Below the pieces are notes generated by a model that made no database searches, was not told the DNA's origin, and saw only the letters and a list, made by a program, of their open reading frames with translations. Both the position numbers and the translations under genes were made by a program. From Oscillospiraceae bacterium (GTDB taxonomy: Bacteria > Bacillota > Clostridia > Oscillospirales > Ruminococcaceae): a stretch of DNA of 64,000 bases. The stretch's first letter is position 1. Each line of letters starts with the position of its first letter. This document shows positions 1 through 64,000 of this stretch, in pieces. The DNA is taken from assembly GCA_017415165.1 (NCBI GenBank), contig JAFQIY010000043.1:62001-126000 (forward strand), given 5' to 3'.

Positions 1-3
1 CAA

Positions 4-40
4 TGGGACAAGCCACAAGGCTTGTCCCATTTTGTATTTT
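4..40 (+). terminator. Intrinsic terminator of an upstream gene
   Basis: A perfect 11-bp stem (positions 4-14 with 19-29, loop ACAA) is followed by a T-rich tail. It lies just before the ribosome binding site of the amidoligase gene, so it probably ends a transcript entering from outside the window. Confidence 0.75.
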
Positions 41-53
41 AGGAGGAATTAAA

Positions 54-1157
54 ATGAGCGATACATTTGTATGCACCCACTGCGGAGAGCAATGGGATAT
101 TGAGGACAGACACAACTTTGATGGAGCAGAACTTTGCCCCGATTGTTTCCACGAGGAAACTGTAGTCTGTGAGCACTGTGGTCGCAGACTTTGGGCAGAT
201 AATGCCGTTGACAGTGACAGAGTTCTTTGCGAACGCTGCTATGACGATTATTATGTCAACTGCGAAGGCTGCGGACGAACACTACACAACGATGACGCAT
301 ATTACTTTGATGATGGCAACGATTATCCATATTGCCACAACTGTTACGAACAGCGTTGCAGTGGAGAGTACATCCACGATTACAGCTTTAAGCCTGAGCC
401 AATTTTCTATGGTGACGGTAACCGTTACTTCGGTGTAGAACTTGAAATCGACGAGGGCGGACACGATGATGGCAATGCGGAGAAGCTGACTGACATTGCC
501 AACACCATAGACGAAAAGCGTATCTACATTAAGCAAGAGGGTAGCTTGAATGACGGTATGGAGATTGTCACACACCCAATGTCCCTCGACTATCATCTGA
601 ATGAAATGCCTTGGTCTGATGTGATGTCCAAAGCAATACGCATGGGTTACTTGTCACACAAGACATACACTTGCGGACTACATGTTCACGTTAATAGAAG
701 TACTTTTGGTAGTAATCACGAAGAACAGGAAGAACGAATTTCAAGAGTGCTGTTTTTCGTTGAACGCTTCTGGCAGGAACTTCTGAAATTCTCAAGACGA
801 ACAGAGGCACAAATGGCACGATGGGCAGACCGTTACGGTATCAAGGAAAATCCAAAGGCTACCCTTGATAATGCAAAGAAGAATTACTCAGGACGATATA
901 CCTGCGTGAATCTGAATAACTATCACACAATTGAGTTCCGTATTTTCCGTGGTACTCTGAAATACAACACTTTGGTTGCTACATTACAGTTGGTCAATAA
1001 AATCTGCGATATTGCAATCAAAATGACAGATGGAGAACTGACTTCGTTGAATTGGTGCGACTTCGTATCAAGTATTGATGAACCTGAGCTTATCAATTAC
1101 TTGAAGGAAAGACGTCTGTATGTGAACGAACCTATCGAATGTGAGGAGGATGTATAA
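54..1157 (+). CDS. Amidoligase (Amidoligase_2 family) with N-terminal zinc fingers
   Basis: The 367-residue product has two parts. Residues 1-98 carry three paired CxxC...CxxC modules (C7/C10-C28/C31, C39/C42-C59/C62, C70/C73-C94/C97), which look like small treble-clef or LIM-like zinc fingers. From about residue 127 it matches the glutamine-synthetase-like amidoligase fold: GVELEID, then EGSL and GMEIVTHP, CGLHVHV, and TIEFRIFRGTL near the C-terminus. This family is expected to use ATP to form amide or peptide bonds on an unknown substrate. I chose the ATG at 54 because AGGAGG lies at 41-46; an earlier in-frame ATG at 3 lies inside a terminator. The stop overlaps the next start by one base, so translation is probably coupled to the amidotransferase. 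The substrate cannot be read from sequence. Confidence 0.85.
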   Translation: MSDTFVCTHCGEQWDIEDRHNFDGAELCPDCFHEETVVCEHCGRRLWADNAVDSDRVLCERCYDDYYVNCEGCGRTLHNDDAYYFDDGNDYPYCHNCYEQRCSGEYIHDYSFKPEPIFYGDGNRYFGVELEIDEGGHDDGNAEKLTDIANTIDEKRIYIKQEGSLNDGMEIVTHPMSLDYHLNEMPWSDVMSKAIRMGYLSHKTYTCGLHVHVNRSTFGSNHEEQEERISRVLFFVERFWQELLKFSRRTEAQMARWADRYGIKENPKATLDNAKKNYSGRYTCVNLNNYHTIEFRIFRGTLKYNTLVATLQLVNKICDIAIKMTDGELTSLNWCDFVSSIDEPELINYLKERRLYVNEPIECEEDV

Positions 1158-2086
1158 TGTGTTGCTTATTTGGACTTATTGATTATGGAAATGTATTTTC
1201 AGCAAGGGAGAAGAATAAGATTATCAAGATACTTTCTACAGAATGTGAAGCTCGTGGTACTGATGCAACTGGTATCGCATTTAACACCAATACTGGTCTG
1301 CATATTTTCAAGCGACCAATTGCCGCACATAAGCTGTGGTACAGAATTCCTGACAATGCAAAAGTCATTATGGGACATGCCCGAATGACTACTCAGGGTA
1401 GTGAGAAGTTCAATTTCAACAATCATCCGTTTCCTGGACGAGTTGGAGTAACGAATTTTGCTCTTGCACATAACGGTGTTCTACATAATGACATCAGGCT
1501 TCAGAGAGAAGAACAGCTTCCCATTACCAATATTCAGACTGACAGCTATGTTGCAGTACAGCTGATAGAAAAACAGAACACCCTCAGTTTTGACAGCATC
1601 AGAAAGATGGCTGAAAAGACTGAGGGTTCTTTCTGTTATACGATACTTGATGAAAGAAACAACCTGTACTTTGTTAAGGGTGACAATCCTTTGGCAATCT
1701 ACAAGTTCAATGGGTTTTACATTTATGCAAGTACGGATGATATTCTGCAAAGAGTATTGCAGAAACTTGGACTTATGAAGTTCAGCAAGGTAAATGTCAG
1801 CTGTGGTGATATCCTCAAAATTGCATCAGATGGAGCGATTGAAATTCAGCGTTTTGATTTTCCTGACTATTTCAGCCACTACAGTTATTTTACTCCACCT
1901 GCATACGATGACGATACTGTTATGGATATGCTTACCGAGTATGCAGGATATTTCGGTATTGATGCGGAAGATGTGATAATGCTGTATGATTATGGCTATG
2001 ACGAGTTTGATATTGAGTGTATGCTTTATGAGCCTGCGGAGATGCAGAGATGTATTGAAGAACTGCGGATGATGGAGATGTGTTGA
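1157..2086 (+). CDS. Class II glutamine amidotransferase (Ntn hydrolase)
   Basis: This 309-residue protein begins MCCLFG, placing the catalytic cysteine at residue 2 after methionine removal, as in class II amidotransferases. Further hallmarks are GHARMTTQG, AHNGVLHN, the QTDSYV aspartate motif and EGSFCYTIL. It should release ammonia from glutamine. The extra C-terminal 80 residues are acidic and Tyr/Met-rich with no recognised domain. No synthetase domain is fused to it, so the amidoligase translated from the overlapping TAATG is the natural acceptor of the ammonia. Amidoligase/amidotransferase pairs are known from comparative genomics as peptide- or metabolite-modifying systems; the product here is unknown. 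Confidence 0.85.
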   Translation: MCCLFGLIDYGNVFSAREKNKIIKILSTECEARGTDATGIAFNTNTGLHIFKRPIAAHKLWYRIPDNAKVIMGHARMTTQGSEKFNFNNHPFPGRVGVTNFALAHNGVLHNDIRLQREEQLPITNIQTDSYVAVQLIEKQNTLSFDSIRKMAEKTEGSFCYTILDERNNLYFVKGDNPLAIYKFNGFYIYASTDDILQRVLQKLGLMKFSKVNVSCGDILKIASDGAIEIQRFDFPDYFSHYSYFTPPAYDDDTVMDMLTEYAGYFGIDAEDVIMLYDYGYDEFDIECMLYEPAEMQRCIEELRMMEMC

Positions 2087-2090
2087 ATGG

Positions 2091-2122
2091 TGTCCCGACG
2101 AAGTTTAGACTTTGTCGGGACA
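2091..2122 (+). terminator. Hairpin after the amidoligase-amidotransferase pair
   Basis: A 13-bp stem (2091-2103 with 2110-2122) directly follows the amidotransferase stop. It lacks a good T-tract, so it may be a weak terminator or an mRNA-stabilising hairpin. Confidence 0.5.
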
Positions 2123-2244
2123 ATTGTAAAGTTAGACTCAGACCTGCGTTACAAAGCGTAAAACAATTCGAAAATCAATTTTATTTTTACAATTTTTGAA
2201 ACATGGTACAGGTGTAAGTTAAGGTACACCCTAATTTTACACAT

Positions 2245-2279
2245 AAAAAAAGTGCAAAGCTTTGAAAAACTTTACACCT
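2245..2279 (-). terminator. Intrinsic terminator of the 53-residue gene
   Basis: Read on the minus strand, an 8-bp stem (2270-2277 with 2252-2259, one G-T pair) is followed by seven T residues (A-run at 2245-2251). It lies 10 bases past the stop of the small gene. Confidence 0.7.
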
Positions 2280-2287
2280 TTTAGTAG

Positions 2288-2449
2288 TTAGTTATCATCT
2301 TCAATGTTGTTTTGAGTGTCTTTAATAAGTTCATTAATAAGTGTTTTAGCATCTTCAATATTATTAGTGTCTATTGCTTTTTCTAACAGTTGGAGCTGTC
2401 GCATTATACTTCTTAAATAACCTTTAAATATAATAGTATTTTCCTCCAC
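2288..2449 (-). CDS. Small protein of unknown function, divergent from recombinase
   Basis: A 53-residue ORF opens with GTG (complement of 2447-2449), preceded by the Shine-Dalgarno-like AAAGGCGGTG. A promoter with TTTACA, a 17-bp spacer and TATAAT lies upstream and a terminator downstream, which makes it a credible transcription unit. The product is helical and charged (central RSIMRQLQLLEKAI, then LINELIKDT, acidic end) and resembles no family I recognise. Its position suggests an accessory or regulatory role for the serine recombinase, but that is inference. Confidence 0.65.
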   Translation of the reverse strand: MEENTIIFKGYLRSIMRQLQLLEKAIDTNNIEDAKTLINELIKDTQNNIEDDN

Positions 2450-2484
2450 GCTTACACCGCCTTTGTAATATAATTTATATTTAT

Positions 2485-2513
2485 ATTATATCATAGTTTG
2501 ATGTCGGTGTAAA
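2485..2513 (-). promoter_or_regulatory. Promoter of the 53-residue gene
   Basis: On the minus strand TTTACA (2508-2513) and TATAAT (2485-2490) are separated by 17 bp. The -35 element overlaps one GGTGTAA motif, so a protein bound there would block transcription. Confidence 0.65.
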
Positions 2514-2543
2514 TATAAAAATAAAAATTGGGAGTTGATAAAT

Positions 2544-3098
2544 TTGAACATTGCATACGTCAGGGTTTCAACTGTTGAGCAGAACGAAGCACGTCAGGTT
2601 GAAGCGCTTGAGAAATATATGATTGACAAGTGGTACGTCGAGAAGATTTCTGCCAAGGATACCAACCGTCCAAAACTGCAGCAGATGTTGGATTTTGCCC
2701 GTGAGGGTGACACGATTTTTGTGCACGACTTTACACGTCTTGCACGAAGCACAAAAGACCTGCTCGACATTGTTGAACATCTCAAATCAAAGGGTATTCA
2801 TCTTGTGAGTAACAAGGAGAGCATTGATACCTCGACGCCGACGGGAAAGTTAATGCTGACATTTCTTGCGGGAATTGCCGAATTTGAACGTGAAAATCTT
2901 TTGGAGCGTCAGCGTGAGGGGATTGCTATTGCAAAGAGAAATGGTATGTACAAGGGACGCAAGCCGTTTACATCGGACAAGTTTGATGAGTTGTATCAGG
3001 AGTATCTGTCGCGAAAAATCTGTAAGACGGAATTTGCGAAGTTGTTGGGTGTTTCGCGTCCGACGCTTAATCGGTTGATTGGGGAGAGGGTAAAATGA
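2544..3098 (+). CDS. Serine recombinase / resolvase
   Basis: The 184-residue protein has the resolvase catalytic start AYVRVST with the nucleophilic serine at residue 9. It also has the FVHDFTRLARS segment, the STPTGKLMLTFLAGIAEFERE block and a C-terminal Hin-like helix-turn-helix (TEFAKLLGVSRPTLNRLIG). The length is normal for small resolvases or invertases. Translation probably begins at TTG 2544, nine bases after GGGAG at 2530-2534; a TTG at 2535 is too close to that site. It could resolve cointegrates or invert DNA at the GGTGTAA motif cluster upstream. Confidence 0.9.
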   Translation: MNIAYVRVSTVEQNEARQVEALEKYMIDKWYVEKISAKDTNRPKLQQMLDFAREGDTIFVHDFTRLARSTKDLLDIVEHLKSKGIHLVSNKESIDTSTPTGKLMLTFLAGIAEFERENLLERQREGIAIAKRNGMYKGRKPFTSDKFDELYQEYLSRKICKTEFAKLLGVSRPTLNRLIGERVK

Positions 3099-3106
3099 AA
3101 AGGGGT

Positions 3107-3134
3107 GTCCCCCGAACCGTGTGGCTCGGGGGAC
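3107..3134. terminator. GC-rich hairpin between convergent genes
   Basis: A stem of about 12 bp with one mismatch (3107-3118 with 3123-3134, loop GTGT) lies between the recombinase end and the end of the minus-strand gene. No T-run follows on either strand, so a bidirectional terminator is probable but not certain. Confidence 0.5.
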
Positions 3135-3177
3135 GTGTGTAATGATATGATTTTTGATGCGGGTTATTTATATGTTG

Positions 3178-5591
3178 TTAGTCATTCGTATAACTTTTGA
3201 AATATTTGTTGGAAAAATCAACGTAATCATGCAGCATCTGATAAAACCGATTCATTTTTTCCGTATCAGAATTATCAACAGCAGCAGTTTGTGGTGTTTC
3301 AATCTGCTTCTCAATTATTTTTTCATCCCATGGCTTTTTCAGACTTAAATTAAGAAAGCCATATCCACGTTTTCTTCCAGTATAAAAGGCTGTGATTTCA
3401 CCATACGAAAACTCAGAGTTGTACCGCAGATAATCAAGCATAGCTTTAGGCGTAATACCATTATTGTTAGCTTGTTCTTTTGTAAGATTATTTTTTATGT
3501 ACATATCTGCGTACTTAAGAAAATCATCGCGATATGTTGTACCAAGCATGCAATCTGAAAGCTCTTTGGTGATTACAGCTGTTGCTTCATCGGCAGAAAG
3601 ATGTTTGTATTTGCGTTTAAGAGCTTTTGCCTTTGTAGCACGTTCTTTTCTGCGCTTTTCAGCCTCTTCAACAGGTACAAAATATTTGTTTAAAAATTGC
3701 TGAGTAAAATCTTTTAATTGACAGCCAGGAATTATATCGGGTTGCTTTTTAGTTTTCGTTTTGAATATCTGTGAAGAATTCAAACAAAGTGCATCGGGAT
3801 TGCCTTTGGATTTCCATATGCAGTGAAGTCCGTATATGGACAGATGAATTTTGGTCCATACAAGATCAACATTGTATTCCTTTGAACAGAAATCAGGATA
3901 ACCCTTTGACAAGTCAAGATAAATATAATCTTTTTCATCAAACTTATGTGTGCTTTCATCTTGCTGAAAGACTACAACCTGCACGTCAGTATGCTTGATG
4001 ATTTCAATAAGAATTTCACGTTCAGCTTTTAACAAATTCCTTGATGCTGCATTTACATATATACATTTCAGACCATTATTCTGAAGCATGGAAAGCTTTT
4101 TCAGCATAGCTTCTGTACATAACCTTTCAAGCGGAATGTCAGCATGATAGTTGTTTTCATTTTTTACAAGAGGTGTTGTACTACCGAACGAATCAATTTT
4201 TGTCAGATTCTTCCACATGATTTCAGCAGTATGATTTGTATCAGTCTTGATAATTATGAGCTTTTTTACTACATTAATCGGCATCATACACATTGTCATA
4301 GCTGTACAGAATTTGTCAATGAATTTTATGTTCCTTTCGAGAACCATATCTGCAAAGTTACTATATACTTGTTCCGGGAGTTGTGCGCGTTCAACATCAA
4401 TAGCCATTATCGGCATATTCCCTTCTCGTGAAATTATATTTTCTTCGAAGAGATAGGGCTTCTGAGGGTAAGGCGCAACTATTCTGAATTGGATGAAAAG
4501 TTTCTCTGCTATTGTTTTGTAGGTGGTTTCTGAAATAATGTCTTTAAGGAACTCGGAAAGATTGTTAACCATATCATCGAATATTTCGGAATCAATGCGA
4601 TTGAATTTGAAGTTAAGGAATTCTTCGAAACTTGAACGTGAAATCGGTGCAGATTTCATATTGTGTATAAGCATAGGTGTGCCGTTGTATATAATGTAGC
4701 ATACATTCCATAGTTCTTTTTGCGTGTCATAAATGTTTTCCAAATGCAATTCTTCAGAATAATAATTAGCATACGATTCTTGATATGATTCATAAGTTTT
4801 GCTTTCAAGTTTTTTTGACTGAGGTCGTTTAAGCGAACCTGAGTGTAATAGGATATGTTATTGATAGTGGTTAAGAAAAAAGAGTAATTATAATACGGCA
4901 ACTTGTTTTTGATGAGTTTGTGGTATAGTTCAAAAGGCGAGGGGAGTGTATTGCTTGATAATGTGTTTTGATTAATTAAGTTCGAAACATATTCTCTCAA
5001 TCGATGAAAATCAGTGAAAAAGCACAGAGCAAAAATTATATTATCAGATTTGCGGTGTTTATACATCAGGTGCATATATGAGGTTAGCCAGTCTTCTCCA
5101 CAAACAAGCTTAACAAATTCAAGCAGAGTAGAATAAAACTTTGGAAAAGTATATTCAGCACCGTAATCTTCTTTGTCATGGAAGTATTTCTTAATATTGC
5201 TTATGCAGTATCTTTTACAAAGTATTCCGGTAGGAGAAGGCGAGTTATAAAGCTGATATATAAAACTTCCTTTTGCGCGTATTGAAATTGTGAAAAGTTT
5301 GTAGCATTTAAAGCTATCGATATCAGATGCATCATTTGAAGCGTTATATTCAGCATTTGCATAAAAATCATCAATAATTTTGTTTGCCTCGTCTATCAGT
5401 GCCAAAGCACCTACTTCATCATTTTCGAGTGGTTCGTTGAAGTGCAGTTGAGACAGACAATTTTCTATTCTTTCTATATACTGGCCAACGATATGACGTT
5501 GTCTATAGTGGGAACTTGCTTTGAGTTTTAATTGGAATTTTCTTCTTGATTTTTCCATATGTAATTTATTTATCAATAGCAATTTGTTCAT
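3178..5591 (-). CDS. Large hypothetical protein read through a -1 frame change
   Basis: Translation starts at ATG 5591 behind TGAGGTG and stays open to 4656 in one frame. From about 4817 the convincing sequence moves to the -1 frame, which is open to 3178. After the shift, frame -1 reads SKKLESKTYESYQESYANY and continues smoothly into the downstream protein, while the original frame turns into a low-quality 53-residue tail. The downstream frame has only a TTG with no ribosome site as a start. Joined, the product would be about 804 residues, rich in Lys, Asn and Tyr, with a basic helical stretch (EEAEKRRKERATKAKALKRK) about two thirds along. I recognise no domain. The shift lies in a run of seven A residues, so the cause is either programmed slippage, a mutation or a sequence error. 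Confidence 0.6.
4809..4815 (-). other. Candidate -1 slippery heptamer A AAA AAC
   Basis: Read on the minus strand in the upstream frame, the codons are CAA AAA AAC, giving the classical heptamer A AAA AAC. The downstream protein is in exactly the -1 frame. No strong pseudoknot or upstream Shine-Dalgarno-like stimulator is visible, so simple indel or transcriptional slippage remains possible. Confidence 0.5.
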
Positions 5592-6104
5592 GGTTTTCAC
5601 CTCAGCAAATGAAATGTTTACCTGTTTTTGTAAATCGTAAAATTGATAAATCGCAAAAAATATTTAAAATATTTAAATTGTGCAATAATGTTATTTTTCT
5701 GTGCTTTATAACGGATTTTAAACTTAAATTAGACTTAGGTAAATGGTAACATATTTTATTTAATTTGTAAAGTGATAAATTGAAATATCTGACGGAATTT
5801 TATAATAATTACAATAAATGTATATCGAGTGTTATTTATAAATAATGAAATATAAAGGTGAGATAACTGGAAATTATTTTTTACAACCAACTATACATAT
5901 GAGTAAGGCAAGCTGTAATACAAATTCAGCTTGCCTTGCTAAATAGTCTGGACTTTATAGAGATATAGTAGTAATACATAGTAATATATTCTTATTAAGT
6001 AATATACATATAGACGTATTTAATAATGAATACAGTCATATAGAAATAAGATTTTACACAGGTAATTACTATATGATAATCCAAAAGGAAAGAAGGTGAA
6101 ATCC
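5592..6104. other. AT-rich divergent intergenic region, candidate oriT zone
   Basis: No gene is supported here. The region is very AT-rich and separates the minus-strand unknown gene from the plus-strand mob genes. The clearest structure is an 11-bp inverted repeat (AAGGCAAGCTG at 5905-5915 with CAGCTTGCCTT at 5927-5937). Short GATAAAT-type repeats occur near 5650 and 5775. A hairpin just upstream of relaxosome genes is the usual place for an origin of transfer, but no nick site can be assigned. Confidence 0.4.
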
Positions 6105-6383
6105 ATGGACAAAGAAAAAACAATTCAGTTCAGAGTCGATTGGAGTAGCTATGACAACATAAGAACAAATGCGAGAAAGTGCAGCATGAATGTAAGCGAT
6201 TATGTAAGACACAAAGTTATTGACAATGATTGTTGGGACAGAAAGCATGAACTTCACGAGGCAATTATTGATATGAGTGATTCATTAAATACAGCTTGTG
6301 AAATTCTGGAAGAAAGTTACCCTGAATTATCAATGGGATTAAAGAAAGGAGCAATTACATTATGTCATTTATTAAATTCATAA
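6105..6383 (+). CDS. MobC-like relaxosome accessory protein
   Basis: The 92-residue protein has a ribbon-helix-helix type start (IQFRVDWSSYDNIRTNAR), then the NVSDYVRHKVID motif typical of MobC/plasmid mobilisation proteins, and a helical C-terminus. Such proteins bind oriT and recruit the relaxase. ATG 6105 was preferred over an in-frame GTG at 6096, because GGTG of that codon belongs to the ribosome site. The 3' end overlaps the relaxase-like gene by 22 bases, indicating one operon. Confidence 0.7.
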   Translation: MDKEKTIQFRVDWSSYDNIRTNARKCSMNVSDYVRHKVIDNDCWDRKHELHEAIIDMSDSLNTACEILEESYPELSMGLKKGAITLCHLLNS

Positions 6384-6808
6384 ACAGTACTTACGAGAAC
6401 GGTCCGGCTTTAGAAAACGTATATAACTATATTCTTAACAGAGGCAAGTGCGTTATGTCAGGTTGTCACAACGTCCTTATGGATATGGCAGTGCCTATGA
6501 TGTACGAAACAAGAAAATTCTTTGGCGTAACAAGTGGCAGGGTTCTTATGCACATAGTTATTTCACCATCCAGAAGTGAGAAAGTTGAAATTCGTCAATT
6601 CTGCAATATGATTTCTTTTATAGCTACAAGCTTCAGAAATCATCAGGTTGTGTATGCTGTACACGGTTCAGGAAAGCTTCTTCATGCACATCTTATGGTT
6701 AATGCAGTAAACTTCAGAAACGGTGAGGTTGCAAATGACCTGACACCTTTCAAGAATGAGATTGCGCAGATGTGTGAGATATTTTATCCTAACACTACAA
6801 TTGAATGA
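6362..6808 (+). CDS. Minimal relaxase (mobilisation nuclease) domain protein
   Basis: At 148 residues this is only the N-terminal half of a normal relaxase. It retains the family start (ALENVYNYILNRGK, with candidate active tyrosines), a HIVISPSR strand, and the metal-site block YAVHGSGKLLHAHLMVNAVN corresponding to the HUH signature of MOB_P relaxases. It should nick or bind oriT. The short length may mean a truncated enzyme or a compact class; the preceding MobC-like gene and the following small gene keep tight spacing, arguing for a maintained operon. Confidence 0.7.
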   Translation: MSFIKFINSTYENGPALENVYNYILNRGKCVMSGCHNVLMDMAVPMMYETRKFFGVTSGRVLMHIVISPSRSEKVEIRQFCNMISFIATSFRNHQVVYAVHGSGKLLHAHLMVNAVNFRNGEVANDLTPFKNEIAQMCEIFYPNTTIE

Positions 6809-6902
6809 TATTCTCCATAAATTCAGTCATATATTATAACCTTGAGAAATATAATGAGAGTGGACAAGCTTAGCTTGACATTCTGATAAAGGAGTTGTAA
6901 TT

Positions 6903-7067
6903 ATGAAGCAGGAACTTGTTTTCAGGTTTCATAACCCAAACACCGAAAAAGCTACATATAATGCTCTGATGAAGGTGTTCACAGAAGTTGGATGTAAAAA
7001 ACTCAAGGAAGCTATAACTGAATTTGAAAAAAATAATACAGACGAATCTTCAGCAAAGTCTGAATGA
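6903..7067 (+). CDS. Small protein of unknown function after the relaxase
   Basis: A 54-residue ORF starts at ATG 6903 with AAAGGAG upstream at good spacing and ends before a strong terminator. The product begins MKQELVFRFHNPNTEK, is helical in the middle and ends in an acidic, polar tail. I do not recognise the family. Its place as last gene of the mob operon suggests a mobilisation accessory function. Confidence 0.65.
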   Translation: MKQELVFRFHNPNTEKATYNALMKVFTEVGCKKLKEAITEFEKNNTDESSAKSE

Positions 7068-7073
7068 TTCTTC

Positions 7074-7115
7074 CTCTCCTCGTACTGATATATGTACGGG
7101 GAGAGTTTATTTTTT
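7074..7115 (+). terminator. Intrinsic terminator of the mob operon
   Basis: A 12-bp stem (7074-7085 with 7094-7105, one G-T pair) is followed by TTTATTTTTT. It ends the MobC/relaxase/small-protein transcript. Confidence 0.9.
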
Positions 7116-7155
7116 GAAGCAATTTCAGCTTATAGCACATTAACTATACTGACTA

Positions 7156-7219
7156 CCTGCAGGAAAGGCAGATTTGAAAAAGTCTGCCTCACAGTGCTTC
7201 GGCATTGTGGTCCTGCAGG
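7156..7219. ncRNA. Predicted three-way-junction structured element
   Basis: An outer stem pairs CCTGCAGG at 7156-7163 with the same palindrome at 7212-7219. Inside it are two hairpins: GGCAGA/TCTGCC (7167-7172 with 7183-7188) and an 8-bp stem (7190-7197 with 7202-7209) capped by a stable C(TTCG)G tetraloop. The element fits no gene and lies between the mob terminator and the next promoter. It could be a small RNA, a structured mobile-element end, or a recombination site. Strand is undetermined. Confidence 0.5.
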
Positions 7220-7266
7220 GAAAGAATTTATTTTTACAATCTATATTATTATGTTATTGTCAATTA

Positions 7267-7295
7267 TTGACACCACGTCGCAACAGCTGTATAAT
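7267..7295 (+). promoter_or_regulatory. Consensus promoter of the GNAT operon
   Basis: TTGACA (7267-7272) and TATAAT (7290-7295) with a 17-bp spacer form a perfect housekeeping promoter, leaving a leader of about 65 bases before the first gene. Confidence 0.85.
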
Positions 7296-7366
7296 AAAAG
7301 AAAATCTGATTTAAACCAAATGAATCTATGCAATAATTAGTGTAATCTTTTGAGAGAGGTGCAGCT

Positions 7367-8137
7367 ATGGTTAAGGTAGATTGTCAAAACCATTTTGAAT
7401 ATATTCATTACGCTGAACAATGTAAATATGGAAATGTTTATCCGCTTTCTATTGCTGAGGGGTATCAGCAGGGAGATGTGTTTGTAAATTCGGTAAGTAA
7501 CTGCAAAACGGCATTATTCTGGCATTACAGTGGATTTGCTTCTATTTCGGGGGAGTATGATGAAAGCTTTCTTGAAGCAGTGTATGATATTATTCTTGAC
7601 AAAGACAAAATCAATCCGCGTCGGTTTATTTTATTTACTGATGATGAGCAAACAAAATCTTTTTTCAGCAACAGAGAAAGCATTGACGTTGAACGAAGAT
7701 ATTTTTATGAATATAATAAGTCTATCAATGAAGCTGTTGACCTTCCGCAAAACTGTGAGTTGATGCCTGTTGATGCAGAGCTTCTCTCAAAAATAAAAGG
7801 ACGGATTACGCCGTATTTCTCCTGGGACAACGCAGACGAATTTCTTTCAAAAGGGAAGGGATATTGCATTGTAACTGACGGTGAGGCTGCTGCCTGGGCA
7901 TTTTCTGCGGCTGTTAGTAGTACAGAAATTGATATTGGAATTGAAACTCAGGAAAAATATCAGCACAGAGGCTTTGCTGCTATTGTTTCAAAGGCAATGA
8001 TTAAATATGTTCTTGAACAGGGAAAAACACCTGTCTGGGCTTGCCATTATAAGAATATTGCTTCTGCTAAATTAGCTGACAAGTTGGGATTTGACAAGGT
8101 TGCAGAGTGCTTTGTAATAAAGAGAAAAGAAGATTAA
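7367..8137 (+). CDS. GNAT-family acetyltransferase
   Basis: The 256-residue protein has an unspecific N-terminal half and a C-terminal GNAT fold. Motif A is visible as TQEKYQHRGFAAIVSKAMI around residues 203-222, followed by CHYKNIASAKLADKLGF, the usual last helix and strand. The overall length and two-part build resemble the GNAT_acetyltran group (PF12746) rather than ribosomal-protein acetyltransferases. It should transfer an acetyl or acyl group from CoA to an unknown small molecule. Start ATG 7367 follows GAGAGGTG. It is first in an operon with the transglutaminase-like and second GNAT genes (gaps of about 24 and 22 bases). Confidence 0.8.
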   Translation: MVKVDCQNHFEYIHYAEQCKYGNVYPLSIAEGYQQGDVFVNSVSNCKTALFWHYSGFASISGEYDESFLEAVYDIILDKDKINPRRFILFTDDEQTKSFFSNRESIDVERRYFYEYNKSINEAVDLPQNCELMPVDAELLSKIKGRITPYFSWDNADEFLSKGKGYCIVTDGEAAAWAFSAAVSSTEIDIGIETQEKYQHRGFAAIVSKAMIKYVLEQGKTPVWACHYKNIASAKLADKLGFDKVAECFVIKRKED

Positions 8138-8161
8138 CAGACAGAAATATGGAGGAAAACA

Positions 8162-8779
8162 ATGAGCATAACACCATTTACAGACAATATATCTGAATAC
8201 TTGAAGTCAGATGATGTGATTGATTATAATAATGAAACCATAACTCAAATTGCCGACTCGTTATATCAGAATGCTGAAAGCGAGATTGAATATATCAAGG
8301 CGGCATATGAATTTGTAAGGGACAAAGTTCCTCATTCAGCAGATATAAATGAGGATATTATCACCTGTTCCGCTTCTGAGGTTTTAAAGGCAGGACACGG
8401 TATCTGTTTTGCAAAATCACATTTGCTGGCGGCTTTGTTGCGTTGCAAATCCATACCGACGGGATTTTGCTATCAGAAGTTAATTTTAGACGACGAAACA
8501 GCACCTGTTCTGATATATCACGGTCTTAACGGTGTTTATATCAAGGAGTGCAACAAGTGGATACGTCTTGATGCACGAGGAAACAAGGAAGGTGTAAACG
8601 CACAATTCTCAATAGATGAAGAACAGCTTGCTTTCCCAGTTCGTGCTGAAAAGGGTGAGGAGGACGGGTTTGTTGTTTACCACAATCCTGATAAAAAGAT
8701 TTTAGAGAAGTTGAGGAATAACAAGACAAGGACAGAGTTGTGGGACGATTTGCCGACAGAACTGGAATACAATTCATAA
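8162..8779 (+). CDS. Transglutaminase-like cysteine protease-fold protein
   Basis: The 205-residue protein shows the transglutaminase-like triad: Cys in GHGICFAKSHLLAALLR, His in YHGLNGVYI and Asp in WIRLDARGN. The N-terminus (EYIKAAYEFVRDKVPHSAD) matches the helix that normally precedes the catalytic cysteine. There is no signal peptide, so it acts in the cytoplasm, probably as a peptidase or amidase-like enzyme. It sits between two acetyltransferase genes in one operon, suggesting a small modification pathway. Confidence 0.8.
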   Translation: MSITPFTDNISEYLKSDDVIDYNNETITQIADSLYQNAESEIEYIKAAYEFVRDKVPHSADINEDIITCSASEVLKAGHGICFAKSHLLAALLRCKSIPTGFCYQKLILDDETAPVLIYHGLNGVYIKECNKWIRLDARGNKEGVNAQFSIDEEQLAFPVRAEKGEEDGFVVYHNPDKKILEKLRNNKTRTELWDDLPTELEYNS

Positions 8780-8801
8780 AACTATTCAGAAGGTGTAACC
8801 A

Positions 8802-9341
8802 TTGAAATTTGTAGATGCAAAGAGATATAAAAAGCAGGTAAAGGACTTGTACAGAGAAGCATTTCCCAAGGACGAACAGGCACCGTTATCGTTTCTGTTC
8901 TTCAAGTCGGGCAACGGCAGGGACTCGTTCTATGCGGTTGTTGACAAGGAAAAGTTTGTGGGGCTTGTGTACACGGTACGGATTGAAAAGCTGGTCTATG
9001 TTTTTTATCTTGCCGTAAAAGCGGAAGAACGTGAACAAGGCTACGGCGGGAAAATACTGAAAATGGTCAGAAAGCTGTACAGCGACTGCGTTATTACACT
9101 TGCCATAGAGGATACCGATAAAACCGCCGCTGACAATTATCAGCAACGCTTGGAAAGACTTCATTTTTACGAGAAAAACGGCTACAAGCAGCTGCATATA
9201 AAGATAAACGAAGCAGGCGTTGATTACGAACTTCTGGGCACGGAAACTACCGTTACGCAGGCGGATTTTCTTGCTATGATGAAGAAGTATTTCGGAAGTG
9301 TTATGTTCAGGATGATATATAAAAGGACGAAGATTGAGTAG
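8802..9341 (+). CDS. GNAT-family acetyltransferase
   Basis: This 179-residue protein has acetyl-CoA binding motif A (AVKAEEREQGYGGKILKMV) and the downstream RLHFYEKNGYK segment typical of GNAT enzymes. The start is TTG 8802 with AAGGTG six to eight bases before it; no nearby in-frame ATG fits better. Substrate unknown. Third gene of the operon starting at 7367, ending at a bidirectional terminator. Confidence 0.8.
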   Translation: MKFVDAKRYKKQVKDLYREAFPKDEQAPLSFLFFKSGNGRDSFYAVVDKEKFVGLVYTVRIEKLVYVFYLAVKAEEREQGYGGKILKMVRKLYSDCVITLAIEDTDKTAADNYQQRLERLHFYEKNGYKQLHIKINEAGVDYELLGTETTVTQADFLAMMKKYFGSVMFRMIYKRTKIE

Positions 9342-9368
9342 ACTTTTAATAATATGCTTAGGCAAACG

Positions 9369-9405
9369 AAAAGCTGATGAGTTGGTTGCTCATCAGCTTT
9401 TGTGT
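9369..9405. terminator. Bidirectional terminator, GCTGATGAG family
   Basis: A perfect 13-bp stem (9369-9381 with 9389-9401) has T-rich sequence on both strands and lies between convergent genes. The same stem recurs at 17160, 17361 and 44653. Confidence 0.9.
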
Positions 9406-9406
9406 T

Positions 9407-10183
9407 TTATATGCAAATCTCCTTAATCCAATCAATATATTCCTCAGTATGCTTGCAGCAATAAGTCAGGTGCCCGTATCCGCTTACAATGCGGTAATCT
9501 GCCTGAGGATATGCTTTCTGTACCAACTTCAGACAAGTCCTGCAAGCCTTTTCGTCCTTGTCGTAAAAGAAGTGCATACGCTTCTGCATTTCCGTGTCAA
9601 ACTGCGGAAAATCAAAGGTGTAACAGCACTCAACCTCATTCCTGATGCTGTTGTCATTCAGATACGGAGCAACCTTGATAATCGGCTCAATCATCGGTTT
9701 AAGCGCCTCGGGGTCACCGCTCGAAAACTTCTTGATAAGCGGTATGTTCATAGCATCTTCAACTGTCTTGCCACGAAGCATTTTTATCATCGTTCTGAAC
9801 TTGAACAGCATAAATGCCTTGTATGCCTTTGAAAGCTTAATGCAGGGCGCACCGTCAAACAACGCATTTTCAACGGCTATTCCGTCAGCAATAAGCTGAC
9901 TCATCAGCTCAATTCCGATTTCCGAGCCCATAGACTGACCATAAACAAGCTTGACAGAGGTAATCTGTTGTTTTTTGAGGTACTGCCTTATTTCAGCAGC
10001 TTCATTCTGACGTGTGGTGAAGTCCTTGCTTCCCTCGTAATGACCGTTGTAGGTGGGTGCAATAATGTAAAAATCACTGCACAGCTTGGAGTAGAGATTT
10101 TCCATGCTTTCAGCAGGGCAGAAAGAGCCTGTTAGCATAACAATAATGGGATTACTTGGGTTGCCTAATGTTTGAAACTTCAT
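9407..10183 (-). CDS. Alpha/beta hydrolase
   Basis: The 258-residue protein has an oxyanion-type turn (VMLTGSFCPAES), the nucleophile elbow GQSMGSE and a late GYGHLTY histidine, the standard alpha/beta-hydrolase order. A larger reading frame exists upstream, but ATG 10183 has GGAGTGG before it and follows the MarR gene by 13 bases. Its substrate is unknown. Pairing with a MarR repressor suggests it is induced by a small lipophilic or phenolic compound. Confidence 0.8.
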   Translation of the reverse strand: MKFQTLGNPSNPIIVMLTGSFCPAESMENLYSKLCSDFYIIAPTYNGHYEGSKDFTTRQNEAAEIRQYLKKQQITSVKLVYGQSMGSEIGIELMSQLIADGIAVENALFDGAPCIKLSKAYKAFMLFKFRTMIKMLRGKTVEDAMNIPLIKKFSSGDPEALKPMIEPIIKVAPYLNDNSIRNEVECCYTFDFPQFDTEMQKRMHFFYDKDEKACRTCLKLVQKAYPQADYRIVSGYGHLTYCCKHTEEYIDWIKEICI

Positions 10184-10196
10184 ATATAACCACTCC

Positions 10197-10634
10197 TTAC
10201 ATTTCATCAAGCATTTCATCAAGTGCGTCGATAATTCCTTGTACCGCCGCAAGACTTTCAGGGGAAAGCGTGTCAATAAGCTTCTGCACCTTTTCCTGTG
10301 CGTTACGATGCATATTGCGGTGATAGTCAAACACAAGCTGTCCCTTTTCGCTCAGACGGATGCAGACAGCGGTTTTCTTTTCGGGGGACGTCTGCTTCTC
10401 GATAAGTCCCTTATCAAGCAGTTTGGCGGTAGTCTGCGATACAGCACCTTTGGTTACCCCAAGAAGTTGGGCAAGGAAAGTGGTTGTGATTTCGCCGTGC
10501 GTGCCGATTGTATCAAGCATATGCACCTCAGCGGCGTAAAGCAGGTCATCCGTGCCGTAATGCTTTGGTTTCTGGGTTTTCTGGCTGTATTTGTTCAGCA
10601 ATCTATAGCTGTTTTCAAAAATATCAGGAGTCAT
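10197..10634 (-). CDS. MarR-family transcriptional regulator
   Basis: The 145-residue protein has the MarR winged helix: ITTTFLAQLLGVTKGAVSQT recognition region, then a KGLIEKQTSPEKKTAVCIRL wing. It is the first gene of a two-gene operon with the alpha/beta hydrolase. A 14-bp-arm palindrome overlapping the -10 region of its own promoter is the obvious autorepression site. Confidence 0.9.
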   Translation of the reverse strand: MTPDIFENSYRLLNKYSQKTQKPKHYGTDDLLYAAEVHMLDTIGTHGEITTTFLAQLLGVTKGAVSQTTAKLLDKGLIEKQTSPEKKTAVCIRLSEKGQLVFDYHRNMHRNAQEKVQKLIDTLSPESLAAVQGIIDALDEMLDEM

Positions 10635-10648
10635 AATTGCACCTCATA

Positions 10649-10703
10649 ATAATATTGTTTAGCTACTAAACAATATTATATTACAAAAGGATTGGTTTGT
10701 CAA
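10649..10703 (-). promoter_or_regulatory. Promoter and palindromic MarR operator
   Basis: On the minus strand TTGACA (10698-10703), a 17-bp spacer and TATAAT (10675-10680) form a perfect promoter. A perfect inverted repeat with 14-bp arms around a 3-bp centre (10649-10679) begins inside the -10 and covers the start region, which would block RNA polymerase when bound by MarR. Confidence 0.85.
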
Positions 10704-10734
10704 GCAGAAAAAACACCTGAAAGAATATAAAACA

Positions 10735-10764
10735 AACCGCTGCAGTAATCAAACTGCAGCGGTT
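10735..10764 (-). terminator. Terminator of the HipA-like operon, GCTGCAG family
   Basis: A 12-bp stem (10735-10746 with 10753-10764) is followed on the minus strand by TGTTTTATATT. It lies 10 bases after the HipA-like gene. Closely related hairpins recur at 45624 and 59888. Confidence 0.85.
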
Positions 10765-10774
10765 AATCTGTACA

Positions 10775-11587
10775 CTATTTCTGACTCTTTAAAATACATT
10801 CCGTAACCCTGTCCAGAATCAATCCACGGTCACGTTCGGGGTAGAATTCCAACAGCGGAACAGCCTTTTCAGCAATATCATTTGCAGTAAGTTTCGGCAT
10901 AACAAGCTGATTTCCGTACAGCTTGCGGACGTTGTTTCTCTGACGGTTGAACGAGATATTGAATGGCCGTGCCAAAGCTTGCGGAATTAACGCTTTTGGG
11001 TCAATGTCCATAGGTGAAAGTTGAACATTTGAAAGCAGACCTGCACCGTTGTCGAAAATCGGACAGTAATCATATTTCCCGTTTTCTTCAAGCAGGGCAA
11101 TATTGTTCAGGTGACGGTCATCGTTGAGAAACAGCGCATCAACTTCAAACAGCAAGGCAAGATATTTCGTGAAATCTTCAAGCTTTGTGTAGTCAGCAGT
11201 TACTTCTGCAAGGTATGCAATTCGCTTTATATCACTGGAAAGTCTGCCGAGTTTTTCACTCAGCGGCATGTCAATAATTCGTTTAAAAAGGTGACTCAGC
11301 GTTATAATTGATTGCCCCACTTTAAGAAAATTTACGCTGGAACAACCCGTGCGGGTGCGACCGTGTACATTCATTTTTACCACATCGTATCGCACAAACG
11401 TGAACGGCGTATTCTGTTCGATATTGCTTGACTCCAGAAGTCTGGAAATAAGTGCCTCGCTAAGTGCCTCATAGCCGAACTGGTCAAGCTTGTACCACAT
11501 ATTTGTGTCAGCGTCAAACCATTTTTCCTGATTGCCTTTTGATGATGTTTCAGCAATTTTTTTGTTTGAAGCAAATTGTAGATTCAT
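10775..11587 (-). CDS. HipA-like serine/threonine kinase domain protein
   Basis: The 270-residue protein contains the HipA catalytic core: NDDRHLNNIALLEENGKYDY (catalytic Asp/His-Asn loop) followed by CPIFDNGAGLL (metal-binding Asp). It is shorter than classical HipA of about 440 residues and lacks the N-terminal HipA_N subdomain, so it resembles the compact HipA-like kinases. It overlaps the preceding AbrB-fold gene by the ATGA arrangement, implying strict co-translation as in toxin-antitoxin pairs. Likely activity is phosphorylation of a translation-related target; target not predictable. Confidence 0.75.
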   Translation of the reverse strand: MNLQFASNKKIAETSSKGNQEKWFDADTNMWYKLDQFGYEALSEALISRLLESSNIEQNTPFTFVRYDVVKMNVHGRTRTGCSSVNFLKVGQSIITLSHLFKRIIDMPLSEKLGRLSSDIKRIAYLAEVTADYTKLEDFTKYLALLFEVDALFLNDDRHLNNIALLEENGKYDYCPIFDNGAGLLSNVQLSPMDIDPKALIPQALARPFNISFNRQRNNVRKLYGNQLVMPKLTANDIAEKAVPLLEFYPERDRGLILDRVTECILKSQK

Positions 11588-12123
11588 CAGAATTTCTCCA
11601 TTTCAAGCCATTGATTATCTTCAGCCATTCGTCCTTGCGTTTTCTTAATAATTTCAATAGGGGAGTAGCTTTCCAAGCCTATCGATTCAAGATATTCACG
11701 CAATCCCGAACGTCCCTTTGGTATGCAGCGTTCCTCAAGAAATGCAGTGAAATCGTCCCAATCGGGGTGAGTTTTTTTGCCGAAAGCGGTTTTCACAATG
11801 TTGTCAATGTGATTTTCGGCAGCAATTGTTTTATCGGTAAAATCAGCGTAAATAAGCGTGCAAAGGCTGTTTCCACTGTAATAACGCAGACATTTTACGT
11901 CGTGCCCCAACGCTTTTTTCTTTTCAGCGAATTGTTTTGCCGTGCGGGATTTGGTAATTCTGATTTTTTCTCCGTCAAAGGAAAGCTCAACATTTCTGTC
12001 AGCACTGTCAATGCCAAGCTGTTCAATCCAGCTTGTGGGGAGCGAAATTTTGTAGGTTTTAGAGCCCTTGGAAGCTGTTCCTCCGGGGGCATTTACGATA
12101 ATTTTTGCGGTGCGGGTTTCCAT
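11587..12123 (-). CDS. AbrB/SpoVT-fold DNA-binding partner of the HipA-like kinase
   Basis: The 178-residue protein begins with a swapped-hairpin AbrB-type domain (TYKISLPTSWIEQLGI, then NVELSFDGEKIRITKS), a common antitoxin DNA-binding fold. The remaining 110 residues are helical and may hold the kinase-binding part. It is the first gene of the operon and overlaps the kinase gene by four bases. A perfect palindrome between its own -35 and -10 (12150-12164) is the expected operator, so autorepression fits. Classical hip loci use a Xre-type HipB; here an AbrB-fold protein takes that place. Confidence 0.75.
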   Translation of the reverse strand: METRTAKIIVNAPGGTASKGSKTYKISLPTSWIEQLGIDSADRNVELSFDGEKIRITKSRTAKQFAEKKKALGHDVKCLRYYSGNSLCTLIYADFTDKTIAAENHIDNIVKTAFGKKTHPDWDDFTAFLEERCIPKGRSGLREYLESIGLESYSPIEIIKKTQGRMAEDNQWLEMEKF

Positions 12124-12140
12124 TTTATCACCTCAAAGGA

Positions 12141-12169
12141 ATTATATCATATTCGTTACGAATAGTCAA
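12141..12169 (-). promoter_or_regulatory. Promoter with internal palindromic operator
   Basis: On the minus strand TTGACT (12164-12169), 17 bp and TATAAT (12141-12146). The spacer is filled by TATTCGT-T-ACGAATA (12150-12164). A near-identical orphan copy exists at 18761-18775. Confidence 0.8.
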
Positions 12170-12184
12170 GGATTTGCTCAAATG

Positions 12185-12211
12185 AAAAAGCACCCCTGGA
12201 GGAGTGCTTTT
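12185..12211 (-). terminator. Terminator of the small-gene cluster
   Basis: A 12-bp stem with one mismatch (12186-12197 with 12200-12211) lies past the stop of the 12252 gene and before the AbrB-like promoter. Confidence 0.6.
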
Positions 12212-12251
12212 ATGATGTTGTTATATGTGTTCATTTAAAGGTTCAAATTTG

Positions 12252-12518
12252 TTACCATTCCTTCATTTCAGCACATTTTCTTCTCTCTTCTTCAAGAGAG
12301 GCTTCTTTTTCTTCAGGTGTCATTTTATCAAGTTCTGCTTGTAACTCGGGTGAGATACCATCGAAGTAGCTTTCATATATATTTTCTTTGCATTGTTCAA
12401 GATAGTGCTTGTAGCTTTCCTGGGCTTCGGGTGGTGCATTATCGTTAATTACAAATCTGCCATTTTTTATATGACACCATTCTTTTTTGGACTTCCAAAA
12501 TAAATCCATTTTTCTCAT
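12252..12518 (-). CDS. Small hypothetical acidic protein
   Basis: An 88-residue soluble protein with the start MRKMDLFWKSKKEW, a central WFY-poor acidic region and a strongly charged tail (MTPEEKEASLEEERRK). ATG 12518 was chosen because AAGAG lies at good spacing, whereas the upstream in-frame start is a TTG. I do not recognise the family. It is the last of three small co-directional genes with gaps of 36 and 74 bases; short acidic proteins in such clusters are often immunity or antitoxin-like, but nothing here proves it. Confidence 0.6.
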   Translation of the reverse strand: MRKMDLFWKSKKEWCHIKNGRFVINDNAPPEAQESYKHYLEQCKENIYESYFDGISPELQAELDKMTPEEKEASLEEERRKCAEMKEW

Positions 12519-12554
12519 ATTAACAACTCTTTTCAATATATATTTTCATGTACA

Positions 12555-12758
12555 TTAATCATTATAATTCCCTATACTATCTTCAGGATGTAACGCAAAA
12601 TATTTGTTTAAAGTTGATTTCGCAAGTGTTGCCAACAACTTGTTACCATCCTTGAAAGGCCCATCAAGAACACACATTTCTTCGTCTGAATATGGTTCTG
12701 CACTTTTGGATTGAGCGATAAGCAGTTTGATTTTTTCTGATGAAAAACTCGTAATCAT
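12555..12758 (-). CDS. Small hypothetical protein
   Basis: A 67-residue protein starting at ATG 12758 with AAGGAAC upstream. It has two short helices (SSEKIKLLIAQSK and GNKLLATLAKSTLNKYF) and no recognised motif. Middle gene of a three-gene minus-strand cluster. Confidence 0.55.
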   Translation of the reverse strand: MITSFSSEKIKLLIAQSKSAEPYSDEEMCVLDGPFKDGNKLLATLAKSTLNKYFALHPEDSIGNYND

Positions 12759-12832
12759 AGTTGTTCCTTAACTTTCATATTGTATATTTTAAAATATTTA
12801 TTATAACAACTTATCTATGAATATTATAACAT

Positions 12833-13018
12833 TTAGTCCTTAAATTTAAAATTTTCCAGTTCTTCATCAGACAAATCTTTGAAGCCCTTTTGGGTTTCAC
12901 GTAAGTAGTTTGCTACTTCACTTAATTTGTACTGATTTGGCGGAGCATTCCATATTGAATTATCCACAAAATTACCATCAAATTCTTCAAAATCAGGATC
13001 AGGGATAATATGTCGCAT
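12833..13018 (-). CDS. Small hypothetical acidic protein
   Basis: A 61-residue, acidic, proline-containing protein (starts MRHIIPDPDFEEFDGNF, ends LSDEELENFKFKD). ATG 13018 follows GAAGG. First gene of the three-gene cluster. Family not recognised. Confidence 0.55.
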   Translation of the reverse strand: MRHIIPDPDFEEFDGNFVDNSIWNAPPNQYKLSEVANYLRETQKGFKDLSDEELENFKFKD

Positions 13019-13140
13019 ATAATTACCTTCTTTTAAAAGAATTTATACTACAATTATACCAACTTACCCTGCAAAGTCAACAATTTGGTGTGTAAATTTT
13101 GGTACATCTACATCTTATATGTGAGAGTAGAGATATAAAT

Positions 13141-13171
13141 AAGGGGTTGCTGCGTTATACAGCAATCCCTT
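13141..13171. other. Isolated 12-bp hairpin in the divergent region
   Basis: A stem (13141-13152 with 13160-13171, one mismatch) lies between the divergent small genes and DUF6125 gene. No plus-strand gene ends before it, so a terminator role is unclear. Confidence 0.4.
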
Positions 13172-13200
13172 AAATTATTTTCGGATCTTCATTTTTACAC

Positions 13201-13229
13201 TTGGCAAACCATAAATTATGTTATATAAT
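13201..13229 (+). promoter_or_regulatory. Promoter of the DUF6125 gene
   Basis: TTGGCA (13201-13206), 17 bp, TATAAT (13224-13229). The same promoter survives in the truncated copy at 18880-18908. Confidence 0.75.
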
Positions 13230-13264
13230 GAATATATTCCCATTTTAAGATAAGGAGACTAGCT

Positions 13265-13780
13265 ATGAATAATTACGAAATTTTAGCTCAGCTTTCAAAG
13301 GATGAGCTGATTGAATTGATTGGTATATATTCTAAAAACTGGCTTGCGATGGACGGCGTGTGGTTTCAGTCCGTTGAAAGAAAACTTGGTATGGACGAGG
13401 CAATGTATCACGATGCTGAAGCGTGGAAACGCTTTACTGTCATTGAGGCAAAACGTATCAAGGAGTTTCTGAAGCTGCCTGACAATTCGGGAATTGAAGG
13501 TTTGGCAAAGGCGCTGACGCTTCGCTTTTATGCAAACATCAACGAGGACAAAATCAAAATTGAGGGCAACACCCTGACATATACTTCAGTAAACTGCCGT
13601 GTTCAGCGTGCAAGGGAGAGAAAGGGTATGCCGTTTCACCCGTGCAAGTCTGTTGGAATTATCGAGTACAGCGAGTTTGCCAAAACTATTGACAGCAGAT
13701 TTACCTGCGAATGTGTAAGCTGTTATCCTGATATTACGGATGATTCGTGCTGCTGCAAGTGGAAATTTACATTGGGCTGA
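13265..13780 (+). CDS. DUF6125-family cysteine-rich protein
   Basis: The 171-residue protein matches the DUF6125 pattern as I recall it: NWLAMDGVWFQSVE near the start, AWKRFTVIEAKRIKEFL, and a C-terminal cysteine cluster (CECVSCYP followed by DSCCCKW). The cysteines are spaced like a metal or Fe-S ligand set. Function is not established. It starts at ATG 13265 after AAGGAG, has its own promoter and ends in a strong terminator, so it is monocistronic. A 50-residue copy of only the cysteine domain lies at 18944-19096. Confidence 0.75.
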   Translation: MNNYEILAQLSKDELIELIGIYSKNWLAMDGVWFQSVERKLGMDEAMYHDAEAWKRFTVIEAKRIKEFLKLPDNSGIEGLAKALTLRFYANINEDKIKIEGNTLTYTSVNCRVQRARERKGMPFHPCKSVGIIEYSEFAKTIDSRFTCECVSCYPDITDDSCCCKWKFTLG

Positions 13781-13835
13781 GTTGTTTGATTTATGTGATG
13801 TATGTCACAACTTTTATGAATTGAGTGTCAAGACT

Positions 13836-13877
13836 AAAGGAGTTATGGTATGTGATTACCATAACTCCTTTTTTATA
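13836..13877. terminator. Strong bidirectional terminator
   Basis: A perfect 15-bp stem (13836-13850 with 13857-13871) with a T-run on the plus strand and A-rich left side separates the DUF6125 gene from the convergent LytTR gene. Confidence 0.9.
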
Positions 13878-13912
13878 AAATAACAAAAAATGTATTTTCT
13901 GATTTGGGACAA

Positions 13913-14626
13913 CTATCTTAGATAGTCGAGATAAGCATTTTTCAAACTTGGTATAGTTCTTCGGGGAATAACAAGCTTATCACCATTTTCCATCACGGCA
14001 GAGTCAGCCATCAGCTTGTTTATATGCTCCAGATTAATGATATAAGTCTTACCGCACTGATAGTAACAGCCACACGGGGAGAGCTTGTTGAAAAGTTCTG
14101 TTGATGAACATCTTACATATAATATCTCGCCATTCATAAGACGGATACACTGGTTGTGATTTGCAGACTCACAATATACAATTTTGTTTGCCACTATATT
14201 ATGATAACCGTCTGTTGTTTTAAGAAGAATTTTTTTGGATGGCTGTTGGTCGATAATATGCAGCGCCTTATCCATAGCGTCAAAAAAATCCTTGCGGCAA
14301 TACGGTTTCAGCAAATAGTGCGTGGCATTGACCCCAAAAGCTTGAACAGCAAAATCAGGAGTGGAGGTAAGAAATATAATGGGGCTGTCAATACTTTTTT
14401 CCCTAAGTTCTGTAGCAATTGTCATTCCCGTAATTTCAGGCATACAAATGTCTAAAAGGAATATATCATATTTTTCGCCTTTATTCAGTCTGTATAGAAG
14501 TTCCGAAGAAGAGGTGAATTGTTCCGTTTCAAGCTGTATTCCCCTTGCAGCTTCATATTTCGCAAGAAACTCCATAGCAAAATTAAGATATATTTTCTCA
14601 TCATCACATACTGCAATTTTCAGCAT
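13913..14626 (-). CDS. LytTR-family response regulator, no adjacent kinase
   Basis: The 237-residue protein has an N-terminal receiver domain (IAVCDDE acidic pocket, phosphoacceptor Asp in FLLDICMPE, FLTSTPD switch, LLKPY lysine) and a C-terminal LytTR DNA-binding domain (YCESANHNQCIRL, then CGKTYIINLEHINKL). ATG 14626 with GAGGG upstream was preferred to an in-frame start 18 bases earlier. No histidine kinase is adjacent; the neighbour is a chemoreceptor. Its length equals that of the 19179 regulator, suggesting paralogy. Confidence 0.88.
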   Translation of the reverse strand: MLKIAVCDDEKIYLNFAMEFLAKYEAARGIQLETEQFTSSSELLYRLNKGEKYDIFLLDICMPEITGMTIATELREKSIDSPIIFLTSTPDFAVQAFGVNATHYLLKPYCRKDFFDAMDKALHIIDQQPSKKILLKTTDGYHNIVANKIVYCESANHNQCIRLMNGEILYVRCSSTELFNKLSPCGCYYQCGKTYIINLEHINKLMADSAVMENGDKLVIPRRTIPSLKNAYLDYLR

Positions 14627-14705
14627 TGATACGCCCTCTTTCATTTTACTGGTATGATTTATTATTATTGTAACATCTTTTTTTCATAATTGCAATATTT
14701 TACAC

Positions 14706-14742
14706 AAAAATACGCCTTGCCGAAAAAGCAAAGCGTATTTTT
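14706..14742 (-). terminator. Terminator of the chemoreceptor gene
   Basis: A 13-bp stem with one mismatch (14708-14720 with 14728-14740) has an A-run on the left, giving a T-tract on the minus strand after the chemoreceptor stop. Confidence 0.75.
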
Positions 14743-14769
14743 TATTTATTCAATTAGATAAGCCGAACC

Positions 14770-16653
14770 TTATTCATTGTTATTGGACATTACCATTTTA
14801 AGAAGCTTGCCGGCTTCGGTATCGAGAAGCTCTGCTGTATTCTGAGCGTTATGTGCAATCTCGGTATTATTCTGAACAACTGCTGAAATTCTGGTCATTC
14901 CCTCGACTGCTTCATCAATCTGCTTAGCCTGCTTTATTGTAGCGTCAGCAATTTCGGAAATAAGATGAGTGCTCTTATCAATGCTGTTGCTGGTTTCATC
15001 AAGCTTTGCAGCTGTCTTGTCAACGATAACCGTACCGTTTTCAACTGCTTTGAGTGTTTCATCAATAAGCTCAGTAGTGTTTTTAGCAGCTTCCGCAGAT
15101 TTTGTAGCAAGGTTTCTTACTTCGTCAGCAACTACCGCAAAGCCCTTTCCGTGGACACCTGCGCGTGCAGCTTCAACGGATGCGTTAAGAGCAAGGATAT
15201 TTGTCTGGAAAGCAATATCCTCGATAGTCTTTACAATATTGCTTATCTTCTGTGATACGTCGCTTATCTGTCTCATTGACTCCTGCATATCTGCCATATT
15301 TTCAAGATTTTCACGAAGCTGCTCACTGGTCTGGGCAGCAATGGCATTTGCATTCTTTGCGGATTTTGCATTGCTGTTTACTTCCCTTGAAATAGTAGAG
15401 AATGTTGCGGAAAGCTCCTGTATAGTAGAAGCCTGTGTAGTAGCACCGTCAGAAAGCTGACCAGAAACGTTGTCCATTTCTGCCGCATACTGATTAATAC
15501 TGTGGGAGATACCATCAATATTTCTGAGCAGCTCTGACATAGAATCGTTAAGTTTGTTAGCGGAATTGATATTTTCCTCAATATTGTTCAACATACCGTT
15601 AATACCATTACTGAGCACACTAAATTCTTCACAAGTATTAACATCAACAACAACGCCCTGTGCACCATCACCAATTGCCTTTACAGCTGCACCGATTTCC
15701 GTCATACCCTTTATGACATTTTTATCAATTACTCTTACAACAATTACTGTAAGTACAGCGATAACGAGAAGCGCCAGAAGTGCTACAACAGCTGTAAGCA
15801 GTGCAGCCTCGCCCATTACCTCGCTTGTAGGCACAAGGGACGCCAGATAATAATCATCAGTTTCAATTACTCTTGAGAAGAATGAATTGCCTGAGAATAC
15901 GAAATTGCTTGACTTGCCAAGCTTCTTTGTGAAGCTTTCCTCAGTAAGTCCAAGTTCGGATATCTCTTTACCGATATATTCTTCATCGTAGAATGCAGCA
16001 ATAGTCAAATCAGCCTTTTTGACAGCGAATATAGTACCTCTTGTTCCTACCTTGATATTGCCGAGGATAATGTGAGGCTGACTGTCAGCGAGTGTTTCGG
16101 TAAGACGGACAGGCTCCATACCGATTTGTACAATACCTGTTTTATCCTGTCTTGATACGCTTATGTACTGGAACAGCTTGCCCTCTGTACCATTCGGCTG
16201 TGCCTCCTGAGCAATTTCGATGGAGCTGTCCTCAAGAATAGGAAGGAATGGCTTTGTCTGCTCGGAAGTACTGAAATCAAAACCGAAATAACCGGGAACA
16301 GTACCCCAATAAATGACACCCTTTTCATCTGTTACGTGAAGCTCGTCAACCTCCAGCATTTCACGGATACGTTCAAGTTCGTCCGCATCATCGATTATTT
16401 CAGGATTAAGCTTAATCATTTCAGCAAATGCATTGGCTTTTGATATGTATTCGATATCAAGATTTTCTGTAAGCTCTGAAATAGTAACTTCGCTTTCTGC
16501 GATACGGGAAACAGCATCTGAAAGTCTTTCATCGGAAGTAATAGCCGCATTGTTTCTGGAAACCATAAGCTGAAAAGCAAAAACAAGAATAGCCATAAAT
16601 ACTACTGAAATAATTGCACTTCCCATTATTTTTTTAATCATTATTTTACGCAT
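14770..16653 (-). CDS. Methyl-accepting chemotaxis protein with dCache-like sensor
   Basis: The 627-residue protein has a membrane helix at about 10-31, an extracytoplasmic region of about 250 residues resembling a double Cache domain (includes [16 protein letters not shown]), a second membrane helix at about 284-308, a HAMP region and a long coiled-coil signalling domain. The hairpin tip is conserved ([18 protein letters not shown], around residue 480, then [13 protein letters not shown]). It should bind a small ligand outside and signal to CheA/CheW, whose genes are not in this window. No C-terminal CheR-tethering pentapeptide is seen. Confidence 0.92.
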
Positions 16654-16896
16654 AATTCCTATCCCCTTATCGTATGATGCATACGGAGCAAGTACGCAAT
16701 CGGTTTTGAAATGAAGGTTTCCCTGCTTTACTGTTTTATTATACTACAATTATAAAAAGCAAGTATGTTTATGGCGTAATTGGTGGTAAATTTGGCGAAA
16801 TTGGCAGTAAGATATTACTTCCTATGCACTGATTTTTCGTTGATTATATGGATGTCAGATTTAATTTGTTACAAGTTTTTCTGATATTATAACCTG

Positions 16897-16930
16897 AAAA
16901 GAGGAATCGGATTTCTCCAATTCCTCTTTT
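16897..16930 (-). terminator. Terminator downstream of a minus-strand gene remnant
   Basis: An 11-bp perfect stem (16897-16907 with 16920-16930) follows the stop of the gene fragment at 16945 on the minus strand, a sign that an intact gene once stood there. Confidence 0.65.
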
Positions 16931-16944
16931 GGTTGATTAATGTA

Positions 16945-17070
16945 TTATTGGTCAAGACCGAAATTGGCTTCATAAGCAGCAACAAGCTTTTCAGAACAGT
17001 CGGAAACAGGTTCAAGTCTGCCTGAAAAGATTTCAAAGGCACTGACAGCTGCAAGGGTGCTGTTATCAAG
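16945..17070 (-). pseudogene. 3' remnant of an unknown minus-strand gene
   Basis: On the minus strand a good-quality reading segment of about 41 residues (LDNSTLAAVSAFEIFSGRLE..., ending EANFGLDQ-stop) is followed by a terminator but has no start or upstream part. It abuts a plus-strand gene remnant near 17070. It is a 3' gene fragment left by deletion; the parent gene is not identified. The stretch 16654-16944 before it holds only the chemoreceptor upstream region and this terminator. Confidence 0.5.
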
Positions 17071-17142
17071 GGCGAGAAGCTGTTAAACGGCAAGGTTGAT
17101 AAAGATACGCTGAGCAGGTGGCTTAAAGAGCTTGGTGTGTAA
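17071..17142 (+). pseudogene. 3' remnant sharing its tail with 42998-43057
   Basis: The plus strand reads GEKLLNGKVDKDTLSRWLK ending KELGV-stop. The last 54 bases match 43004-43057 at 46 of 54 positions, mostly synonymous changes, so both derive from real coding ends of related genes. No start exists here. The parent gene is not recognised. Confidence 0.5.
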
Positions 17143-17159
17143 ACTAAGACAAATGAAAA

Positions 17160-17386
17160 AGCTGATGAGTGGTTTCTCATCAGCTTAGCCTGTCGATAAA
17201 GTCGACAGGCTAATGAAAAATGAATAATGAATAGTGAATAGTTAAGGTGTCCGCTTTGCGGACATTTTTAATTTTATTGCCGAAGGCAATTCCTTAATTA
17301 TTCATTCTTCATTATTCAATATTCACTATTCATTGTCGAAAAAACTTTTTCGACAAACTGAGCTGATGAGTGGTTTCTCATCAGCT
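17160..17386 (+). repeat. Terminator-flanked hairpin repeat, copy A
   Basis: A 175-bp element (17186-17360) lies between two identical 26-nt terminator hairpins (17160-17185 and 17361-17386). The element begins with a CCTGTCGA/TCGACAGG hairpin, has AT-rich arms that pair across a TGTCCGC/GCGGACA hairpin, contains an ATTGCC/GGCAAT hairpin and ends with a TGTCGAAAA/TTTTCGACA hairpin plus AACTG. Only the distal terminator copy retains the T-tract. The sequence codes for nothing. Confidence 0.8.
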
Positions 17387-17393
17387 TTTGTGT

Positions 17394-18146
17394 TTATATT
17401 ACAAAATATTTCACAACCCAGATCACAACCAGATGCAGAGGGTAGAACAGATAAAAGAACCATTTTGCAAATACGGGATGATTGCCCTTTTTCCCGTTGT
17501 AGAACGTTGTTACGCAAAGATATGACAGGGCGAAAAATGTGACATTAAGGAAGAAATTGAGCACATCAAGTACCAATACCAATTCGATTAACTGGTGCAG
17601 AAGTATGCAGCTGCCAAACCATATAAGCCGTTTTTTCGGATTGTCACGGAAAATATGGAAACCAAGAATTATTACCGGTCCGAAAATCATCCATTCGCAG
17701 AACAACAGAAGTGATGCGATGTCCACAAGTACAATCAGTATGATTTTCTTTTTCAGCGAGTAGTCCTTTTCCCATATCGTAAGTGTGATTACACCGAGAA
17801 ACAGCGTGAAGAAAATGTTCAGGTTTGTGAAAAATTCCGTGGTGAGAAGCGTGCCATTGTTGGCAAGACAGAACGGAAATTGGGTGATTACCGCAAAAAT
17901 CAGCAGGCGGATTGCGTAGCTTTTCCGTGAGTGAGTGTAGTGGAAGCCCTCGGCTATGAAAAAGAAGAATATCGGTGGTGCGAGAAGCGACATCTGCGTA
18001 AGTAGTTTAAGCCACAGCGGTACAGGGGAGAGCGTTTCCCAGTCGGGTACATAAGAGAAAAAGTGCCCGATTGCCATTGGAATTATGGCAAGGTATTTTA
18101 TTGCGTCACGGTTGAGGATTTTCAGTTTTTGTGATTTTTCGGTCAT
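17394..18146 (-). CDS. TraX-family membrane protein
   Basis: The 250-residue protein has about eight hydrophobic segments and the TraX pattern: an early DAIKYLAIIPMAIGHFF, an FFFFIAEGFHYTHSRKSY loop and the C-terminal FYLFYPLHLVVIWVVKYF. TraX of the F plasmid acetylates pilin; chromosomal relatives in Firmicutes are putative acyltransferases of unknown substrate. ATG 18146 is preferred to GTG 18155, which lies too close to the AAGGAC ribosome site. It follows the DUF2716 gene by 32 bases and is probably co-transcribed. Confidence 0.85.
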   Translation of the reverse strand: MTEKSQKLKILNRDAIKYLAIIPMAIGHFFSYVPDWETLSPVPLWLKLLTQMSLLAPPIFFFFIAEGFHYTHSRKSYAIRLLIFAVITQFPFCLANNGTLLTTEFFTNLNIFFTLFLGVITLTIWEKDYSLKKKIILIVLVDIASLLLFCEWMIFGPVIILGFHIFRDNPKKRLIWFGSCILLHQLIELVLVLDVLNFFLNVTFFALSYLCVTTFYNGKKGNHPVFAKWFFYLFYPLHLVVIWVVKYFVI

Positions 18147-18178
18147 AGCGGTCACGTCCTTTTTGGTGGTTTTTATGT

Positions 18179-18625
18179 TTATTCACATAAATCAAGTTCA
18201 GCTTTATGCTTTTCAAATAATTCAATCAGCTTATTACCTACAACATAGATTTCACTTTTCCAAGGATGTCCCATTAAGCCATAGGAGTAGTCGGCTGACA
18301 CAAAAGCATAGTAATCCCCGTCAGGATAATATGTAGGGAAATAAACATTGCAATCTCTATCTTTATCGTACCACTCAGTATTGAAGGGAATATTTTCGTG
18401 AGGACTGAAAATAAAGCAATCGTGCTGCCAGTCAAGTGCATAGATTTCCTTGTTGCTGATTTGCTTGAAAATCCCGTTGACAAGACGCTCCTGGTCTTCG
18501 TTCCATAATTTGACTTTAAATGTTTTGAATGGTTCGGTACAGCTGAAATCTTTAGGGTAATTAAACCTTTCATTCATTGTATTCCAAATGTCATCATACA
18601 AATTGTTATCAAGAATTAGTTTCAT
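18179..18625 (-). CDS. DUF2716-like protein
   Basis: The 148-residue soluble protein is rich in Tyr and Trp, with PFNTEWYDKDRDCNVYFPTY and DYSYGLMGHPW, and resembles DUF2716, a family of unknown function whose members may be immunity-like. ATG 18625 follows AAGGAGC. First gene of a likely operon with traX-like. Confidence 0.65.
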   Translation of the reverse strand: MKLILDNNLYDDIWNTMNERFNYPKDFSCTEPFKTFKVKLWNEDQERLVNGIFKQISNKEIYALDWQHDCFIFSPHENIPFNTEWYDKDRDCNVYFPTYYPDGDYYAFVSADYSYGLMGHPWKSEIYVVGNKLIELFEKHKAELDLCE

Positions 18626-18655
18626 AAATGTTGCTCCTTATCTGTGTTATAAGTA

Positions 18656-18683
18656 TTATTACACGGAATTGCTGATGTGTCAA
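18656..18683 (-). promoter_or_regulatory. Promoter of DUF2716-traX operon
   Basis: Minus strand TTGACA (18678-18683) with TAATAA (18656-18661) at 16 bp. The -35 is perfect, the -10 moderate. Confidence 0.55.
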
Positions 18684-18744
18684 GTGATGTACTGAAACTG
18701 TGATATTTAAGTTATGACTGTAGACACTTTTACGGTTATCAGTT

Positions 18745-18943
18745 TTTATTAACGGTACAATATTCGTTGCGAATAGTCAAGGATTTGTGCGAACATAAAA
18801 GCACCCTTATGCTGCAAGGTATCAATAGTAAAGCAAAAACATAATCATCAAATAAAATGGAACAATCTTATTTTTGCACTTGGCAGCTTTAAAATTATGT
18901 TATATAATGAATATGTTTCCATTTTGAGATAATGGGAAAGGCT
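18745..18943. other. Decayed duplicate of the HipA-operator to DUF6125 upstream region
   Basis: The palindrome TATTCGT-T-GCGAATA (18761-18775) plus the following AGTCAAGGATTTG copies the AbrB-like operator at 12150, and AAAAGCACCC copies part of the next terminator. The three small genes are missing. Then TTGGCA-N17-TATAAT (18880-18908) copies the DUF6125 promoter. This is the relic of a tandem-like duplication with internal deletions. Confidence 0.7.
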
Positions 18944-19096
18944 ATGCCGTTTCATCCGTGCAAGTCTGTAGGGATTATTGAATACAGTGAGTTTGCTAAA
19001 ACAATCGACAGCAGCTTTACCTGCGAATGTGTAAGCTGTTATCCTGATATTACGGATAGTTCCTGCTGCTGTAAGTGGAAATTTACATTAGGCTGA
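18944..19096 (+). pseudogene. Truncated DUF6125 copy with only the cysteine-rich domain
   Basis: Fifty codons, starting MPFHPCKSVGIIEYSEFAK and ending CCCKWKFTLG, match the C-terminal third of the 13265 gene with few changes. The N-terminal 120 residues are deleted, but the promoter (18880-18908), a GGGAAAGG ribosome site and an in-frame ATG remain, and all cysteines are kept. It may still be expressed as a small cysteine protein; it is called a pseudogene because of the deletion. Confidence 0.65.
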
Positions 19097-19097
19097 G

Positions 19098-19127
19098 TTG
19101 ACATTTAGTTTTGGTCTGTGATATAAT
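19098..19127 (+). promoter_or_regulatory. Promoter of the two-component operon
   Basis: TTGACA (19098-19103), 18 bp, TATAAT (19122-19127), immediately after the truncated DUF6125 copy. Confidence 0.75.
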
Positions 19128-19178
19128 CATAAAAATCTGTACGTTTAAACTATTTGACTTAATAGGGGAGAAATAATT

Positions 19179-19892
19179 ATGAGAATAGCAATCTGTGATG
19201 ATGAAAAAAATGCTCAGTGTGAAATATCTTCTTTGATTAAACAGTACAGCCCGAATAAAAATATCAATATGTCTGTTGATATTTACGACAGCGGCGAGAA
19301 GCTGTTATCCTCACAGCCTGACTACGACATAATAATTATGGATTATAAAATGGCTGAAATTGACGGGATAGAAGTTTCCAGACAACTCAGAAAAAACAAC
19401 AATGACTGCACAATTATCTTCATAAGTGCCTATCCCTCTGTTGCACCTGACGCTTTTGAAGTAAACACATTCCGTTTTATTACCAAGCCCATAGACAGCG
19501 AAAAGCTTTTCAAGGCGCTGGACGATTATTTTACGAAAATTGAAAGCAACAATCTGCTGGTGCTGAAAAACAATGACGGACTTTGGAAAATAAAAATGTC
19601 CGATATAATCTATGCCGAAGCGCACAGAAAGCATACCGTTATCCGTACCGCTGATAAAACCTTTGAGGTGTGTATGCAGTTAAAGGAAATTGAAGCACAG
19701 CTGCCGAAGTCGAAATTCATAAGAAGTCATAAATCGTATGTTGTGGGCTTCAATCACATTTTGAACCATACCAATGAGGAAATTCTTTTTGATAATAATG
19801 AAAAGGCTGACATCGGCAAGCATTATGCCGCAGATTTCAAGGCGGCATTCAGTGATTATATAATACGATGCAATAAAGGATTGGAAAGATGA
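19179..19892 (+). CDS. LytTR-family response regulator
   Basis: The 237-residue protein has a receiver domain (IAICDDEKN, phosphoacceptor in IIMDYKMAE, FISAYPS, FITKPI) followed by a LytTR DNA-binding domain (IIYAEAHRKHTVIRT, then RSHKSYVVGFNHIL). It overlaps the kinase start by ATGA, so the two form an agr-type two-component system that would respond to a peptide or envelope signal. No autoinducer-peptide gene is apparent next to it. Confidence 0.9.
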   Translation: MRIAICDDEKNAQCEISSLIKQYSPNKNINMSVDIYDSGEKLLSSQPDYDIIIMDYKMAEIDGIEVSRQLRKNNNDCTIIFISAYPSVAPDAFEVNTFRFITKPIDSEKLFKALDDYFTKIESNNLLVLKNNDGLWKIKMSDIIYAEAHRKHTVIRTADKTFEVCMQLKEIEAQLPKSKFIRSHKSYVVGFNHILNHTNEEILFDNNEKADIGKHYAADFKAAFSDYIIRCNKGLER

Positions 19893-21169
19893 AATATATA
19901 GCAGGCTCTTTAGCGTGGGGTTTTACAATAGTGGTATCATTGATACTGAATAATGTTCTGAATACAGAAAAGAATAAAAAAAGCAATATGCTTGCTTCTG
20001 CCGCATTGTGCATATTTCTTTCATTTGTATCGGGCATATTCTACACATTTAAAACCTTCTTTTATGATACTATAGCAATGCTTGTGTATACGCTTGTTTA
20101 TTTATTTGGAATAATCATTGCAAATGGTTGTTTTAAACTGAGGTACTTATACACAGTCTTTTTGTACGAGTTTACCGTAAACATAATTGTATCTTGTCTG
20201 GCGAATCTGATAAATCCGCTTTTGGGAATTCAGTATCATCCGTTGTATGTCGTAATTCTGACAGTTATAAATATCATATTGATGTCGGTAATTTGTTCCC
20301 GTCGCCAAAAGATATATTCTTCTGCACATTTTATTGCAGATGTTCTGCCAAAGTATTTATATGCTTTGATATTGTTTGCCGTGTTTAGTCTGTGTGGGTT
20401 GACGACATTGAATAATTATCCTACCGATTATATAGAAAAAAAACAGGGCATTATGAACTTTATATTTATAATATTGACATTTATTTTTATCTGTATAATT
20501 TCATCTTTGCTGGTAAATGTTATTCTGAAACAGCGATTCAGCAGCACATCGGAATTGCTGAAAAATCAGGTGGAGATACAGCTTCGCCATTATGACAAGC
20601 TTGAAAAGCTCAACAATGAAATGCAGTCATTCAGGCACGATTACATAAATCATCTGCGTAGTCTTCAGCTGCTTGTACAGATGAACGATAATAACGGTGC
20701 AGACGCATATATTGAAAAACTGCTTGACGAAAAACGCAGCACCTATGCAATGTTTTATACGGGAAACAGGCTTGCCGATGCAATACTCACCGATAAGTCC
20801 GACAGTCTGCCTGAGGGCTTCACTATCGAATATCAGGGCAAAATTCCGCAAACGCTGGATAACGTGCATTTATGTGTAATTCTCACTAACGCACTGGACA
20901 ATGCCATTGAAGCCTGCGGGCACTTATCATCTGCGGGTACGATTTCAATAACAGCACAGGAAAAACAGGGCTATTTCGTAATGACTGTTACAAATCCAGC
21001 TGCTGAAAATCTAAACTTCTCGGATATTCCTTCTACCACCAAGTCTGACGCCGAAAAACACGGTATGGGTCTGACAAATATACGCAAAGTTGTAGAGGAA
21101 TACGACGGACAGATGCGTGTAAATTGTGAAAACAGCATTTTTGAACTTTCGATTACCCTGAAATTATAA
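19889..21169 (+). CDS. GHKL-type sensor histidine kinase, AgrC-like
   Basis: The 426-residue protein has about six membrane helices in residues 1-215, a coiled linker, the AgrC-type H-box FRHDYINHLRSL (His near residue 249) and a HATPase domain with NALDNAIEACG (N-box) and KHGMGLTNIRK (G-box). It is translated from an ATGA overlap with the regulator. Ligand unknown. Confidence 0.9.
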   Translation: MKYIAGSLAWGFTIVVSLILNNVLNTEKNKKSNMLASAALCIFLSFVSGIFYTFKTFFYDTIAMLVYTLVYLFGIIIANGCFKLRYLYTVFLYEFTVNIIVSCLANLINPLLGIQYHPLYVVILTVINIILMSVICSRRQKIYSSAHFIADVLPKYLYALILFAVFSLCGLTTLNNYPTDYIEKKQGIMNFIFIILTFIFICIISSLLVNVILKQRFSSTSELLKNQVEIQLRHYDKLEKLNNEMQSFRHDYINHLRSLQLLVQMNDNNGADAYIEKLLDEKRSTYAMFYTGNRLADAILTDKSDSLPEGFTIEYQGKIPQTLDNVHLCVILTNALDNAIEACGHLSSAGTISITAQEKQGYFVMTVTNPAAENLNFSDIPSTTKSDAEKHGMGLTNIRKVVEEYDGQMRVNCENSIFELSITLKL

Positions 21170-21182
21170 TTATATATTTACG

Positions 21183-21221
21183 GAGCAGTTGTGGACTGAA
21201 AAACACAGCTGCTCTTGATTT
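21183..21221 (+). terminator. Terminator of the two-component operon
   Basis: An 11-bp stem with one G-T pair (21183-21193 with 21204-21214) is followed by TTGATTTTTG. Confidence 0.75.
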
Positions 21222-21262
21222 TTGTGTTTGTACCGTTTTCAGAGCCGTTGGTTCCTTTGGGG

Positions 21263-21291
21263 TTGACCTGAACATTATAAGACCTTATAAT
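21263..21291 (+). promoter_or_regulatory. Promoter of the second chemoreceptor
   Basis: TTGACC (21263-21268), 17 bp, TATAAT (21286-21291), 53 bases before the start codon. Confidence 0.75.
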
Positions 21292-21344
21292 TGAATTAAA
21301 TATACGCTGTATGTTATCAGTACAACAGCAAAGGGGTCTGCGAT

Positions 21345-22898
21345 ATGGAAAATACAACATCAAAAAGAACATACCTCACAGCTTTGGATGAATACATCAA
21401 CAAGGTTTATGTATTGGTGCTGCTTCTTGTGCCCGGAGCTTGTCAGTGTGCAGGTCTTGCGTACACGTTTGAGAAATTTATGGGCTGGCTTCCGAGCGTC
21501 AGCTGGACTGCCCTTATCATTTTCGACATTACCTGTCTGATTTATCTTACGACAGGAATTGTCCTGATAAAAACAGGCTTCAAGGATGGTCTGGTAAGAA
21601 AGGACAGGCTTAAAGTCGGCAAGGTATTTCTTGTACTGATTATGCTTATTCAGTTCAATTTTATTCTGTATATGATACCTGCGACAGACTTTTGGGGATT
21701 TGCGTTTTTCTTTGTTATTCTGACAGCCTTTTTCCTTGATTTTAAAATGGTAGCGGCTGCTTCTGCTGAAATTGCGGGTTCATTGGTAGTTGCGTGGTTT
21801 TTATACGGAGAAATTCATCTGCCTGCTCAGGGTGAGCATTTTATGGTAAATTTGCTTGACAGAATAATCTGCGTTGCATTGTCCCTGCCTACCGTTGTTC
21901 TGCTTACATATCTGATTGGCAGGTTTTTAGTCAATGCCAAAAAGGACGAAATTGAACGCAACACAGAAAGAACACAGAGCGTTCTTAACTCTGTGCAGGA
22001 GCTTTCGGAAAAGCTTTCTGCAGCAGGAACTACTCTGTCAGAGATAGCTGTAAATGAGGGCATATCCGCAGAAAAACTTTCAAATACAAGCTTGCAGCTT
22101 ATGGAAAGCAGTAATATGCTCAGCCGTAAAACCAATGAGAGCCTTTCAAATCTTGACGAGCTCAACAGATGGGAAGCTGAGGTTTCGGACAACGTTGAAA
22201 AGGTTGAAACAGCTTCGGTGAGTCTGCTGGAAAAATCCAGGGACAATGAGGTTCTGCTTGGTAATCTGCAGTCTGTAAATGCTGAAGTAACTCAGGCTAT
22301 GACTGAAACCAATGAAGCGGCTTCTAAGCTTTCGTCTGCCGTAAAGGAAATCGGAGTTGCGGTAAAGCTTATCGACGAAATTTCCACAAGTACGCATATC
22401 CTTTCCATAAATGCATCAATTGAAGCGTCCAGAGTCGGAGAATTAGGCAAGGGCTTTGCTGTTGTTGCACAGGAGGTAGGTTCTCTTGCGCAAAACACAA
22501 AGAATTCGCTTAATCAGATTGAACTTGCAATCAAAAAGGTGCAGGACAACGTTAACGAAATCACAATGCATATTCAGGATAATTCACGCAAGCTTTCACA
22601 GCAGAACGAGTATTTCTCCGACGTGTTCAGCGGAATGCAGGAAATGGGAACATTGCTTAAGCTTTCTTCAGACGCAATAGGACAGATGGGAAATGCTTAT
22701 GCAAAACAGAATGAGGTTGTTCAGAACACAGTACAGATAAATCAGGATATTGCAGGAAGTATTCGTTCAGAGAATGAGCAGTTTGTATCCATAACAGGTA
22801 TGGCTGAAAGCAATGCCGCAGATATTGAGCGTATGACTGAACAGATTACTGCCATAAACAATATGGTTGAAAAGATTAATAATGTATTGTCAGTGTAA
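21345..22898 (+). CDS. Membrane-integral methyl-accepting chemotaxis protein
   Basis: The 517-residue protein has about six membrane helices in residues 20-200 with only short outer loops, no HAMP domain, and a coiled-coil signalling domain with the hairpin tip ILSINASIEASRVGELGKGF (around residue 352) and FAVVAQEVGSLAQ. Such receptors usually sense membrane-linked or internal cues (energy state, turgor, light or hydrophobic ligands). It is monocistronic. Confidence 0.88.
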   Translation: MENTTSKRTYLTALDEYINKVYVLVLLLVPGACQCAGLAYTFEKFMGWLPSVSWTALIIFDITCLIYLTTGIVLIKTGFKDGLVRKDRLKVGKVFLVLIMLIQFNFILYMIPATDFWGFAFFFVILTAFFLDFKMVAAASAEIAGSLVVAWFLYGEIHLPAQGEHFMVNLLDRIICVALSLPTVVLLTYLIGRFLVNAKKDEIERNTERTQSVLNSVQELSEKLSAAGTTLSEIAVNEGISAEKLSNTSLQLMESSNMLSRKTNESLSNLDELNRWEAEVSDNVEKVETASVSLLEKSRDNEVLLGNLQSVNAEVTQAMTETNEAASKLSSAVKEIGVAVKLIDEISTSTHILSINASIEASRVGELGKGFAVVAQEVGSLAQNTKNSLNQIELAIKKVQDNVNEITMHIQDNSRKLSQQNEYFSDVFSGMQEMGTLLKLSSDAIGQMGNAYAKQNEVVQNTVQINQDIAGSIRSENEQFVSITGMAESNAADIERMTEQITAINNMVEKINNVLSV

Positions 22899-22927
22899 GC
22901 GTAAATTTAATATAATTTGAACGAATT

Positions 22928-22960
22928 AACGGCAAGGTGTTATAACCTTGCCGTTAATAT
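22928..22960 (+). terminator. Terminator of the second chemoreceptor
   Basis: An 11-bp stem (22928-22938 with 22944-22954) is followed by AATATTATTT. Confidence 0.8.
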
Positions 22961-23012
22961 TATTTGTTGAAACCTGACATAACATAATCGTATTTTTTGT
23001 ACAAGATTAACC

Positions 23013-23063
23013 TTGAAATTGAGAACCTACAATTGTATAATATAATTAAAACATACAATTGTA
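23013..23063 (+). promoter_or_regulatory. BlaI-type promoter with two operator boxes
   Basis: TTGAAA (23013-23018), 17 bp, TATAAT (23036-23041). Two identical palindromes TACAATTGTA (23028-23037 and 23054-23063) flank the -10, matching the TACA/TGTA operators of BlaI/MecI repressors. Confidence 0.85.
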
Positions 23064-23087
23064 GGTTTAATAAAGGAGCTGGTTTAA

Positions 23088-23462
23088 ATGAAAAGATTAC
23101 CCGATACTGAATTTGAAGTTATGCAGGGCGTGTGGAGGAGCGAAATTCCCGTTTCAACGGCTGAGCTTAAAGCCTACCTTGAAAAAGAACGTGAGTGGAA
23201 TATGTCCGCCTTGCAGACAATTCTCTCACGTCTTGAGGAAAAGGGCTTTGTCAGAAGTGAGAAAAACGGGAGAAACAGATTTTACACCCCGCTTATTGAG
23301 GAAAAGGACTACCTTGCCGACGAGGGTAAATCCTTTCTCAAAAGGCTTGGTGTAACAAAGCTGTCGGGACTTGTAGCGGCAATGTATGACGGAAAGGGGA
23401 TTTCTGACGAGGAATTGGAAGAGCTTCAGCAGTTCATTGACAGTCACAGAAAGGGAGAGTGA
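23088..23462 (+). CDS. BlaI/MecI-type transcriptional repressor
   Basis: The 124-residue protein has the penicillinase-repressor winged helix (LPDTEFEVMQGVWR, then WNMSALQTILSRLEEKGFV) and a helical dimerisation tail that in the family is cleaved or released on induction. Two family-type operators lie in its own promoter. It is followed by the sensor protease gene four bases after its stop. Confidence 0.9.
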   Translation: MKRLPDTEFEVMQGVWRSEIPVSTAELKAYLEKEREWNMSALQTILSRLEEKGFVRSEKNGRNRFYTPLIEEKDYLADEGKSFLKRLGVTKLSGLVAAMYDGKGISDEELEELQQFIDSHRKGE

Positions 23463-23466
23463 GCTT

Positions 23467-25773
23467 ATGGAAGAAATTGCTTATAGCTATTTTGAATATG
23501 GCTTCGGAGCGTATCTTACAAACCTGACAGCCTGCATAATCATAACTGCGGCGGTAATGGCATTGTTCCGAAAGACGTTGAAAAGCAAGTTCAGAAACAG
23601 CTGGACTTACGCAATATGGATAATTGCACCGCTGTGCTTTCTGCTGCCGTTCAAGTTCGAAACACCGATTACGCGGATACCGCTTCCGCTGTTGAATTTT
23701 GCGTTGTATATCAAATCTCCCGAGCCTGAGCTTGCAGAGGGAATAACCGAAATACAGCGTTACAATACAGGTGCAGCAGCTGACGGACTTCTTCTGTACA
23801 GCGTGCTGAAATGGGTATGGCTTGGTGTGTTTGCGTTACTGCTTATCGTTGAGTTGGTGCGGTATGTAAAGCTTGCAAAGGACATCAGAAAAAACGGTAC
23901 GGAGTGTTCATCGGAGGAATACGTGTCACTCCTCAGCGAAATCTGTGCTGAGTTGAAAATCAAAGTTCCGAGGCTTGTGATTTTCGGCAACTCGGATACA
24001 CCCTTTGCAATGGGTATTTTCAAGCCGAGAATAATCCTTCCCTCCGAAAATTATTCGGCAGAGGAAATAGGCTTTATTCTCCGTCACGAAGCCGTGCACA
24101 TAAAGCGTCATGATATTTTCGTCAAGCTTATGCTTATCGTGTTCAGATGTATGAATTGGTTCAATCCTTTTGTGTACATAATCTGCAAGCAGGCTTTCGA
24201 GGATATGGAGGTAACCTGCGACGAAAAGGCTTCAAATGGTTTTACCGACGAGCAGAGAAGCAGATATTCCTCAGCAATCCTTAAAGGCGTGTCACGTAAA
24301 AAGTACACAGCGGTAACAACCTATTTAAGCTCCGATGCAAAATCTCTTAAAAACAGAATTTCCGCTGTTATGACAGTTAAAAAGCTGGGCGGAGCAATTC
24401 CGTTTGTAATTGTATTTACCCTGATAAGCTTTTTATCAGCAACGGTTTATGCTTCACCTGATGAGCCGAATGCCTGGTATATTTATACATCACCGTACAC
24501 CCTTGAAGCTGACCCTTATGTTACAACAGAGGAATGGAAAACCTGTACTGCCTACACAGCTGAAGATGCGGCAGGAATAATTTTTGAGCAATATATGGAT
24601 ATGTATATGGGCGAGAAAGTACCTGAATATTACAGGATTGAGGAGTATTACATCAACGAGGTTGATGAGATAGATACGGGTTTCTTTGCACAGAAGGGAT
24701 TTCTGAATAAGCAAAAATTTGTAGAGGTGAACTACAATGTCAAGCTTGCAAACGAATGCGGAAATACGGTTCATTACAATAAATTAGGTTTGCAGCCGTT
24801 AGTAAACGGTTATTCTTTATACAATAAAATTTCATACGAGCTTGAAAATGAGGGGAACAGATGGACGCTTGTAAATTACGGCACAGCGGGGTCATCAGCA
24901 ATGTGGAACTATCATTATGAAAATGAACTGACGGGTAAACACCGCACTATTGATACTGTACAATGTATGGCAGAATGTGGTTTGCTTGATTACAGTTGGA
25001 ATACGACGGACAGGCTTCCTGACGCTGATGAATATGTTATGTGCAGTTATTTGTGGGGTGCAGAGTATACTATTGACTGGAAAGCTACATTTTCACCGAC
25101 AGTCAGATTTATGCTTAAAGCAAATTTGAATGATGAAAATTTTATTGAAGAAGCGTACAACAGCAAATACCTTGACGAAAACAGATATTTCATAAACACG
25201 GAAAGCTTCAATTTCAAGGATGTACAGGTTGTTTACTGCGGATATGACCTTGATATCATAAGCGGAGCAATGAAAATATATTTCAATGTGGATGACGAAC
25301 ATCCTCACGGAGTAATGCTTACATTTGAACGCAGAATTCTGGAAAATGGAGAACGGAGCAACACTCCTGAGCTTGTCTCCGTGGATGTTACAGATACGCT
25401 GTACACACCTTATGAATTTGCGGACAGCTTCCTTACAGCCGAGTTGCCCGAAGGTCTTACCGAGCACAAAACCGTGAACAGCGCAAAGGCAATACTTGAG
25501 TATATGAAAACTCCCCGTGACGGAATTGATTTCACGGTTATTGATTACAAGGATATTACCGAAACTGATGACGGAATTTATGCTGACGTCAAGTTCAAGG
25601 GACGTCTTGAAGGCATTTACTCCGCGGATATCCTCAATGCTGTGACAAACTATGAAAAGAAGAAGGAAAATCGCGTATACGGTTATGATGAAAGCTGTGA
25701 TGTTCCGCCCGAAGCTTATGACGGATATATGACCGTCTGCATTTTAAAAAATGGTAGAAATGCTGCCGTGTAA
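23467..25773 (+). CDS. BlaR1-like M56 metalloprotease sensor with large unknown C-terminal domain
   Basis: The 768-residue protein has membrane helices in the first 330 residues surrounding the zinc motif HEAVH in RHEAVHIKRHD (about residue 206) and a downstream EDMEVTCDEKA glutamate motif, as in BlaR1/MecR1. After a last membrane segment near residue 315-330 comes about 430 residues of outer domain that is acidic and Tyr-rich and is not a penicillin-binding (SXXK/SXN) domain. The inducer is therefore unlikely to be a beta-lactam. No effector gene is co-directional after it; a strong terminator follows. ATG 23467 was chosen because a longer frame runs into the repressor gene. Confidence 0.85.
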   Translation: MEEIAYSYFEYGFGAYLTNLTACIIITAAVMALFRKTLKSKFRNSWTYAIWIIAPLCFLLPFKFETPITRIPLPLLNFALYIKSPEPELAEGITEIQRYNTGAAADGLLLYSVLKWVWLGVFALLLIVELVRYVKLAKDIRKNGTECSSEEYVSLLSEICAELKIKVPRLVIFGNSDTPFAMGIFKPRIILPSENYSAEEIGFILRHEAVHIKRHDIFVKLMLIVFRCMNWFNPFVYIICKQAFEDMEVTCDEKASNGFTDEQRSRYSSAILKGVSRKKYTAVTTYLSSDAKSLKNRISAVMTVKKLGGAIPFVIVFTLISFLSATVYASPDEPNAWYIYTSPYTLEADPYVTTEEWKTCTAYTAEDAAGIIFEQYMDMYMGEKVPEYYRIEEYYINEVDEIDTGFFAQKGFLNKQKFVEVNYNVKLANECGNTVHYNKLGLQPLVNGYSLYNKISYELENEGNRWTLVNYGTAGSSAMWNYHYENELTGKHRTIDTVQCMAECGLLDYSWNTTDRLPDADEYVMCSYLWGAEYTIDWKATFSPTVRFMLKANLNDENFIEEAYNSKYLDENRYFINTESFNFKDVQVVYCGYDLDIISGAMKIYFNVDDEHPHGVMLTFERRILENGERSNTPELVSVDVTDTLYTPYEFADSFLTAELPEGLTEHKTVNSAKAILEYMKTPRDGIDFTVIDYKDITETDDGIYADVKFKGRLEGIYSADILNAVTNYEKKKENRVYGYDESCDVPPEAYDGYMTVCILKNGRNAAV

Positions 25774-25808
25774 GGACGGTATTCAGAAGAAAATAAAATA
25801 AGTTACAA

Positions 25809-25845
25809 AACCGCCGCAGTCATCAAAAAACTGCGGCGGTTAAAT
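25809..25845. terminator. Bidirectional terminator, GCCGCAG family
   Basis: A perfect 12-bp stem (25809-25820 with 25830-25841) lies between convergent genes. The same stem flanks the copy C repeat at 38112. Confidence 0.85.
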
Positions 25846-25868
25846 TATATCTATGCACTTTTATTAAG

Positions 25869-27527
25869 CTATGTCCAGTTTTCTTTCCCGTCCCTGTGCT
25901 GTTTCAGGGCGGCAAAGCGCAGCAGCTGCTTTCGTGAGGAAATACCAAGCTTGCTGTAGATATTTTTATTGTGATATTTAAGAGTATTTTCGGTAATGTG
26001 GAGGATTTCCGCAATCTGTTTTGCGGTCTTTCCCGAAAGATATAATTCATAGACTCTGTATTCGGCAGGGGTAAGCATACCGAGGTTTTCTACAAAGAAG
26101 TTATATTCTTCGGGGACAATTTCCTCCTTGTGTTTTTCGGCAAGACGGTCAATTTCACTTTTTGCAAGCTCATATTTTTCAGCCGCTTTTTCGTATTCCT
26201 CCTTTGCTTTGCGTGCCTCTTCCTCGGCAAAGCGCTTTGCGTTTTCAAGGTCGTTAAGCTGCTGTTCGTAATAATTATCCTTTTCTTCAAGAAATGCGAA
26301 AAGGTCGTCTATCTCACGGATATGAAGCTGTTTTCCTGAATCCTCATTTGATTTGAGCTGTTCTATTTTTTTCAGAATAGGAGAAACATATTTCTTGCTC
26401 ATAAAGATACAGCAGACTGCCACAAGAATTGCCGCAATCAGAAAAATCAGCATAATGTTCAGCTGCCCATTGCGCAGGAAGCGTTCGTACTGCGCTTTAG
26501 GAAGCATAACAATGGCACTGAAGCTATCTTTGCCAAGAACGATTTCTTTTGTCAGTCCGATGCACTTTTCGTTTTCAAAATCAAAAAGCTGTGAACCGTT
26601 TCTGTTCCTGATATTCAAACCGTTGTCAGTGTTATTGTACCGCCCTGAACTGAACTGTCCCGAGTAAATTCCATTGCTTTCGTCAAGCAGACCGCAGGTT
26701 TCGCTGCCCCAGCGTCCGTCCTCGGTTTTGTATGACAGCTGAAACAGCAGGTCGGTAATTTCAAATCCGCAGACGCCAATGATATTGTCATTGTAATCCC
26801 GAATGGGGACATAAATATATCTTGCTCTTTCCCACGTATCAGGGATAGGAGTGACAGGACTCAGAACATAATGTGTACCATCGGAAAAAATATCGTTGCA
26901 ATTCTCGAAAAAAGAGGTACTGCTTTCATTTTTCCAGCCGCTGTGGAAATTTATTCCCTTGCTTTTTCCCGTGGAAAATGAACCTCTGTAAATTGAAAAA
27001 TCATTGTTTACGGTATTTTCTGATGACAGGTTGATGTATTTCAGATAAATGCCGTTATAAAGCGGCACGTCAGAGACGCTGTTTACGGTTGTGTCCAAAA
27101 TATAGAATGCGCCGCTTGCGGGAGCAACCTGCATATTAAGGTAAACCGAGTTGTATAGTCTGTTCTGCAGGGCGTCAAGGGCTTCGGAATTGTTTTTCAG
27201 CTCATCAAAGCTGATATGATTTTCGGTCAGATAGTCCTGAATTGACTGTTCAAGCTGTCCCGAAAAGGATATTGCACAGGCGGCAAGCTCGTCACAATCA
27301 CGTTCAATTCGTTCCGAACAGGCAGAAAGGTGTGCGTTGAGGTCGTTCATAATCTGTCTGTTGGTAGGATTAAGGATACCGAACAGATTGAGCAGAATAA
27401 TAATGACCGCAAGAAATAAGCAGATTACGTAAAAAACGTAGAAGGCAAACCGTCTTCGCATTGACAGCCCTTCTGATTTGAACTGCTTTATCAGACTTTT
27501 TATGTCAAGGTATTTCAGTATACTCAT
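25869..27527 (-). CDS. Membrane-tethered sensor with C-terminal LuxR-type DNA-binding domain
   Basis: The 552-residue protein has a membrane helix at about 25-45, an extracytoplasmic sensor of about 310 residues resembling a double Cache domain (SGAFYILDTTV, then YIYVPIRDYNDNIIGVCGFEI), a second membrane helix at about 360-382, a long coiled coil (420-470) and a LuxR/GerE helix-turn-helix (LTPAEYRVYELYLSGKTAKQ, NTLKYHNKNIYSKLGISSRK). Sensor and DNA-binding parts lie in one chain with no receiver or kinase domain. ATG 27527 was preferred to GTG 27542. It is translated just after a solute-binding lipoprotein gene. Confidence 0.85.
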   Translation of the reverse strand: MSILKYLDIKSLIKQFKSEGLSMRRRFAFYVFYVICLFLAVIIILLNLFGILNPTNRQIMNDLNAHLSACSERIERDCDELAACAISFSGQLEQSIQDYLTENHISFDELKNNSEALDALQNRLYNSVYLNMQVAPASGAFYILDTTVNSVSDVPLYNGIYLKYINLSSENTVNNDFSIYRGSFSTGKSKGINFHSGWKNESSTSFFENCNDIFSDGTHYVLSPVTPIPDTWERARYIYVPIRDYNDNIIGVCGFEITDLLFQLSYKTEDGRWGSETCGLLDESNGIYSGQFSSGRYNNTDNGLNIRNRNGSQLFDFENEKCIGLTKEIVLGKDSFSAIVMLPKAQYERFLRNGQLNIMLIFLIAAILVAVCCIFMSKKYVSPILKKIEQLKSNEDSGKQLHIREIDDLFAFLEEKDNYYEQQLNDLENAKRFAEEEARKAKEEYEKAAEKYELAKSEIDRLAEKHKEEIVPEEYNFFVENLGMLTPAEYRVYELYLSGKTAKQIAEILHITENTLKYHNKNIYSKLGISSRKQLLRFAALKQHRDGKENWT

Positions 27528-27597
27528 AGCCGCAGACCTCACATATCCTTGTCTGAAAGCTTTTTCAGTTCTTCGAGGGAAGCGGCGGCAAGCTCAT

Positions 27598-28896
27598 TCA
27601 GCACAGCTTCCTTATCTTCACCATTTTCTGTCCGTTCAATGTACTGATTATGTGCAGATTTCCATTCTGTTCAAAACGGCTCTGAATATCCGAAGCGCTG
27701 CTGTAAATGGGAAGTGCGCAAAGCTCATAGCTGTTCATCATACCGTCCATCATATCATAGAGATTTCGGTAGCTTTCCTTTTCGGCAATGCCTGTATCGG
27801 CAAAAAGTGCCGTAAAAGCATCATCTGTAACAGGAAGATAGCCTGTGCTTGCAGCAAAGCGCAGGTTGTTTTCTTTTTGGGTAAGCCATTTTGCAAAAAT
27901 GTATGCTCCATAGTTCTTGAGTTCATCATCGCTTCTGACGGCGAAAAGTCCTCCGCCCCTGTGGACAGCAGCAGGCTTATCCGCTATAAACACCGGATAC
28001 GGCAAAGAAACCGAAGTAATGTTTTCTGTTGTATTATCGGGATAGAATACCATTTCAGGCTGATAAAGAATATCAGCGGTTGAGCCTATGTTCGAGATTA
28101 TTTCCACGGTTTTCCAGCGGGATGCGGCATATCCGTCATCAAGGCATATTCCGCCATAGATTGCCGACCTGCTTAAAGTATACCAGATTTTTTCAAAGGC
28201 TTCATCATTCAGGTTAAGCTTTCCATCCCTGATGAATTCGCCGCCGTAAGCTTTCATTCCGACATATGCGTAGTTGTAAAAATCGTTTATCTGTGTAAAA
28301 TTCTGACCGTCTGACCAGTCGTAATAGATATTTGCCGTTTTGAAAAATCCGTCAAAGTTTTTCAGCGTATCAGCTGACACGCCTGTTTCTGCACTGAATC
28401 TGTCGAACAGAGTCTTGTTCAGAAACAGCGCTTCGGAGGACTTGGCAATAGGCAGCATAAGCAGCTTATCCCCGAAATACCCCTCGGCAATAAATTCATT
28501 CTTGAACGGCGAAAGCTCATCTGCGGAAAAATATTCATCCCAGCAAAGAAGCTTGTCCTCACCTACAATTTCCGCAACTCTCGGATATGCTGTAAACAGG
28601 TCGGGCAAATCCTCAGCCCCCGGCTCACTGTTGGCAGAAGCCGAAAGTGCCTTGTCGATTGCCGATGAGCTTGTTACCGACACAACATTTACTGTAATAC
28701 CGTTTTCTCTGCCGACGGTGTCATTGAATTCGTCGATTGCATCGTTTAGAGGTGATTTTGTCTGACTGCCGTAAACGTGCCACATTGTAAGGGTGACAGG
28801 GTTATCGGCGTCAGGCTTTGTATTATCGGAACAGCCCGACAAGCAGGCTGCTGCAATTGCAAAGGTTAATAATAAAGAAGCTGTTTTTTTCATCAT
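27598..28896 (-). CDS. Extracellular solute-binding lipoprotein (sugar type), frameshifted 3' end
   Basis: The 432-residue product is a family 1 solute-binding protein: lipobox LSGC with Cys22, a VTLTMWHVYGS first strand, then KNYGAYIFAKWLTQKENN late in the chain. ATG 28896 follows AAAGGGA. The last 17 residues look wrong: from near 27670 the alternative frame reads WKSAHNQYIERTENGEDK and AVLNELAAASLEELKK to a stop at 27539, the expected C-terminal helix. A one-base deletion in 27666-27676 would explain this. With the frame restored, the gene ends right at the regulator gene, so the two are an operon. No permease genes are nearby, so the protein probably delivers ligand information to the tethered regulator. 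Confidence 0.8.
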   Translation of the reverse strand: MMKKTASLLLTFAIAAACLSGCSDNTKPDADNPVTLTMWHVYGSQTKSPLNDAIDEFNDTVGRENGITVNVVSVTSSSAIDKALSASANSEPGAEDLPDLFTAYPRVAEIVGEDKLLCWDEYFSADELSPFKNEFIAEGYFGDKLLMLPIAKSSEALFLNKTLFDRFSAETGVSADTLKNFDGFFKTANIYYDWSDGQNFTQINDFYNYAYVGMKAYGGEFIRDGKLNLNDEAFEKIWYTLSRSAIYGGICLDDGYAASRWKTVEIISNIGSTADILYQPEMVFYPDNTTENITSVSLPYPVFIADKPAAVHRGGGLFAVRSDDELKNYGAYIFAKWLTQKENNLRFAASTGYLPVTDDAFTALFADTGIAEKESYRNLYDMMDGMMNSYELCALPIYSSASDIQSRFEQNGNLHIISTLNGQKMVKIRKLC

Positions 28897-28928
28897 ATAT
28901 TCCCTTTCTGTACGGGCTGTGCTACCCA

Positions 28929-28974
28929 ATTTCCTACCCGTTTCTGCGTGCTTTTTCGTATTTCCCACCCGTTT
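28929..28974 (-). promoter_or_regulatory. Direct repeats upstream of the solute-binding protein operon
   Basis: Two 15-bp repeats (28929-28943 and 28960-28974; minus-strand core AAACGGGTRGGAAAT) differ at one position and are spaced 31 bp apart, about three helical turns. They lie 33-78 bases before the start and are candidate sites for the co-transcribed LuxR-type regulator. A further hairpin (GTTTCTGTG with CACAGAAAC, 29075-29106) lies upstream. Confidence 0.5.
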
Positions 28975-29178
28975 TGTGCTATTAGGGTAGTGCAAAAAAA
29001 CGTTATTTTTGATACCATATTATCTGCAAGGGTAAAAGAGAGTATATATCCTGCCTTGTTAAGGGTACTCAAAGTTTCTGTGGGTGCGCCAACAGTCACA
29101 GAAACCGCCCGTCTATTTATTTTAGCATATTGCACCGATTTAGTCAAGAATGTTAAAAATTGTAAAGGAGAAAAGGCT

Positions 29179-29637
29179 ATGGATTACACAGGAAAATGGA
29201 AGTTTCATTCCGTTATGGTGTTTGATGACGACAATATGCCGCTTTATCTTACTCCTGAGGAGTATCTTAATTCACCGATGCCCTATGTTGACGAAAGCGA
29301 TGAGGAAGCGGTTGCAGACGAAATGAGAGAACGCAGAAGAATGATTGGTACATTTATCAAAATCTGCGAGGACGGCAAGCTTTATATGCTGACAGCCCTT
29401 CCTGAGGGTGTTTCTCAGGAGGAAATCGACAGGGCGGTTTCAGCGGGGGTAATAAAGCTTATGGACGGTGCAATTGCAGATGAGCCGAAGATGTGGGAGC
29501 TTCGTGACGGCGAGCTTTGGTTTGATACAGGCATTGAGGGCGAGATTTACGAAGAAAAAGCCGACAGCTGGGTAAAACCCATTGACGAAAACGGCTTCTT
29601 TAATTTTATGAATTTCAGATTTATCAAGGAGGACTAA
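29179..29637 (+). CDS. Hypothetical soluble protein
   Basis: The 152-residue protein starts MDYTGKWKFHSVMVFDDD and ends FNFMNFRFIKED. It is acidic, with a central helical pair (DEEAVADEMRERRRMIGTF, then SQEEIDRAVSAGVIKLM) and alternating strands typical of a small beta-barrel such as a lipocalin-like fold; this is a guess. ATG 29179 follows AAAGGAG; a longer frame upstream overlaps the divergent regulatory region and is rejected. Three bases separate it from the DUF6935-like gene. Confidence 0.65.
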   Translation: MDYTGKWKFHSVMVFDDDNMPLYLTPEEYLNSPMPYVDESDEEAVADEMRERRRMIGTFIKICEDGKLYMLTALPEGVSQEEIDRAVSAGVIKLMDGAIADEPKMWELRDGELWFDTGIEGEIYEEKADSWVKPIDENGFFNFMNFRFIKED

Positions 29638-29640
29638 AAA

Positions 29641-30240
29641 ATGGGATTATTTGATTCAATTATGAAATCGGCAGGAAATGCTATCAAGGCTGAAACCGTA
29701 AAGGCAGTAAGCAATGCTGCTTCTTCTGTGGGAAAGGGTAAAAACCACACAGAAAGCTTTACTTTTGCCGCACTTCCGAACAGTGTAGCGGAGCTGCAGG
29801 CAATGCCTGAGGCTTCTCTCGACTCAGCATTCAAGACAACAGCGCTTACAATTGCGGTGCTTTGTGCATACGAGAAAAACCCTGACGGCTGTATCGAAAT
29901 GCTGAACTTTCTCAAGGGCCCTGCTGAGGTTAGTACATACGAAAAAGGCTTCATCAAGGAACGTCTTAACGGCAAATTCTACAAGACATTTTCCTTCTTC
30001 GAGGGCGCAACTCCCGAAAACGGCTACAAGCCGAATACACCTTATGTCATCAAGGTAAGCGAAAATCCTTATTCCTTTGATGACGAAAACTGGGCAACCC
30101 TTTATGTTACAAGCGGCGGTGCAGATAATCCTCGTCCGATAAAGCTGAGGAAGAAGCCGTCTACAGGTCAGTGGTTTTTGAATGATATTCAGTGCCTTGC
30201 GGATATCCGTGTGCCTGTAGAGGAAGACCCTTGGGCATAA
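29641..30240 (+). CDS. DUF6935-like protein
   Basis: The 199-residue protein has an N-terminal helix (GLFDSIMKSAGNAIK) and then a conserved-looking domain with LPNSVAELQAMPEA, CIEMLNFLKGPAEV and RPIKLRKKPSTGQWFLND, which resembles DUF6935 as I remember it. No signal peptide. Function unknown. It is co-transcribed with the 29179 gene. Confidence 0.6.
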   Translation: MGLFDSIMKSAGNAIKAETVKAVSNAASSVGKGKNHTESFTFAALPNSVAELQAMPEASLDSAFKTTALTIAVLCAYEKNPDGCIEMLNFLKGPAEVSTYEKGFIKERLNGKFYKTFSFFEGATPENGYKPNTPYVIKVSENPYSFDDENWATLYVTSGGADNPRPIKLRKKPSTGQWFLNDIQCLADIRVPVEEDPWA

Positions 30241-30307
30241 TTCTGTGACACAAATGTATGTCAGTTCAAAACAACATTTTAATTGATTCAGAAAGGAAAA
30301 GAAACCA

Positions 30308-31807
30308 ATGAAAATGAAAAAGATACTTGCAGCGCTGCTGGCACTTATGGTTACGTTCTCTCTGTCAGCGTGCGGAAATACAGGCGACGAAGCTGAAACA
30401 ACCACTGCTGCTGTTGAAACAGAGGCAGTTAAGGCGGACAATACAGAAAAAACCTCAGAAACACAGGCGGCGGCTACAGAGGCTGTGGGGGGAGAAGTGC
30501 TTGATGCAGGTCTCTGGACTCTGAATTATGATTCGGAAGTATGGACTTACGACGAAGAAGACTCCTACATAGAAGAAGGTTACGCCAAGGCTATTCTTAT
30601 TATTCCGAACAGCGATGACGGTTATATTGCAAATGTGGAGATAAGAGTCAGCATTGATGACGCTGCTGATTTCCGCAGTTCCCTTAAAAATTATGGCTTT
30701 GACCAGTACGAATATGCTGTCAATAACGCTTATGATACAGTTAATGTAGGCGGCGTGGATTGTCTGATGCAGGAAGGCGAATATTGGGGTGACCCTTGCT
30801 TACGCTATATTGCACGTGATGAAGCCGCTTCTGCAACAGTATTCATTGAAATTATCGGCGATGCTGCAGACCAGCGTGTAAAGCAGCTTCTTGACGGACT
30901 TGCTATTCATACAGAAGATATCGGAAATGTGGATGGTCCGTGGTACTGGGAGGGAGAGCCTTTCTCTGCTTCTGATTCAAGCGCAATGGTCGGAACAGTT
31001 ACGGTAAACAGTCAGTGGCTTCCTGTTACGGATTGCATTATTACTGATGATATCTTTGACCATTCTGTAGCAGTTGCAGGTGACAAGGTATATATTCTCG
31101 GAGACAGCACTCTGAAGCAGTATGCTTACGACGGCACGTCACTCGTGTATGAAAGCGAAATTGAGTGCGGCGAGGAATACAGCCTCGTTCAGGCAACAGA
31201 TGACGGTTCAATATGGATTTCAGGATTCAGCGAACCTCTTCAGTGCTTCAAGGACGGAGTACAGACCGCTTCCTATGAGGGAACAGATACGGTTTCTATG
31301 CATCCGTCAGGAGAATGGGGCATTGATTGGTTCTCAGGTTCTGAATGTGAGAAGATTACTCTGTCAGGCGGCACAATATCCTCTTCGCCAATAACCTTTG
31401 CAGAGGTTTCCACTATATCCAGTCTGACAATCGACAATGACTACATTTATGTTTGCGGCTATGCGGCAGATGATAGCGGACACAAAGCTTATATATACAA
31501 TACAGACGGCGTACTTCAGATGACTCTGACAGATGCTGAGGGTGAGGGTCTGGGAAGCATCACATTTATGGCACAGACATCCGACGGCTTCCTTGGATTT
31601 GACGGAAATATGCGTGAACTCGTGCTTTGGACAAAGGACGGTGTTCATATCGGTACAATCGAGGACAGAGACCTGTTCGGCACAAACTATCCTTGGTTCT
31701 GCGGAAGTACAAAGCTCAGCGACGGAGAAATTCTTACAGTTATGACAGATGAACGTGAAGATGAATCAGCAGTAGAGCTTGTTGCATTCAGACTCAGCGG
31801 ATTCTGA
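30308..31807 (+). CDS. Secreted lipoprotein with probable beta-propeller
   Basis: The 499-residue protein has a lipobox (LSAC, Cys22), a Thr/Glu/Ala-rich linker (25-65), a first domain of about 150 residues and then repeated short strand units with Trp and Asp (GDKVYILGDSTLKQY, DNDYIYVCGYAADDSG, SDGFLGFDGNMRELV) suggesting a beta-propeller. It resembles no enzyme I can name. Probably a surface protein. Start ATG 30308 follows AGAAAGG. Confidence 0.65.
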   Translation: MKMKKILAALLALMVTFSLSACGNTGDEAETTTAAVETEAVKADNTEKTSETQAAATEAVGGEVLDAGLWTLNYDSEVWTYDEEDSYIEEGYAKAILIIPNSDDGYIANVEIRVSIDDAADFRSSLKNYGFDQYEYAVNNAYDTVNVGGVDCLMQEGEYWGDPCLRYIARDEAASATVFIEIIGDAADQRVKQLLDGLAIHTEDIGNVDGPWYWEGEPFSASDSSAMVGTVTVNSQWLPVTDCIITDDIFDHSVAVAGDKVYILGDSTLKQYAYDGTSLVYESEIECGEEYSLVQATDDGSIWISGFSEPLQCFKDGVQTASYEGTDTVSMHPSGEWGIDWFSGSECEKITLSGGTISSSPITFAEVSTISSLTIDNDYIYVCGYAADDSGHKAYIYNTDGVLQMTLTDAEGEGLGSITFMAQTSDGFLGFDGNMRELVLWTKDGVHIGTIEDRDLFGTNYPWFCGSTKLSDGEILTVMTDEREDESAVELVAFRLSGF

Positions 31808-31845
31808 TACCATTCAGATGTGATTAAATTTCAGATACATAGGAC

Positions 31846-31876
31846 AGCGAAAGGGTGAAAAGCTCTTTCGCTCTTA
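31846..31876 (+). terminator. Hairpin terminator between lipoprotein genes
   Basis: An 8-bp stem (31846-31853 with 31865-31872) with a short T-rich tail lies between the two lipoprotein genes. Confidence 0.5.
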
Positions 31877-31895
31877 TGCTTGGAAAGGATATTCT

Positions 31896-33260
31896 ATGAA
31901 AAAGATAACAGGAATTATTTTAATGCTTTGTGTACTGCTTACATCTACAGGCTGTAACAGAAGCACTGATAAGGCTGTTGAAAGCACAGCTTCAGCAGCT
32001 TCAGAAGAGGCTTCGGCATCAAAGGCTGAAGAAACAGCAGCAGAAACAACAGCTGCACAGACCGAACAGACAACGGAATACACAGCTGAAACCGAGATTG
32101 TTCCGTCAGAAGTAAAAGAACATATACTGAAGCTTGACAGAAAAGAATTGTACGATTACGAATGGTCTGAGGAATATGGTATGGCTTTGGCGGAGCTTGA
32201 ATGTTCGGCAATATACCTTGGAGATGAGGACGCAAAACGTTATCCTGAGCTTGCAGATGCACTGTCCGCAGCTGCTGATTTTTATGAAGTCAATATGCTT
32301 GAAGGATTTGATATGGATAAGGAATCCGCAAAGGAACTTATTTCCTCAGGTGCAGAGGGATTTGATACGCTTGTGAACAGGCTTGATACACATATAAGAC
32401 GTGCAGATGATGTTGTGCTCAGTATTCTTTACGACTCCTATTACTATAATGGAATGAACAGCGGAAGCAGAAGCTTCTGGGGCGGAAATTATGACACGGA
32501 AACAGGTAAAGAGCTTCATCTCCCCGATGTTGTAACCGATATTGATGAGTTTGCGAAGGTTGTTGAAGCTGAGCTTTTCAGCACTGCTGGCGCAGATGTT
32601 TTTAACAGCGATACAATTATTGAAGATTATTTCAAGGAATACGGTGCTGACGGAACTCACTGGACGCTTGAATATAATGGTGTTACAGTGTATTTTGATG
32701 AGGGTGAAATTGCAGGCTCAGGCTTCGGAGCAATAAACCTCACGATAGAATTTGCAGAGTACCCTGAGCTGTTCAAGGAAGAATATACTAATGTACCCGA
32801 AGCGTATATTGTTGGTCTGCCGATGAAATCGACTTTCTGTGCAGACCTTGACGGTGATGGAAGCGGTGATGAGATTACCCTTGCCGACAGCTATGATGGA
32901 GAGTTTGATTGGAATGTAACGCTGTATGTTTACGTTTCAGAGGTCTACTATGCAGAAAGCTTCTGGGCTTACGGCTGCGAGCCGTACTATGTAAAGACCG
33001 CTGACGGAAAGAACTATCTGTACCTTTTCACTGAGCTTGAAACACAGATGTATCTTTATGTTTATGAAATTACAAACAGCACGATAAGCAAGGTCGGCGA
33101 AGCAAATCTTTCACCATTTTACAATGACGGAATATCAGCTGTTCTGACAGACCCGAACAGTATGCATTTTGATATTTTCAGCGATGAGGCAGGCGGGGGA
33201 ATTTCAGAGGGCAATGATATTTTTGCGGTAAGCGTTGACGGTATGCCTGCACAGGGATAA
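31896..33260 (+). CDS. Lipoprotein with RsiV-like (DUF3298) domain
   Basis: The 454-residue protein has a lipobox (STGC, Cys20) and a long Ala/Thr/Glu/Gln-rich linker to about residue 70. The middle (SRSFWGGNYDTETGKELHLP through LTIEFAEYPELFKEEY) follows the DUF3298 pattern of RsiV-type proteins, which bind lysozyme in Bacillus; no transmembrane anti-sigma part exists here. The last 150 residues (FCADLDGDGSGDEITLADSY) contain a calcium-loop-like DLDGDGSGD motif. Probable cell-surface sensor or binding protein. Confidence 0.65.
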   Translation: MKKITGIILMLCVLLTSTGCNRSTDKAVESTASAASEEASASKAEETAAETTAAQTEQTTEYTAETEIVPSEVKEHILKLDRKELYDYEWSEEYGMALAELECSAIYLGDEDAKRYPELADALSAAADFYEVNMLEGFDMDKESAKELISSGAEGFDTLVNRLDTHIRRADDVVLSILYDSYYYNGMNSGSRSFWGGNYDTETGKELHLPDVVTDIDEFAKVVEAELFSTAGADVFNSDTIIEDYFKEYGADGTHWTLEYNGVTVYFDEGEIAGSGFGAINLTIEFAEYPELFKEEYTNVPEAYIVGLPMKSTFCADLDGDGSGDEITLADSYDGEFDWNVTLYVYVSEVYYAESFWAYGCEPYYVKTADGKNYLYLFTELETQMYLYVYEITNSTISKVGEANLSPFYNDGISAVLTDPNSMHFDIFSDEAGGGISEGNDIFAVSVDGMPAQG

Positions 33261-33337
33261 TAAAGAAGCCATATAGATGAAATACCCGTAATTGTAAAAT
33301 GTATAATGGATAAACAGGAACGTAAAAAATGAACAAC

Positions 33338-33563
33338 AGGCGTATGTGAAAAAGCATACGCCTGAACCTGTCGATAAAGTCGACAGGCTAATGAAAAATG
33401 AATAAAGAATAATGAATAGTGAATAGTTAAGGTGTCCGCTTTGCGGACATTTTTAATATCATTGCCGAAGGCAATTCCTTAATTATTCATTATTCAATAT
33501 TCACTATTCATTGTCGAAAAGTTTTTTCGACAAACTGAGGCGTATGTGAAAAAGCATACGCCT
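33338..33563 (+). repeat. Terminator-flanked hairpin repeat, copy B
   Basis: A 174-bp element (33364-33537), about 90% similar to copy A by eye, lies between identical 26-nt hairpins (33338-33363 and 33538-33563) of sequence AGGCGTATG...CATACGCCT. The hairpin is unrelated to that of copy A, and only the distal one has the T-tract (GTTATTTTT). The rest of 33261-33731 holds no gene; TTGACA at 33635 may belong to the next gene's promoter. Confidence 0.82.
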
Positions 33564-33731
33564 GTTATTTTTATAGAAGCATTCTTGCTGCTTCATCAGA
33601 GTATATGCTTTTCTCTGCAAACACGGGCATATATTTGACAAAAACAGCATCATTGTTACACCATAATGGTCTAAAATGTGTTAAAGTATAATTACATTAA
33701 ACGGAAAACATTTTCGAGAAGGAGTGTTTAT

Positions 33732-35141
33732 ATGAAAAACTTTAAAAGAATAACAGCTATGATTTCAGCGCTTGCAATGTTCGGCACATTTACAGCGTGC
33801 AGCACAGATGACGGAATTGCAAGTGAGGCAGAGGTAACAAGTGCAACAACTGCACCTAAGCAGCTCAGCGAAGAAGAACAGGCAGCTGTACAGGAAGTCG
33901 AAATCACTGATGAAAAGCTTGAAAACGGTACAGTAAAATGGCTTGCTACATACGATATCAACCCTGACAAGGGCAAGCCCAAGCTGTTTGCACTTGAGCT
34001 TTTTGAGACAAAATACGGCGGAAAAATTGAATATATTCCAACAACCTGGGAAAACCGCTACAATGACCTTTCCACAATGGTAATCGGCGGAAGTGCTCCT
34101 GACCTTTTCCCTGCTCAGGAATTCGACACATTCCCAAGCAAGGTTGTTGACGGTATGTTCCAGCCGTTTGATGATTATCTTGATTTTGATGATGCGTCAC
34201 TCTGGACTGAAGGTGCAAAGAAGCTTGCTGATGCGCACGTTATGGGCGGCAAGCACTATGTTGCTCCTGTAAATACAGACTCCAAGTGTCTTATGATTTA
34301 CAACAAGAAAACAATGGAAGAAAACGGACTTACCGACCCTGCTGAGCTTCTTGCAGAGGGCAACTGGACGTGGGATACCTTCCGTGAAATGTGCCTTGAA
34401 TACTGCGACCGTGAGGCTGACCAGTTTGCTTATGACAGCTGGTATTTTGAAACACAGTTTGTACTTACAACAGGTGTTGCTCCGATTGCTATGGAGAATG
34501 GTCTTGTAAAGAACAATATTGACAGCGCTGAGCTTGAACGTGCTGAGAACTTTATGTATGAGCTGAAAAAGGCTGACCTGCCGCTTCCTAAGGCAGAGTT
34601 CAACTGGACAGAACAGCCTCAGCGTATTGCAGAGGGCAAGACACTTTTCTGGCCTTGCGCAACGTGGGCACTCTGGGAAGCTGACCTTTCCAAGTTCGGT
34701 GAACCGGGCGAGATTATGTTTGTTCCAATGCCTCGTGACCCTGACGCTGATGAGTATTATCTCCCTGCAAATATGGACGCTTACGCACTTTGTAAGGGCG
34801 CAGAAAACCCCGAGGGTGCAGCTGCATTCATCAAGTGCAAGCTTATTGCTGAAAAGGATGAAAGCGCACTGGCTATTACAGAAAATCAGTACCGTGAGGA
34901 CTACGGCTGGACTGACGAAATGTTTGAAATGTGGTACAAGGTAAGAGAACTTACCGACGCTAATCCTGTTGTCAGCCTCCATATGGGTCTCCCTTCCGAA
35001 GTAGCTGCAATCGTTGATGACTCCATCAAGCAGGCTTCCTTCAGCGGTAAGGACTGGAATGTTACAAGAGAAGAAATCAGCGGTCTTACACAGACAACCG
35101 TTGATGAACTCAACCACCAGATTCAAGAAAAGTTTTCCTGA
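33732..35141 (+). CDS. Family 1 extracellular solute-binding lipoprotein, orphan
   Basis: The 469-residue protein has a lipobox (FTAC, Cys23), a VKWLATYDI first strand and the usual sugar-binding-protein course (YIPTTWENRYNDLSTMVIGG, LFPAQEFDTFPSK, NTDSKCLMIYNKKTMEENG). It should bind an oligosaccharide outside the cell. No permease or ATPase gene lies near, so it must share a transporter elsewhere. ATG 33732 follows AAGGAG; an upstream in-frame start 54 bases earlier has none. Confidence 0.85.
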   Translation: MKNFKRITAMISALAMFGTFTACSTDDGIASEAEVTSATTAPKQLSEEEQAAVQEVEITDEKLENGTVKWLATYDINPDKGKPKLFALELFETKYGGKIEYIPTTWENRYNDLSTMVIGGSAPDLFPAQEFDTFPSKVVDGMFQPFDDYLDFDDASLWTEGAKKLADAHVMGGKHYVAPVNTDSKCLMIYNKKTMEENGLTDPAELLAEGNWTWDTFREMCLEYCDREADQFAYDSWYFETQFVLTTGVAPIAMENGLVKNNIDSAELERAENFMYELKKADLPLPKAEFNWTEQPQRIAEGKTLFWPCATWALWEADLSKFGEPGEIMFVPMPRDPDADEYYLPANMDAYALCKGAENPEGAAAFIKCKLIAEKDESALAITENQYREDYGWTDEMFEMWYKVRELTDANPVVSLHMGLPSEVAAIVDDSIKQASFSGKDWNVTREEISGLTQTTVDELNHQIQEKFS

Positions 35142-35167
35142 TTAATAATCCTCATAATTTTCCTTCT

Positions 35168-35208
35168 GATAACCCCGTTTCCAAGTGAAGCGGGGTTATC
35201 TCTTTTTT
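35168..35208 (+). terminator. Terminator of the orphan solute-binding protein
   Basis: A perfect 10-bp stem (35168-35177 with 35191-35200) is followed by TCTTTTTT. Confidence 0.9.
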
Positions 35209-35233
35209 AGCCGAAAGCTGCTCCAAGAAAAAA

Positions 35234-35407
35234 GGGCAGATATTATTATCCGCCCAAGTTTGTCGAAAAAGTCTTTTCGACAATGAATAATGAATAGTTA
35301 AGGTGTCCGCAAAGCGGACACCTTAACTATTCATTATTCTTTTTTCATTTTTCATTAACCTGTCGAGTTTATCGACAGGTTCAAGGGCAGATATTATATA
35401 TCCGCCC
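35234..35407 (-). repeat. Terminator-flanked hairpin repeat, copy D (inverted, shorter)
   Basis: A 127-bp element (35256-35382), in minus orientation, lies between nearly identical hairpins of 22 and 23 nt (35234-35255 and 35385-35407; GGGCAGATATTA...TATCCGCCC). It has the same end hairpins as copies A-C and a perfect central palindrome around GTCCGC/GCGGAC but lacks the second internal hairpin. The flanking hairpin terminates the minus-strand GH5 gene; the distal copy adjoins the A-run (T-tract on the minus strand). Confidence 0.8.
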
Positions 35408-35419
35408 GTATCTTTTCAA

Positions 35420-36373
35420 TTACAGATATTTCAGAAGTTCATCACGAATTCCGTCAAGCCTTGCATCGGAAAGTCCGAAGTCCATTTCCTTGTAGCTCCA
35501 AGCGCTTCTTGAAATGCCGTGCTTTTCAAATACTGCATTTATGCACTTGAACCATTTCAGTGTATCCTCAGGGGAAACCTTATCAATAACGCCATATTCT
35601 CCGCAGTAGAGATTTGTGTTATTTCTCTTTGCAGCTTCAATTGCCGAAGCAAAAAATTGCTCGAAATATTCCTCTGTAACTCCGCTTTCTTCAAATGAAA
35701 TTCTGTCCTCAGGATTAATCATATCAGTCCAGTAAGCACCCTGATGAGTAAATTTCAGCGGGTCGTAGCTGTGAAAATTATACACCACATTTTCGTCGTA
35801 AGGCTTTGCAAGGTCTTTAACAGCTTCGGCACTGTTATTCCAGTAGCTTCCCACAAGAATAAGCGTGTGCGGTGCAATAGCCCGTATTCTTTTTATGCAG
35901 GTTTCAGCAATAGAATTCCACTTTTCGCTGTACTCTTTATCTGTAACCTCGTTCAGAAGTTCAAATGCAATGCTGTCGGGACGATTTCCGTATCTGAGCG
36001 CAAATTTCTCCCACAGCCTGTAAAATCTCTCCTGCAAATCTTCGCTGTCAAAAAATCCGCTTTCATTTTCTCCGTAATTATCGAAGGAAAATCCTGCTGT
36101 TTTATGCAGGTCAAGGACAGCGTTCAGTCCGAATTTTGCGCACAATTCAAATGCACGGTCAATTCTTTCAAACCCGTCATTTTTATATGTACCATCGGAA
36201 TTTTCGAATATATTGTAGTCAACAGGTATTCTGACGTGGTCTACCTTCCAGCTGCTTATTTTTTCAAAATCAGACTCTGTAATAAAGTTGTTCAGTCTGT
36301 CTACGCTGTAGTCGCACTGTGAAAACCATCCGCCGAGGTTTACACCCTTATGAAAGCTTTTGCCTTTTAACAT
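35420..36373 (-). CDS. GH5 endoglucanase-type glycoside hydrolase, no signal peptide
   Basis: The 317-residue protein is a bare GH5 (beta/alpha)8 barrel: GVNLGGWFSQCDY, HVRIPVDYN, VLDLHKTAG, the acid/base Glu in FELLNEVT, YNFHSYDPLKF, the nucleophile Glu in LYCGEYGV and a final WSYKEMDFGL. There is no signal peptide or carbohydrate-binding module, so it acts in the cytoplasm on imported beta-glucan or cello-oligosaccharides. It is divergent from the GH16 lipoprotein gene, with near-mirror promoters between them. Confidence 0.9.
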   Translation of the reverse strand: MLKGKSFHKGVNLGGWFSQCDYSVDRLNNFITESDFEKISSWKVDHVRIPVDYNIFENSDGTYKNDGFERIDRAFELCAKFGLNAVLDLHKTAGFSFDNYGENESGFFDSEDLQERFYRLWEKFALRYGNRPDSIAFELLNEVTDKEYSEKWNSIAETCIKRIRAIAPHTLILVGSYWNNSAEAVKDLAKPYDENVVYNFHSYDPLKFTHQGAYWTDMINPEDRISFEESGVTEEYFEQFFASAIEAAKRNNTNLYCGEYGVIDKVSPEDTLKWFKCINAVFEKHGISRSAWSYKEMDFGLSDARLDGIRDELLKYL

Positions 36374-36428
36374 AATTCATCGTTCCTTTCAGAGTTTATG
36401 CTTTTAATATAGCATATCACATTTGTAA

Positions 36429-36517
36429 TTAATATCATAAACTTGTTCGTTATGTCAAAATATTGTCACAAAAACAACAACAAATAATTGACATATACAA
36501 CAAAAATATGATATTAT
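36429..36517. promoter_or_regulatory. Mirror-image divergent promoters of GH5 and GH16
   Basis: Plus promoter: TTGACA (36488-36493), 18 bp, TATTAT (36512-36517). Minus promoter: TTGACA (36453-36458), 18 bp, TATTAA (36429-36434). Both follow the same pattern, TTGACATA-N3-AACAA-N3-TATGATATTA, identical at 23 of 29 positions, so the two genes are probably controlled together by one factor. Confidence 0.7.
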
Positions 36518-36569
36518 CAGATTGTGAAAAGTATTATAATTATGTCATAAACAATTCGGAGGTAATTTT

Positions 36570-37349
36570 ATGAAAACTATAAAAATTATTCCAGCACTTC
36601 TGACAGCAGCAATGATATTTACAGCCTGCGGAAATGGGGCAGATGAAACTGTATCTGAAATCAATACGGAAGCTGTTGTTACAGAAAAAATTGATGACGG
36701 TTCAGCTTATGCCGAATTCACAAGCGGTATGCCCGCAGGATGGGAATGTGCTGACGGCTGGACAAACGGCAGTATGTTCAACGTTACCTGGCGAAAGGAC
36801 AACGTTACTTTCAATGACGGAAAAATGCAGCTGATAATTGACAAGGATTTGCTTGAAACAGATGGTATACCCTATGCGGGCGGAGAATTCCGAAGCACCG
36901 GATTTTACGGCTACGGACGATATGAGGTGTCGATGAAAGCAATAAAGAACAACGGCGTGGTTTCGTCTTTCTTTACATATACAGGACCTTCTGACGGAAA
37001 TCCCTGGGACGAAATTGATGTTGAAATTCTCGGCAAGGACACAACAAAGGTTCAGTTCAACTATTTTACGGACAGCAAGGGTAACCACGAGTATATGCAC
37101 GACCTTGGCTTTGATGCATCGGAGGATTTCCATACTTACGCATTTGAGTGGCACAAGGACAAAATTGTCTGGTTTGTTGACGGTGTTGAGGTTTACAGCG
37201 CACAGGAAAATATTCCTGTCACAGAAGGCAAGATTATGATGAATGCCTGGTGCGGAACAGGCGTTGACGGCTGGCTTAATGCATTTGACGATACAAATAT
37301 GCCCCTTACGGCAGAATATGAATGGGTAAGATTTACACCTTTTGAATAA
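36570..37349 (+). CDS. GH16 beta-glucanase lipoprotein (lichenase type)
   Basis: The 259-residue protein has a lipobox (FTAC, Cys20), a short linker and one GH16 domain with the catalytic motif DEIDVEILG at about residue 147 (nucleophile and acid/base Glu), plus [19 protein letters not shown] and [19 protein letters not shown]. It would cut mixed-linkage or beta-1,3-glucan at the cell surface. An AraC gene follows 21 bases later. Confidence 0.92.
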
Positions 37350-37370
37350 AATATAATCGGGAGGTATTTT

Positions 37371-38102
37371 ATGAACGTAAATAAAAAGCTGTCCCACGTT
37401 GAATTTCTTAATCGTGAATACAACATTTCGCATCTTTCATATGAACGTGAAATGGCGTTTTTCAACAGCATAAAGGAAGGCAATCCCGAAGAAGCGGCAC
37501 GTCTGTTCAAGCCGTTCAACAGCGAAGATATGGGCAGGCTGAGTGATGACAGCCTGCGTAATCTGAAATATCATCTGATTATAACGGTTGCTTTCATTAC
37601 ACGCTATTGTATCGAAGGCGGTATGGAGATGGAAGCGGCATACAATCTGAGCGATATATATATCCGCAGTATTGACAAGTGCCGTACCGAGGAAGAAATC
37701 AATCTGCTTCATCACGAGGTTGTTGACGACTATGCACAGAGGATGAATATTATCCGCAAACAGAACCGTTACCCTAAAGCGGTTACGATATGTCTGGACT
37801 ATATTTATGATAATCTGCACCGTAAAATATCGCTGGAAAAGCTTGCGGAAACCGTTTCGTTAAGTCCTGCCTATCTGTCAAAGCTGTTTCATAAGGAAAC
37901 GGGTATGACTGTTTCGGGGTACATAACTAAAAAGCGTATTGAAGCAGCCGCAAATATGCTGAAATTTTCGGATTATTCCTGCCTTGAAATTTCGGAGTAT
38001 CTTTGTTTCAGTTCAGAAAGCCATTTTATACAGGTGTTCAAAAAGCAGACAGGGTATACCCCTAAAACTTACCGTGAGAAATTTTTCAGGAGTAAGGTAT
38101 AA
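37371..38102 (+). CDS. AraC-family transcriptional regulator
   Basis: The 243-residue protein has a helical N-terminal part of about 130 residues without a cupin and a C-terminal double helix-turn-helix (ISLEKLAETVSLSPAYLSKL, then SCLEISEYLCFSSESHFIQV and the KKQTGYTPKTYREKF signature). It is co-transcribed with GH16 and is the likely regulator of the GH5/GH16 divergent promoters. Confidence 0.88.
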   Translation: MNVNKKLSHVEFLNREYNISHLSYEREMAFFNSIKEGNPEEAARLFKPFNSEDMGRLSDDSLRNLKYHLIITVAFITRYCIEGGMEMEAAYNLSDIYIRSIDKCRTEEEINLLHHEVVDDYAQRMNIIRKQNRYPKAVTICLDYIYDNLHRKISLEKLAETVSLSPAYLSKLFHKETGMTVSGYITKKRIEAAANMLKFSDYSCLEISEYLCFSSESHFIQVFKKQTGYTPKTYREKFFRSKV

Positions 38103-38111
38103 ATGTATTAA

Positions 38112-38348
38112 ACCGCCGCAGTTACCATACTGCGGCGGTGAGCCTGTCGATAAAGTCGACAGGCTAATAAAAAATGAATAAAGAATAATGAATAGTGAAT
38201 AATTAAGGTGTCCGCTTTGCGGACATTTTTAATCTTATTGCCGAAGGCAATTCCTTAATTATTCATTATTCAATATTCAATATTCACTATTCATTGTCGA
38301 AAAGGGTTTTCGACAAACTGACCGCCGCAGTTACCATACTGCGGCGGT
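38112..38348 (+). repeat. Terminator-flanked hairpin repeat, copy C
   Basis: A 181-bp element (38140-38320) lies between identical 28-nt hairpins (38112-38139 and 38321-38348; ACCGCCGCAG...CTGCGGCGGT). The hairpin belongs to the family also found uninterrupted at 25809. Only the distal copy continues into the T-rich tail. 38349-38458 holds nothing else recognisable. Confidence 0.82.
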
Positions 38349-38458
38349 TTAACTATATCTTTAATTACAGCACGTTTCTCAATTATGGATGGATTTCGAT
38401 GTAATTTTATTGAAGCAGCTTATAGCTGATTTTTCAGCGGCGTTTTATGGTATGTTTA

Positions 38459-40771
38459 TTAGTGGCACTGAATATTTTCGTCTCCGTAAAAGCCTCCCCG
38501 TGTACCCGTGGCAATGTAAACTCTGCCTTTGATGCGGAAGTCGCCGTCCATTGAAACGATAGTTCCGAACATCTGTGAGGAGGTATTGATTTTTGCCCAG
38601 CCTTCTCCGCTGTCAGGACTTTTCCAGAATCCGTATTCGCCGAAAATTCTGCCGCAGATAAACAGGGCAGGTTCGTTTTCGCTGTTCCCGATGCCGAAAC
38701 CGACAGCCTTGACGAAATCGCTGCTTTCCGTAATTCTTTCGGCACGGACACAATCTTCGCCGAAACACAGCTTCCATAAGCCGTGTTCGCACAGTGCTGC
38801 ATAGCAGACACCTTCACAGTTCGGAATAAAGCGTATTTCCACGCCCTTGTAGCCGTCAATGCCTGACATATTGCATAAGGGAAATTCTTTAGGTACGGAA
38901 AGCTGACGGAAGCTTGCACCGCTGTCAGTGCTGAGGTAAAGCTGTCCGTTTTCACCGAAACCGTAGGCTTTGTTCTTGTTGATACGGTCGGCAAAAAGCT
39001 TTATGTGCAGGTCACCTTCGGAAATGTCGTTTCCCTGTAAATCATATATTTTTATTTTGCTGAAAATTTTTTCGTCAATATTGTATCTGACCGCACAGAA
39101 ACAAGGCAGCTTCATATGTTCATAGGCAAGCGTCCAAAGGATAGTTTTTCCGTCGGAGGATATCGCCGCCCAACCGCTGTTTACATTAGGCTTATTTATC
39201 CGCTCGGAAGCTTCATCAAGTTTGTGAGAAATACCTGTCGGATAACCGATATGTGTAAAGCTTTCTCCGCCGTTTTTGGTAAGAATTACACCGCCCTTTG
39301 TTTCGCCTGTCCAGTTTCCTCTTGCTGTTGTAATAAAGGTATCGGGATTGTTCTGTACGAAATCAGCGTTCAGGCAGGTTATGTAACGGTCACTGTTTTC
39401 GTTTGCGAAGGAATTTTCACAAGGCTTGTCAAGGTCGTCAAACACAAATCCGCCCAAATCTCCCACAAGGTCGATAACCTTGTTTTTCCCTGACGGCAGA
39501 GCATATATGTTCATATGCACGGTTTCTTCAACACCGCTGCAAAGGGTTGAAACGAAGCTTTTTCCCGTTGTAAGCCCATTCAGCGTAAAAATTCCAGTGC
39601 CCGTGTTTATTACCGCAAAATCAGGGTTGAACGGGTCAATCCGCAGACAGCTCATCCAGTGGAGCGGAATACGCTTTCCGTTGTATTCAGACTTCAGATA
39701 AGGTACATCAACACGGAATCGTTCAATATCGGTACTTGTTATTGTTTCGTAGCTTTTACCGTTATCGCAGGAGATAAAAATACTGTCACCGTGCCCGCCC
39801 ACAGAGCAGACCGCAATAACATTTCCGTGTACATCAACTCCGCCCAGTCCAAAGGGAAGCCATCTTTCGGCATTTACATCCGTAAATCCGCTGAGTATCG
39901 GTGTTAAGTCCTTGTCAAAGTAAAGCTTTCCGTCTGAAATGGTGTATCGGTATAATCTTCCGTCGAAGCCTCCGCCATTGTCGCAGGCAAAATCATTCCA
40001 GCGTCCCCAGGGATTTCCGTGGAAGGAATGGGTGAAGCTGATATATACATTATTTTCGTCAGATGCAATTGAGTAGGGGACAAATCCGCAATGCGAACAG
40101 CGTTCATCATCAATCGGAGCAGGTATGTCAAGCTTTTCAAAGCTTTTGCCGAAATCATAGCTTGCGTAAAGCGTGTGTCCTCGATTATTTCCGTCAGCGG
40201 TAGTTTCACCTGTGCAGGAAACAAGCATTATCTTCGTACCCTTCGGAAAGTATACAAAAACAATATTTTCTTCACAGAAATCAAGCTTTGTCCAGCTTTC
40301 GCCGTTATCCGCAGACTGCCACAGACCCTCACCCTGACTGCCGAAGAAAAGAGTATCGTTTTTGTATGCAAGTCTTTCGGCAGATGAACGTGCAGGAGCA
40401 TTTCCGTTACAGCAGAATGGTACAGCCTTTTCTATAAAGCTTTCGCCGTAATTATCTGAAATGAGCAAAGCGGACTTCCCGTGAGGAAAGCCTTTTCTGT
40501 TGTTTCCGCACATTGCATACAGCATATTCGGCGTGTCCTCGTCAAGTGCAAGAGAAAGCGGCAGAGCAAGATAACGCTTGTATTCTGTTATCCAGTCTGC
40601 AAGAGAGTGCCAGCTGTGACTGTTAAAATCAAAGCGGTAAATTCCGCCGATGTCGGTGCGTGCGTACAGAATATTTTTTGTATTCGGATGAAAGACAAAG
40701 CCTGTTACAAAGCCTCCTCCCGGGACGGAAAGGCTGTGATAGTTATATCTGATATCGTCAAGTCGTTTCAT
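38459..40771 (-). CDS. GH74-like xyloglucanase, no signal peptide
   Basis: The 770-residue protein is a double seven-bladed propeller of the GH74 type: the first blade carries YARTDIGGIYRFD with the catalytic Asp, followed by many SDNGESW / STDSGASF Asp-box repeats and the GLGGVDVHGN segment. Members hydrolyse xyloglucan or its oligosaccharides; most known ones are secreted, but no signal peptide is present here and the start ATG 40771 has a GGAGG site. It is divergent from an alpha-xylosidase-like GH31 gene, which supports a xyloglucan role. Confidence 0.85.
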   Translation of the reverse strand: MKRLDDIRYNYHSLSVPGGGFVTGFVFHPNTKNILYARTDIGGIYRFDFNSHSWHSLADWITEYKRYLALPLSLALDEDTPNMLYAMCGNNRKGFPHGKSALLISDNYGESFIEKAVPFCCNGNAPARSSAERLAYKNDTLFFGSQGEGLWQSADNGESWTKLDFCEENIVFVYFPKGTKIMLVSCTGETTADGNNRGHTLYASYDFGKSFEKLDIPAPIDDERCSHCGFVPYSIASDENNVYISFTHSFHGNPWGRWNDFACDNGGGFDGRLYRYTISDGKLYFDKDLTPILSGFTDVNAERWLPFGLGGVDVHGNVIAVCSVGGHGDSIFISCDNGKSYETITSTDIERFRVDVPYLKSEYNGKRIPLHWMSCLRIDPFNPDFAVINTGTGIFTLNGLTTGKSFVSTLCSGVEETVHMNIYALPSGKNKVIDLVGDLGGFVFDDLDKPCENSFANENSDRYITCLNADFVQNNPDTFITTARGNWTGETKGGVILTKNGGESFTHIGYPTGISHKLDEASERINKPNVNSGWAAISSDGKTILWTLAYEHMKLPCFCAVRYNIDEKIFSKIKIYDLQGNDISEGDLHIKLFADRINKNKAYGFGENGQLYLSTDSGASFRQLSVPKEFPLCNMSGIDGYKGVEIRFIPNCEGVCYAALCEHGLWKLCFGEDCVRAERITESSDFVKAVGFGIGNSENEPALFICGRIFGEYGFWKSPDSGEGWAKINTSSQMFGTIVSMDGDFRIKGRVYIATGTRGGFYGDENIQCH

Positions 40772-40805
40772 TGTATCCTCCGTGTAAACAATTACATTTT
40801 ATGAT

Positions 40806-40834
40806 ATTGTAGCATTTATGTTAATATGTGTCAA
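40806..40834 (-). promoter_or_regulatory. Promoter of GH74
   Basis: Minus strand TTGACA (40829-40834), 17 bp, TACAAT (40806-40811). TGTCAA and TTGACA at 40829 and 40843 form a short inverted repeat that may be an operator. Confidence 0.75.
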
Positions 40835-40865
40835 TACAAAGGTTGACAATTTTAATACAATATTA

Positions 40866-40894
40866 TTGCAATTTGACAGAATGTGTGTTACTAT
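40866..40894 (+). promoter_or_regulatory. Promoter of GH31
   Basis: TTGCAA (40866-40871), 17 bp, TACTAT (40889-40894), 28 bases before the start codon. Confidence 0.6.
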
Positions 40895-40922
40895 TAAAAA
40901 AATAAACAGCGGAGGTATTGCT

Positions 40923-42989
40923 ATGAGCGTTTATGCTGAAAACAACCGACTTGTAATCAGAAACGGAAATTCACAGGTGTGGATTGAGCCATGGGGTGAA
41001 AACTCCCTGCGTGTAAGAATGACAGCCGAGCCTGAAATGGATAAGCACGACTGGGCTTTGTGCGAGCCTGTGAAGGAGTGCAGGGCTGAAATCCGAAAGG
41101 AAATCGTTGACACAACTGACCCGTGGTACAAAAGCGATGAGTATGCTCATTACCATCAGACAGGTGACAATTATTACATAACAAACGGCAAGATTACCGC
41201 AAAGGTTGACTATGAAGGGCAAATCAGCTATTATAATCAGCACGGAAAGCTTCTTACTGAGGAATACTGGCGCAACAGAAACCGTCTTAACAGATATTGT
41301 ACTTCTCTCAGACTTCCTGCAAGAGTGCTGAAATGCAGCAAGGGCGGCACTGATTATGAGCTTACCGCACGCTTTGAAGCTTATGACGACGAAAAGATTT
41401 TCGGTATGGGTCAGTATCAGGAAAAGCACCTTGACAAGAAGGGCGCATCACTGGAGCTTGCTCATCGTAATTCACAGTCAAGCGTGCCGTTTTTCCTTTC
41501 AAGCAGGGGCTACGGTTTTTTGTGGAATAATCCTGCTGTCGGCAATGTAACCTTCGGTACAAACAAAACCGAGTGGTACGCTAAATCCACACAAAAGCTG
41601 GACTATTTTATTACAGCAGGTGATACTCCTGCCGAAATTGAAAAGAATTACACCGCCGCTGTGGGCAGAGCACCGAGAATGCCCGAATACGGTCTTGGTT
41701 ACTGGCAGTGCAAGCTTCGCTACAGAAATCAGGAGGAGCTTCTTGCTGTTGCGAGAGAGCATAAGCGCAGAGGACTTCCAATGGATGCAATTGTTGTGGA
41801 CTTCTTCCACTGGACAAGACAGGGCGATTTCAAGTTTGAACCCCGCGACTGGCCTGACCCCGACGCAATGGTCAGGGAGCTTAAAGAGCTTGGGATTGAA
41901 ACGGTTGTATCCGTATGGCCTACCATTGATGAGAAAAGCGAAAACTTCGGTGAAATGGCTGACAAGGGATATCTTGTTTCAACGGACAGAGCAAACGGTC
42001 TGCATATGACCTGGATGGGCAATACGGTTTTCTTTGACGCAACAAATCCGGGTGCACAGAAATTTGTATGGGAGAAATGCAGGGAAAATTACTACAAAAA
42101 GGGTATCCGCACATTCTGGCTTGACGAGGCTGAGCCTGAGTACGACTCATACGAGTTCGACATTTACCGCTACTATGCAGGTACAGCTTTGCAGTGCACC
42201 AACATCTATCCGCTTATGTACGCAAAGGGCTTCTGGGACGGTCTGAAAGCGGAGGGCGAGCAGGACGTGCTCAGCCTTGTACGCTGTGCGTGGGTAGGCA
42301 GTCAGAAGTATGGTGTGCTTGCTTGGTCGGGGGATATACATTCCTCCTTCCGTGCAATGCGTGAACAGCTTCAGGCAGGTCTTAATATGGCTATCGCAGG
42401 TATCCCTTGGTGGACCTCGGACATCGGCGGCTTTATGGGCGGTGACATTTCCGACCCAAGCTTCAGGGAATTGCTTGTACGCTGGTTCCAGTGGGGCGCA
42501 TTCAATCCTGTGTTCCGTATGCACGGCGAAAGAAGTCCGTGGTATGAGCGTGAACAGGAATATATCAACGGAGTCCGTCAGATTACCTCGGGACAGGATA
42601 ACGAGGTGTGGAGCTTCGGCGAGGATAACTACGAGATACTGAAAAAATATCTGTTTATCAGAGAAAAGCTTCGCCCGTACATCAGAAATGCAATGGATGA
42701 GTGCAGTGAAAACGGTACACCGATAATGCGTCCGATTTTCTATGATTTCTATGGTGATAAAAACGCTTGGAACGTTGAGGACGAGTATATGTTCGGCAGC
42801 GATATTCTTGTTGCACCGATTATGGAGGAGGGTGCAAGAGAACGTACCGTATACCTCCCTGAGGGTGAAAAGTGGACTGATGCGTACACAAAGAAAACCT
42901 ATGACGGAGGAAAGCTTGTTACTGTTCCTGCACCTATTGATATTATTCCTGTTTTCACAAGGGGTAATTCCGAATTTGATATTTATTAA
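40923..42989 (+). CDS. GH31 glycosidase, probable alpha-xylosidase
   Basis: The 688-residue protein has the GH31 N-terminal beta-sandwich and a catalytic barrel with the nucleophile Asp in TFWLDEAEPE, the acid/base Asp in AWSGDIHSSF and the WWTSDIGGF substrate loop. The EAEPE form is typical of alpha-xylosidases rather than alpha-glucosidases. No signal peptide. With the divergent GH74 gene it would remove xylose side chains from imported xyloglucan oligosaccharides. ATG 40923 follows GGAGG; an upstream extension has no ribosome site. Confidence 0.88.
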   Translation: MSVYAENNRLVIRNGNSQVWIEPWGENSLRVRMTAEPEMDKHDWALCEPVKECRAEIRKEIVDTTDPWYKSDEYAHYHQTGDNYYITNGKITAKVDYEGQISYYNQHGKLLTEEYWRNRNRLNRYCTSLRLPARVLKCSKGGTDYELTARFEAYDDEKIFGMGQYQEKHLDKKGASLELAHRNSQSSVPFFLSSRGYGFLWNNPAVGNVTFGTNKTEWYAKSTQKLDYFITAGDTPAEIEKNYTAAVGRAPRMPEYGLGYWQCKLRYRNQEELLAVAREHKRRGLPMDAIVVDFFHWTRQGDFKFEPRDWPDPDAMVRELKELGIETVVSVWPTIDEKSENFGEMADKGYLVSTDRANGLHMTWMGNTVFFDATNPGAQKFVWEKCRENYYKKGIRTFWLDEAEPEYDSYEFDIYRYYAGTALQCTNIYPLMYAKGFWDGLKAEGEQDVLSLVRCAWVGSQKYGVLAWSGDIHSSFRAMREQLQAGLNMAIAGIPWWTSDIGGFMGGDISDPSFRELLVRWFQWGAFNPVFRMHGERSPWYEREQEYINGVRQITSGQDNEVWSFGEDNYEILKKYLFIREKLRPYIRNAMDECSENGTPIMRPIFYDFYGDKNAWNVEDEYMFGSDILVAPIMEEGARERTVYLPEGEKWTDAYTKKTYDGGKLVTVPAPIDIIPVFTRGNSEFDIY

Positions 42990-42997
42990 TGTAAAAC

Positions 42998-43057
42998 TGC
43001 GGCGGCAAGGTTGACAAGGATACGCTTAGCGAATGGATTAAGGAGCTTGGTGTGTAA
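42998..43057 (+). pseudogene. 3' gene remnant after GH31
   Basis: Nineteen codons ending GKVDKDTLSEWIKELGV-stop begin nine bases after the GH31 stop without a start codon. They match the tail at 17089-17142 (46 of 54 bases, mainly synonymous differences). A gene end was left here when the neighbourhood was rearranged. Confidence 0.5.
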
Positions 43058-43083
43058 TATAACATTCTGAAAGGACGATAAAT

Positions 43084-44181
43084 ATGGGCGATAATCTCTT
43101 TGTTGAGTTTGACAATGAGATTAAGAGCAGAGAAAAAGCTATAAAATATGCTGAAGAGCATGCTTATGAGCTTATTGCTGCAAGGGAGAATTGCGGGAAA
43201 GTTGTTTATTCCACATATGGATATAGTCTTGGGGTGGCTTGTCCTGATTTGATAAATCACCGAGTTATAGGTGGTCATAAAAGAGGGCGTGTTATCAAAA
43301 GTATAGAAGGTGTAGACGATTATTCCATAATAGGTTATGACAGTAAAGGAAAACTTGTTCATTACACGAATGTAAATTCATTCGGTACGGAAGAAGCGTA
43401 CTTTGTTTTTGAACTTGAAAATTATATATGGGCAGTAACATTGTTTACGGATAAGAGTAAGGATTATTTCGGTAAATTTGCTTATCTGAATGTAATCAAA
43501 TTCAGGTTTGATGAACGAGGTCGTATATTATTATATGCATCTATAGGAAAGGGTTCGTTGGATATGAACAGGTATGAATATCCCGACAATGAAAATGAAC
43601 CGATAATATGTAGGAAATATCATTATGTTCCGGGTCTGTATCAATCAAGCAAGGACATCCCCGCAGGTTATGAACATTCGCCTATGTCTATTGATTTGTA
43701 CGAGATTTCGCCTGATATGAAGGTTATTCGTGATTACTACAAATCAGGGGAAGAATTTGTTTTCAGACGCGAAATATGCTCAAAGGGCAAAAAATCCGCA
43801 AAGCCTAAAATTGCCGAGGACAGCTATGAACGTCTTGCTGAATGGCTTGACAAGGAGCTTGAGAAGGATATTCCGACCGATGGCGGAGTCTACTTTGATA
43901 TATTCAGCGAAACGGAGGACGGCTTCGGCTTGTCGCTGTGCATAACGGAGGATTTCACACCCGATGATGACGATTGGGGCTGTTATGTGAAATACAGTTC
44001 AGATATGCATATGGTAAGCACCAACGGAGAAATGGAGTGGGAGGACGTGCTGAAAAACGTTGTACGTCTGCTGAAAAAATATCTCCGAAGCGGTGAAAAG
44101 CGTGCGCTGCTGAAAAAGTATAAGGGCGTGGGAACAGCCTACTCCGACAGCGATATTGAGTATATCTATGTTAAGAAATAA
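43084..44181 (+). CDS. Hypothetical soluble protein
   Basis: The 365-residue protein has no signal peptide and no domain I recognise. The N-terminal half is strand-rich (VDDYSIIGYDSKGKLVHYTN, YFVFELENYIWAVTLFTD); the C-terminal part is more charged (ERLAEWLDKELEKDIPTDGG, EWEDVLKNVVRLLKKYLRSG). ATG 43084 follows GAAAGGA. A PIN-like gene follows 15 bases later, so they are probably co-transcribed. Confidence 0.65.
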   Translation: MGDNLFVEFDNEIKSREKAIKYAEEHAYELIAARENCGKVVYSTYGYSLGVACPDLINHRVIGGHKRGRVIKSIEGVDDYSIIGYDSKGKLVHYTNVNSFGTEEAYFVFELENYIWAVTLFTDKSKDYFGKFAYLNVIKFRFDERGRILLYASIGKGSLDMNRYEYPDNENEPIICRKYHYVPGLYQSSKDIPAGYEHSPMSIDLYEISPDMKVIRDYYKSGEEFVFRREICSKGKKSAKPKIAEDSYERLAEWLDKELEKDIPTDGGVYFDIFSETEDGFGLSLCITEDFTPDDDDWGCYVKYSSDMHMVSTNGEMEWEDVLKNVVRLLKKYLRSGEKRALLKKYKGVGTAYSDSDIEYIYVKK

Positions 44182-44196
44182 GGTGTAAAATACAAG

Positions 44197-44649
44197 ATGA
44201 AGGACTTACTGACAACTGCCGCAAAAATATACTGCGACTACACAATATTTATGAATGACAGCTTTGAGCTGTTCTGTGAAAACAATGCTTCGCTGCTGAA
44301 AGAAAGAGGCGCAAAGCTTAACATTCCCCAGCCTGTTATCGACGAGATGAAGGCTGTACCGATGTCAAGAATGGACGATTACGCTTTGTGTTATCAGGGT
44401 CTTGCAAGGGTTGACAAGGCTGTGAATGAAGGCATTGCGGTTATTGCAGAAAGCTTTGAGGGGACAGAGTATTCCGAGGATTATTTCTACAGGCTGTGCG
44501 AGAATTCAGCCGAGGATATAATCGTTGCAACAAGCGATATTCAGCTTGTCACGGAGCTTTCGGATTTATGTGAAAAGCTGAACAAGCCTGACGGTTTCCT
44601 TAGGGCTGTGGAAATCGAAGAAAACGGAATGGTACATAGGCTTAGGTAA
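44197..44649 (+). CDS. Probable PIN-like domain protein
   Basis: The 150-residue protein begins with a helix and FMNDSFELFCEN, then IPQPVIDEMK, and later VDKAVNEG and EDIIVATSDIQLVTEL. The spacing of acidic residues resembles the PIN nuclease fold (Asp near the start, Glu after the second strand, Asp pair near the end), but the first motif is atypical. It may be an RNase or an inactive PIN-like protein. It is linked to the 43084 gene and closed by a terminator. Confidence 0.5.
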   Translation: MKDLLTTAAKIYCDYTIFMNDSFELFCENNASLLKERGAKLNIPQPVIDEMKAVPMSRMDDYALCYQGLARVDKAVNEGIAVIAESFEGTEYSEDYFYRLCENSAEDIIVATSDIQLVTELSDLCEKLNKPDGFLRAVEIEENGMVHRLR

Positions 44650-44652
44650 ACA

Positions 44653-44688
44653 AAAAGCTGATGAGTGGGTTGCTCATCAGCTTTTGTG
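44653..44688 (+). terminator. Terminator, GCTGATGAG family
   Basis: A 13-bp stem (44653-44665 with 44673-44685) and T-rich tail follow the PIN-like gene. The same stem occurs at 9369, 17160 and 17361; here it is uninterrupted. Confidence 0.88.
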
Positions 44689-44705
44689 TTTTTGCAATAA
44701 ATCTA

Positions 44706-44734
44706 TTGAAAAAGCATTGATACTGTGCTACAAT
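44706..44734 (+). promoter_or_regulatory. Promoter of the AraC gene
   Basis: TTGAAA (44706-44711), 17 bp, TACAAT (44729-44734). Confidence 0.75.
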
Positions 44735-44771
44735 ATATGAAAATCAGCAATTTTTGAAAAGAGGAATTGCA

Positions 44772-45599
44772 ATGAACAGCAATAGTACCGCACCCGAAAA
44801 TATTGACTTTTACCGCACGCCTTGTTTCTGGATTTATGACAGCCCTGAGTATAAGGAGTATTCAATGCATTGGCATAATGCGGTGGAAATACTTATGCCT
44901 ACAGAAAATATTTTTCCCGTAATCTGCGGAGATAGGGAGTATATCCTGAACGAAAATGATGTGCTTATAATTCCTCCGGGAGAGCTTCATAATCTTAAAG
45001 CACAGCACGGCAGACGAATTATTATGCTGTGCGACAATGCTATGTTCAGGGATAATCCTGCTCTTGCAGAGGTGTGCAGAATTCTTTCACAGCCTGTATG
45101 GATAAACGAGAATTACAGCAGGGGATTTGTTTCGGAGATTAATGAAACCATTATGGAAATGGTGCAGATTTTTGACGCTTCACCGTCATTCTGTGAAACG
45201 CTGCTTTATGGAAGGCTGATTGAAATACTGCTGAAAATTGCAAAGTACAACGAAAGCAACGGAAGCAAATCTGACGAAAAGGCAGAGCTTATAAAGCGTT
45301 ATATCGACACGTTCTATATGAATTCCATAACGCTTGACAGCCTTTCGGAAGCTGTCGGATACAGCAAATTTCATATGTCACGTTTCTTTACCAAAAACAA
45401 TTCCTCTTTTTCTGATATGCTTAACGCACGACGGATAAAAGCTGCGGAAATTCTGCTGAGAGATGAAAATACTCCTGTAACTCAGATTGCAATGAATGTC
45501 GGATTTTCAAGCATAACAACCTTTAACCGTGCATTTCGTAAATTCAAGGACTGCACACCCACACAGTTTCGTGAAATGTATCGTGAGGGAAATGAATGA
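44772..45599 (+). CDS. AraC-family regulator with N-terminal cupin
   Basis: The 275-residue protein has a cupin sugar-sensing domain (MHWHNAVEILMPTEN, then NDVLIIPPGELHNL) and a C-terminal AraC DNA-binding domain (ITLDSLSEAVGYSKFHMSRF, TPVTQIAMNVGFSSITTFNR, FKDCTPTQFRE). It is convergent with the GH43 operon and is a candidate activator of it. ATG 44772 follows AGAGG. Confidence 0.9.
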   Translation: MNSNSTAPENIDFYRTPCFWIYDSPEYKEYSMHWHNAVEILMPTENIFPVICGDREYILNENDVLIIPPGELHNLKAQHGRRIIMLCDNAMFRDNPALAEVCRILSQPVWINENYSRGFVSEINETIMEMVQIFDASPSFCETLLYGRLIEILLKIAKYNESNGSKSDEKAELIKRYIDTFYMNSITLDSLSEAVGYSKFHMSRFFTKNNSSFSDMLNARRIKAAEILLRDENTPVTQIAMNVGFSSITTFNRAFRKFKDCTPTQFREMYREGNE

Positions 45600-45623
45600 T
45601 GGTGCATTATATTTTATGTCAAA

Positions 45624-45658
45624 AACCGCTGCAGTTTTAAAGCACTGCAGCGGTTAAT
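45624..45658. terminator. Bidirectional terminator, GCTGCAG family
   Basis: A 12-bp stem (45624-45635 with 45644-45655) separates the convergent AraC and GH43 genes. Confidence 0.88.
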
Positions 45659-45667
45659 TTATGCTGT

Positions 45668-46987
45668 TTATTTCATAAACACAAAGCTTTCAAGCTCAAA
45701 AAGATGTCTTTCCTTGTACCAGTCCACAAACCAGCCAGTGTAGTTATGCTCAATTTTAAAGAACACGGAATGTCTGCCTGTCACGTTTTTTACAACAGCG
45801 GAATACATACCGCTTGCCGCACCGATTACGCATTTTCCGATTTCTTCGCCGTCCTCGCCGTCAATCAGAATTCTGATTGTGGCATTGCAGCCTGAGCCGT
45901 TTACCCTTGCGGCAAATTCCATAGTCTTTGAGCCGTAATCCTCTCCGAAATCAAAATACTTGTAGCCTATGATACATTCAGGCTTTATGCCTGTTATAAC
46001 CCTTGTGAAGCAATCAAGCTCTGTAATAAAACAGCCGCCCTTGAGTACACAGGCAATGTCTGCATTTGTAATTCTGTACGGATTGAGTGCGTCCTCAAAT
46101 CCGAGAGAGGTCATTTCAACCTGCGGGATTGTGCCGTCAGGGAGTATCTCGATTTTCTCAACGCAGGCACGTCTTGATGTGATAGTTGCATTGGTCATTC
46201 TGTGATAGAAGATGTACCACTGTCCGTTTATACAGCAGATTGAGCCGTGATTGTTTCCCGCAGGATAATCAATGCCGTTGTCAATAATTGTTCCTCTGTA
46301 AGTGAAAGGTCCGCAAGGGGAGTCAGATGTCATATATTCAAGCCTGTTGCCCTTGTTTGGTGAGTAGATAAGATAATATGTACTGCCGACTTTACGCATT
46401 GAACAGGCTTCAAAAAATCCCTTTTCATCATTCTTGTCAGCAGGAATTATGTCAGGTATGTAGCTGTCGCTGATTACCTCGTACATATTGCTTTTCAGCT
46501 CTGCCATATAGGATTTTTCAAATCCGCAGTAGATGTATACACGTCCGTCATCGTCAACCAGTACCCCAGGGTCAACGAATACGCCGTCCTCAACAAGCTT
46601 GTCAGGCAGGTCGTACTTATATTGCGAAAGCAATTTGAACGGTCCTTCAGGCTTGTCGCTTACGGCAACACAGCCCTTGTTCCACAGAATATAGCAGTAA
46701 AGATAATATTTGCCGTCCTTTTCGACAACATCGGGAGCGTAAAGCGGATAATCCGTCCAGTCGGTGTCGGAAAGGTGGTCACGGTCGGGACGGGTGTGGA
46801 AAATGTCACCGTGACATACCCAGTTGTTAAGGTCGTCCACAGGTGCAGACCATACCTTCAGTTTGTAATCGCAGAAGCTGTCCGAGCCTGCATTATCGTG
46901 TGAACCGTAAATATAAACTCTGCCGCCGAACACTTTCGGCTCGCCGTCGGGAATATACTCCCAGTTCGGTAAAATAGGATTTGCCAT
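45668..46987 (-). CDS. GH43 glycosidase with C-terminal beta-sandwich, cytoplasmic
   Basis: The 439-residue protein has a five-bladed GH43 propeller: base Asp in the first blade (WEYIPDGEPKVFGGRVYIYG), YAPDVVEKDGKYYLYCY, the pKa-modulating Asp in VDPGVLVDDDGRVY, and the acid Glu in FFEACSMRK, followed by a CBM6-like beta-sandwich (from about residue 310). No signal peptide. It should release arabinose or xylose from imported oligosaccharides. It begins 14 bases after the lipoprotein GH43 gene, so the two form an operon. Confidence 0.88.
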   Translation of the reverse strand: MANPILPNWEYIPDGEPKVFGGRVYIYGSHDNAGSDSFCDYKLKVWSAPVDDLNNWVCHGDIFHTRPDRDHLSDTDWTDYPLYAPDVVEKDGKYYLYCYILWNKGCVAVSDKPEGPFKLLSQYKYDLPDKLVEDGVFVDPGVLVDDDGRVYIYCGFEKSYMAELKSNMYEVISDSYIPDIIPADKNDEKGFFEACSMRKVGSTYYLIYSPNKGNRLEYMTSDSPCGPFTYRGTIIDNGIDYPAGNNHGSICCINGQWYIFYHRMTNATITSRRACVEKIEILPDGTIPQVEMTSLGFEDALNPYRITNADIACVLKGGCFITELDCFTRVITGIKPECIIGYKYFDFGEDYGSKTMEFAARVNGSGCNATIRILIDGEDGEEIGKCVIGAASGMYSAVVKNVTGRHSVFFKIEHNYTGWFVDWYKERHLFELESFVFMK

Positions 46988-47001
46988 AATTTTTCCTTCC
47001 C

Positions 47002-49089
47002 TTATTCAAACGTAAGTCCGCTGATTGTAACGTTATAGGTTACCGATGTGAACGGAACTTCCTCACCGTTTACCATAAGTGCAAGTCGGTAGCCTATCCA
47101 GTCAATTTCGGTTTCAGCAGCAAAAATTCCGCAGTCCTCCGTACCGTAAATAAGTGAGCCGATTTCAGCACCCTTCCAGCCGTTTTCGAGTCCGTTTTCG
47201 GTACTGCTTGAAGGGTCAAGCTCAACATCAACAGGAACTTCAACAATACCGTTTTCAGTTTCAAAGCCTAAAGACTTCACATACATTTTGTACGTCGCGT
47301 TTTTATCATCAATAAAGCCAAGGTTAAGCATATCGCTCTTTGCGTCAAATGCAGTGGATTTTATGGAGTAGTCGCCGTCCTTGGTAATTTCCGCAACAGT
47401 TGATGGGCTTGGTCCGGGGTTTTCAGCCTGTGCGGAAATGATAATGGTTTTGTACTGCTGTTCTGTTGCGGAAATATCTTCCTCAGGACGAAGCGTTTCT
47501 TCGCCCTTTTCAAACTGCCACGAAGCAAGCTCAATATCTGCACCTGAGAATACAAGATAAATATTGTGGTTTCTTCCGTCAAACTGTGCAAAATCAGTTG
47601 AGCGTACCTTGGTATATTCAGCGCAGTCAAACTCGATAAAAGCAGCAGCCTCGCTGTCAATATCATCAAGGCGTACTTCAACTCGTCCCGTGCCCTTTAC
47701 CATTGCGGTAAAGCTTTCTGCGCCGTAACCGAAATCTGCACCCCTTACATAAATCCACGCACCGTCAGCAAGACTTCTTGCCGCAGGATTTGCACCGTCA
47801 GAGTAACCGATATCTGCGGATGTAAACATAACCGCACCGCTGTTTTCGGCATAAGGGTCAAGAAGCTTTATCTGTGCAACACCCTTGCGTGTTGCGGCTG
47901 TGATAGGAATTTCACCTGTAGCAGTATCCATAGGAAGATAGTCAACCATCATACTGCGGAAGCCAGCCGTGCCGCCTGATAATTCCTCAAGCAGAAGCGT
48001 GTGGTGGAGAATATAGTTCGTGCCCTGATATTCGCAGAAATGAGTGTGGTTGTTGCCCCAGCGCATACCTGACTGCCCATCTGCATTCTGCCCCGAATTG
48101 TAGAAGTACGCACCCCTGTATTCCCAGCTGTCAGCGTCAAGAGGAGTTTTTGTTGTAAGGTAAGCCATACTGCAGGAAGGCGGCTTTTCTATGCCCTCGT
48201 AGTCCCATTCCGCACCCCTTGTCTGCCAGTCGTTGCAGTAGGTGTAATAGTATGTACCGTCAATGTAATTAAGCTCGCTTGCCTCGAAGAAATAAGGTGC
48301 GTCAATGGAAACAAACTCGCTGTCAAAGGAAAGCATATCCTCTCCAAGCTTTACAATTTTCGGAACAAAGGAGTGAATTACGCCGCCGTCTGCGTGAACA
48401 CCGCCGCCGAAGCTTAACCAGCCTGTGCCGTTTTCATCAATGCAGACACCCGGGTCAAATGGTGCAGGACAATTTTCAAGTCCGGGCATATTCTGATAAA
48501 CAAGCGGCTTGCCGAGAGGGTCACTCCAGCCGGTAACAGGGTCGGTTGAAGTTAGTACACCTACTCCGCTTCCGTTGTGGGAAAAATAGAGATAGAAATG
48601 TGTAAGCCCGTCATCTTCAACTCTTGAAACGATTGACGGTGCCCAGGAGGTGTTTACCCAAGGGGCAATTTCGCCAACCTCAATTCGTCCGTGATAAATC
48701 CAGTTTACCATATCATCAGTGGAGAAAACCACAAGGGAATTTATCTGGTCGTAGTCGTTTGTTGTGTCAAGCTCAGACTGCTGGTGGTCGTTTGTGCCGT
48801 AAACATAAAGACGTCCCTCATATTCAACAGCAGTCGGGTCAGCGCAGAAAACACTTCCCGAAATAGGGTTTGCGTTGCGTTCAGTTTTGTATACATTGCC
48901 GCTTATTTCGTCAATGACAATGCCGCTGTTCAGGCTGTCGATTATTGATATTTCCGCTGTGTTTTCAGCTGTAAGGGCAGCATCATTTGTCAAATCTGTG
49001 ACTGCTTCGTTGTTTTCCGCTTTTCCGCACCCGGACATAAGCAGTAACACTGCGCAAAGTATTGCGGTAAATCTGTTGCTTTTCTTCAT
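47002..49089 (-). CDS. GH43 lipoprotein with carbohydrate-binding regions
   Basis: The 695-residue protein has a lipobox (MSGC, Cys21), a linker, a GH43 catalytic domain (base Asp in FCADPTAVEYEGRLYVYG, DPGVCIDENGTGW, acid Glu in FFEASELNYIDG), then a CBM6-like beta-sandwich (ARSLADGAWIYVRGADFG and onward) and a further C-terminal beta-domain of about 140 residues. It acts at the cell surface on arabinoxylan or arabinan. ATG 49089 follows GGAGGAA. First gene of the GH43 operon. Confidence 0.88.
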   Translation of the reverse strand: MKKSNRFTAILCAVLLLMSGCGKAENNEAVTDLTNDAALTAENTAEISIIDSLNSGIVIDEISGNVYKTERNANPISGSVFCADPTAVEYEGRLYVYGTNDHQQSELDTTNDYDQINSLVVFSTDDMVNWIYHGRIEVGEIAPWVNTSWAPSIVSRVEDDGLTHFYLYFSHNGSGVGVLTSTDPVTGWSDPLGKPLVYQNMPGLENCPAPFDPGVCIDENGTGWLSFGGGVHADGGVIHSFVPKIVKLGEDMLSFDSEFVSIDAPYFFEASELNYIDGTYYYTYCNDWQTRGAEWDYEGIEKPPSCSMAYLTTKTPLDADSWEYRGAYFYNSGQNADGQSGMRWGNNHTHFCEYQGTNYILHHTLLLEELSGGTAGFRSMMVDYLPMDTATGEIPITAATRKGVAQIKLLDPYAENSGAVMFTSADIGYSDGANPAARSLADGAWIYVRGADFGYGAESFTAMVKGTGRVEVRLDDIDSEAAAFIEFDCAEYTKVRSTDFAQFDGRNHNIYLVFSGADIELASWQFEKGEETLRPEEDISATEQQYKTIIISAQAENPGPSPSTVAEITKDGDYSIKSTAFDAKSDMLNLGFIDDKNATYKMYVKSLGFETENGIVEVPVDVELDPSSSTENGLENGWKGAEIGSLIYGTEDCGIFAAETEIDWIGYRLALMVNGEEVPFTSVTYNVTISGLTFE

Positions 49090-49192
49090 AATTTTTCCTC
49101 CTGCCAAGTTGCTTTTGATTTATTATACTAAAGCAACACACATACCGCTAATCATTTATTGCTGTTTTCATATCAATTGTTGTTGTGTTTGC

Positions 49193-49226
49193 AGCAAAAA
49201 AACGACCGTGAGAAATCACGGCCGTT
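49193..49226 (-). terminator. Terminator of the giant surface protein
   Basis: An 11-bp stem with one mismatch (49201-49211 with 49216-49226) is followed on the minus strand by a run of seven T residues (A-run 49194-49200). Confidence 0.85.
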
Positions 49227-49236
49227 CTGTATTATC

Positions 49237-52200
49237 TTAAACTACGACAAGCTTACCATTGATTAATTCAAGAGCAAAACCTTCGTGTGCTTCATCGAGA
49301 ACAATGCTGTTTTCAGCATATGTGCCCTTGATTGTAGCTACAACGTAACCTTTCTTGAGTGCAGCAACGTTGCCATTCTTGTCAAGAATTGTTATTGTAA
49401 TCTTGCTGTTGCCTCCATAAGCGTCTTCAACACCACCTGTGATAGCAAGCTTGCTGCCCTGATTCATAACGAGGTTAGTGTTGTCGCAAATCAATACATT
49501 TCTTGTTGTAATGCCGCCGATAGCCTTTACATCACCGCTAAGGTAAAGGTTTGCAGTTGCCTTTATTTTATCAGCGTTTATAACATTTTCAACACCATAG
49601 AGAGCAATTTCGGTTCCTGTGACAGATGTAAGCATACCTGTATCTGAGGATGCGATAGTAACACAATTCTTACCTGCGTTGATTGTGTACTTAGCACGTG
49701 TTCCATTCTTAACTGCACCAAGGTTTACATAGACAAAAGTTGTATCACCTGTAAGTGTGAAGTTGCCTGTGAAATTGAAATTGAATTTTTTAATTTCTTC
49801 AGCATCATCATCCTGTGCAGATGTGATTTCAATAGACTTGTAAGTACCAGCCTTAGGGAACTTGATTGCACTATTAGCATTGTAATCATCGAGAAGTGTG
49901 ATTGTGTAAGCAGCTTCTGCATCCTTTGCTTCTTCGATAACCTCAACTACTTCGCCCCAAGTAGCATATGCACCAAGTTCAGTTGGTTCTTCTTCACCAA
50001 CTGTTGATGTTACTTCAAGCACCTTGCCCATATAGCAGATATCCTTGCCCACCTGAACAAAGCCGTATTCGACATCTTCATTTGCAGGAGCAATACCGTT
50101 TGTAAGCTTATCAACGCTTACAGTCTTTGTTGTAAGAACAGCCTGACCGTTTGCAACTTCACCTGTGATTTTGAGTGTACCTGTGAAATCAGTGTCCTTA
50201 CCTGTGAATGTAAGAGCCTTAGCGCCTTCTTCGTATCTGATAGCACTGTTGCTGGAAAGTGCTTCAAGAGCCTTGATTGAGGACTTTGTTGTTTCCGCAG
50301 AAACAACAAGCTTTGCACTGGGTGCAAGAACAAGCTTAGTAACGTTGAATACTTTGCCTGTTGTGAGTGTATTTAAAAGAGATACGTTAACTGTGCCGAA
50401 GCCTGTGATATCAGCCTTAGCTGTATCTGCAGCCTCGCCGTTCCAGTTGAGAACAGACTTAGCGCCGCCCTTGATAGCGGTTACGTTGCCATAAAGTCCA
50501 ATAACAGTAAGGTTCTTCTTAGCAGTAATTGTAAGGGACTTGCCTGTTGTTACAAATCTGATGTTTTGGATTGTAAGGTCTGTGTTTGCTGTGATAGCTG
50601 TTGCCTTGCCTATGTCGATTGTGCGGGTATCGCCATCAACTGTAAGCTTAACGGATTTCGCATACTTAGGAAGTGTAAACTTAGCAGGAGCAATGTCCTT
50701 CTTGATTGTGATAACGTACTCTGCATTGTTATCCTTAGCCGCGTCAATCTCTGCTACTGCCAATTCAAAGTTTGGATAATCCTTGTCATCTTCTTCACTG
50801 TCAGGGTCTGTGGAAACTATTACTGCACCAGGATATTCAGCCTTGATTGTCTTGCCGTAGCAGTAAGCCTTCATTTCATCGTTATTGTTCCGAATATCAA
50901 TCTTGTCAGCAAAGTTATCTTTCTTTGTGTAAAGAATTGCTGTGCCACTTTCGAGGACTGTATATCCAGGTCCAAACCCTTCCTTAACGAAAACATCAAT
51001 GGTTGTATCGTTGTCAATTGCTTCGCCAATGCCTTCAAGTGTTACCTTAGGAAGAACACCGTTGTCCTTGATGAGATGGATTATAGAATTTACTGTAACA
51101 GTCTTGATAGCTGCTGTGGACTTAGCGCCATAGATATCAAGCGTACCATCAAATATATTAATACCTGTTACCTTGCCGCCCATAACCCTTACTGTGCCGC
51201 TGACCTTGTCAAATGTAGCGAGGTTCTGAACCTCAAATGTGCCAATGAGGTTGGATGTCTTTGTACCTGAGAGTTTACCAATAGTAAATCGTATAGTACC
51301 ATTGTTTGTAAATGTAACATCCTTACCAATAGCAATATCCATTGTACCCTTCTTGTTGAATATACTGATATCAATGCTATCACCGAATGTTACATCGTAA
51401 GGTATTGTAAGCTTTGTGCCTGTGAATTTAAGTGTAGCATCACCTGTAAAAGTAATGCTCTTAGCAGTCTTAGGAAGTGCAAACTTTGCATCGAGTGTAA
51501 GGTCTGTGTTTACAGTGATTGTGTAGTCAATATTTTTGTCAGTGATGTCTGCAAAGAGAAGCTCAAAGTTAGGATAGGACTTTTCAAAATCGCCGTATGT
51601 AAGAGTAAGTGCCGTGCCTACCTCTGCCTTGATAGACTTTGTCTTTGCATAGTAGTATGCTGTGAGTTCGTCTCCGCTTTCAGCAGTGTTTTTGATTGTT
51701 ACCTTGTCGGAGTAATTTTCCTTTGCTGTGTAAAGGATTGTTGTGCCGCTTGCAAGCTTGCCTGTTTCATTTTCAACAGTAACAGCAAGTGCTTCGTTTA
51801 CATTTGTAACTGTTGTCTTAGGAAGCTTGCCGTCTGTCTCAACGAGAATAATTTCAGCTGCGCCGATTTTTGTGATTGCAGCTGTTGCACTTGCGTTTGT
51901 AAGCTTGATTGCACCGTTGAGCAAGCCTACTCCCTTTACTGCACCTGATACTGTAAGTGTGTTGCCGCCTGTAACTGTTACCTCACCAAAGGTTGTGAGA
52001 CCGCTTGCAGTTACGTCAGTTTTTGCGATAAGCTTTGAGGTTGCCGCACCTGATACAGCACCTAAGGTTTTAGCTGCACCTTCAAGAGTAAGGCTTTTGC
52101 CCGACGCAACCTTTACCGCAGCCGATGTAATCAGCTCACAGCCGATTGTTGTGTCACAAGGAATATTGAGTGTCTTGCCGTTGTATTTGATTGTGCCGAT

Positions 52201-54423
52201 ACCGTCAATTGTAAGCTTCTGAGCCTTTTTAGGTAAGTTAAGAGTGCTTACCTCAACAGGCTCGTTTACATAAATAGTTATTGCCGCATTCACGTTTTCA
52301 TAGTAATCAAGTGCCTCTTCGAGTGAGTAAAAGGAATTTACAAACATCTCGGTAAATCCCGTTACAGGTGCACTGAATTCATTGTCAAACTTTACGCTGA
52401 GAGTATTGTCAGTGTAGTAAGGCTCATAAGCCCAAATCTGCCAATCAGAATAATAGGAAACGAAACAATCCATCTGTTTTCCGTTTATTCTGATAATTGC
52501 TTTATCGGGATAGTAAAGATAAGGTACTCTTACAACGATTTTCTGTCCCTTATAGATATAATCACCGTTTTCAAGGGGATAGTCAGTAATTGCAATCTGG
52601 TAATATTCATTGTAGTTGTAAAGCTGAATATAATCATCAATTTCAACTACCGCAAAGTCAGAAAGCTCTTCTTCTGTCCATTGGCTTTCTTCAAGCACGA
52701 ATTCAAGCTGGGTATCTTCTTCGGAAACGGTGTAATTTCCGTAAAAATATGTGCCGTCACCGGTAAGTTCAAGAGGGATTTCTTCACCGTTAAGCATAAG
52801 CTTATGGTTGATGTAATCATTGATATCAACATTAATGTCAATGCTTGTGCCTGCTTCTACATTGTCGCCGTCTTCATAAAAAGTATCGTAATTTGTATTT
52901 GCATTATAGAACAGCCTTATAGTTTCCTCGTCAAATGACAATGGAATATCGCCAGGAGGTGTCAATACAATCTTAATAACGTCCGAATCATCGGGAACTT
53001 CATAACCCCAGATTTGTACCGTACCGTCATTGTTGACTGTGTATTCAACTTCTTCACCGTTGATTGTGATTGTGTGCCCGTCAGGTAAGCTTTCTTTGAA
53101 ATATCTTACTGAGAACTTAGCATCCTTATGGATATAATCTCCGTTCTGTGCTTCACGATTACCGATTGAATCAAAGAATTCGTTGTAATAATATACATGC
53201 AAACCGCTGCTGATTTCAAAAACAGAATACTGTGACTTATATTCATCAGTCCATTCCTTTTCAATCAGCTCAATTGCAATTTCAGTATCTGTTTCCTGAA
53301 TTGTGTAGCCACAAACGAATGTACATTCATCACCGTTAGGCGACCATTCTTCCATAGGAACTTCATTACCGTTTATAGTAATTATGTGGTCAATAGAGTC
53401 TGCTATATCAGCTGATATATACAGAAAGCCTTCCGATGGCACGGTGCTTCCGCTTGTGGGGAAGGTTCTGTCTTCGTCCTCACCTGTTCTACTGTATGAA
53501 ACTCTGATTTTTTCACCGTATGTAACAGGAATATCGCCGTTATCGGTAACAACCTCTACCCTGAGTGTGTCAAAATCAGCGTCCTCAGGCAGGTAGAAGA
53601 AGTAGTTTGCAAGCTGGTATTCCTCATTGATTTCACACTCAACCTCTGTGCCGTTGATTTTAAGCACGGCATCTTCATCAAACATAGTGTAATAGTAGTC
53701 GATGTAGTAATATCTGCCCTTTGCGAGATAATCTCCGTTTTCTGCGTAAGCAGGTGTATTCTGGTAATAGTCATTGTAATACCAGACATATACACTTTCG
53801 CCCAAATCAAGTGTAACGTACTGTGAAAGCATTTCCTCAGACCAAGGAGATTCAACAAGGTCAATATTCAGGCTTTCAACGTTTTCTACGGTGTACTGAG
53901 CATACATAGCAAAGCCATCGCCATTAAGGTACATTGCAAGCTCTTCACCATTGATTGTCACCTTATGATTAATATAATCATTTACAGACAACCCGATGCT
54001 TATGCTGTTGCCGACTGCAACAAAATTGCCTGTTCTGAGGTCAACGGTATTTGTTCCGTCAGTGTTGTAGTAAGCACTGATTTTCTCATTGACTGTAACA
54101 GGAATACTGTTGATGTAATCAAGAGATGGTGTCTCGTCACTGTTTTCGTTTGAAGCAGTATCCTCTTCATCAGTAATTTCCGCAGTGCTTTCTTCGCTGC
54201 CCTCCGATGGATTTACGTCATTGTCTTCGGCGTCGGAATTTTCGTCAGTGCCTTCGCTGTCGGTGTTTTCGTCTGCGGGAACAGTGTTTTCTTCTGCTGT
54301 ATCAACGATACTGCTTTCCTCTGCAAACGCAGGTACAGCTGTAACTCCTGCCCCGACAGGAGAAAGCATCATACCAACCGCAAGCAGCCACGAAACAACA
54401 CGTCTGCCCAATTGCTTTTTCAT
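49237..54423 (-). CDS. Giant secreted repeat protein
   Basis: The 1728-residue protein has a signal peptide (MKKQLGRRVVSWLLAVGMML..., cleavage near AFA) and an acidic low-complexity linker (35-105). It then has three units of about 190 residues, each made of two similar halves (VNEKISAYYNTDG / SVYVWYYNDYYQN types), rich in Tyr and Asn with INGEE loops. After residue about 680 come three to four units of about 230 residues with LPKKAQKLTIDG, LPKTAKSITFTG and LPKYAKSVKLTV starts, predicted as beta-solenoid. No LPXTG, SLH, dockerin or other anchor is visible at the C-terminus (ends LELINGKLVVV). Likely extracellular adhesin or matrix protein. It is divergent from the EAL gene. Confidence 0.8.
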   Translation of the reverse strand: MKKQLGRRVVSWLLAVGMMLSPVGAGVTAVPAFAEESSIVDTAEENTVPADENTDSEGTDENSDAEDNDVNPSEGSEESTAEITDEEDTASNENSDETPSLDYINSIPVTVNEKISAYYNTDGTNTVDLRTGNFVAVGNSISIGLSVNDYINHKVTINGEELAMYLNGDGFAMYAQYTVENVESLNIDLVESPWSEEMLSQYVTLDLGESVYVWYYNDYYQNTPAYAENGDYLAKGRYYYIDYYYTMFDEDAVLKINGTEVECEINEEYQLANYFFYLPEDADFDTLRVEVVTDNGDIPVTYGEKIRVSYSRTGEDEDRTFPTSGSTVPSEGFLYISADIADSIDHIITINGNEVPMEEWSPNGDECTFVCGYTIQETDTEIAIELIEKEWTDEYKSQYSVFEISSGLHVYYYNEFFDSIGNREAQNGDYIHKDAKFSVRYFKESLPDGHTITINGEEVEYTVNNDGTVQIWGYEVPDDSDVIKIVLTPPGDIPLSFDEETIRLFYNANTNYDTFYEDGDNVEAGTSIDINVDINDYINHKLMLNGEEIPLELTGDGTYFYGNYTVSEEDTQLEFVLEESQWTEEELSDFAVVEIDDYIQLYNYNEYYQIAITDYPLENGDYIYKGQKIVVRVPYLYYPDKAIIRINGKQMDCFVSYYSDWQIWAYEPYYTDNTLSVKFDNEFSAPVTGFTEMFVNSFYSLEEALDYYENVNAAITIYVNEPVEVSTLNLPKKAQKLTIDGIGTIKYNGKTLNIPCDTTIGCELITSAAVKVASGKSLTLEGAAKTLGAVSGAATSKLIAKTDVTASGLTTFGEVTVTGGNTLTVSGAVKGVGLLNGAIKLTNASATAAITKIGAAEIILVETDGKLPKTTVTNVNEALAVTVENETGKLASGTTILYTAKENYSDKVTIKNTAESGDELTAYYYAKTKSIKAEVGTALTLTYGDFEKSYPNFELLFADITDKNIDYTITVNTDLTLDAKFALPKTAKSITFTGDATLKFTGTKLTIPYDVTFGDSIDISIFNKKGTMDIAIGKDVTFTNNGTIRFTIGKLSGTKTSNLIGTFEVQNLATFDKVSGTVRVMGGKVTGINIFDGTLDIYGAKSTAAIKTVTVNSIIHLIKDNGVLPKVTLEGIGEAIDNDTTIDVFVKEGFGPGYTVLESGTAILYTKKDNFADKIDIRNNNDEMKAYCYGKTIKAEYPGAVIVSTDPDSEEDDKDYPNFELAVAEIDAAKDNNAEYVITIKKDIAPAKFTLPKYAKSVKLTVDGDTRTIDIGKATAITANTDLTIQNIRFVTTGKSLTITAKKNLTVIGLYGNVTAIKGGAKSVLNWNGEAADTAKADITGFGTVNVSLLNTLTTGKVFNVTKLVLAPSAKLVVSAETTKSSIKALEALSSNSAIRYEEGAKALTFTGKDTDFTGTLKITGEVANGQAVLTTKTVSVDKLTNGIAPANEDVEYGFVQVGKDICYMGKVLEVTSTVGEEEPTELGAYATWGEVVEVIEEAKDAEAAYTITLLDDYNANSAIKFPKAGTYKSIEITSAQDDDAEEIKKFNFNFTGNFTLTGDTTFVYVNLGAVKNGTRAKYTINAGKNCVTIASSDTGMLTSVTGTEIALYGVENVINADKIKATANLYLSGDVKAIGGITTRNVLICDNTNLVMNQGSKLAITGGVEDAYGGNSKITITILDKNGNVAALKKGYVVATIKGTYAENSIVLDEAHEGFALELINGKLVVV

Positions 54424-54465
54424 ATTAATTCCTCCCCATTAATTATGGTTAAAGTGTACATTAAC

Positions 54466-54494
54466 ATTATAACTCTTTTTTGGGCATATTTCAA
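54466..54494 (-). promoter_or_regulatory. Promoter of the giant surface protein
   Basis: Minus strand TTGAAA (54489-54494), 17 bp, TATAAT (54466-54471). A GGGGAGGAATT ribosome site precedes the start codon. Confidence 0.8.
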
Positions 54495-54544
54495 TATATT
54501 TTCCAAAATCAAGCCTGAAAAATCGGAAAGATTATATACATCGG

Positions 54545-54573
54545 TTGCATTTTTGTATAAGGTGTGTTATAAT
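54545..54573 (+). promoter_or_regulatory. Promoter of the EAL gene
   Basis: TTGCAT (54545-54550), 17 bp, TATAAT (54568-54573), about 45 bases before the start codon. Confidence 0.75.
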
Positions 54574-54618
54574 GTAAAAAATAACTCCCCCTATAAAAAT
54601 TGAAGCGGAGAGCTGAAA

Positions 54619-56688
54619 ATGAACGGAATTAAACTTGAAGTATTACACAGACTGCTTTCGGAGATTGTTTGTGTGAGTGATGAAAATGAACTGAACAGAA
54701 TAATTTCGGATTATACCGATAAGCTGGTCTGCGGAAATGACGAGCCTATGGCAGCAGTGCTGACGGATATCAGACAGATAGGCAGTGAGCTTGTTATTCT
54801 CAGGAGCAGTGCTGTAAATGCGGATAATTCCTCGGTTTTACATACTGAGCAGGAGCGTGCCGAGCTTGCCGAGGTGATGAAGGTAATTGACGAAAACCTT
54901 TTTGATTACCACTTCCAGCCGATTGTAAGCACGGCAGACGGGGAGATATATTCCTATGAAGCGCTTATGCGTCCGAAAAGTACATTGTGTCCGAGTCCGT
55001 ATCACGTCATCAAATATGCGGAACTGACAGACAGACTCAATGATATCGAAAAAGCAACATTTTTAAATATTCTCGGTATGATTGACAGTGAAACCGAAAT
55101 GTTTTACGGACGACCTGTTTTTATCAACAGTATGCCAAGTGCAAGACTTGATAAAGCTGACTTTGAACGGGTGAAAATGCTGTTGGAGAAACATTCTGAC
55201 AGAGTAGTTGTCGAAATGACGGAGCAGTCTGAAATGGGCGACGATGAGTTCGGCACAATCAAGGAAATGTACAGCAGTATGAATATCAGGACTGCAATAG
55301 ACGATTACGGAACAGGTTATTCAAACGTGCAGAATTTGCTGCGGTATATGCCTGATTACGTCAAGATTGACCGCTCGTTAATCAGCGACATACTGAACAA
55401 CCGTAAGAAGCGTTATTTTGTGCGTGAGATAATTGATTTCTGCCACGACAACGGAATTCTTGCGCTTGCTGAAGGTGTGGAAACCGCTGAAGAACTGCAA
55501 ACTGTTATTCATCTTGGTGCTGACCTCGTTCAGGGCTTTTATACAGCAAGACCGTCGGCTGCTGCTGCGGAAAAAATTCCTTATGAAATAAGACGTGAAA
55601 TAAAGCTTTACCGTCAGGAGCGTGAGGACGGCAGAAAGTATCATATCTATACCGCGGAAAAATCAGAAAGAGTTCTTCTCGAAAGGCTGAAGAAGGAAGA
55701 ATACAAGTGCATTTTAGTCGGTAAATTCGGCGAGGGTGAAGTGACAATTGCAGGTACTCCGGGTTCTGATACCGATATCCATATTGATGTTGCAAACGAT
55801 TTCAAGGGCAGCATAATACTCTCTGACGCTGTTCTTGCCAACTCAAAGGGACGTCCTTGTATCAATATAGGTGAAAATTGCGATGTGAAGCTTATGTTAA
55901 GCGGTACAAACAAGCTGGTGAACGGCGGAATAAAAGTTCCTGAGAGTGCAAAGCTGTATGTCGGCGGTGACGGAGGACTTTCTGTGCTTATTGACGCTTC
56001 AGGTTATTATGCAATAGGCAACGACGGTGAGTCAAAGCACGGCGAACTTGTGTTTGAACAGGGCGTTTCTGTTGAAAGCCACGCCGCAGGCGGTGTGTGC
56101 ATAGGCTCGGGAATGGGCGGGAAAATCCGTATTCATCGCGGACAGTATTCGCTGAAAATGGCAGGCTACTTCGGAGTCGGTATCGGTGCGTACAGCGGTG
56201 ATACAGACATTGAATTGTTTGCCTGCAATGTGACTCTTGACCTTTCGGAGCAATTTGGTGTTGCAATAGGTTCACGGCAGGGAAAATGCAGTGCTGATAT
56301 ACACCACTCCTCAACGGATATTCACCTTTCAGGCTGTAAAATGGTCGGTATAGGTGCGCTGGAAGGAGGCAGCTGTGATGTGTCTGTCTGTGAGGCAAGT
56401 ATGACATTCAATATTTCCGCAGACCAGTGTTCAGCAGTTGCTTCATTGGAGGGAGCAACATTGTTTGAACTCAGTAAGGCAAGTATGCATATTGTTTCTA
56501 AGGGCGACAATGCGCTTGCACTTGGCGGATACAGCGGCGACAGCGTGATTTCTCTTATCAATGCTGATTCTTCTGTAACTCTTGTAACAAAAGTAGATTA
56601 TATGAGCTTTGCTGATAAAAACAAATTCACAATTGAAGGCGGAAGATTAAACGCTGTTATCAATGATAAGGAAATAAAGATTGAATAA
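54619..56688 (+). CDS. EAL phosphodiesterase fused to a predicted beta-solenoid
   Basis: The 689-residue protein has a short helical N-terminus, an EAL domain (about 85-325) and a C-terminal region of about 350 residues. The EAL domain keeps the c-di-GMP hydrolysis residues: YEALMRP, FINSMPS, VVEMTEQ, AIDDYGTGYSN, VKIDRSLI, LAEGVETAEEL and VQGFYTARP. The C-terminal part is made of short repeats with GG turns (GVCIGSGMGGKIRI, GVGIGAYSGDTDIELF, GVAIGSRQGKCSADI, MVGIGALEGGSCDV), as in a right-handed beta-solenoid. No signal peptide, so the solenoid is cytoplasmic. The repeat style recalls the solenoid part of the divergent surface protein. Confidence 0.88.
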   Translation: MNGIKLEVLHRLLSEIVCVSDENELNRIISDYTDKLVCGNDEPMAAVLTDIRQIGSELVILRSSAVNADNSSVLHTEQERAELAEVMKVIDENLFDYHFQPIVSTADGEIYSYEALMRPKSTLCPSPYHVIKYAELTDRLNDIEKATFLNILGMIDSETEMFYGRPVFINSMPSARLDKADFERVKMLLEKHSDRVVVEMTEQSEMGDDEFGTIKEMYSSMNIRTAIDDYGTGYSNVQNLLRYMPDYVKIDRSLISDILNNRKKRYFVREIIDFCHDNGILALAEGVETAEELQTVIHLGADLVQGFYTARPSAAAAEKIPYEIRREIKLYRQEREDGRKYHIYTAEKSERVLLERLKKEEYKCILVGKFGEGEVTIAGTPGSDTDIHIDVANDFKGSIILSDAVLANSKGRPCINIGENCDVKLMLSGTNKLVNGGIKVPESAKLYVGGDGGLSVLIDASGYYAIGNDGESKHGELVFEQGVSVESHAAGGVCIGSGMGGKIRIHRGQYSLKMAGYFGVGIGAYSGDTDIELFACNVTLDLSEQFGVAIGSRQGKCSADIHHSSTDIHLSGCKMVGIGALEGGSCDVSVCEASMTFNISADQCSAVASLEGATLFELSKASMHIVSKGDNALALGGYSGDSVISLINADSSVTLVTKVDYMSFADKNKFTIEGGRLNAVINDKEIKIE

Positions 56689-56700
56689 AATATTTTTGTA

Positions 56701-56736
56701 TTCCCCCATATTCTGTAAGGAGTATGGGGGAATTTT
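56701..56736 (+). terminator. Terminator of the EAL gene
   Basis: A 10-bp stem (56701-56710 with 56723-56732) is followed by TTTTA. Confidence 0.8.
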
Positions 56737-56753
56737 ATGGGCTTATAATTGTG

Positions 56754-56849
56754 TACAATTAAGCATTTCGCTCAAAATGCGGATGGCTGCTGATACAGGA
56801 AAAGACGGAGGGAATAACTATGCACTTAAATTGTACAATTGTAAATTAA
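56754..56849 (+). other. Orphan BlaI-type box inside a nine-codon mini-ORF
   Basis: TACAATTGTA at 56834-56843 is identical to the two BlaI boxes at 23028 and 23054; a partial box TACAATT lies at 56754. The full box lies in a mini-ORF MHLNCTIVN-stop (56820-56849) that has a strong GGAGGG site at 56807-56812. No longer gene follows. It may be a leader peptide or the remnant of a BlaI-controlled gene. Confidence 0.4.
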
Positions 56850-56915
56850 AATAATCTCTTGAAATTGTGATATTCTACAAAAATGCTGCAAATTGATAAT
56901 TATTGAAAAAAACTA

Positions 56916-56944
56916 TTGAAATTTCTGCGACAAAGTGCTACTAT
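56916..56944 (+). promoter_or_regulatory. Promoter of the TrpXYZ-type ABC operon
   Basis: TTGAAA (56916-56921), 17 bp, TACTAT (56939-56944). The leader of about 100 bases contains the palindrome AGCTTTAAAGCT and a weak GGGAG/CTCCC hairpin; no T-box or other known riboswitch pattern was seen. Confidence 0.75.
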
Positions 56945-57048
56945 AAAGTTATACAGCTTTAAAGCTTTTATGTATTAAAGCGAATGAGGATAATTTTTTA
57001 TTTGGGGAGTTAAAAATAGTATTCTCCCTTTGGAAAGGAAAGAATTTT

Positions 57049-58014
57049 ATGAGAATCAAGAGAATTCTTGCTGCAGCTGCAGCTGCTGCTATGCTTGCAA
57101 CCTGTACAGCGTGTTCCGCAGACAGCGGCAAAATCAAAATCGGTATCTCCAAGATGATGACACACGATGCTATGGACAGAGCTGAAAACGGCTTTATCGA
57201 CGCTCTCAACGCAAACGGTTACGATGACACAAAGGTTGAAATCGACGCTCAGAACGGTCAGGGTGAAACCTCCAACCTCAACACAATCGCAACTCAGTTT
57301 GTAGGTGACAACGTTGACCTCATCTTCGCAATTGCAACACCTGCTGCTCAGGCTGCTCAGGGTCAGACAACAGAAATTCCGATTATCGGTACAGCTATCA
57401 CAGACTTCGCTGACGCAGGTCTTGTAAACTCCAACGATAACCCGGGCACCAATGTTTCAGGTACAACAGATATGAACCCTGTCAAGGAACAGATTGACCT
57501 TATGCTCAAGCTTGTTCCTGAAACAAAGACAGTTGGCTTCCTCTATAATTCTTCTGAGGATAACTCCGTGCTTCAGGTTGGTATCGCCAAGGAATACGTT
57601 GAAAGCCTTGGTCTCCAGTGGACAGAAAAGACAGTTTCAAACACAAACGAAGTTCAGCAGGCTACAACTTCCATCGTTACAGAATGTGACGCTATCTACA
57701 TTCCTACAGATAACATCTTTGCTTCCTCTATGACAACAGTTTACGAGGTTGCTGTTGAAGCTAAAAAGCCTGTTATCTGCGGTGAAAGCGGTATGGTAAT
57801 GTCAGGCGGACTTGCTACTCTCGGTCTTGACTACTACGACCTTGGCTATCAGGCTGGTCTTATGGCAATCAGAGTTCTTGAGGGTGAGGATATTTCCAAG
57901 ATGCCAATCGAGGGCGCTTCTGAGTTTGTTTACTGCATCAACGGCGATTTTGCTGAAGCAATCGGTCTTACAATCCCTGAGGATTTACAGCAGTACGTTA
58001 CAAAAGCTGAATAA
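57049..58014 (+). CDS. ABC transporter substrate-binding lipoprotein, TrpX/ABC_sub_bind type
   Basis: The 321-residue protein has a lipobox (CTAC, Cys22) and the ABC_sub_bind (PF04392) fold: IKIGISKMMTHDAMDRAENG, TIATQFVGDNVDLIFAIATP, PIIGTAITDF, TVGFLYNSSEDNS and VICGESGMVMSGGLATLGLD. Family members carry aromatic amino acids or other small ligands; specificity cannot be fixed here. It is followed by its permease and ATPase genes. Confidence 0.9.
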   Translation: MRIKRILAAAAAAAMLATCTACSADSGKIKIGISKMMTHDAMDRAENGFIDALNANGYDDTKVEIDAQNGQGETSNLNTIATQFVGDNVDLIFAIATPAAQAAQGQTTEIPIIGTAITDFADAGLVNSNDNPGTNVSGTTDMNPVKEQIDLMLKLVPETKTVGFLYNSSEDNSVLQVGIAKEYVESLGLQWTEKTVSNTNEVQQATTSIVTECDAIYIPTDNIFASSMTTVYEVAVEAKKPVICGESGMVMSGGLATLGLDYYDLGYQAGLMAIRVLEGEDISKMPIEGASEFVYCINGDFAEAIGLTIPEDLQQYVTKAE

Positions 58015-58024
58015 GTACATTTGC

Positions 58025-58049
58025 GGAGCGGTATAATTTGTATCGCTCC
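58025..58049 (+). other. Intercistronic hairpin
   Basis: A 9-bp stem with one G-T pair (58025-58033 with 58041-58049) lies between the binding protein and permease genes. Such hairpins usually keep the binding-protein mRNA more abundant than the rest. Confidence 0.6.
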
Positions 58050-58075
58050 TGCACTTTTGAAAGGAAAAATACATT

Positions 58076-59068
58076 ATGGTAAACATAATTCTCGGTGCAA
58101 TAGCGTTGGGTCTGCTGTGGGGAATAATGACGCTGGGTGTGCACCTTACATACCGTATTCTTGATGTTGCTGACCTGACTGTTGAGGGCACAATTACAAC
58201 AGGCGGTGCTATTGCCGCAATTATGATAACAAGCGGTGTAAATCCGTGGCTGTCCTGTCTTGCCGCTCTCGGAGCAGGTCTTGTGGGCGGACTTGTAACA
58301 GCACTTCTGCACACAAAGCTGAAAATTCCCGCACTTCTTTCGGGTATCCTCACAATGACAGCCTGCTATTCCATAAATCTGCGCATAATGGGCAAGGCTA
58401 ATATTCCTCTGCCGTCAACAGGCTCAAACAAGGTTGAAACCGTGTTTACTCCTGTGCACGAGCTGATGAAGAAGCTTGTAGGGGAGTACGATGACGGTTC
58501 ATCTGCTGCTTGGCTTTTTGACATTATCAGCAGCAAGAATTTCTCGGCAATGCTTGTGGGTATCCTTGTTATAATTGTAATTTCAGTGATTATGTACTGG
58601 TTTTTCGGTACAGAGCTGGGCTGCGCAATCCGTGCTACGGGCAACAATCAGAAAATGGTTCGTGCACAGGGTATCAGCACAACACTTATGATTATTATCT
58701 GCCTTATGCTTTCTAATGGACTTGTTGCACTTTCGGGTGCATTTATCGCACAGTATCAGGCATACGCTGATATTCAGATGGGTATAGGCTCAATCGTAAT
58801 CGGTCTTGCATCGCTCATTATCGGTGAGGTGCTTATCGGTACAAGAACTTTCAAGAGAAATCTGGTTGCTCTTGCAGTAGGTGCAGTGGTTTACAGAATT
58901 ATCATTGCGCTGGTTATGGCAGCAGGTATGGCTGCAAATGACCTTAAGCTGTTTACAGCAATTACAGTTACACTTTGTCTGTCCTTGCCTCTTATCAAGG
59001 ATAAACTCAACAAAATCGTCAGCAAGCGCAACGGCGAAACAGCTGTTACCGCAGAAAAGGAGGGTTAA
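58076..59068 (+). CDS. ABC transporter permease, TrpY type
   Basis: The 330-residue protein has about eight membrane helices and the pattern of branched-chain/ABC_sub_bind permeases (GLLWGIMTLGVHLTYRILDV, then DLTVEGTITTGGAIAA). ATG 58076 follows GAAAGGA. Only three bases separate it from the ATPase gene. Confidence 0.9.
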   Translation: MVNIILGAIALGLLWGIMTLGVHLTYRILDVADLTVEGTITTGGAIAAIMITSGVNPWLSCLAALGAGLVGGLVTALLHTKLKIPALLSGILTMTACYSINLRIMGKANIPLPSTGSNKVETVFTPVHELMKKLVGEYDDGSSAAWLFDIISSKNFSAMLVGILVIIVISVIMYWFFGTELGCAIRATGNNQKMVRAQGISTTLMIIICLMLSNGLVALSGAFIAQYQAYADIQMGIGSIVIGLASLIIGEVLIGTRTFKRNLVALAVGAVVYRIIIALVMAAGMAANDLKLFTAITVTLCLSLPLIKDKLNKIVSKRNGETAVTAEKEG

Positions 59069-59071
59069 GCT

Positions 59072-59869
59072 ATGTTGAAAATGATTGATATACATAAGAC
59101 CTTCAATGCAGGTACAGTCAACGAGAAAAAAGCGCTTAACGGGCTTAATCTTACGCTTGAAAAGGGTGATTTCGTTGCGGTAATCGGCGGCAACGGCGCA
59201 GGCAAATCAACAATGCTCAATGCCCTTGCAGGTGTGTGGCCTGTTGATAAGGGTGACATAATTGTTGACGGCGTTAACATCACAAAAAATGTTGAGCATC
59301 AGCGTGCACCGTACCTCGGAAGAGTTTTTCAGGACCCGATGATGGGTACTGCGGCTAATATGGAAATTCAGGAAAATCTTGCTCTTGCGCTCAGACGAGG
59401 ACAGAAAAGAACACTCCGCTGGGGTATTACCGAAAAGGAGCGCAGGGACTACAAGGAGCTTCTTGCTACACTTGACCTTGGTCTGGAAAACAGAATGACA
59501 ACTAAAGTCGGTTTGCTTTCAGGCGGTCAGCGTCAGGCGCTTACACTTCTTATGGCAACTCTGAAGCAGCCGAAAATTCTTCTGCTTGACGAGCATACTG
59601 CGGCACTTGACCCTAAAACTGCCGCAAAGGTTCTGGAGTTGTCGGATAAAATAATTTCTGACAACGGTCTGACAGCGCTTATGGTTACACATAATATGAA
59701 GGACGCTATCAAGCACGGAAATCGTCTGATTATGATGAACAACGGTCAGATTATCCTTGACGTCAAGGGCGAGGAAAAGAAAAATCTTACGGTAAATTCC
59801 TTGCTGCAGAAGTTTTCTGAAATCAGCGGCGGCGAATTTGCCAATGACAGAATGTTGTTATCCGAATAA
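59072..59869 (+). CDS. ABC transporter ATP-binding protein, TrpZ type
   Basis: The 265-residue protein has Walker A GGNGAGKST, signature LSGGQRQ, Walker B ILLLDEHTAAL and a switch His in MVTHNMKDA. It powers uptake by the preceding permease. ATG 59072 follows AGGAGGG, which overlaps the permease stop. Confidence 0.93.
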   Translation: MLKMIDIHKTFNAGTVNEKKALNGLNLTLEKGDFVAVIGGNGAGKSTMLNALAGVWPVDKGDIIVDGVNITKNVEHQRAPYLGRVFQDPMMGTAANMEIQENLALALRRGQKRTLRWGITEKERRDYKELLATLDLGLENRMTTKVGLLSGGQRQALTLLMATLKQPKILLLDEHTAALDPKTAAKVLELSDKIISDNGLTALMVTHNMKDAIKHGNRLIMMNNGQIILDVKGEEKKNLTVNSLLQKFSEISGGEFANDRMLLSE

Positions 59870-59887
59870 ATATTCAGCAGAAATCAT

Positions 59888-59923
59888 AAACCGCTGCAGT
59901 TTTAAAGCTGCAGCGGTTTGCTT
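59888..59923 (+). terminator. Terminator of the ABC operon, GCTGCAG family
   Basis: A perfect 12-bp stem (59888-59899 with 59908-59919) precedes a T-rich stretch. Confidence 0.85.
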
Positions 59924-60059
59924 ATATCTATCAAACGTGTAAATGTGACAATAATATGCAGTTATATATTGATTTTTTTGTTTGGATGTGGTACAATTAT
60001 TGTAATATTTTGCGATGTGCTACTTTAACTGCCGTATTTTACCGAGGGGATTTGAGGAG

Positions 60060-61136
60060 ATGAATAAAATCAGCTTGAAGAATTTTACAAAAGAAGAACA
60101 GATAAGCTTTTTTCAGTCCAAATATGAGTATTACAAGTTATTCAATACACGAATGATAACAGTTTCCGTATTGGCGTATCTTTCTTTTTTTGTTACAGAC
60201 TGCAATATTTTTGGTCATTTTGCTTTCGAGACGCTGTTGTCACGAGCTATAGTAATTATTCCTTGTGCCATTTATCTTGTCCTGTCAAAAAAAGTAACAG
60301 ATTACCGTGTTATGGTCCCCGCAACATACCTTATGATACATATTATTATCTGGTGTACGGACTGGGCAACGTACTTACTGCCTGACAGGCAATTCGCTAT
60401 TCCGGGTATGATTATTATGAACCTTATATTTGTATGTGCGGGCTTTTCTGCACCATTCAGATACAGTATGCCTGCGCATATATTTTTAGTTGTGGATATT
60501 GCCGTTGCAAATATATTTATACAGTATGCGGATATACAAATGATGTATCTGTTTAACATACCGTGCATAGTAGCGGTCGGTGCAATGCACCATATGATGC
60601 AGAATGTGTATTTTGAACATTATTTTGCAAAAGACCAGCTTAAACAGCTGGCGGTACACGACCAGCTTACGGAGGTGTACAACAGAAATAAGCTTAAAGA
60701 GCTTGTTGATGCGGAAACAGGAGAATTAACAAAATTTCAGGGCTTGAATGTAAGCTTTCTTTTGATAGATATTGATTTTTTCAAGAAGGTTAACGATGAA
60801 TTCGGGCACGAATCAGGCGATAAGGTGCTTGTGTGGCTTGCAGATATATTGAAAAGTGCGGTACGTGAAACGGACTACGTTATACGCTGGGGCGGAGAAG
60901 AATTCCTGATTATTATGCCTGGTTGTACAGCAGAAAACGCTTCGAGAATTGCTGAAAAAATCAGAGAAAAAGTTGAAACCTCAAACAATAGTGTGTGCAA
61001 GAGTACAATTTCAATCGGTGTTTCCCAATACACAGGCGGAGAATACAGCGCTGCTGTAAGGAATGCAGATGATGCATTATATGAAGCCAAAAACAGCGGA
61101 AGAAATAAGGTTGTTGTATATGGCACAAGCTTATAA
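60060..61136 (+). CDS. Membrane diguanylate cyclase (GGDEF)
   Basis: The 358-residue protein has about six membrane helices in residues 30-185 and a C-terminal GGDEF domain with active site RWGGEEF, an inhibitory RxxD site (RETD) five residues before it, and the DDALYEAKNSGRN end motif. It should make c-di-GMP and be feedback inhibited. ATG 60060 follows TGAGGAG. It is the only cyclase in the window and a natural partner of the EAL protein at 54619. Confidence 0.9.
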   Translation: MNKISLKNFTKEEQISFFQSKYEYYKLFNTRMITVSVLAYLSFFVTDCNIFGHFAFETLLSRAIVIIPCAIYLVLSKKVTDYRVMVPATYLMIHIIIWCTDWATYLLPDRQFAIPGMIIMNLIFVCAGFSAPFRYSMPAHIFLVVDIAVANIFIQYADIQMMYLFNIPCIVAVGAMHHMMQNVYFEHYFAKDQLKQLAVHDQLTEVYNRNKLKELVDAETGELTKFQGLNVSFLLIDIDFFKKVNDEFGHESGDKVLVWLADILKSAVRETDYVIRWGGEEFLIIMPGCTAENASRIAEKIREKVETSNNSVCKSTISIGVSQYTGGEYSAAVRNADDALYEAKNSGRNKVVVYGTSL

Positions 61137-61159
61137 TAACTTCAATTCAATATAACAGG

Positions 61160-61199
61160 AAGCAGACATAAGTCATTACTTTTGTCTGCTTTATTTTTT
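61160..61199. terminator. Bidirectional terminator
   Basis: A 9-bp stem (61160-61168 with 61183-61191) and TTATTTTTTC follow the GGDEF gene and overlap the stop of the convergent AraC gene. Confidence 0.7.
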
Positions 61200-61985
61200 C
61201 AGTAATGCGTCTGCCCTTATTTCAGTTGGAGTAAGCCCGTAATATTCACGGATTTTGCGGCTCATATCGTTTGGACAGCAGAAACCTGTTGCTGCTGAAA
61301 TTGCCGAGAATTTCATAGCAGTATGACGGATAAGCTCGTATGCTCTTGTGCAGCGTATGTGGGAGAGATATTCTCTCGGCGACATACCTGTTTCAGCCTT
61401 GAATGTGTGTGTAAGATATCCGACGCTTATAAAATTCTCCGCAGCTAAATCTGCTATTTTTATGTTATCTGCGCAGTTTTTTTCAATTTGCCCGCGCACC
61501 TTATATACAAGCAGCTTGCCTGTGGTTTCGTTAGCCTTCTGCGGCTTGGTCTGTTCATACAGAATGGAGATTATTTTAAGAGCAGCACTTAATTCCGAGT
61601 AAATATTTGCACCATTTTCAAATATTTCGGTCATTTTGTCAAATTCTGTACGAAGTGCAGGAATATCACGTACTATAATAATACCCTCGCTGCTTGTATC
61701 TGTGAGCATTGCAAACAGGTCGGGTCTGACAAGCTGATTTCGAAGCTCCCAAGGATTAATCATAGCAATGTATCTGTGATATTCTCCTTCTGAAACAAAT
61801 CGTACCTTATGATGCTGACGGCTTTTTATCAGCACAAGGGTGTTTGGCATAATATGGTGTAATTTTTCATTTACGGTAATTTTAAGTTCACCCTCCAGCA
61901 CATACATCAGCTCGCAGGAGGTGTGCGTATGACTTACAGGTGCAAGAGCAGTTTCATAATATCCCGAATGTTCGATTATTGCCAT
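61191..61985 (-). CDS. AraC-family regulator with N-terminal cupin
   Basis: The 264-residue protein has an N-terminal cupin (SHTHTSCELMYVLEGELKIT, then MPNTLVLIKSRQHHKVRF) and a C-terminal AraC DNA-binding domain (IKIADLAAENFISVGYLTHT, MKFSAISAATGFCCPNDMSR, REYYGLTPTEIRAD). It is divergent from the GH59-like gene and is the likely regulator of it. Confidence 0.9.
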   Translation of the reverse strand: MAIIEHSGYYETALAPVSHTHTSCELMYVLEGELKITVNEKLHHIMPNTLVLIKSRQHHKVRFVSEGEYHRYIAMINPWELRNQLVRPDLFAMLTDTSSEGIIIVRDIPALRTEFDKMTEIFENGANIYSELSAALKIISILYEQTKPQKANETTGKLLVYKVRGQIEKNCADNIKIADLAAENFISVGYLTHTFKAETGMSPREYLSHIRCTRAYELIRHTAMKFSAISAATGFCCPNDMSRKIREYYGLTPTEIRADALLKK

Positions 61986-62050
61986 TTCGCATCAATCCTT
62001 TCCGTTATTTCTATAATAACACATCTGATATTCATAGGCAACACTTTTAC

Positions 62051-62081
62051 AGCAGATTTTCTATAATATTAAGCAGATTTT
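62051..62081 (+). promoter_or_regulatory. AraC-type direct repeats upstream of GH59
   Basis: AGCAGATTTT occurs at 62051-62060 and 62072-62081, exactly 21 bp apart (two helical turns), the usual spacing of AraC-family half sites. It lies between the divergent AraC and GH59 genes. Confidence 0.65.
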
Positions 62082-62145
62082 TTAATGCTATATATTACTG
62101 AAATGCGTTAAAATAGCCTTATAAACCTTATATAGGAGGCTTGCT

Positions 62146-64000
62146 ATGAAAATCAGAAAATTTATATCGGTAATATTATGCACATCGATGTTTGCCTGTC
62201 TGTGTACAGGCTGTACAGAAAACAATACTCAGGAGGAAAGCACAATGCAGACCGCAGAAACCACTATTGCAACAACTGAAATTATCGAAAAGGAAATACC
62301 TGTTGCAGTTGTCAATGACTCATACTACGCTGTAACAATTGACGGCAATACCGTAAACAACGATGATGGCACAGTTTACCGAGGTCTTGGCGTTGTAACG
62401 GGAAACAACTCCTCACGTCTGCTTATGGACTACAAAACCGAAAATCCCGATGCTTATTGGGAGATTATGAATCTTCTTTTCAAAAAGGACTACGGAGCAG
62501 GTCTTACTCACGTCAAAATCGAGTTTGGCACAGACGTAAACTCATCATCGGGAACAGAGCCTTCTATAATGCGTTCAGCTGACGAGGAAGCGGACGTGAC
62601 AAGAGGTGCAGGCTTTATGTTTGCCGCCGATGCACTTTCCATAAACCCCGATATTACCGTTGACCTTCTCCGCTGGGGTGAGCCGAAATGGGTTACAGAT
62701 GCCTTTGCAGTTTCTCAGGAGAACGGTTTTGAAGCACGTTACAAGTGGTACAAGGCAGCTCTTGACAAGGCTTACGAAACATACGGAATTAAGTTCACGC
62801 ACATAAGTGCCGACGCAAACGAGGCTGATAAGATTGATACTGAGTGGATAATCTATTTTGCTGACAGACTTGAAAATGAAACCGATGAACATTACGATTA
62901 TGGAGCAATAAAAATTGTCGCTTCCGATGAGGTAGGCTCCTGGAAAATCGCCGATGCTATGATGGAAAATGAAGAACTGAGAAATGCCGTTGACATCCTC
63001 GGTGAGCATTACAACACTTGGGCAAACGATAAGGTTAAAACTCTTAATAAAGTTTACAACAAGGAAGTGTGGTACACAGAGGGCGTTGCTTCAACTAACA
63101 TTGCAAAGCTTGCGGTAACAAGCAACGGCAGCGGTATCAACGGCACAAACGGAGCACTTGACGTCTGCAACCGTATCATAAACGGCTACTACAACGGCAG
63201 AATGACAATGTACGAGTATCAGCCTGCGGTTGCGGCTTATTATTCGGGTGCAAAGTATTTCCCCAAATCTCTGCTTAATGCACAGAACCCTTGGAGCGGC
63301 TACTATGAAGCTGATTGCGGTATATGGACATCCGCACACTTTACAATGTTCATCGAAAACGGATGGAGATACATTGACAGTGCTTGCTACGGTGACGGAA
63401 AGGAATCACACGCTATTTCCGAAACTACAAACAACTATATGACCGTTACCGACACCGAAACGGGAGATTACACAATAGTTATCTGCAACGACAGCGATGA
63501 GCAGAGAAATTACACCTTTACTCTTGAAAATATGGAAAAGGCTGATGCACCTATTCATATCTGGGAAACAAGAGGACCTGATGAGGGACAGGAATATGAT
63601 GCAAATTATTTCAAGCATATCGGCACATACAAGCCCGATGAAAACAAGTTTTCCATTGAAGTGAAGCCATATTCAATTGTTACAATAACAACCCTTGATA
63701 AGACGGTTGATACGTCCGTTGATAAGTGCAGATATGAGGATATTCCGTTGGACATAAACTATTCAGACGACTTTGAATATTCAGATGAGTTCCTTTCCGC
63801 AAGAGGTTACGCACCGCTTTACACAACCGATTACGGCGGAGCGTTTGAGGTAGCTGAGGCTGACGGTAGCAAGGTGCTTATGCAGATGATTAACGCCGAC
63901 AACAAGCCGACAGACTGGCGTTTCAGAGGTACGCCTAACCCGATTACATCTCTCGGTGATGACCGTTGGAGCAATTATTCAGCTGAAATTGATTTCAAGC
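62146..64000 (+). CDS. GH59-like beta-galactosidase/galactocerebrosidase lipoprotein (5' part)
   Basis: The frame is open from ATG 62146 (TAGGAGG upstream) to the window end, 618 codons without stop. It has a lipobox (CTGC, Cys23), a short linker and a GH59-type barrel: VYRGLGVVTGNNSSRLLMDY, FKKDYGAGLTHVKIEFGTD, SSGTEPSIMR, the likely acid/base Glu in ISADANEADKID and nucleophile Glu in VWYTEGVAST. After about residue 460 comes the usual beta-sandwich (NYMTVTDTETGDYTIVICN) and the start of a lectin-like domain. It would cleave galactosides at the cell surface. The C-terminus lies outside the window. Confidence 0.82.
   Translation, partial: MKIRKFISVILCTSMFACLCTGCTENNTQEESTMQTAETTIATTEIIEKEIPVAVVNDSYYAVTIDGNTVNNDDGTVYRGLGVVTGNNSSRLLMDYKTENPDAYWEIMNLLFKKDYGAGLTHVKIEFGTDVNSSSGTEPSIMRSADEEADVTRGAGFMFAADALSINPDITVDLLRWGEPKWVTDAFAVSQENGFEARYKWYKAALDKAYETYGIKFTHISADANEADKIDTEWIIYFADRLENETDEHYDYGAIKIVASDEVGSWKIADAMMENEELRNAVDILGEHYNTWANDKVKTLNKVYNKEVWYTEGVASTNIAKLAVTSNGSGINGTNGALDVCNRIINGYYNGRMTMYEYQPAVAAYYSGAKYFPKSLLNAQNPWSGYYEADCGIWTSAHFTMFIENGWRYIDSACYGDGKESHAISETTNNYMTVTDTETGDYTIVICNDSDEQRNYTFTLENMEKADAPIHIWETRGPDEGQEYDANYFKHIGTYKPDENKFSIEVKPYSIVTITTLDKTVDTSVDKCRYEDIPLDINYSDDFEYSDEFLSARGYAPLYTTDYGGAFEVAEADGSKVLMQMINADNKPTDWRFRGTPNPITSLGDDRWSNYSAEIDFK

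Follow-up and report, generated by a model that had tools for sequence, protein, structure and literature searches.

In most DDE transposons the enzyme's geometry dictates a short target duplication that does not vary in length, and the direct repeats in family tables for IS1182 insertion sequences (IS) reach about 60 bp, which would fit the duplication of a hairpin. The closest described systems are IS1272 and TnSha1 of staphylococci, which belong to the IS1182 family (PMC4923244, PMC5678879). The targets of IS1272 are inverted repeats that have no primary-sequence consensus, several of them confirmed transcription terminators, and the stem-loop is reported to be deleted partly or wholly, with no target duplication (PMC4923244, PMC5678879). 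Palindrome targeting by the IS1182 family is also attributed to a review by Siguier et al., as cited in the same two papers. Duplication of the whole stem-loop is drawn as pathway b in PMC5678879 (Discussion and legend of Fig 13), with deletion as the course proposed for IS1272. The targeting of terminator hairpins by IS1272, with hairpin deletion, is already in print.

Here we describe four related elements in a window of 64,000 nucleotides (the whole stretch analysed, from contig JAFQIY010000043.1 of an Oscillospiraceae bacterium, assembly GCA_017415165.1) and the genome-wide family to which they belong. They are MITEs that lack autonomy and share their ends with IS1182-family IS, from which they derive. 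They resemble IS1272 in transposase family and in the use of terminator inverted repeats as targets, and the IS1182 elements of Siguier et al. in family and palindrome targeting. They differ from IS1272 in that the stem-loop is reported to be deleted there (PMC4923244, PMC5678879), whereas here it is duplicated whole and 33/40 copies keep two. The RUP, BOX and Chunjie MITEs are likewise short, AT-rich, hairpin-forming and intergenic, and are thought to be mobilised in trans, whereas terminator insertion with a hairpin-length duplication is not among the features described for them in the available part of PMC10969869. A search of titles and abstracts, with ISfinder and most subscription literature lying outside it, returned no report of whole-hairpin duplication by IS1182 elements. 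Within one family, the published hairpin-deleting IS1272 is now joined by a mode of insertion that duplicates the hairpin.

Hairpin duplications in the window and across the genome

Site 1 lies on the plus strand. Its MITE (17187-17360) runs from AG-CCTGTCGA to TCGACA-AACTG, with end hairpins at 17189-17209 and 17334-17355 and a central hairpin at 17248-17264; the terminator hairpin is duplicated as 27 bp, its proximal copy (17160-17186) being identical to the distal one (17361-17387), which is followed by TTGTGTTT. At site 2, also on the plus strand, the MITE (33365-33537; end hairpins 33367-33387 and 33512-33532, central hairpin 33433-33449) separates a 27-bp proximal hairpin copy (33338-33364) from an identical distal one (33538-33564). 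Site 3, on the minus strand, holds a short MITE (35256-35384; left end hairpin 35359-35379, right 35261-35282, central 35304-35320) between a 22-nt hairpin copy on the right-end side (35234-35255) and a 23-nt copy on the left-end side (35385-35407), equal at 24 of 25 aligned positions. Site 4, again on the plus strand, consists of a MITE at 38140-38320 (end hairpins 38143-38163 and 38295-38315, central hairpin 38209-38225) and identical 28-bp proximal and distal hairpin copies at 38112-38139 and 38321-38348. The initial annotation had located the elements and their flanking hairpins at these sites and had described the pairs as identical at three loci and nearly so at the fourth, and both statements hold; with the end bases included, the MITE extends from (G)AG-CCTGTCGA to TCGACA-AACT(G), which corrects the earlier bounds.

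At least 43 copies were catalogued genome-wide, including the four in the window, a lower bound given that one search scored 40 of 77 candidates and a few further copies are possible. The proposal that these elements insert at terminator hairpins and duplicate the whole hairpin, which is not element sequence, is borne out: most copies carry the flanking duplication, and of the 40 whose two flanks are known, 33 have the same terminator hairpin on both sides. A copy's own left and right flanks aligned with a score of at least 25 in 26 of 29 two-ended copies, against 2 of 812 mismatched left/right flank pairs. Five more copies, split by contig ends, were paired by their hairpin (scores 34-60), and two (L040, L045) have lost the left end hairpin and still have both target hairpins. 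One (L050) has flanks with only part of the stem in common, and 6/40 have no duplicate (the first copy of L020, L034, L043, L044, L051 and L052).

In 26 aligned copies the duplicated stretch was one hairpin, and its length (15-40 bp) tracked the hairpin span (17-40 bp; r=0.91, n=26), the 5' boundary lying exactly at the hairpin foot in 19/26. Insertion at the border between hairpin and T-tract, as first suggested, does not agree with these boundaries, which were found at both hairpin feet. The proximal copy keeps the upstream A's and the distal copy the downstream T's (mean 5.1 A and 5.2 T in 8 nt, n=26); the earlier observation that the T-tract stays with the distal hairpin is therefore correct but not distinctive, since any duplication leaves the downstream T's with the distal copy. 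In a second genome, G356, duplications reach 42 bp (L093). Duplication length is variable (about 20-42 bp in clear cases) and follows the target fold, and we infer that a transpososome of rigid build, acting on B-DNA, could not span such a range, which corresponds to about two to four helical turns.

That the hairpins are truly duplicated is supported by natural controls. In G356 a second MITE sits inside the central hairpin of a MITE and has that hairpin on both sides, and the central hairpin is single in 44/44 uninterrupted two-ended copies. Two paralogous terminators without an element, at 9352-9408 and 44636-44692 of the window (both on the plus strand), have a single hairpin, and the first aligns with the left- and right-flank halves of site 1. 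The nearest equivalents of empty sites, the paralogue at 9352-9408 and the uninterrupted central hairpins, thus hold one hairpin. No syntenic orthologous empty site for L027 was found in 20 other genomes of the genus; the two flank halves lie on different contigs in all 18 of the same-genus genomes in which both were listed, so that this comparison is indirect. By eye, no hairpin occurs in duplicate at any of the six same-genus loci whose displayed stretch reached the end of the left gene of L027, although two of them carry another, different hairpin further along. Among the 16 G356 copies with both flanks known, L092 and L095 show no duplicate, L096 has half a hairpin duplicated, and L086, L088 and L106 occupy hairpin-free sites with short duplications only.

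By ORF calls, 15 of the 29 two-ended copies lie between convergent genes and six have both neighbours rightward, and the left neighbour is directed towards the MITE in 23 of 28 called cases. A fixed orientation relative to the terminated gene, as proposed from the window copies, was rejected as a rule on the six sites with rightward neighbours and on L012, L017 and L018, where Pfam matches support a terminated gene on the opposite side; a weak preference is still compatible with the data, given the proportion of left neighbours that face the MITE.

IS1182-type ends and autonomous relatives

The MITE ends match the IS1182-family end motif, CAGnYTGTCGAAAAAG. The right end, CAGTTTGTCGAAAAAG, compares with CAGTCTGTCGAAAAAG and CAGCCTGTCGAAAAAG in example IS, and the ends common to the MITE and the autonomous element are CAGTTTGTCGAAAAAG and GAGCCTGTCGATAAAG against CAGTCTGTCGAAAAAG / CAGCCTGTCGAAAAAG. 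The MITEs also match autonomous elements in target choice and duplication. The initial annotation knew of no element that duplicates the whole hairpin; the lack of any known relative is not upheld, the family being IS1182, whose member IS1272 targets terminator hairpins (PMC4923244, PMC5678879).

An autonomous copy with a transposase, HUH nuclease or reverse transcriptase between the same ends had been sought; one is present in relatives, and what it encodes is a DDE transposase, not either of the other enzymes. The 1510-bp element L201 of G151 has a 31-bp hairpin duplicated at its two ends. It encodes a transposase of the IS1182 family, which, in a profile scan covering this protein alone, scored 396.2 bits against NCBIfam NF033551 (cut-off 270) and exceeded the cut-offs of Pfam PF13751, PF05598 and PF01609. 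Residues D146, D273 and E400 are invariant across 9 aligned proteins, and their position makes them candidates for the DDE triad. A search of solved structures with the transposase sequence gave no match at E<=0.01.

The same hairpin stands at both ends in 17 of the 35 autonomous IS1182 copies examined, in five bacterial classes and including plasmid copies in Fusobacteriia, Bacilli, Clostridia, Alpha- and Gammaproteobacteria. In the single-contig genome G392 all 4 listed matches are hairpin-duplicated (4 of 28 candidates scored). The other 18/35 have no matching hairpin pair, and 8 of these have two different hairpins at the two ends, which we tentatively attribute to recombination or adjacent deletion. 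Of the IS ends that could be located, 53/60 adjoin a hairpin foot, against 639 of 12000 shuffled flanks; ends that share a duplication are not independent of each other. At a site without a hairpin, the autonomous copy L267 has an 8-bp duplication by eye.

In this genome, neither a PF13751 match at E<=0.001 nor an L201 homologue at E<=1e-20 was found, and G356 (71% complete) is absent from the 47 genomes matching the L201 transposase. As the assembly is 93% complete, transposase loss and an assembly gap would look alike; with no transposase found in either genome, it is the ends that point to the mobiliser.

Mechanism and rival explanations

We propose, with a probability of roughly 0.8, that the MITEs were mobilised in trans by a DDE transposase of the IS1182 type, absent from this assembly, that joins at hairpin feet, gap repair then duplicating the hairpin. 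The target would be picked by structure, as a palindrome able to extrude as a hairpin or cruciform, most commonly an intrinsic terminator and in about half of copies one between convergent genes. Both 3' ends of the element would be joined to the 5' foot of the hairpin, one per strand, and gap repair would leave a hairpin copy on each side; since the repair copies the hairpin, the duplication would always amount to a single hairpin, long or short. Where the target has no hairpin, only about 5-9 bp would be duplicated. The family, the ends, the duplication, the way it tracks hairpin feet and its occurrence around autonomous elements are direct observations; we infer that the hairpin was extruded at the moment of joining, that its 5' feet were the joining points and that the copies described here owe their movement to an IS1182 enzyme.

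CRISPR spacer and casposon integration offers a parallel, in that an integrase joins both ends of a sequence that is then duplicated, and the CRISPR repeat is often hairpin-forming; Cas1, however, is unrelated to DDE transposases, and CRISPR has a fixed repeat at one locus. We lean, by a little, towards the broader view that IS1182-type transposases are a broad class of structure-measuring DDE enzymes inserting into extruded cruciforms and not into B-DNA, as such insertion would make the target duplication a whole hairpin of any length. If this is true, intrinsic terminators can house both the elements and their MITEs, a complete hairpin remains on either side, and dozens of transcripts gain element sequence at the 3' end. 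The copies suggest that a MITE swarm could fill tens of terminators with the hairpin left intact. Were extrusion confirmed, the sites would record that hairpins or cruciforms had formed at terminators in vivo, a matter otherwise hard to study, and the elements would be an enzyme source for biochemistry.

The same transposase and duplication might instead act on a hairpin in single-stranded DNA, in the lagging-strand template or in the transcription bubble at a terminator, a variant that we consider unlikely while giving it some weight. Terminators are RNA polymerase pause sites, a hairpin on one strand would suffice to attract the enzyme, and the left neighbours mostly face the MITE. Strand transfer, however, has to act on each of the two strands, at opposite feet, an arrangement that a cruciform supplies directly; the orientation varies, as the six rightward-neighbour sites and the reversed L012, L017 and L018 illustrate; and several autonomous targets, e.g. 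L254 and L271, have no clear T-tract. Group IIC introns insert after terminators and IS200/IS605 elements have end hairpins, so that a derivative of such an intron, of a retroelement or of an HUH element (IS200/IS605, RAYT) would share these traits. We find such an origin scarcely credible, as the ends match a DDE transposon and, to our knowledge, HUH elements make no target duplication. No Rfam family, and hence no intron RNA, reached its gathering score within the window; at the loci inspected, no reverse transcriptase or HUH gene was seen between the same ends, and in L201, the only autonomous element to receive a full annotation, the gene is that of a transposase.

Replacement of the stem-loop without duplication, the two hairpins being coincidental neighbours, would accord with IS1272, a member of the same family that targets terminator hairpins (PMC4923244, PMC5678879), and with the different hairpins at the ends of 8/35 autonomous copies. 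Same-sequence hairpins in 33/40 MITE and 17/35 autonomous copies (2/812 in the control), together with a nested insertion that has on both sides a hairpin found once in uninterrupted copies, nevertheless make it very improbable; it is refuted for copies with matching hairpins and could hold for some others. Equally far-fetched is the idea that the element merely lies between terminators that were already tandem or of which the second arose by later gene conversion. Similar terminator sequences are indeed re-used at several places (families D6 and D8), but only one hairpin is present in each of the paralogous terminators (9352, 44636), the same hairpin occurs twice in 0/6 same-genus L027 loci (by eye), and the duplication ends at the hairpin feet.

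Distribution of the ends and arms

Across 396 genomes of the bacterial family, the left-end pattern was found in G000 and G356 only. The viral contig collection gave no MITE left end and no confirmed transposase; the transposase search of phage records returned 14 with a match. Of 100 relatives, 23 contain repeats to which the AT-rich MITE arms are similar, and since no paired hairpins were seen by eye at nine such loci (the displayed part of L054 missed the match), the arms look like members of a wider repeat class. In the genome contig collection, 12 stretches matched the MITE left end, 8 of them from RGIG2166.

Hairpin duplication at MITE copies

Hairpin-duplicating MITEs (non-autonomous elements with ends matching those of IS1182-family insertion sequences, a central hairpin and AT-rich arms) are genuine, abundant, and informative about mechanism. 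The initial annotation correctly placed four elements of the window between duplicated hairpins: both hairpin copies are identical at site 1 (17160-17186 and 17361-17387), site 2 (33338-33364 and 33538-33564), and site 4 (38112-38139 and 38321-38348), while at site 3 (35234-35255 and 35385-35407) 24 of 25 aligned positions agree. The MITE itself extends from (G)AG-CCTGTCGA to TCGACA-AACT(G).

Across both strands of the window's own genome, G000 (2.62 Mb, 75 contigs), at least 76 MITE matches were found (40 of 77 candidates were scored), and exact end patterns identified 28 left and 32 right ends. A catalogue of 43 copies comprises 29 two-ended copies, 5 divided between two contig ends, 6 whose left end is damaged or missing, and 3 without one flank. 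Of the 29 two-ended copies, 26 had left and right flanks that aligned with each other at a score of at least 25 (including L022, where the match spans only 15 bp), compared with 2 of 812 mismatched left/right pairings used as a control. Hairpins also match in all five contig-end pairs and at L040 and L045. The duplication that the initial annotation proposed to look for at each copy is present in 33 of the 40 copies with both flanks known; L050 has part of a stem, and no more, common to both flanks, and flank comparison revealed no duplicate hairpin at L034, L043, L044, L051, L052, or the first copy in L020. In L040, L045, and L050 the MITE lacks its left end hairpin, and the terminator hairpin directly adjoins the AT-rich arm; the first two keep matching flanking hairpins, while in L050 stems match and loops differ.

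Another genome, G356, contains 16 copies of this family with both flanks known, and the whole hairpin is duplicated in 10 of them, 8 by alignment and 2 by eye (contig-end pair L101/L107 and an interrupted copy). L096 carries a half-copy of the hairpin; L086, L088, and L106 are hairpin-free sites with short duplications (7-9 bp in local alignment, about 5-9 when measured flush); L092 and L095 showed no duplication, L095 being flanked by two different hairpins; and only one flank of L108 is available. On visual inspection, L088 and L106 are next to AT-rich sequence that resembles a promoter. Matching hairpins (score of at least 40, pairing among the loci compared) were found for 14 of 24 ends of a second MITE family in G356. 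The pattern TCAGNYTGTCGAAAAAGN{1,25}TGCA occurred in 14 of 396 family genomes, representing 10 genera (reversed control, 1 genome); the loci it returned include five distinct elements of MITE size, from four genomes (L198, L199, L207, L210, and L216), that carry one and the same hairpin on both sides, and a MITE-sized element at L209 (G437:C44) has flanking hairpins of nearly the same sequence with the loop inverted.

Nature and boundaries of the target

The duplicated stretch and the hairpin coincide. Duplication lengths of 15-40 bp follow hairpin spans of 17-40 bp (r=0.91, n=26); the 5' boundary of the duplication is the exact hairpin foot in 19 of 26 copies, and its 3' boundary lies at the foot or one base past it in 20 of 26.

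Comparisons with sites lacking an element bear on the state before insertion. The site-1 terminator has two paralogues in the window, at 9352-9408 and 44636-44692. The former aligns with both halves of site 1, left-flank (upstream bases and hairpin) and right-flank (hairpin and TTTTGTGTTT), but has a single hairpin. In the interrupted G356 copy, a second MITE lies within the central hairpin of the first, and this hairpin, GTGTCCGCTTTGCGGACAT, stands on both sides of the inserted MITE; uninterrupted two-ended copies have a single central hairpin in 29 of 29 cases in G000 and 15 of 15 in G356. The inner length of about 276 bp is provisional, as the copy lies on two contig ends with a 17-base overlap. 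In the 18 same-genus relatives with both halves listed, the two genes that flank L027 are on separate contigs, so these offer no syntenic empty site. The end of its left gene was in view at 6 of 10 relative loci; judged by eye, none of these six same-genus loci has the same hairpin twice, and in two of them another, different hairpin follows.

A fixed orientation relative to the terminated gene did not hold as a rule. By ORF calls, 15 of the 29 two-ended copies have convergent neighbours, 6 have both neighbours rightward and 4 both leftward; at L012, L017, and L018 a genuine gene on the left is transcribed in the direction leading away from the element, placing the terminated gene on the right. 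Given these mixed orientations, the approximately equal flank tracts (A's before the proximal copy, 5.1/8; T's after the distal copy, 5.2/8), and several autonomous targets without a clear T-tract, the description that fits the target best is a palindrome, most commonly a terminator.

Autonomous IS1182-family elements and a probable insertion mechanism

An autonomous copy with a transposase between the same ends, as sought in the initial annotation, was found in genome G151 (L201): a 1510-bp element with MITE-like ends, flanked on each side by a copy of a 31-bp hairpin and encoding a 473-aa IS1182-family transposase. Of 396 family genomes, 47 have homologues at E<=1e-20; at this threshold none was found in G000, and G356 is not among the 47. 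We examined 35 autonomous copies (L201, 20 stretches chosen among homologue matches, and 14 plasmid/phage copies), and 17 of them lie between matching hairpins: L201, L253-L256 (four matches listed in single-contig G392; 4 of 28 candidates scored), L258, L259, L264, L265, L271, L272, and copies from Cetobacterium somerae (L274), Sutcliffiella horikoshii (L276), Acetoanaerobium noterae (L309), Aminobacter sp. (L312), Salinivibrio kushneri (L313), and Macrococcoides canis (L315, where the end-location scan chose a further end-like sequence past the second hairpin). Eight adjoin two different hairpins (L257, L260, L262, L266, L275, L278, L310, and L311), which could result from recombination between copies or adjacent deletions. 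L261, L263, L273, and L316 have a hairpin at the one end in view, L267 has no hairpin and an 8-bp duplication (by eye), and L268-L270, L277, and L314 are truncated, have other ends, or form no pair. Overall, 53 of 60 located ends adjoin a hairpin foot versus 639 of 12000 shuffled flanks (5.3%); the 60 include some loose matches to the motif (e.g. the one scored for L223, whose true ends fall beyond the zone scanned), and the two ends of a pair do not count as independent observations.

In DDE transposition, the transposase joins each 3' end of the element to a different strand of the target, and the duplication arises when the resulting gaps are repaired. Joining at the hairpin 5' foot on each strand would yield exactly one duplicated hairpin, and joining at both 5' feet is pathway b of the model figure in PMC5678879. 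The length of the duplication ranges across several helical turns, yet its boundaries remain at the feet, so the enzyme probably encounters the hairpin in extruded form, with its two feet close together. IS1272 is reported to choose terminator hairpins or inverted repeats as targets, causing a deletion and no target duplication (PMC4923244, PMC5678879), and both papers credit palindrome targeting by IS1182 members to a review. A table in PMC3281130 includes an IS1182 element with an apparent 4-bp repeat, and the parts of PMC10969869 covered do not mention hairpin-length duplications. No report of the duplicating mode was found in the literature surveyed, which lay outside most subscription journals and ISfinder, and we do not claim that it is unrecorded.

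Related repeats

A solitary left-end hairpin, CCTGTCGA...TCGACAGG, at L090 (G356:C13:36301-36321) lacks the rest of the MITE and sits in what looks like a composite terminator. In 23 of 100 relatives there are repeats (L054-L082) matched by the AT-rich arms (ATTCACTATTCAT type), often together with central hairpins; as IS1182-like ends were absent at the loci inspected among these, the repeats look like a wider intergenic class. Similar terminator hairpins (ACCGCyGCAG... and AGCTGATGAG...) are re-used in G000, as if terminators themselves were copied about; in the window they occur at 10736-10763, 25810-25837, 45619-45643, and 59884-59917, in addition to the two site-1 paralogues. Three collinear direct repeats of 81-90% identity (12149-12195/18760-18806, 13191-13267/18870-18946, and 13620-13784/18936-19100) suggest a duplicated region, its copies about 5.3-6.6 kb apart.
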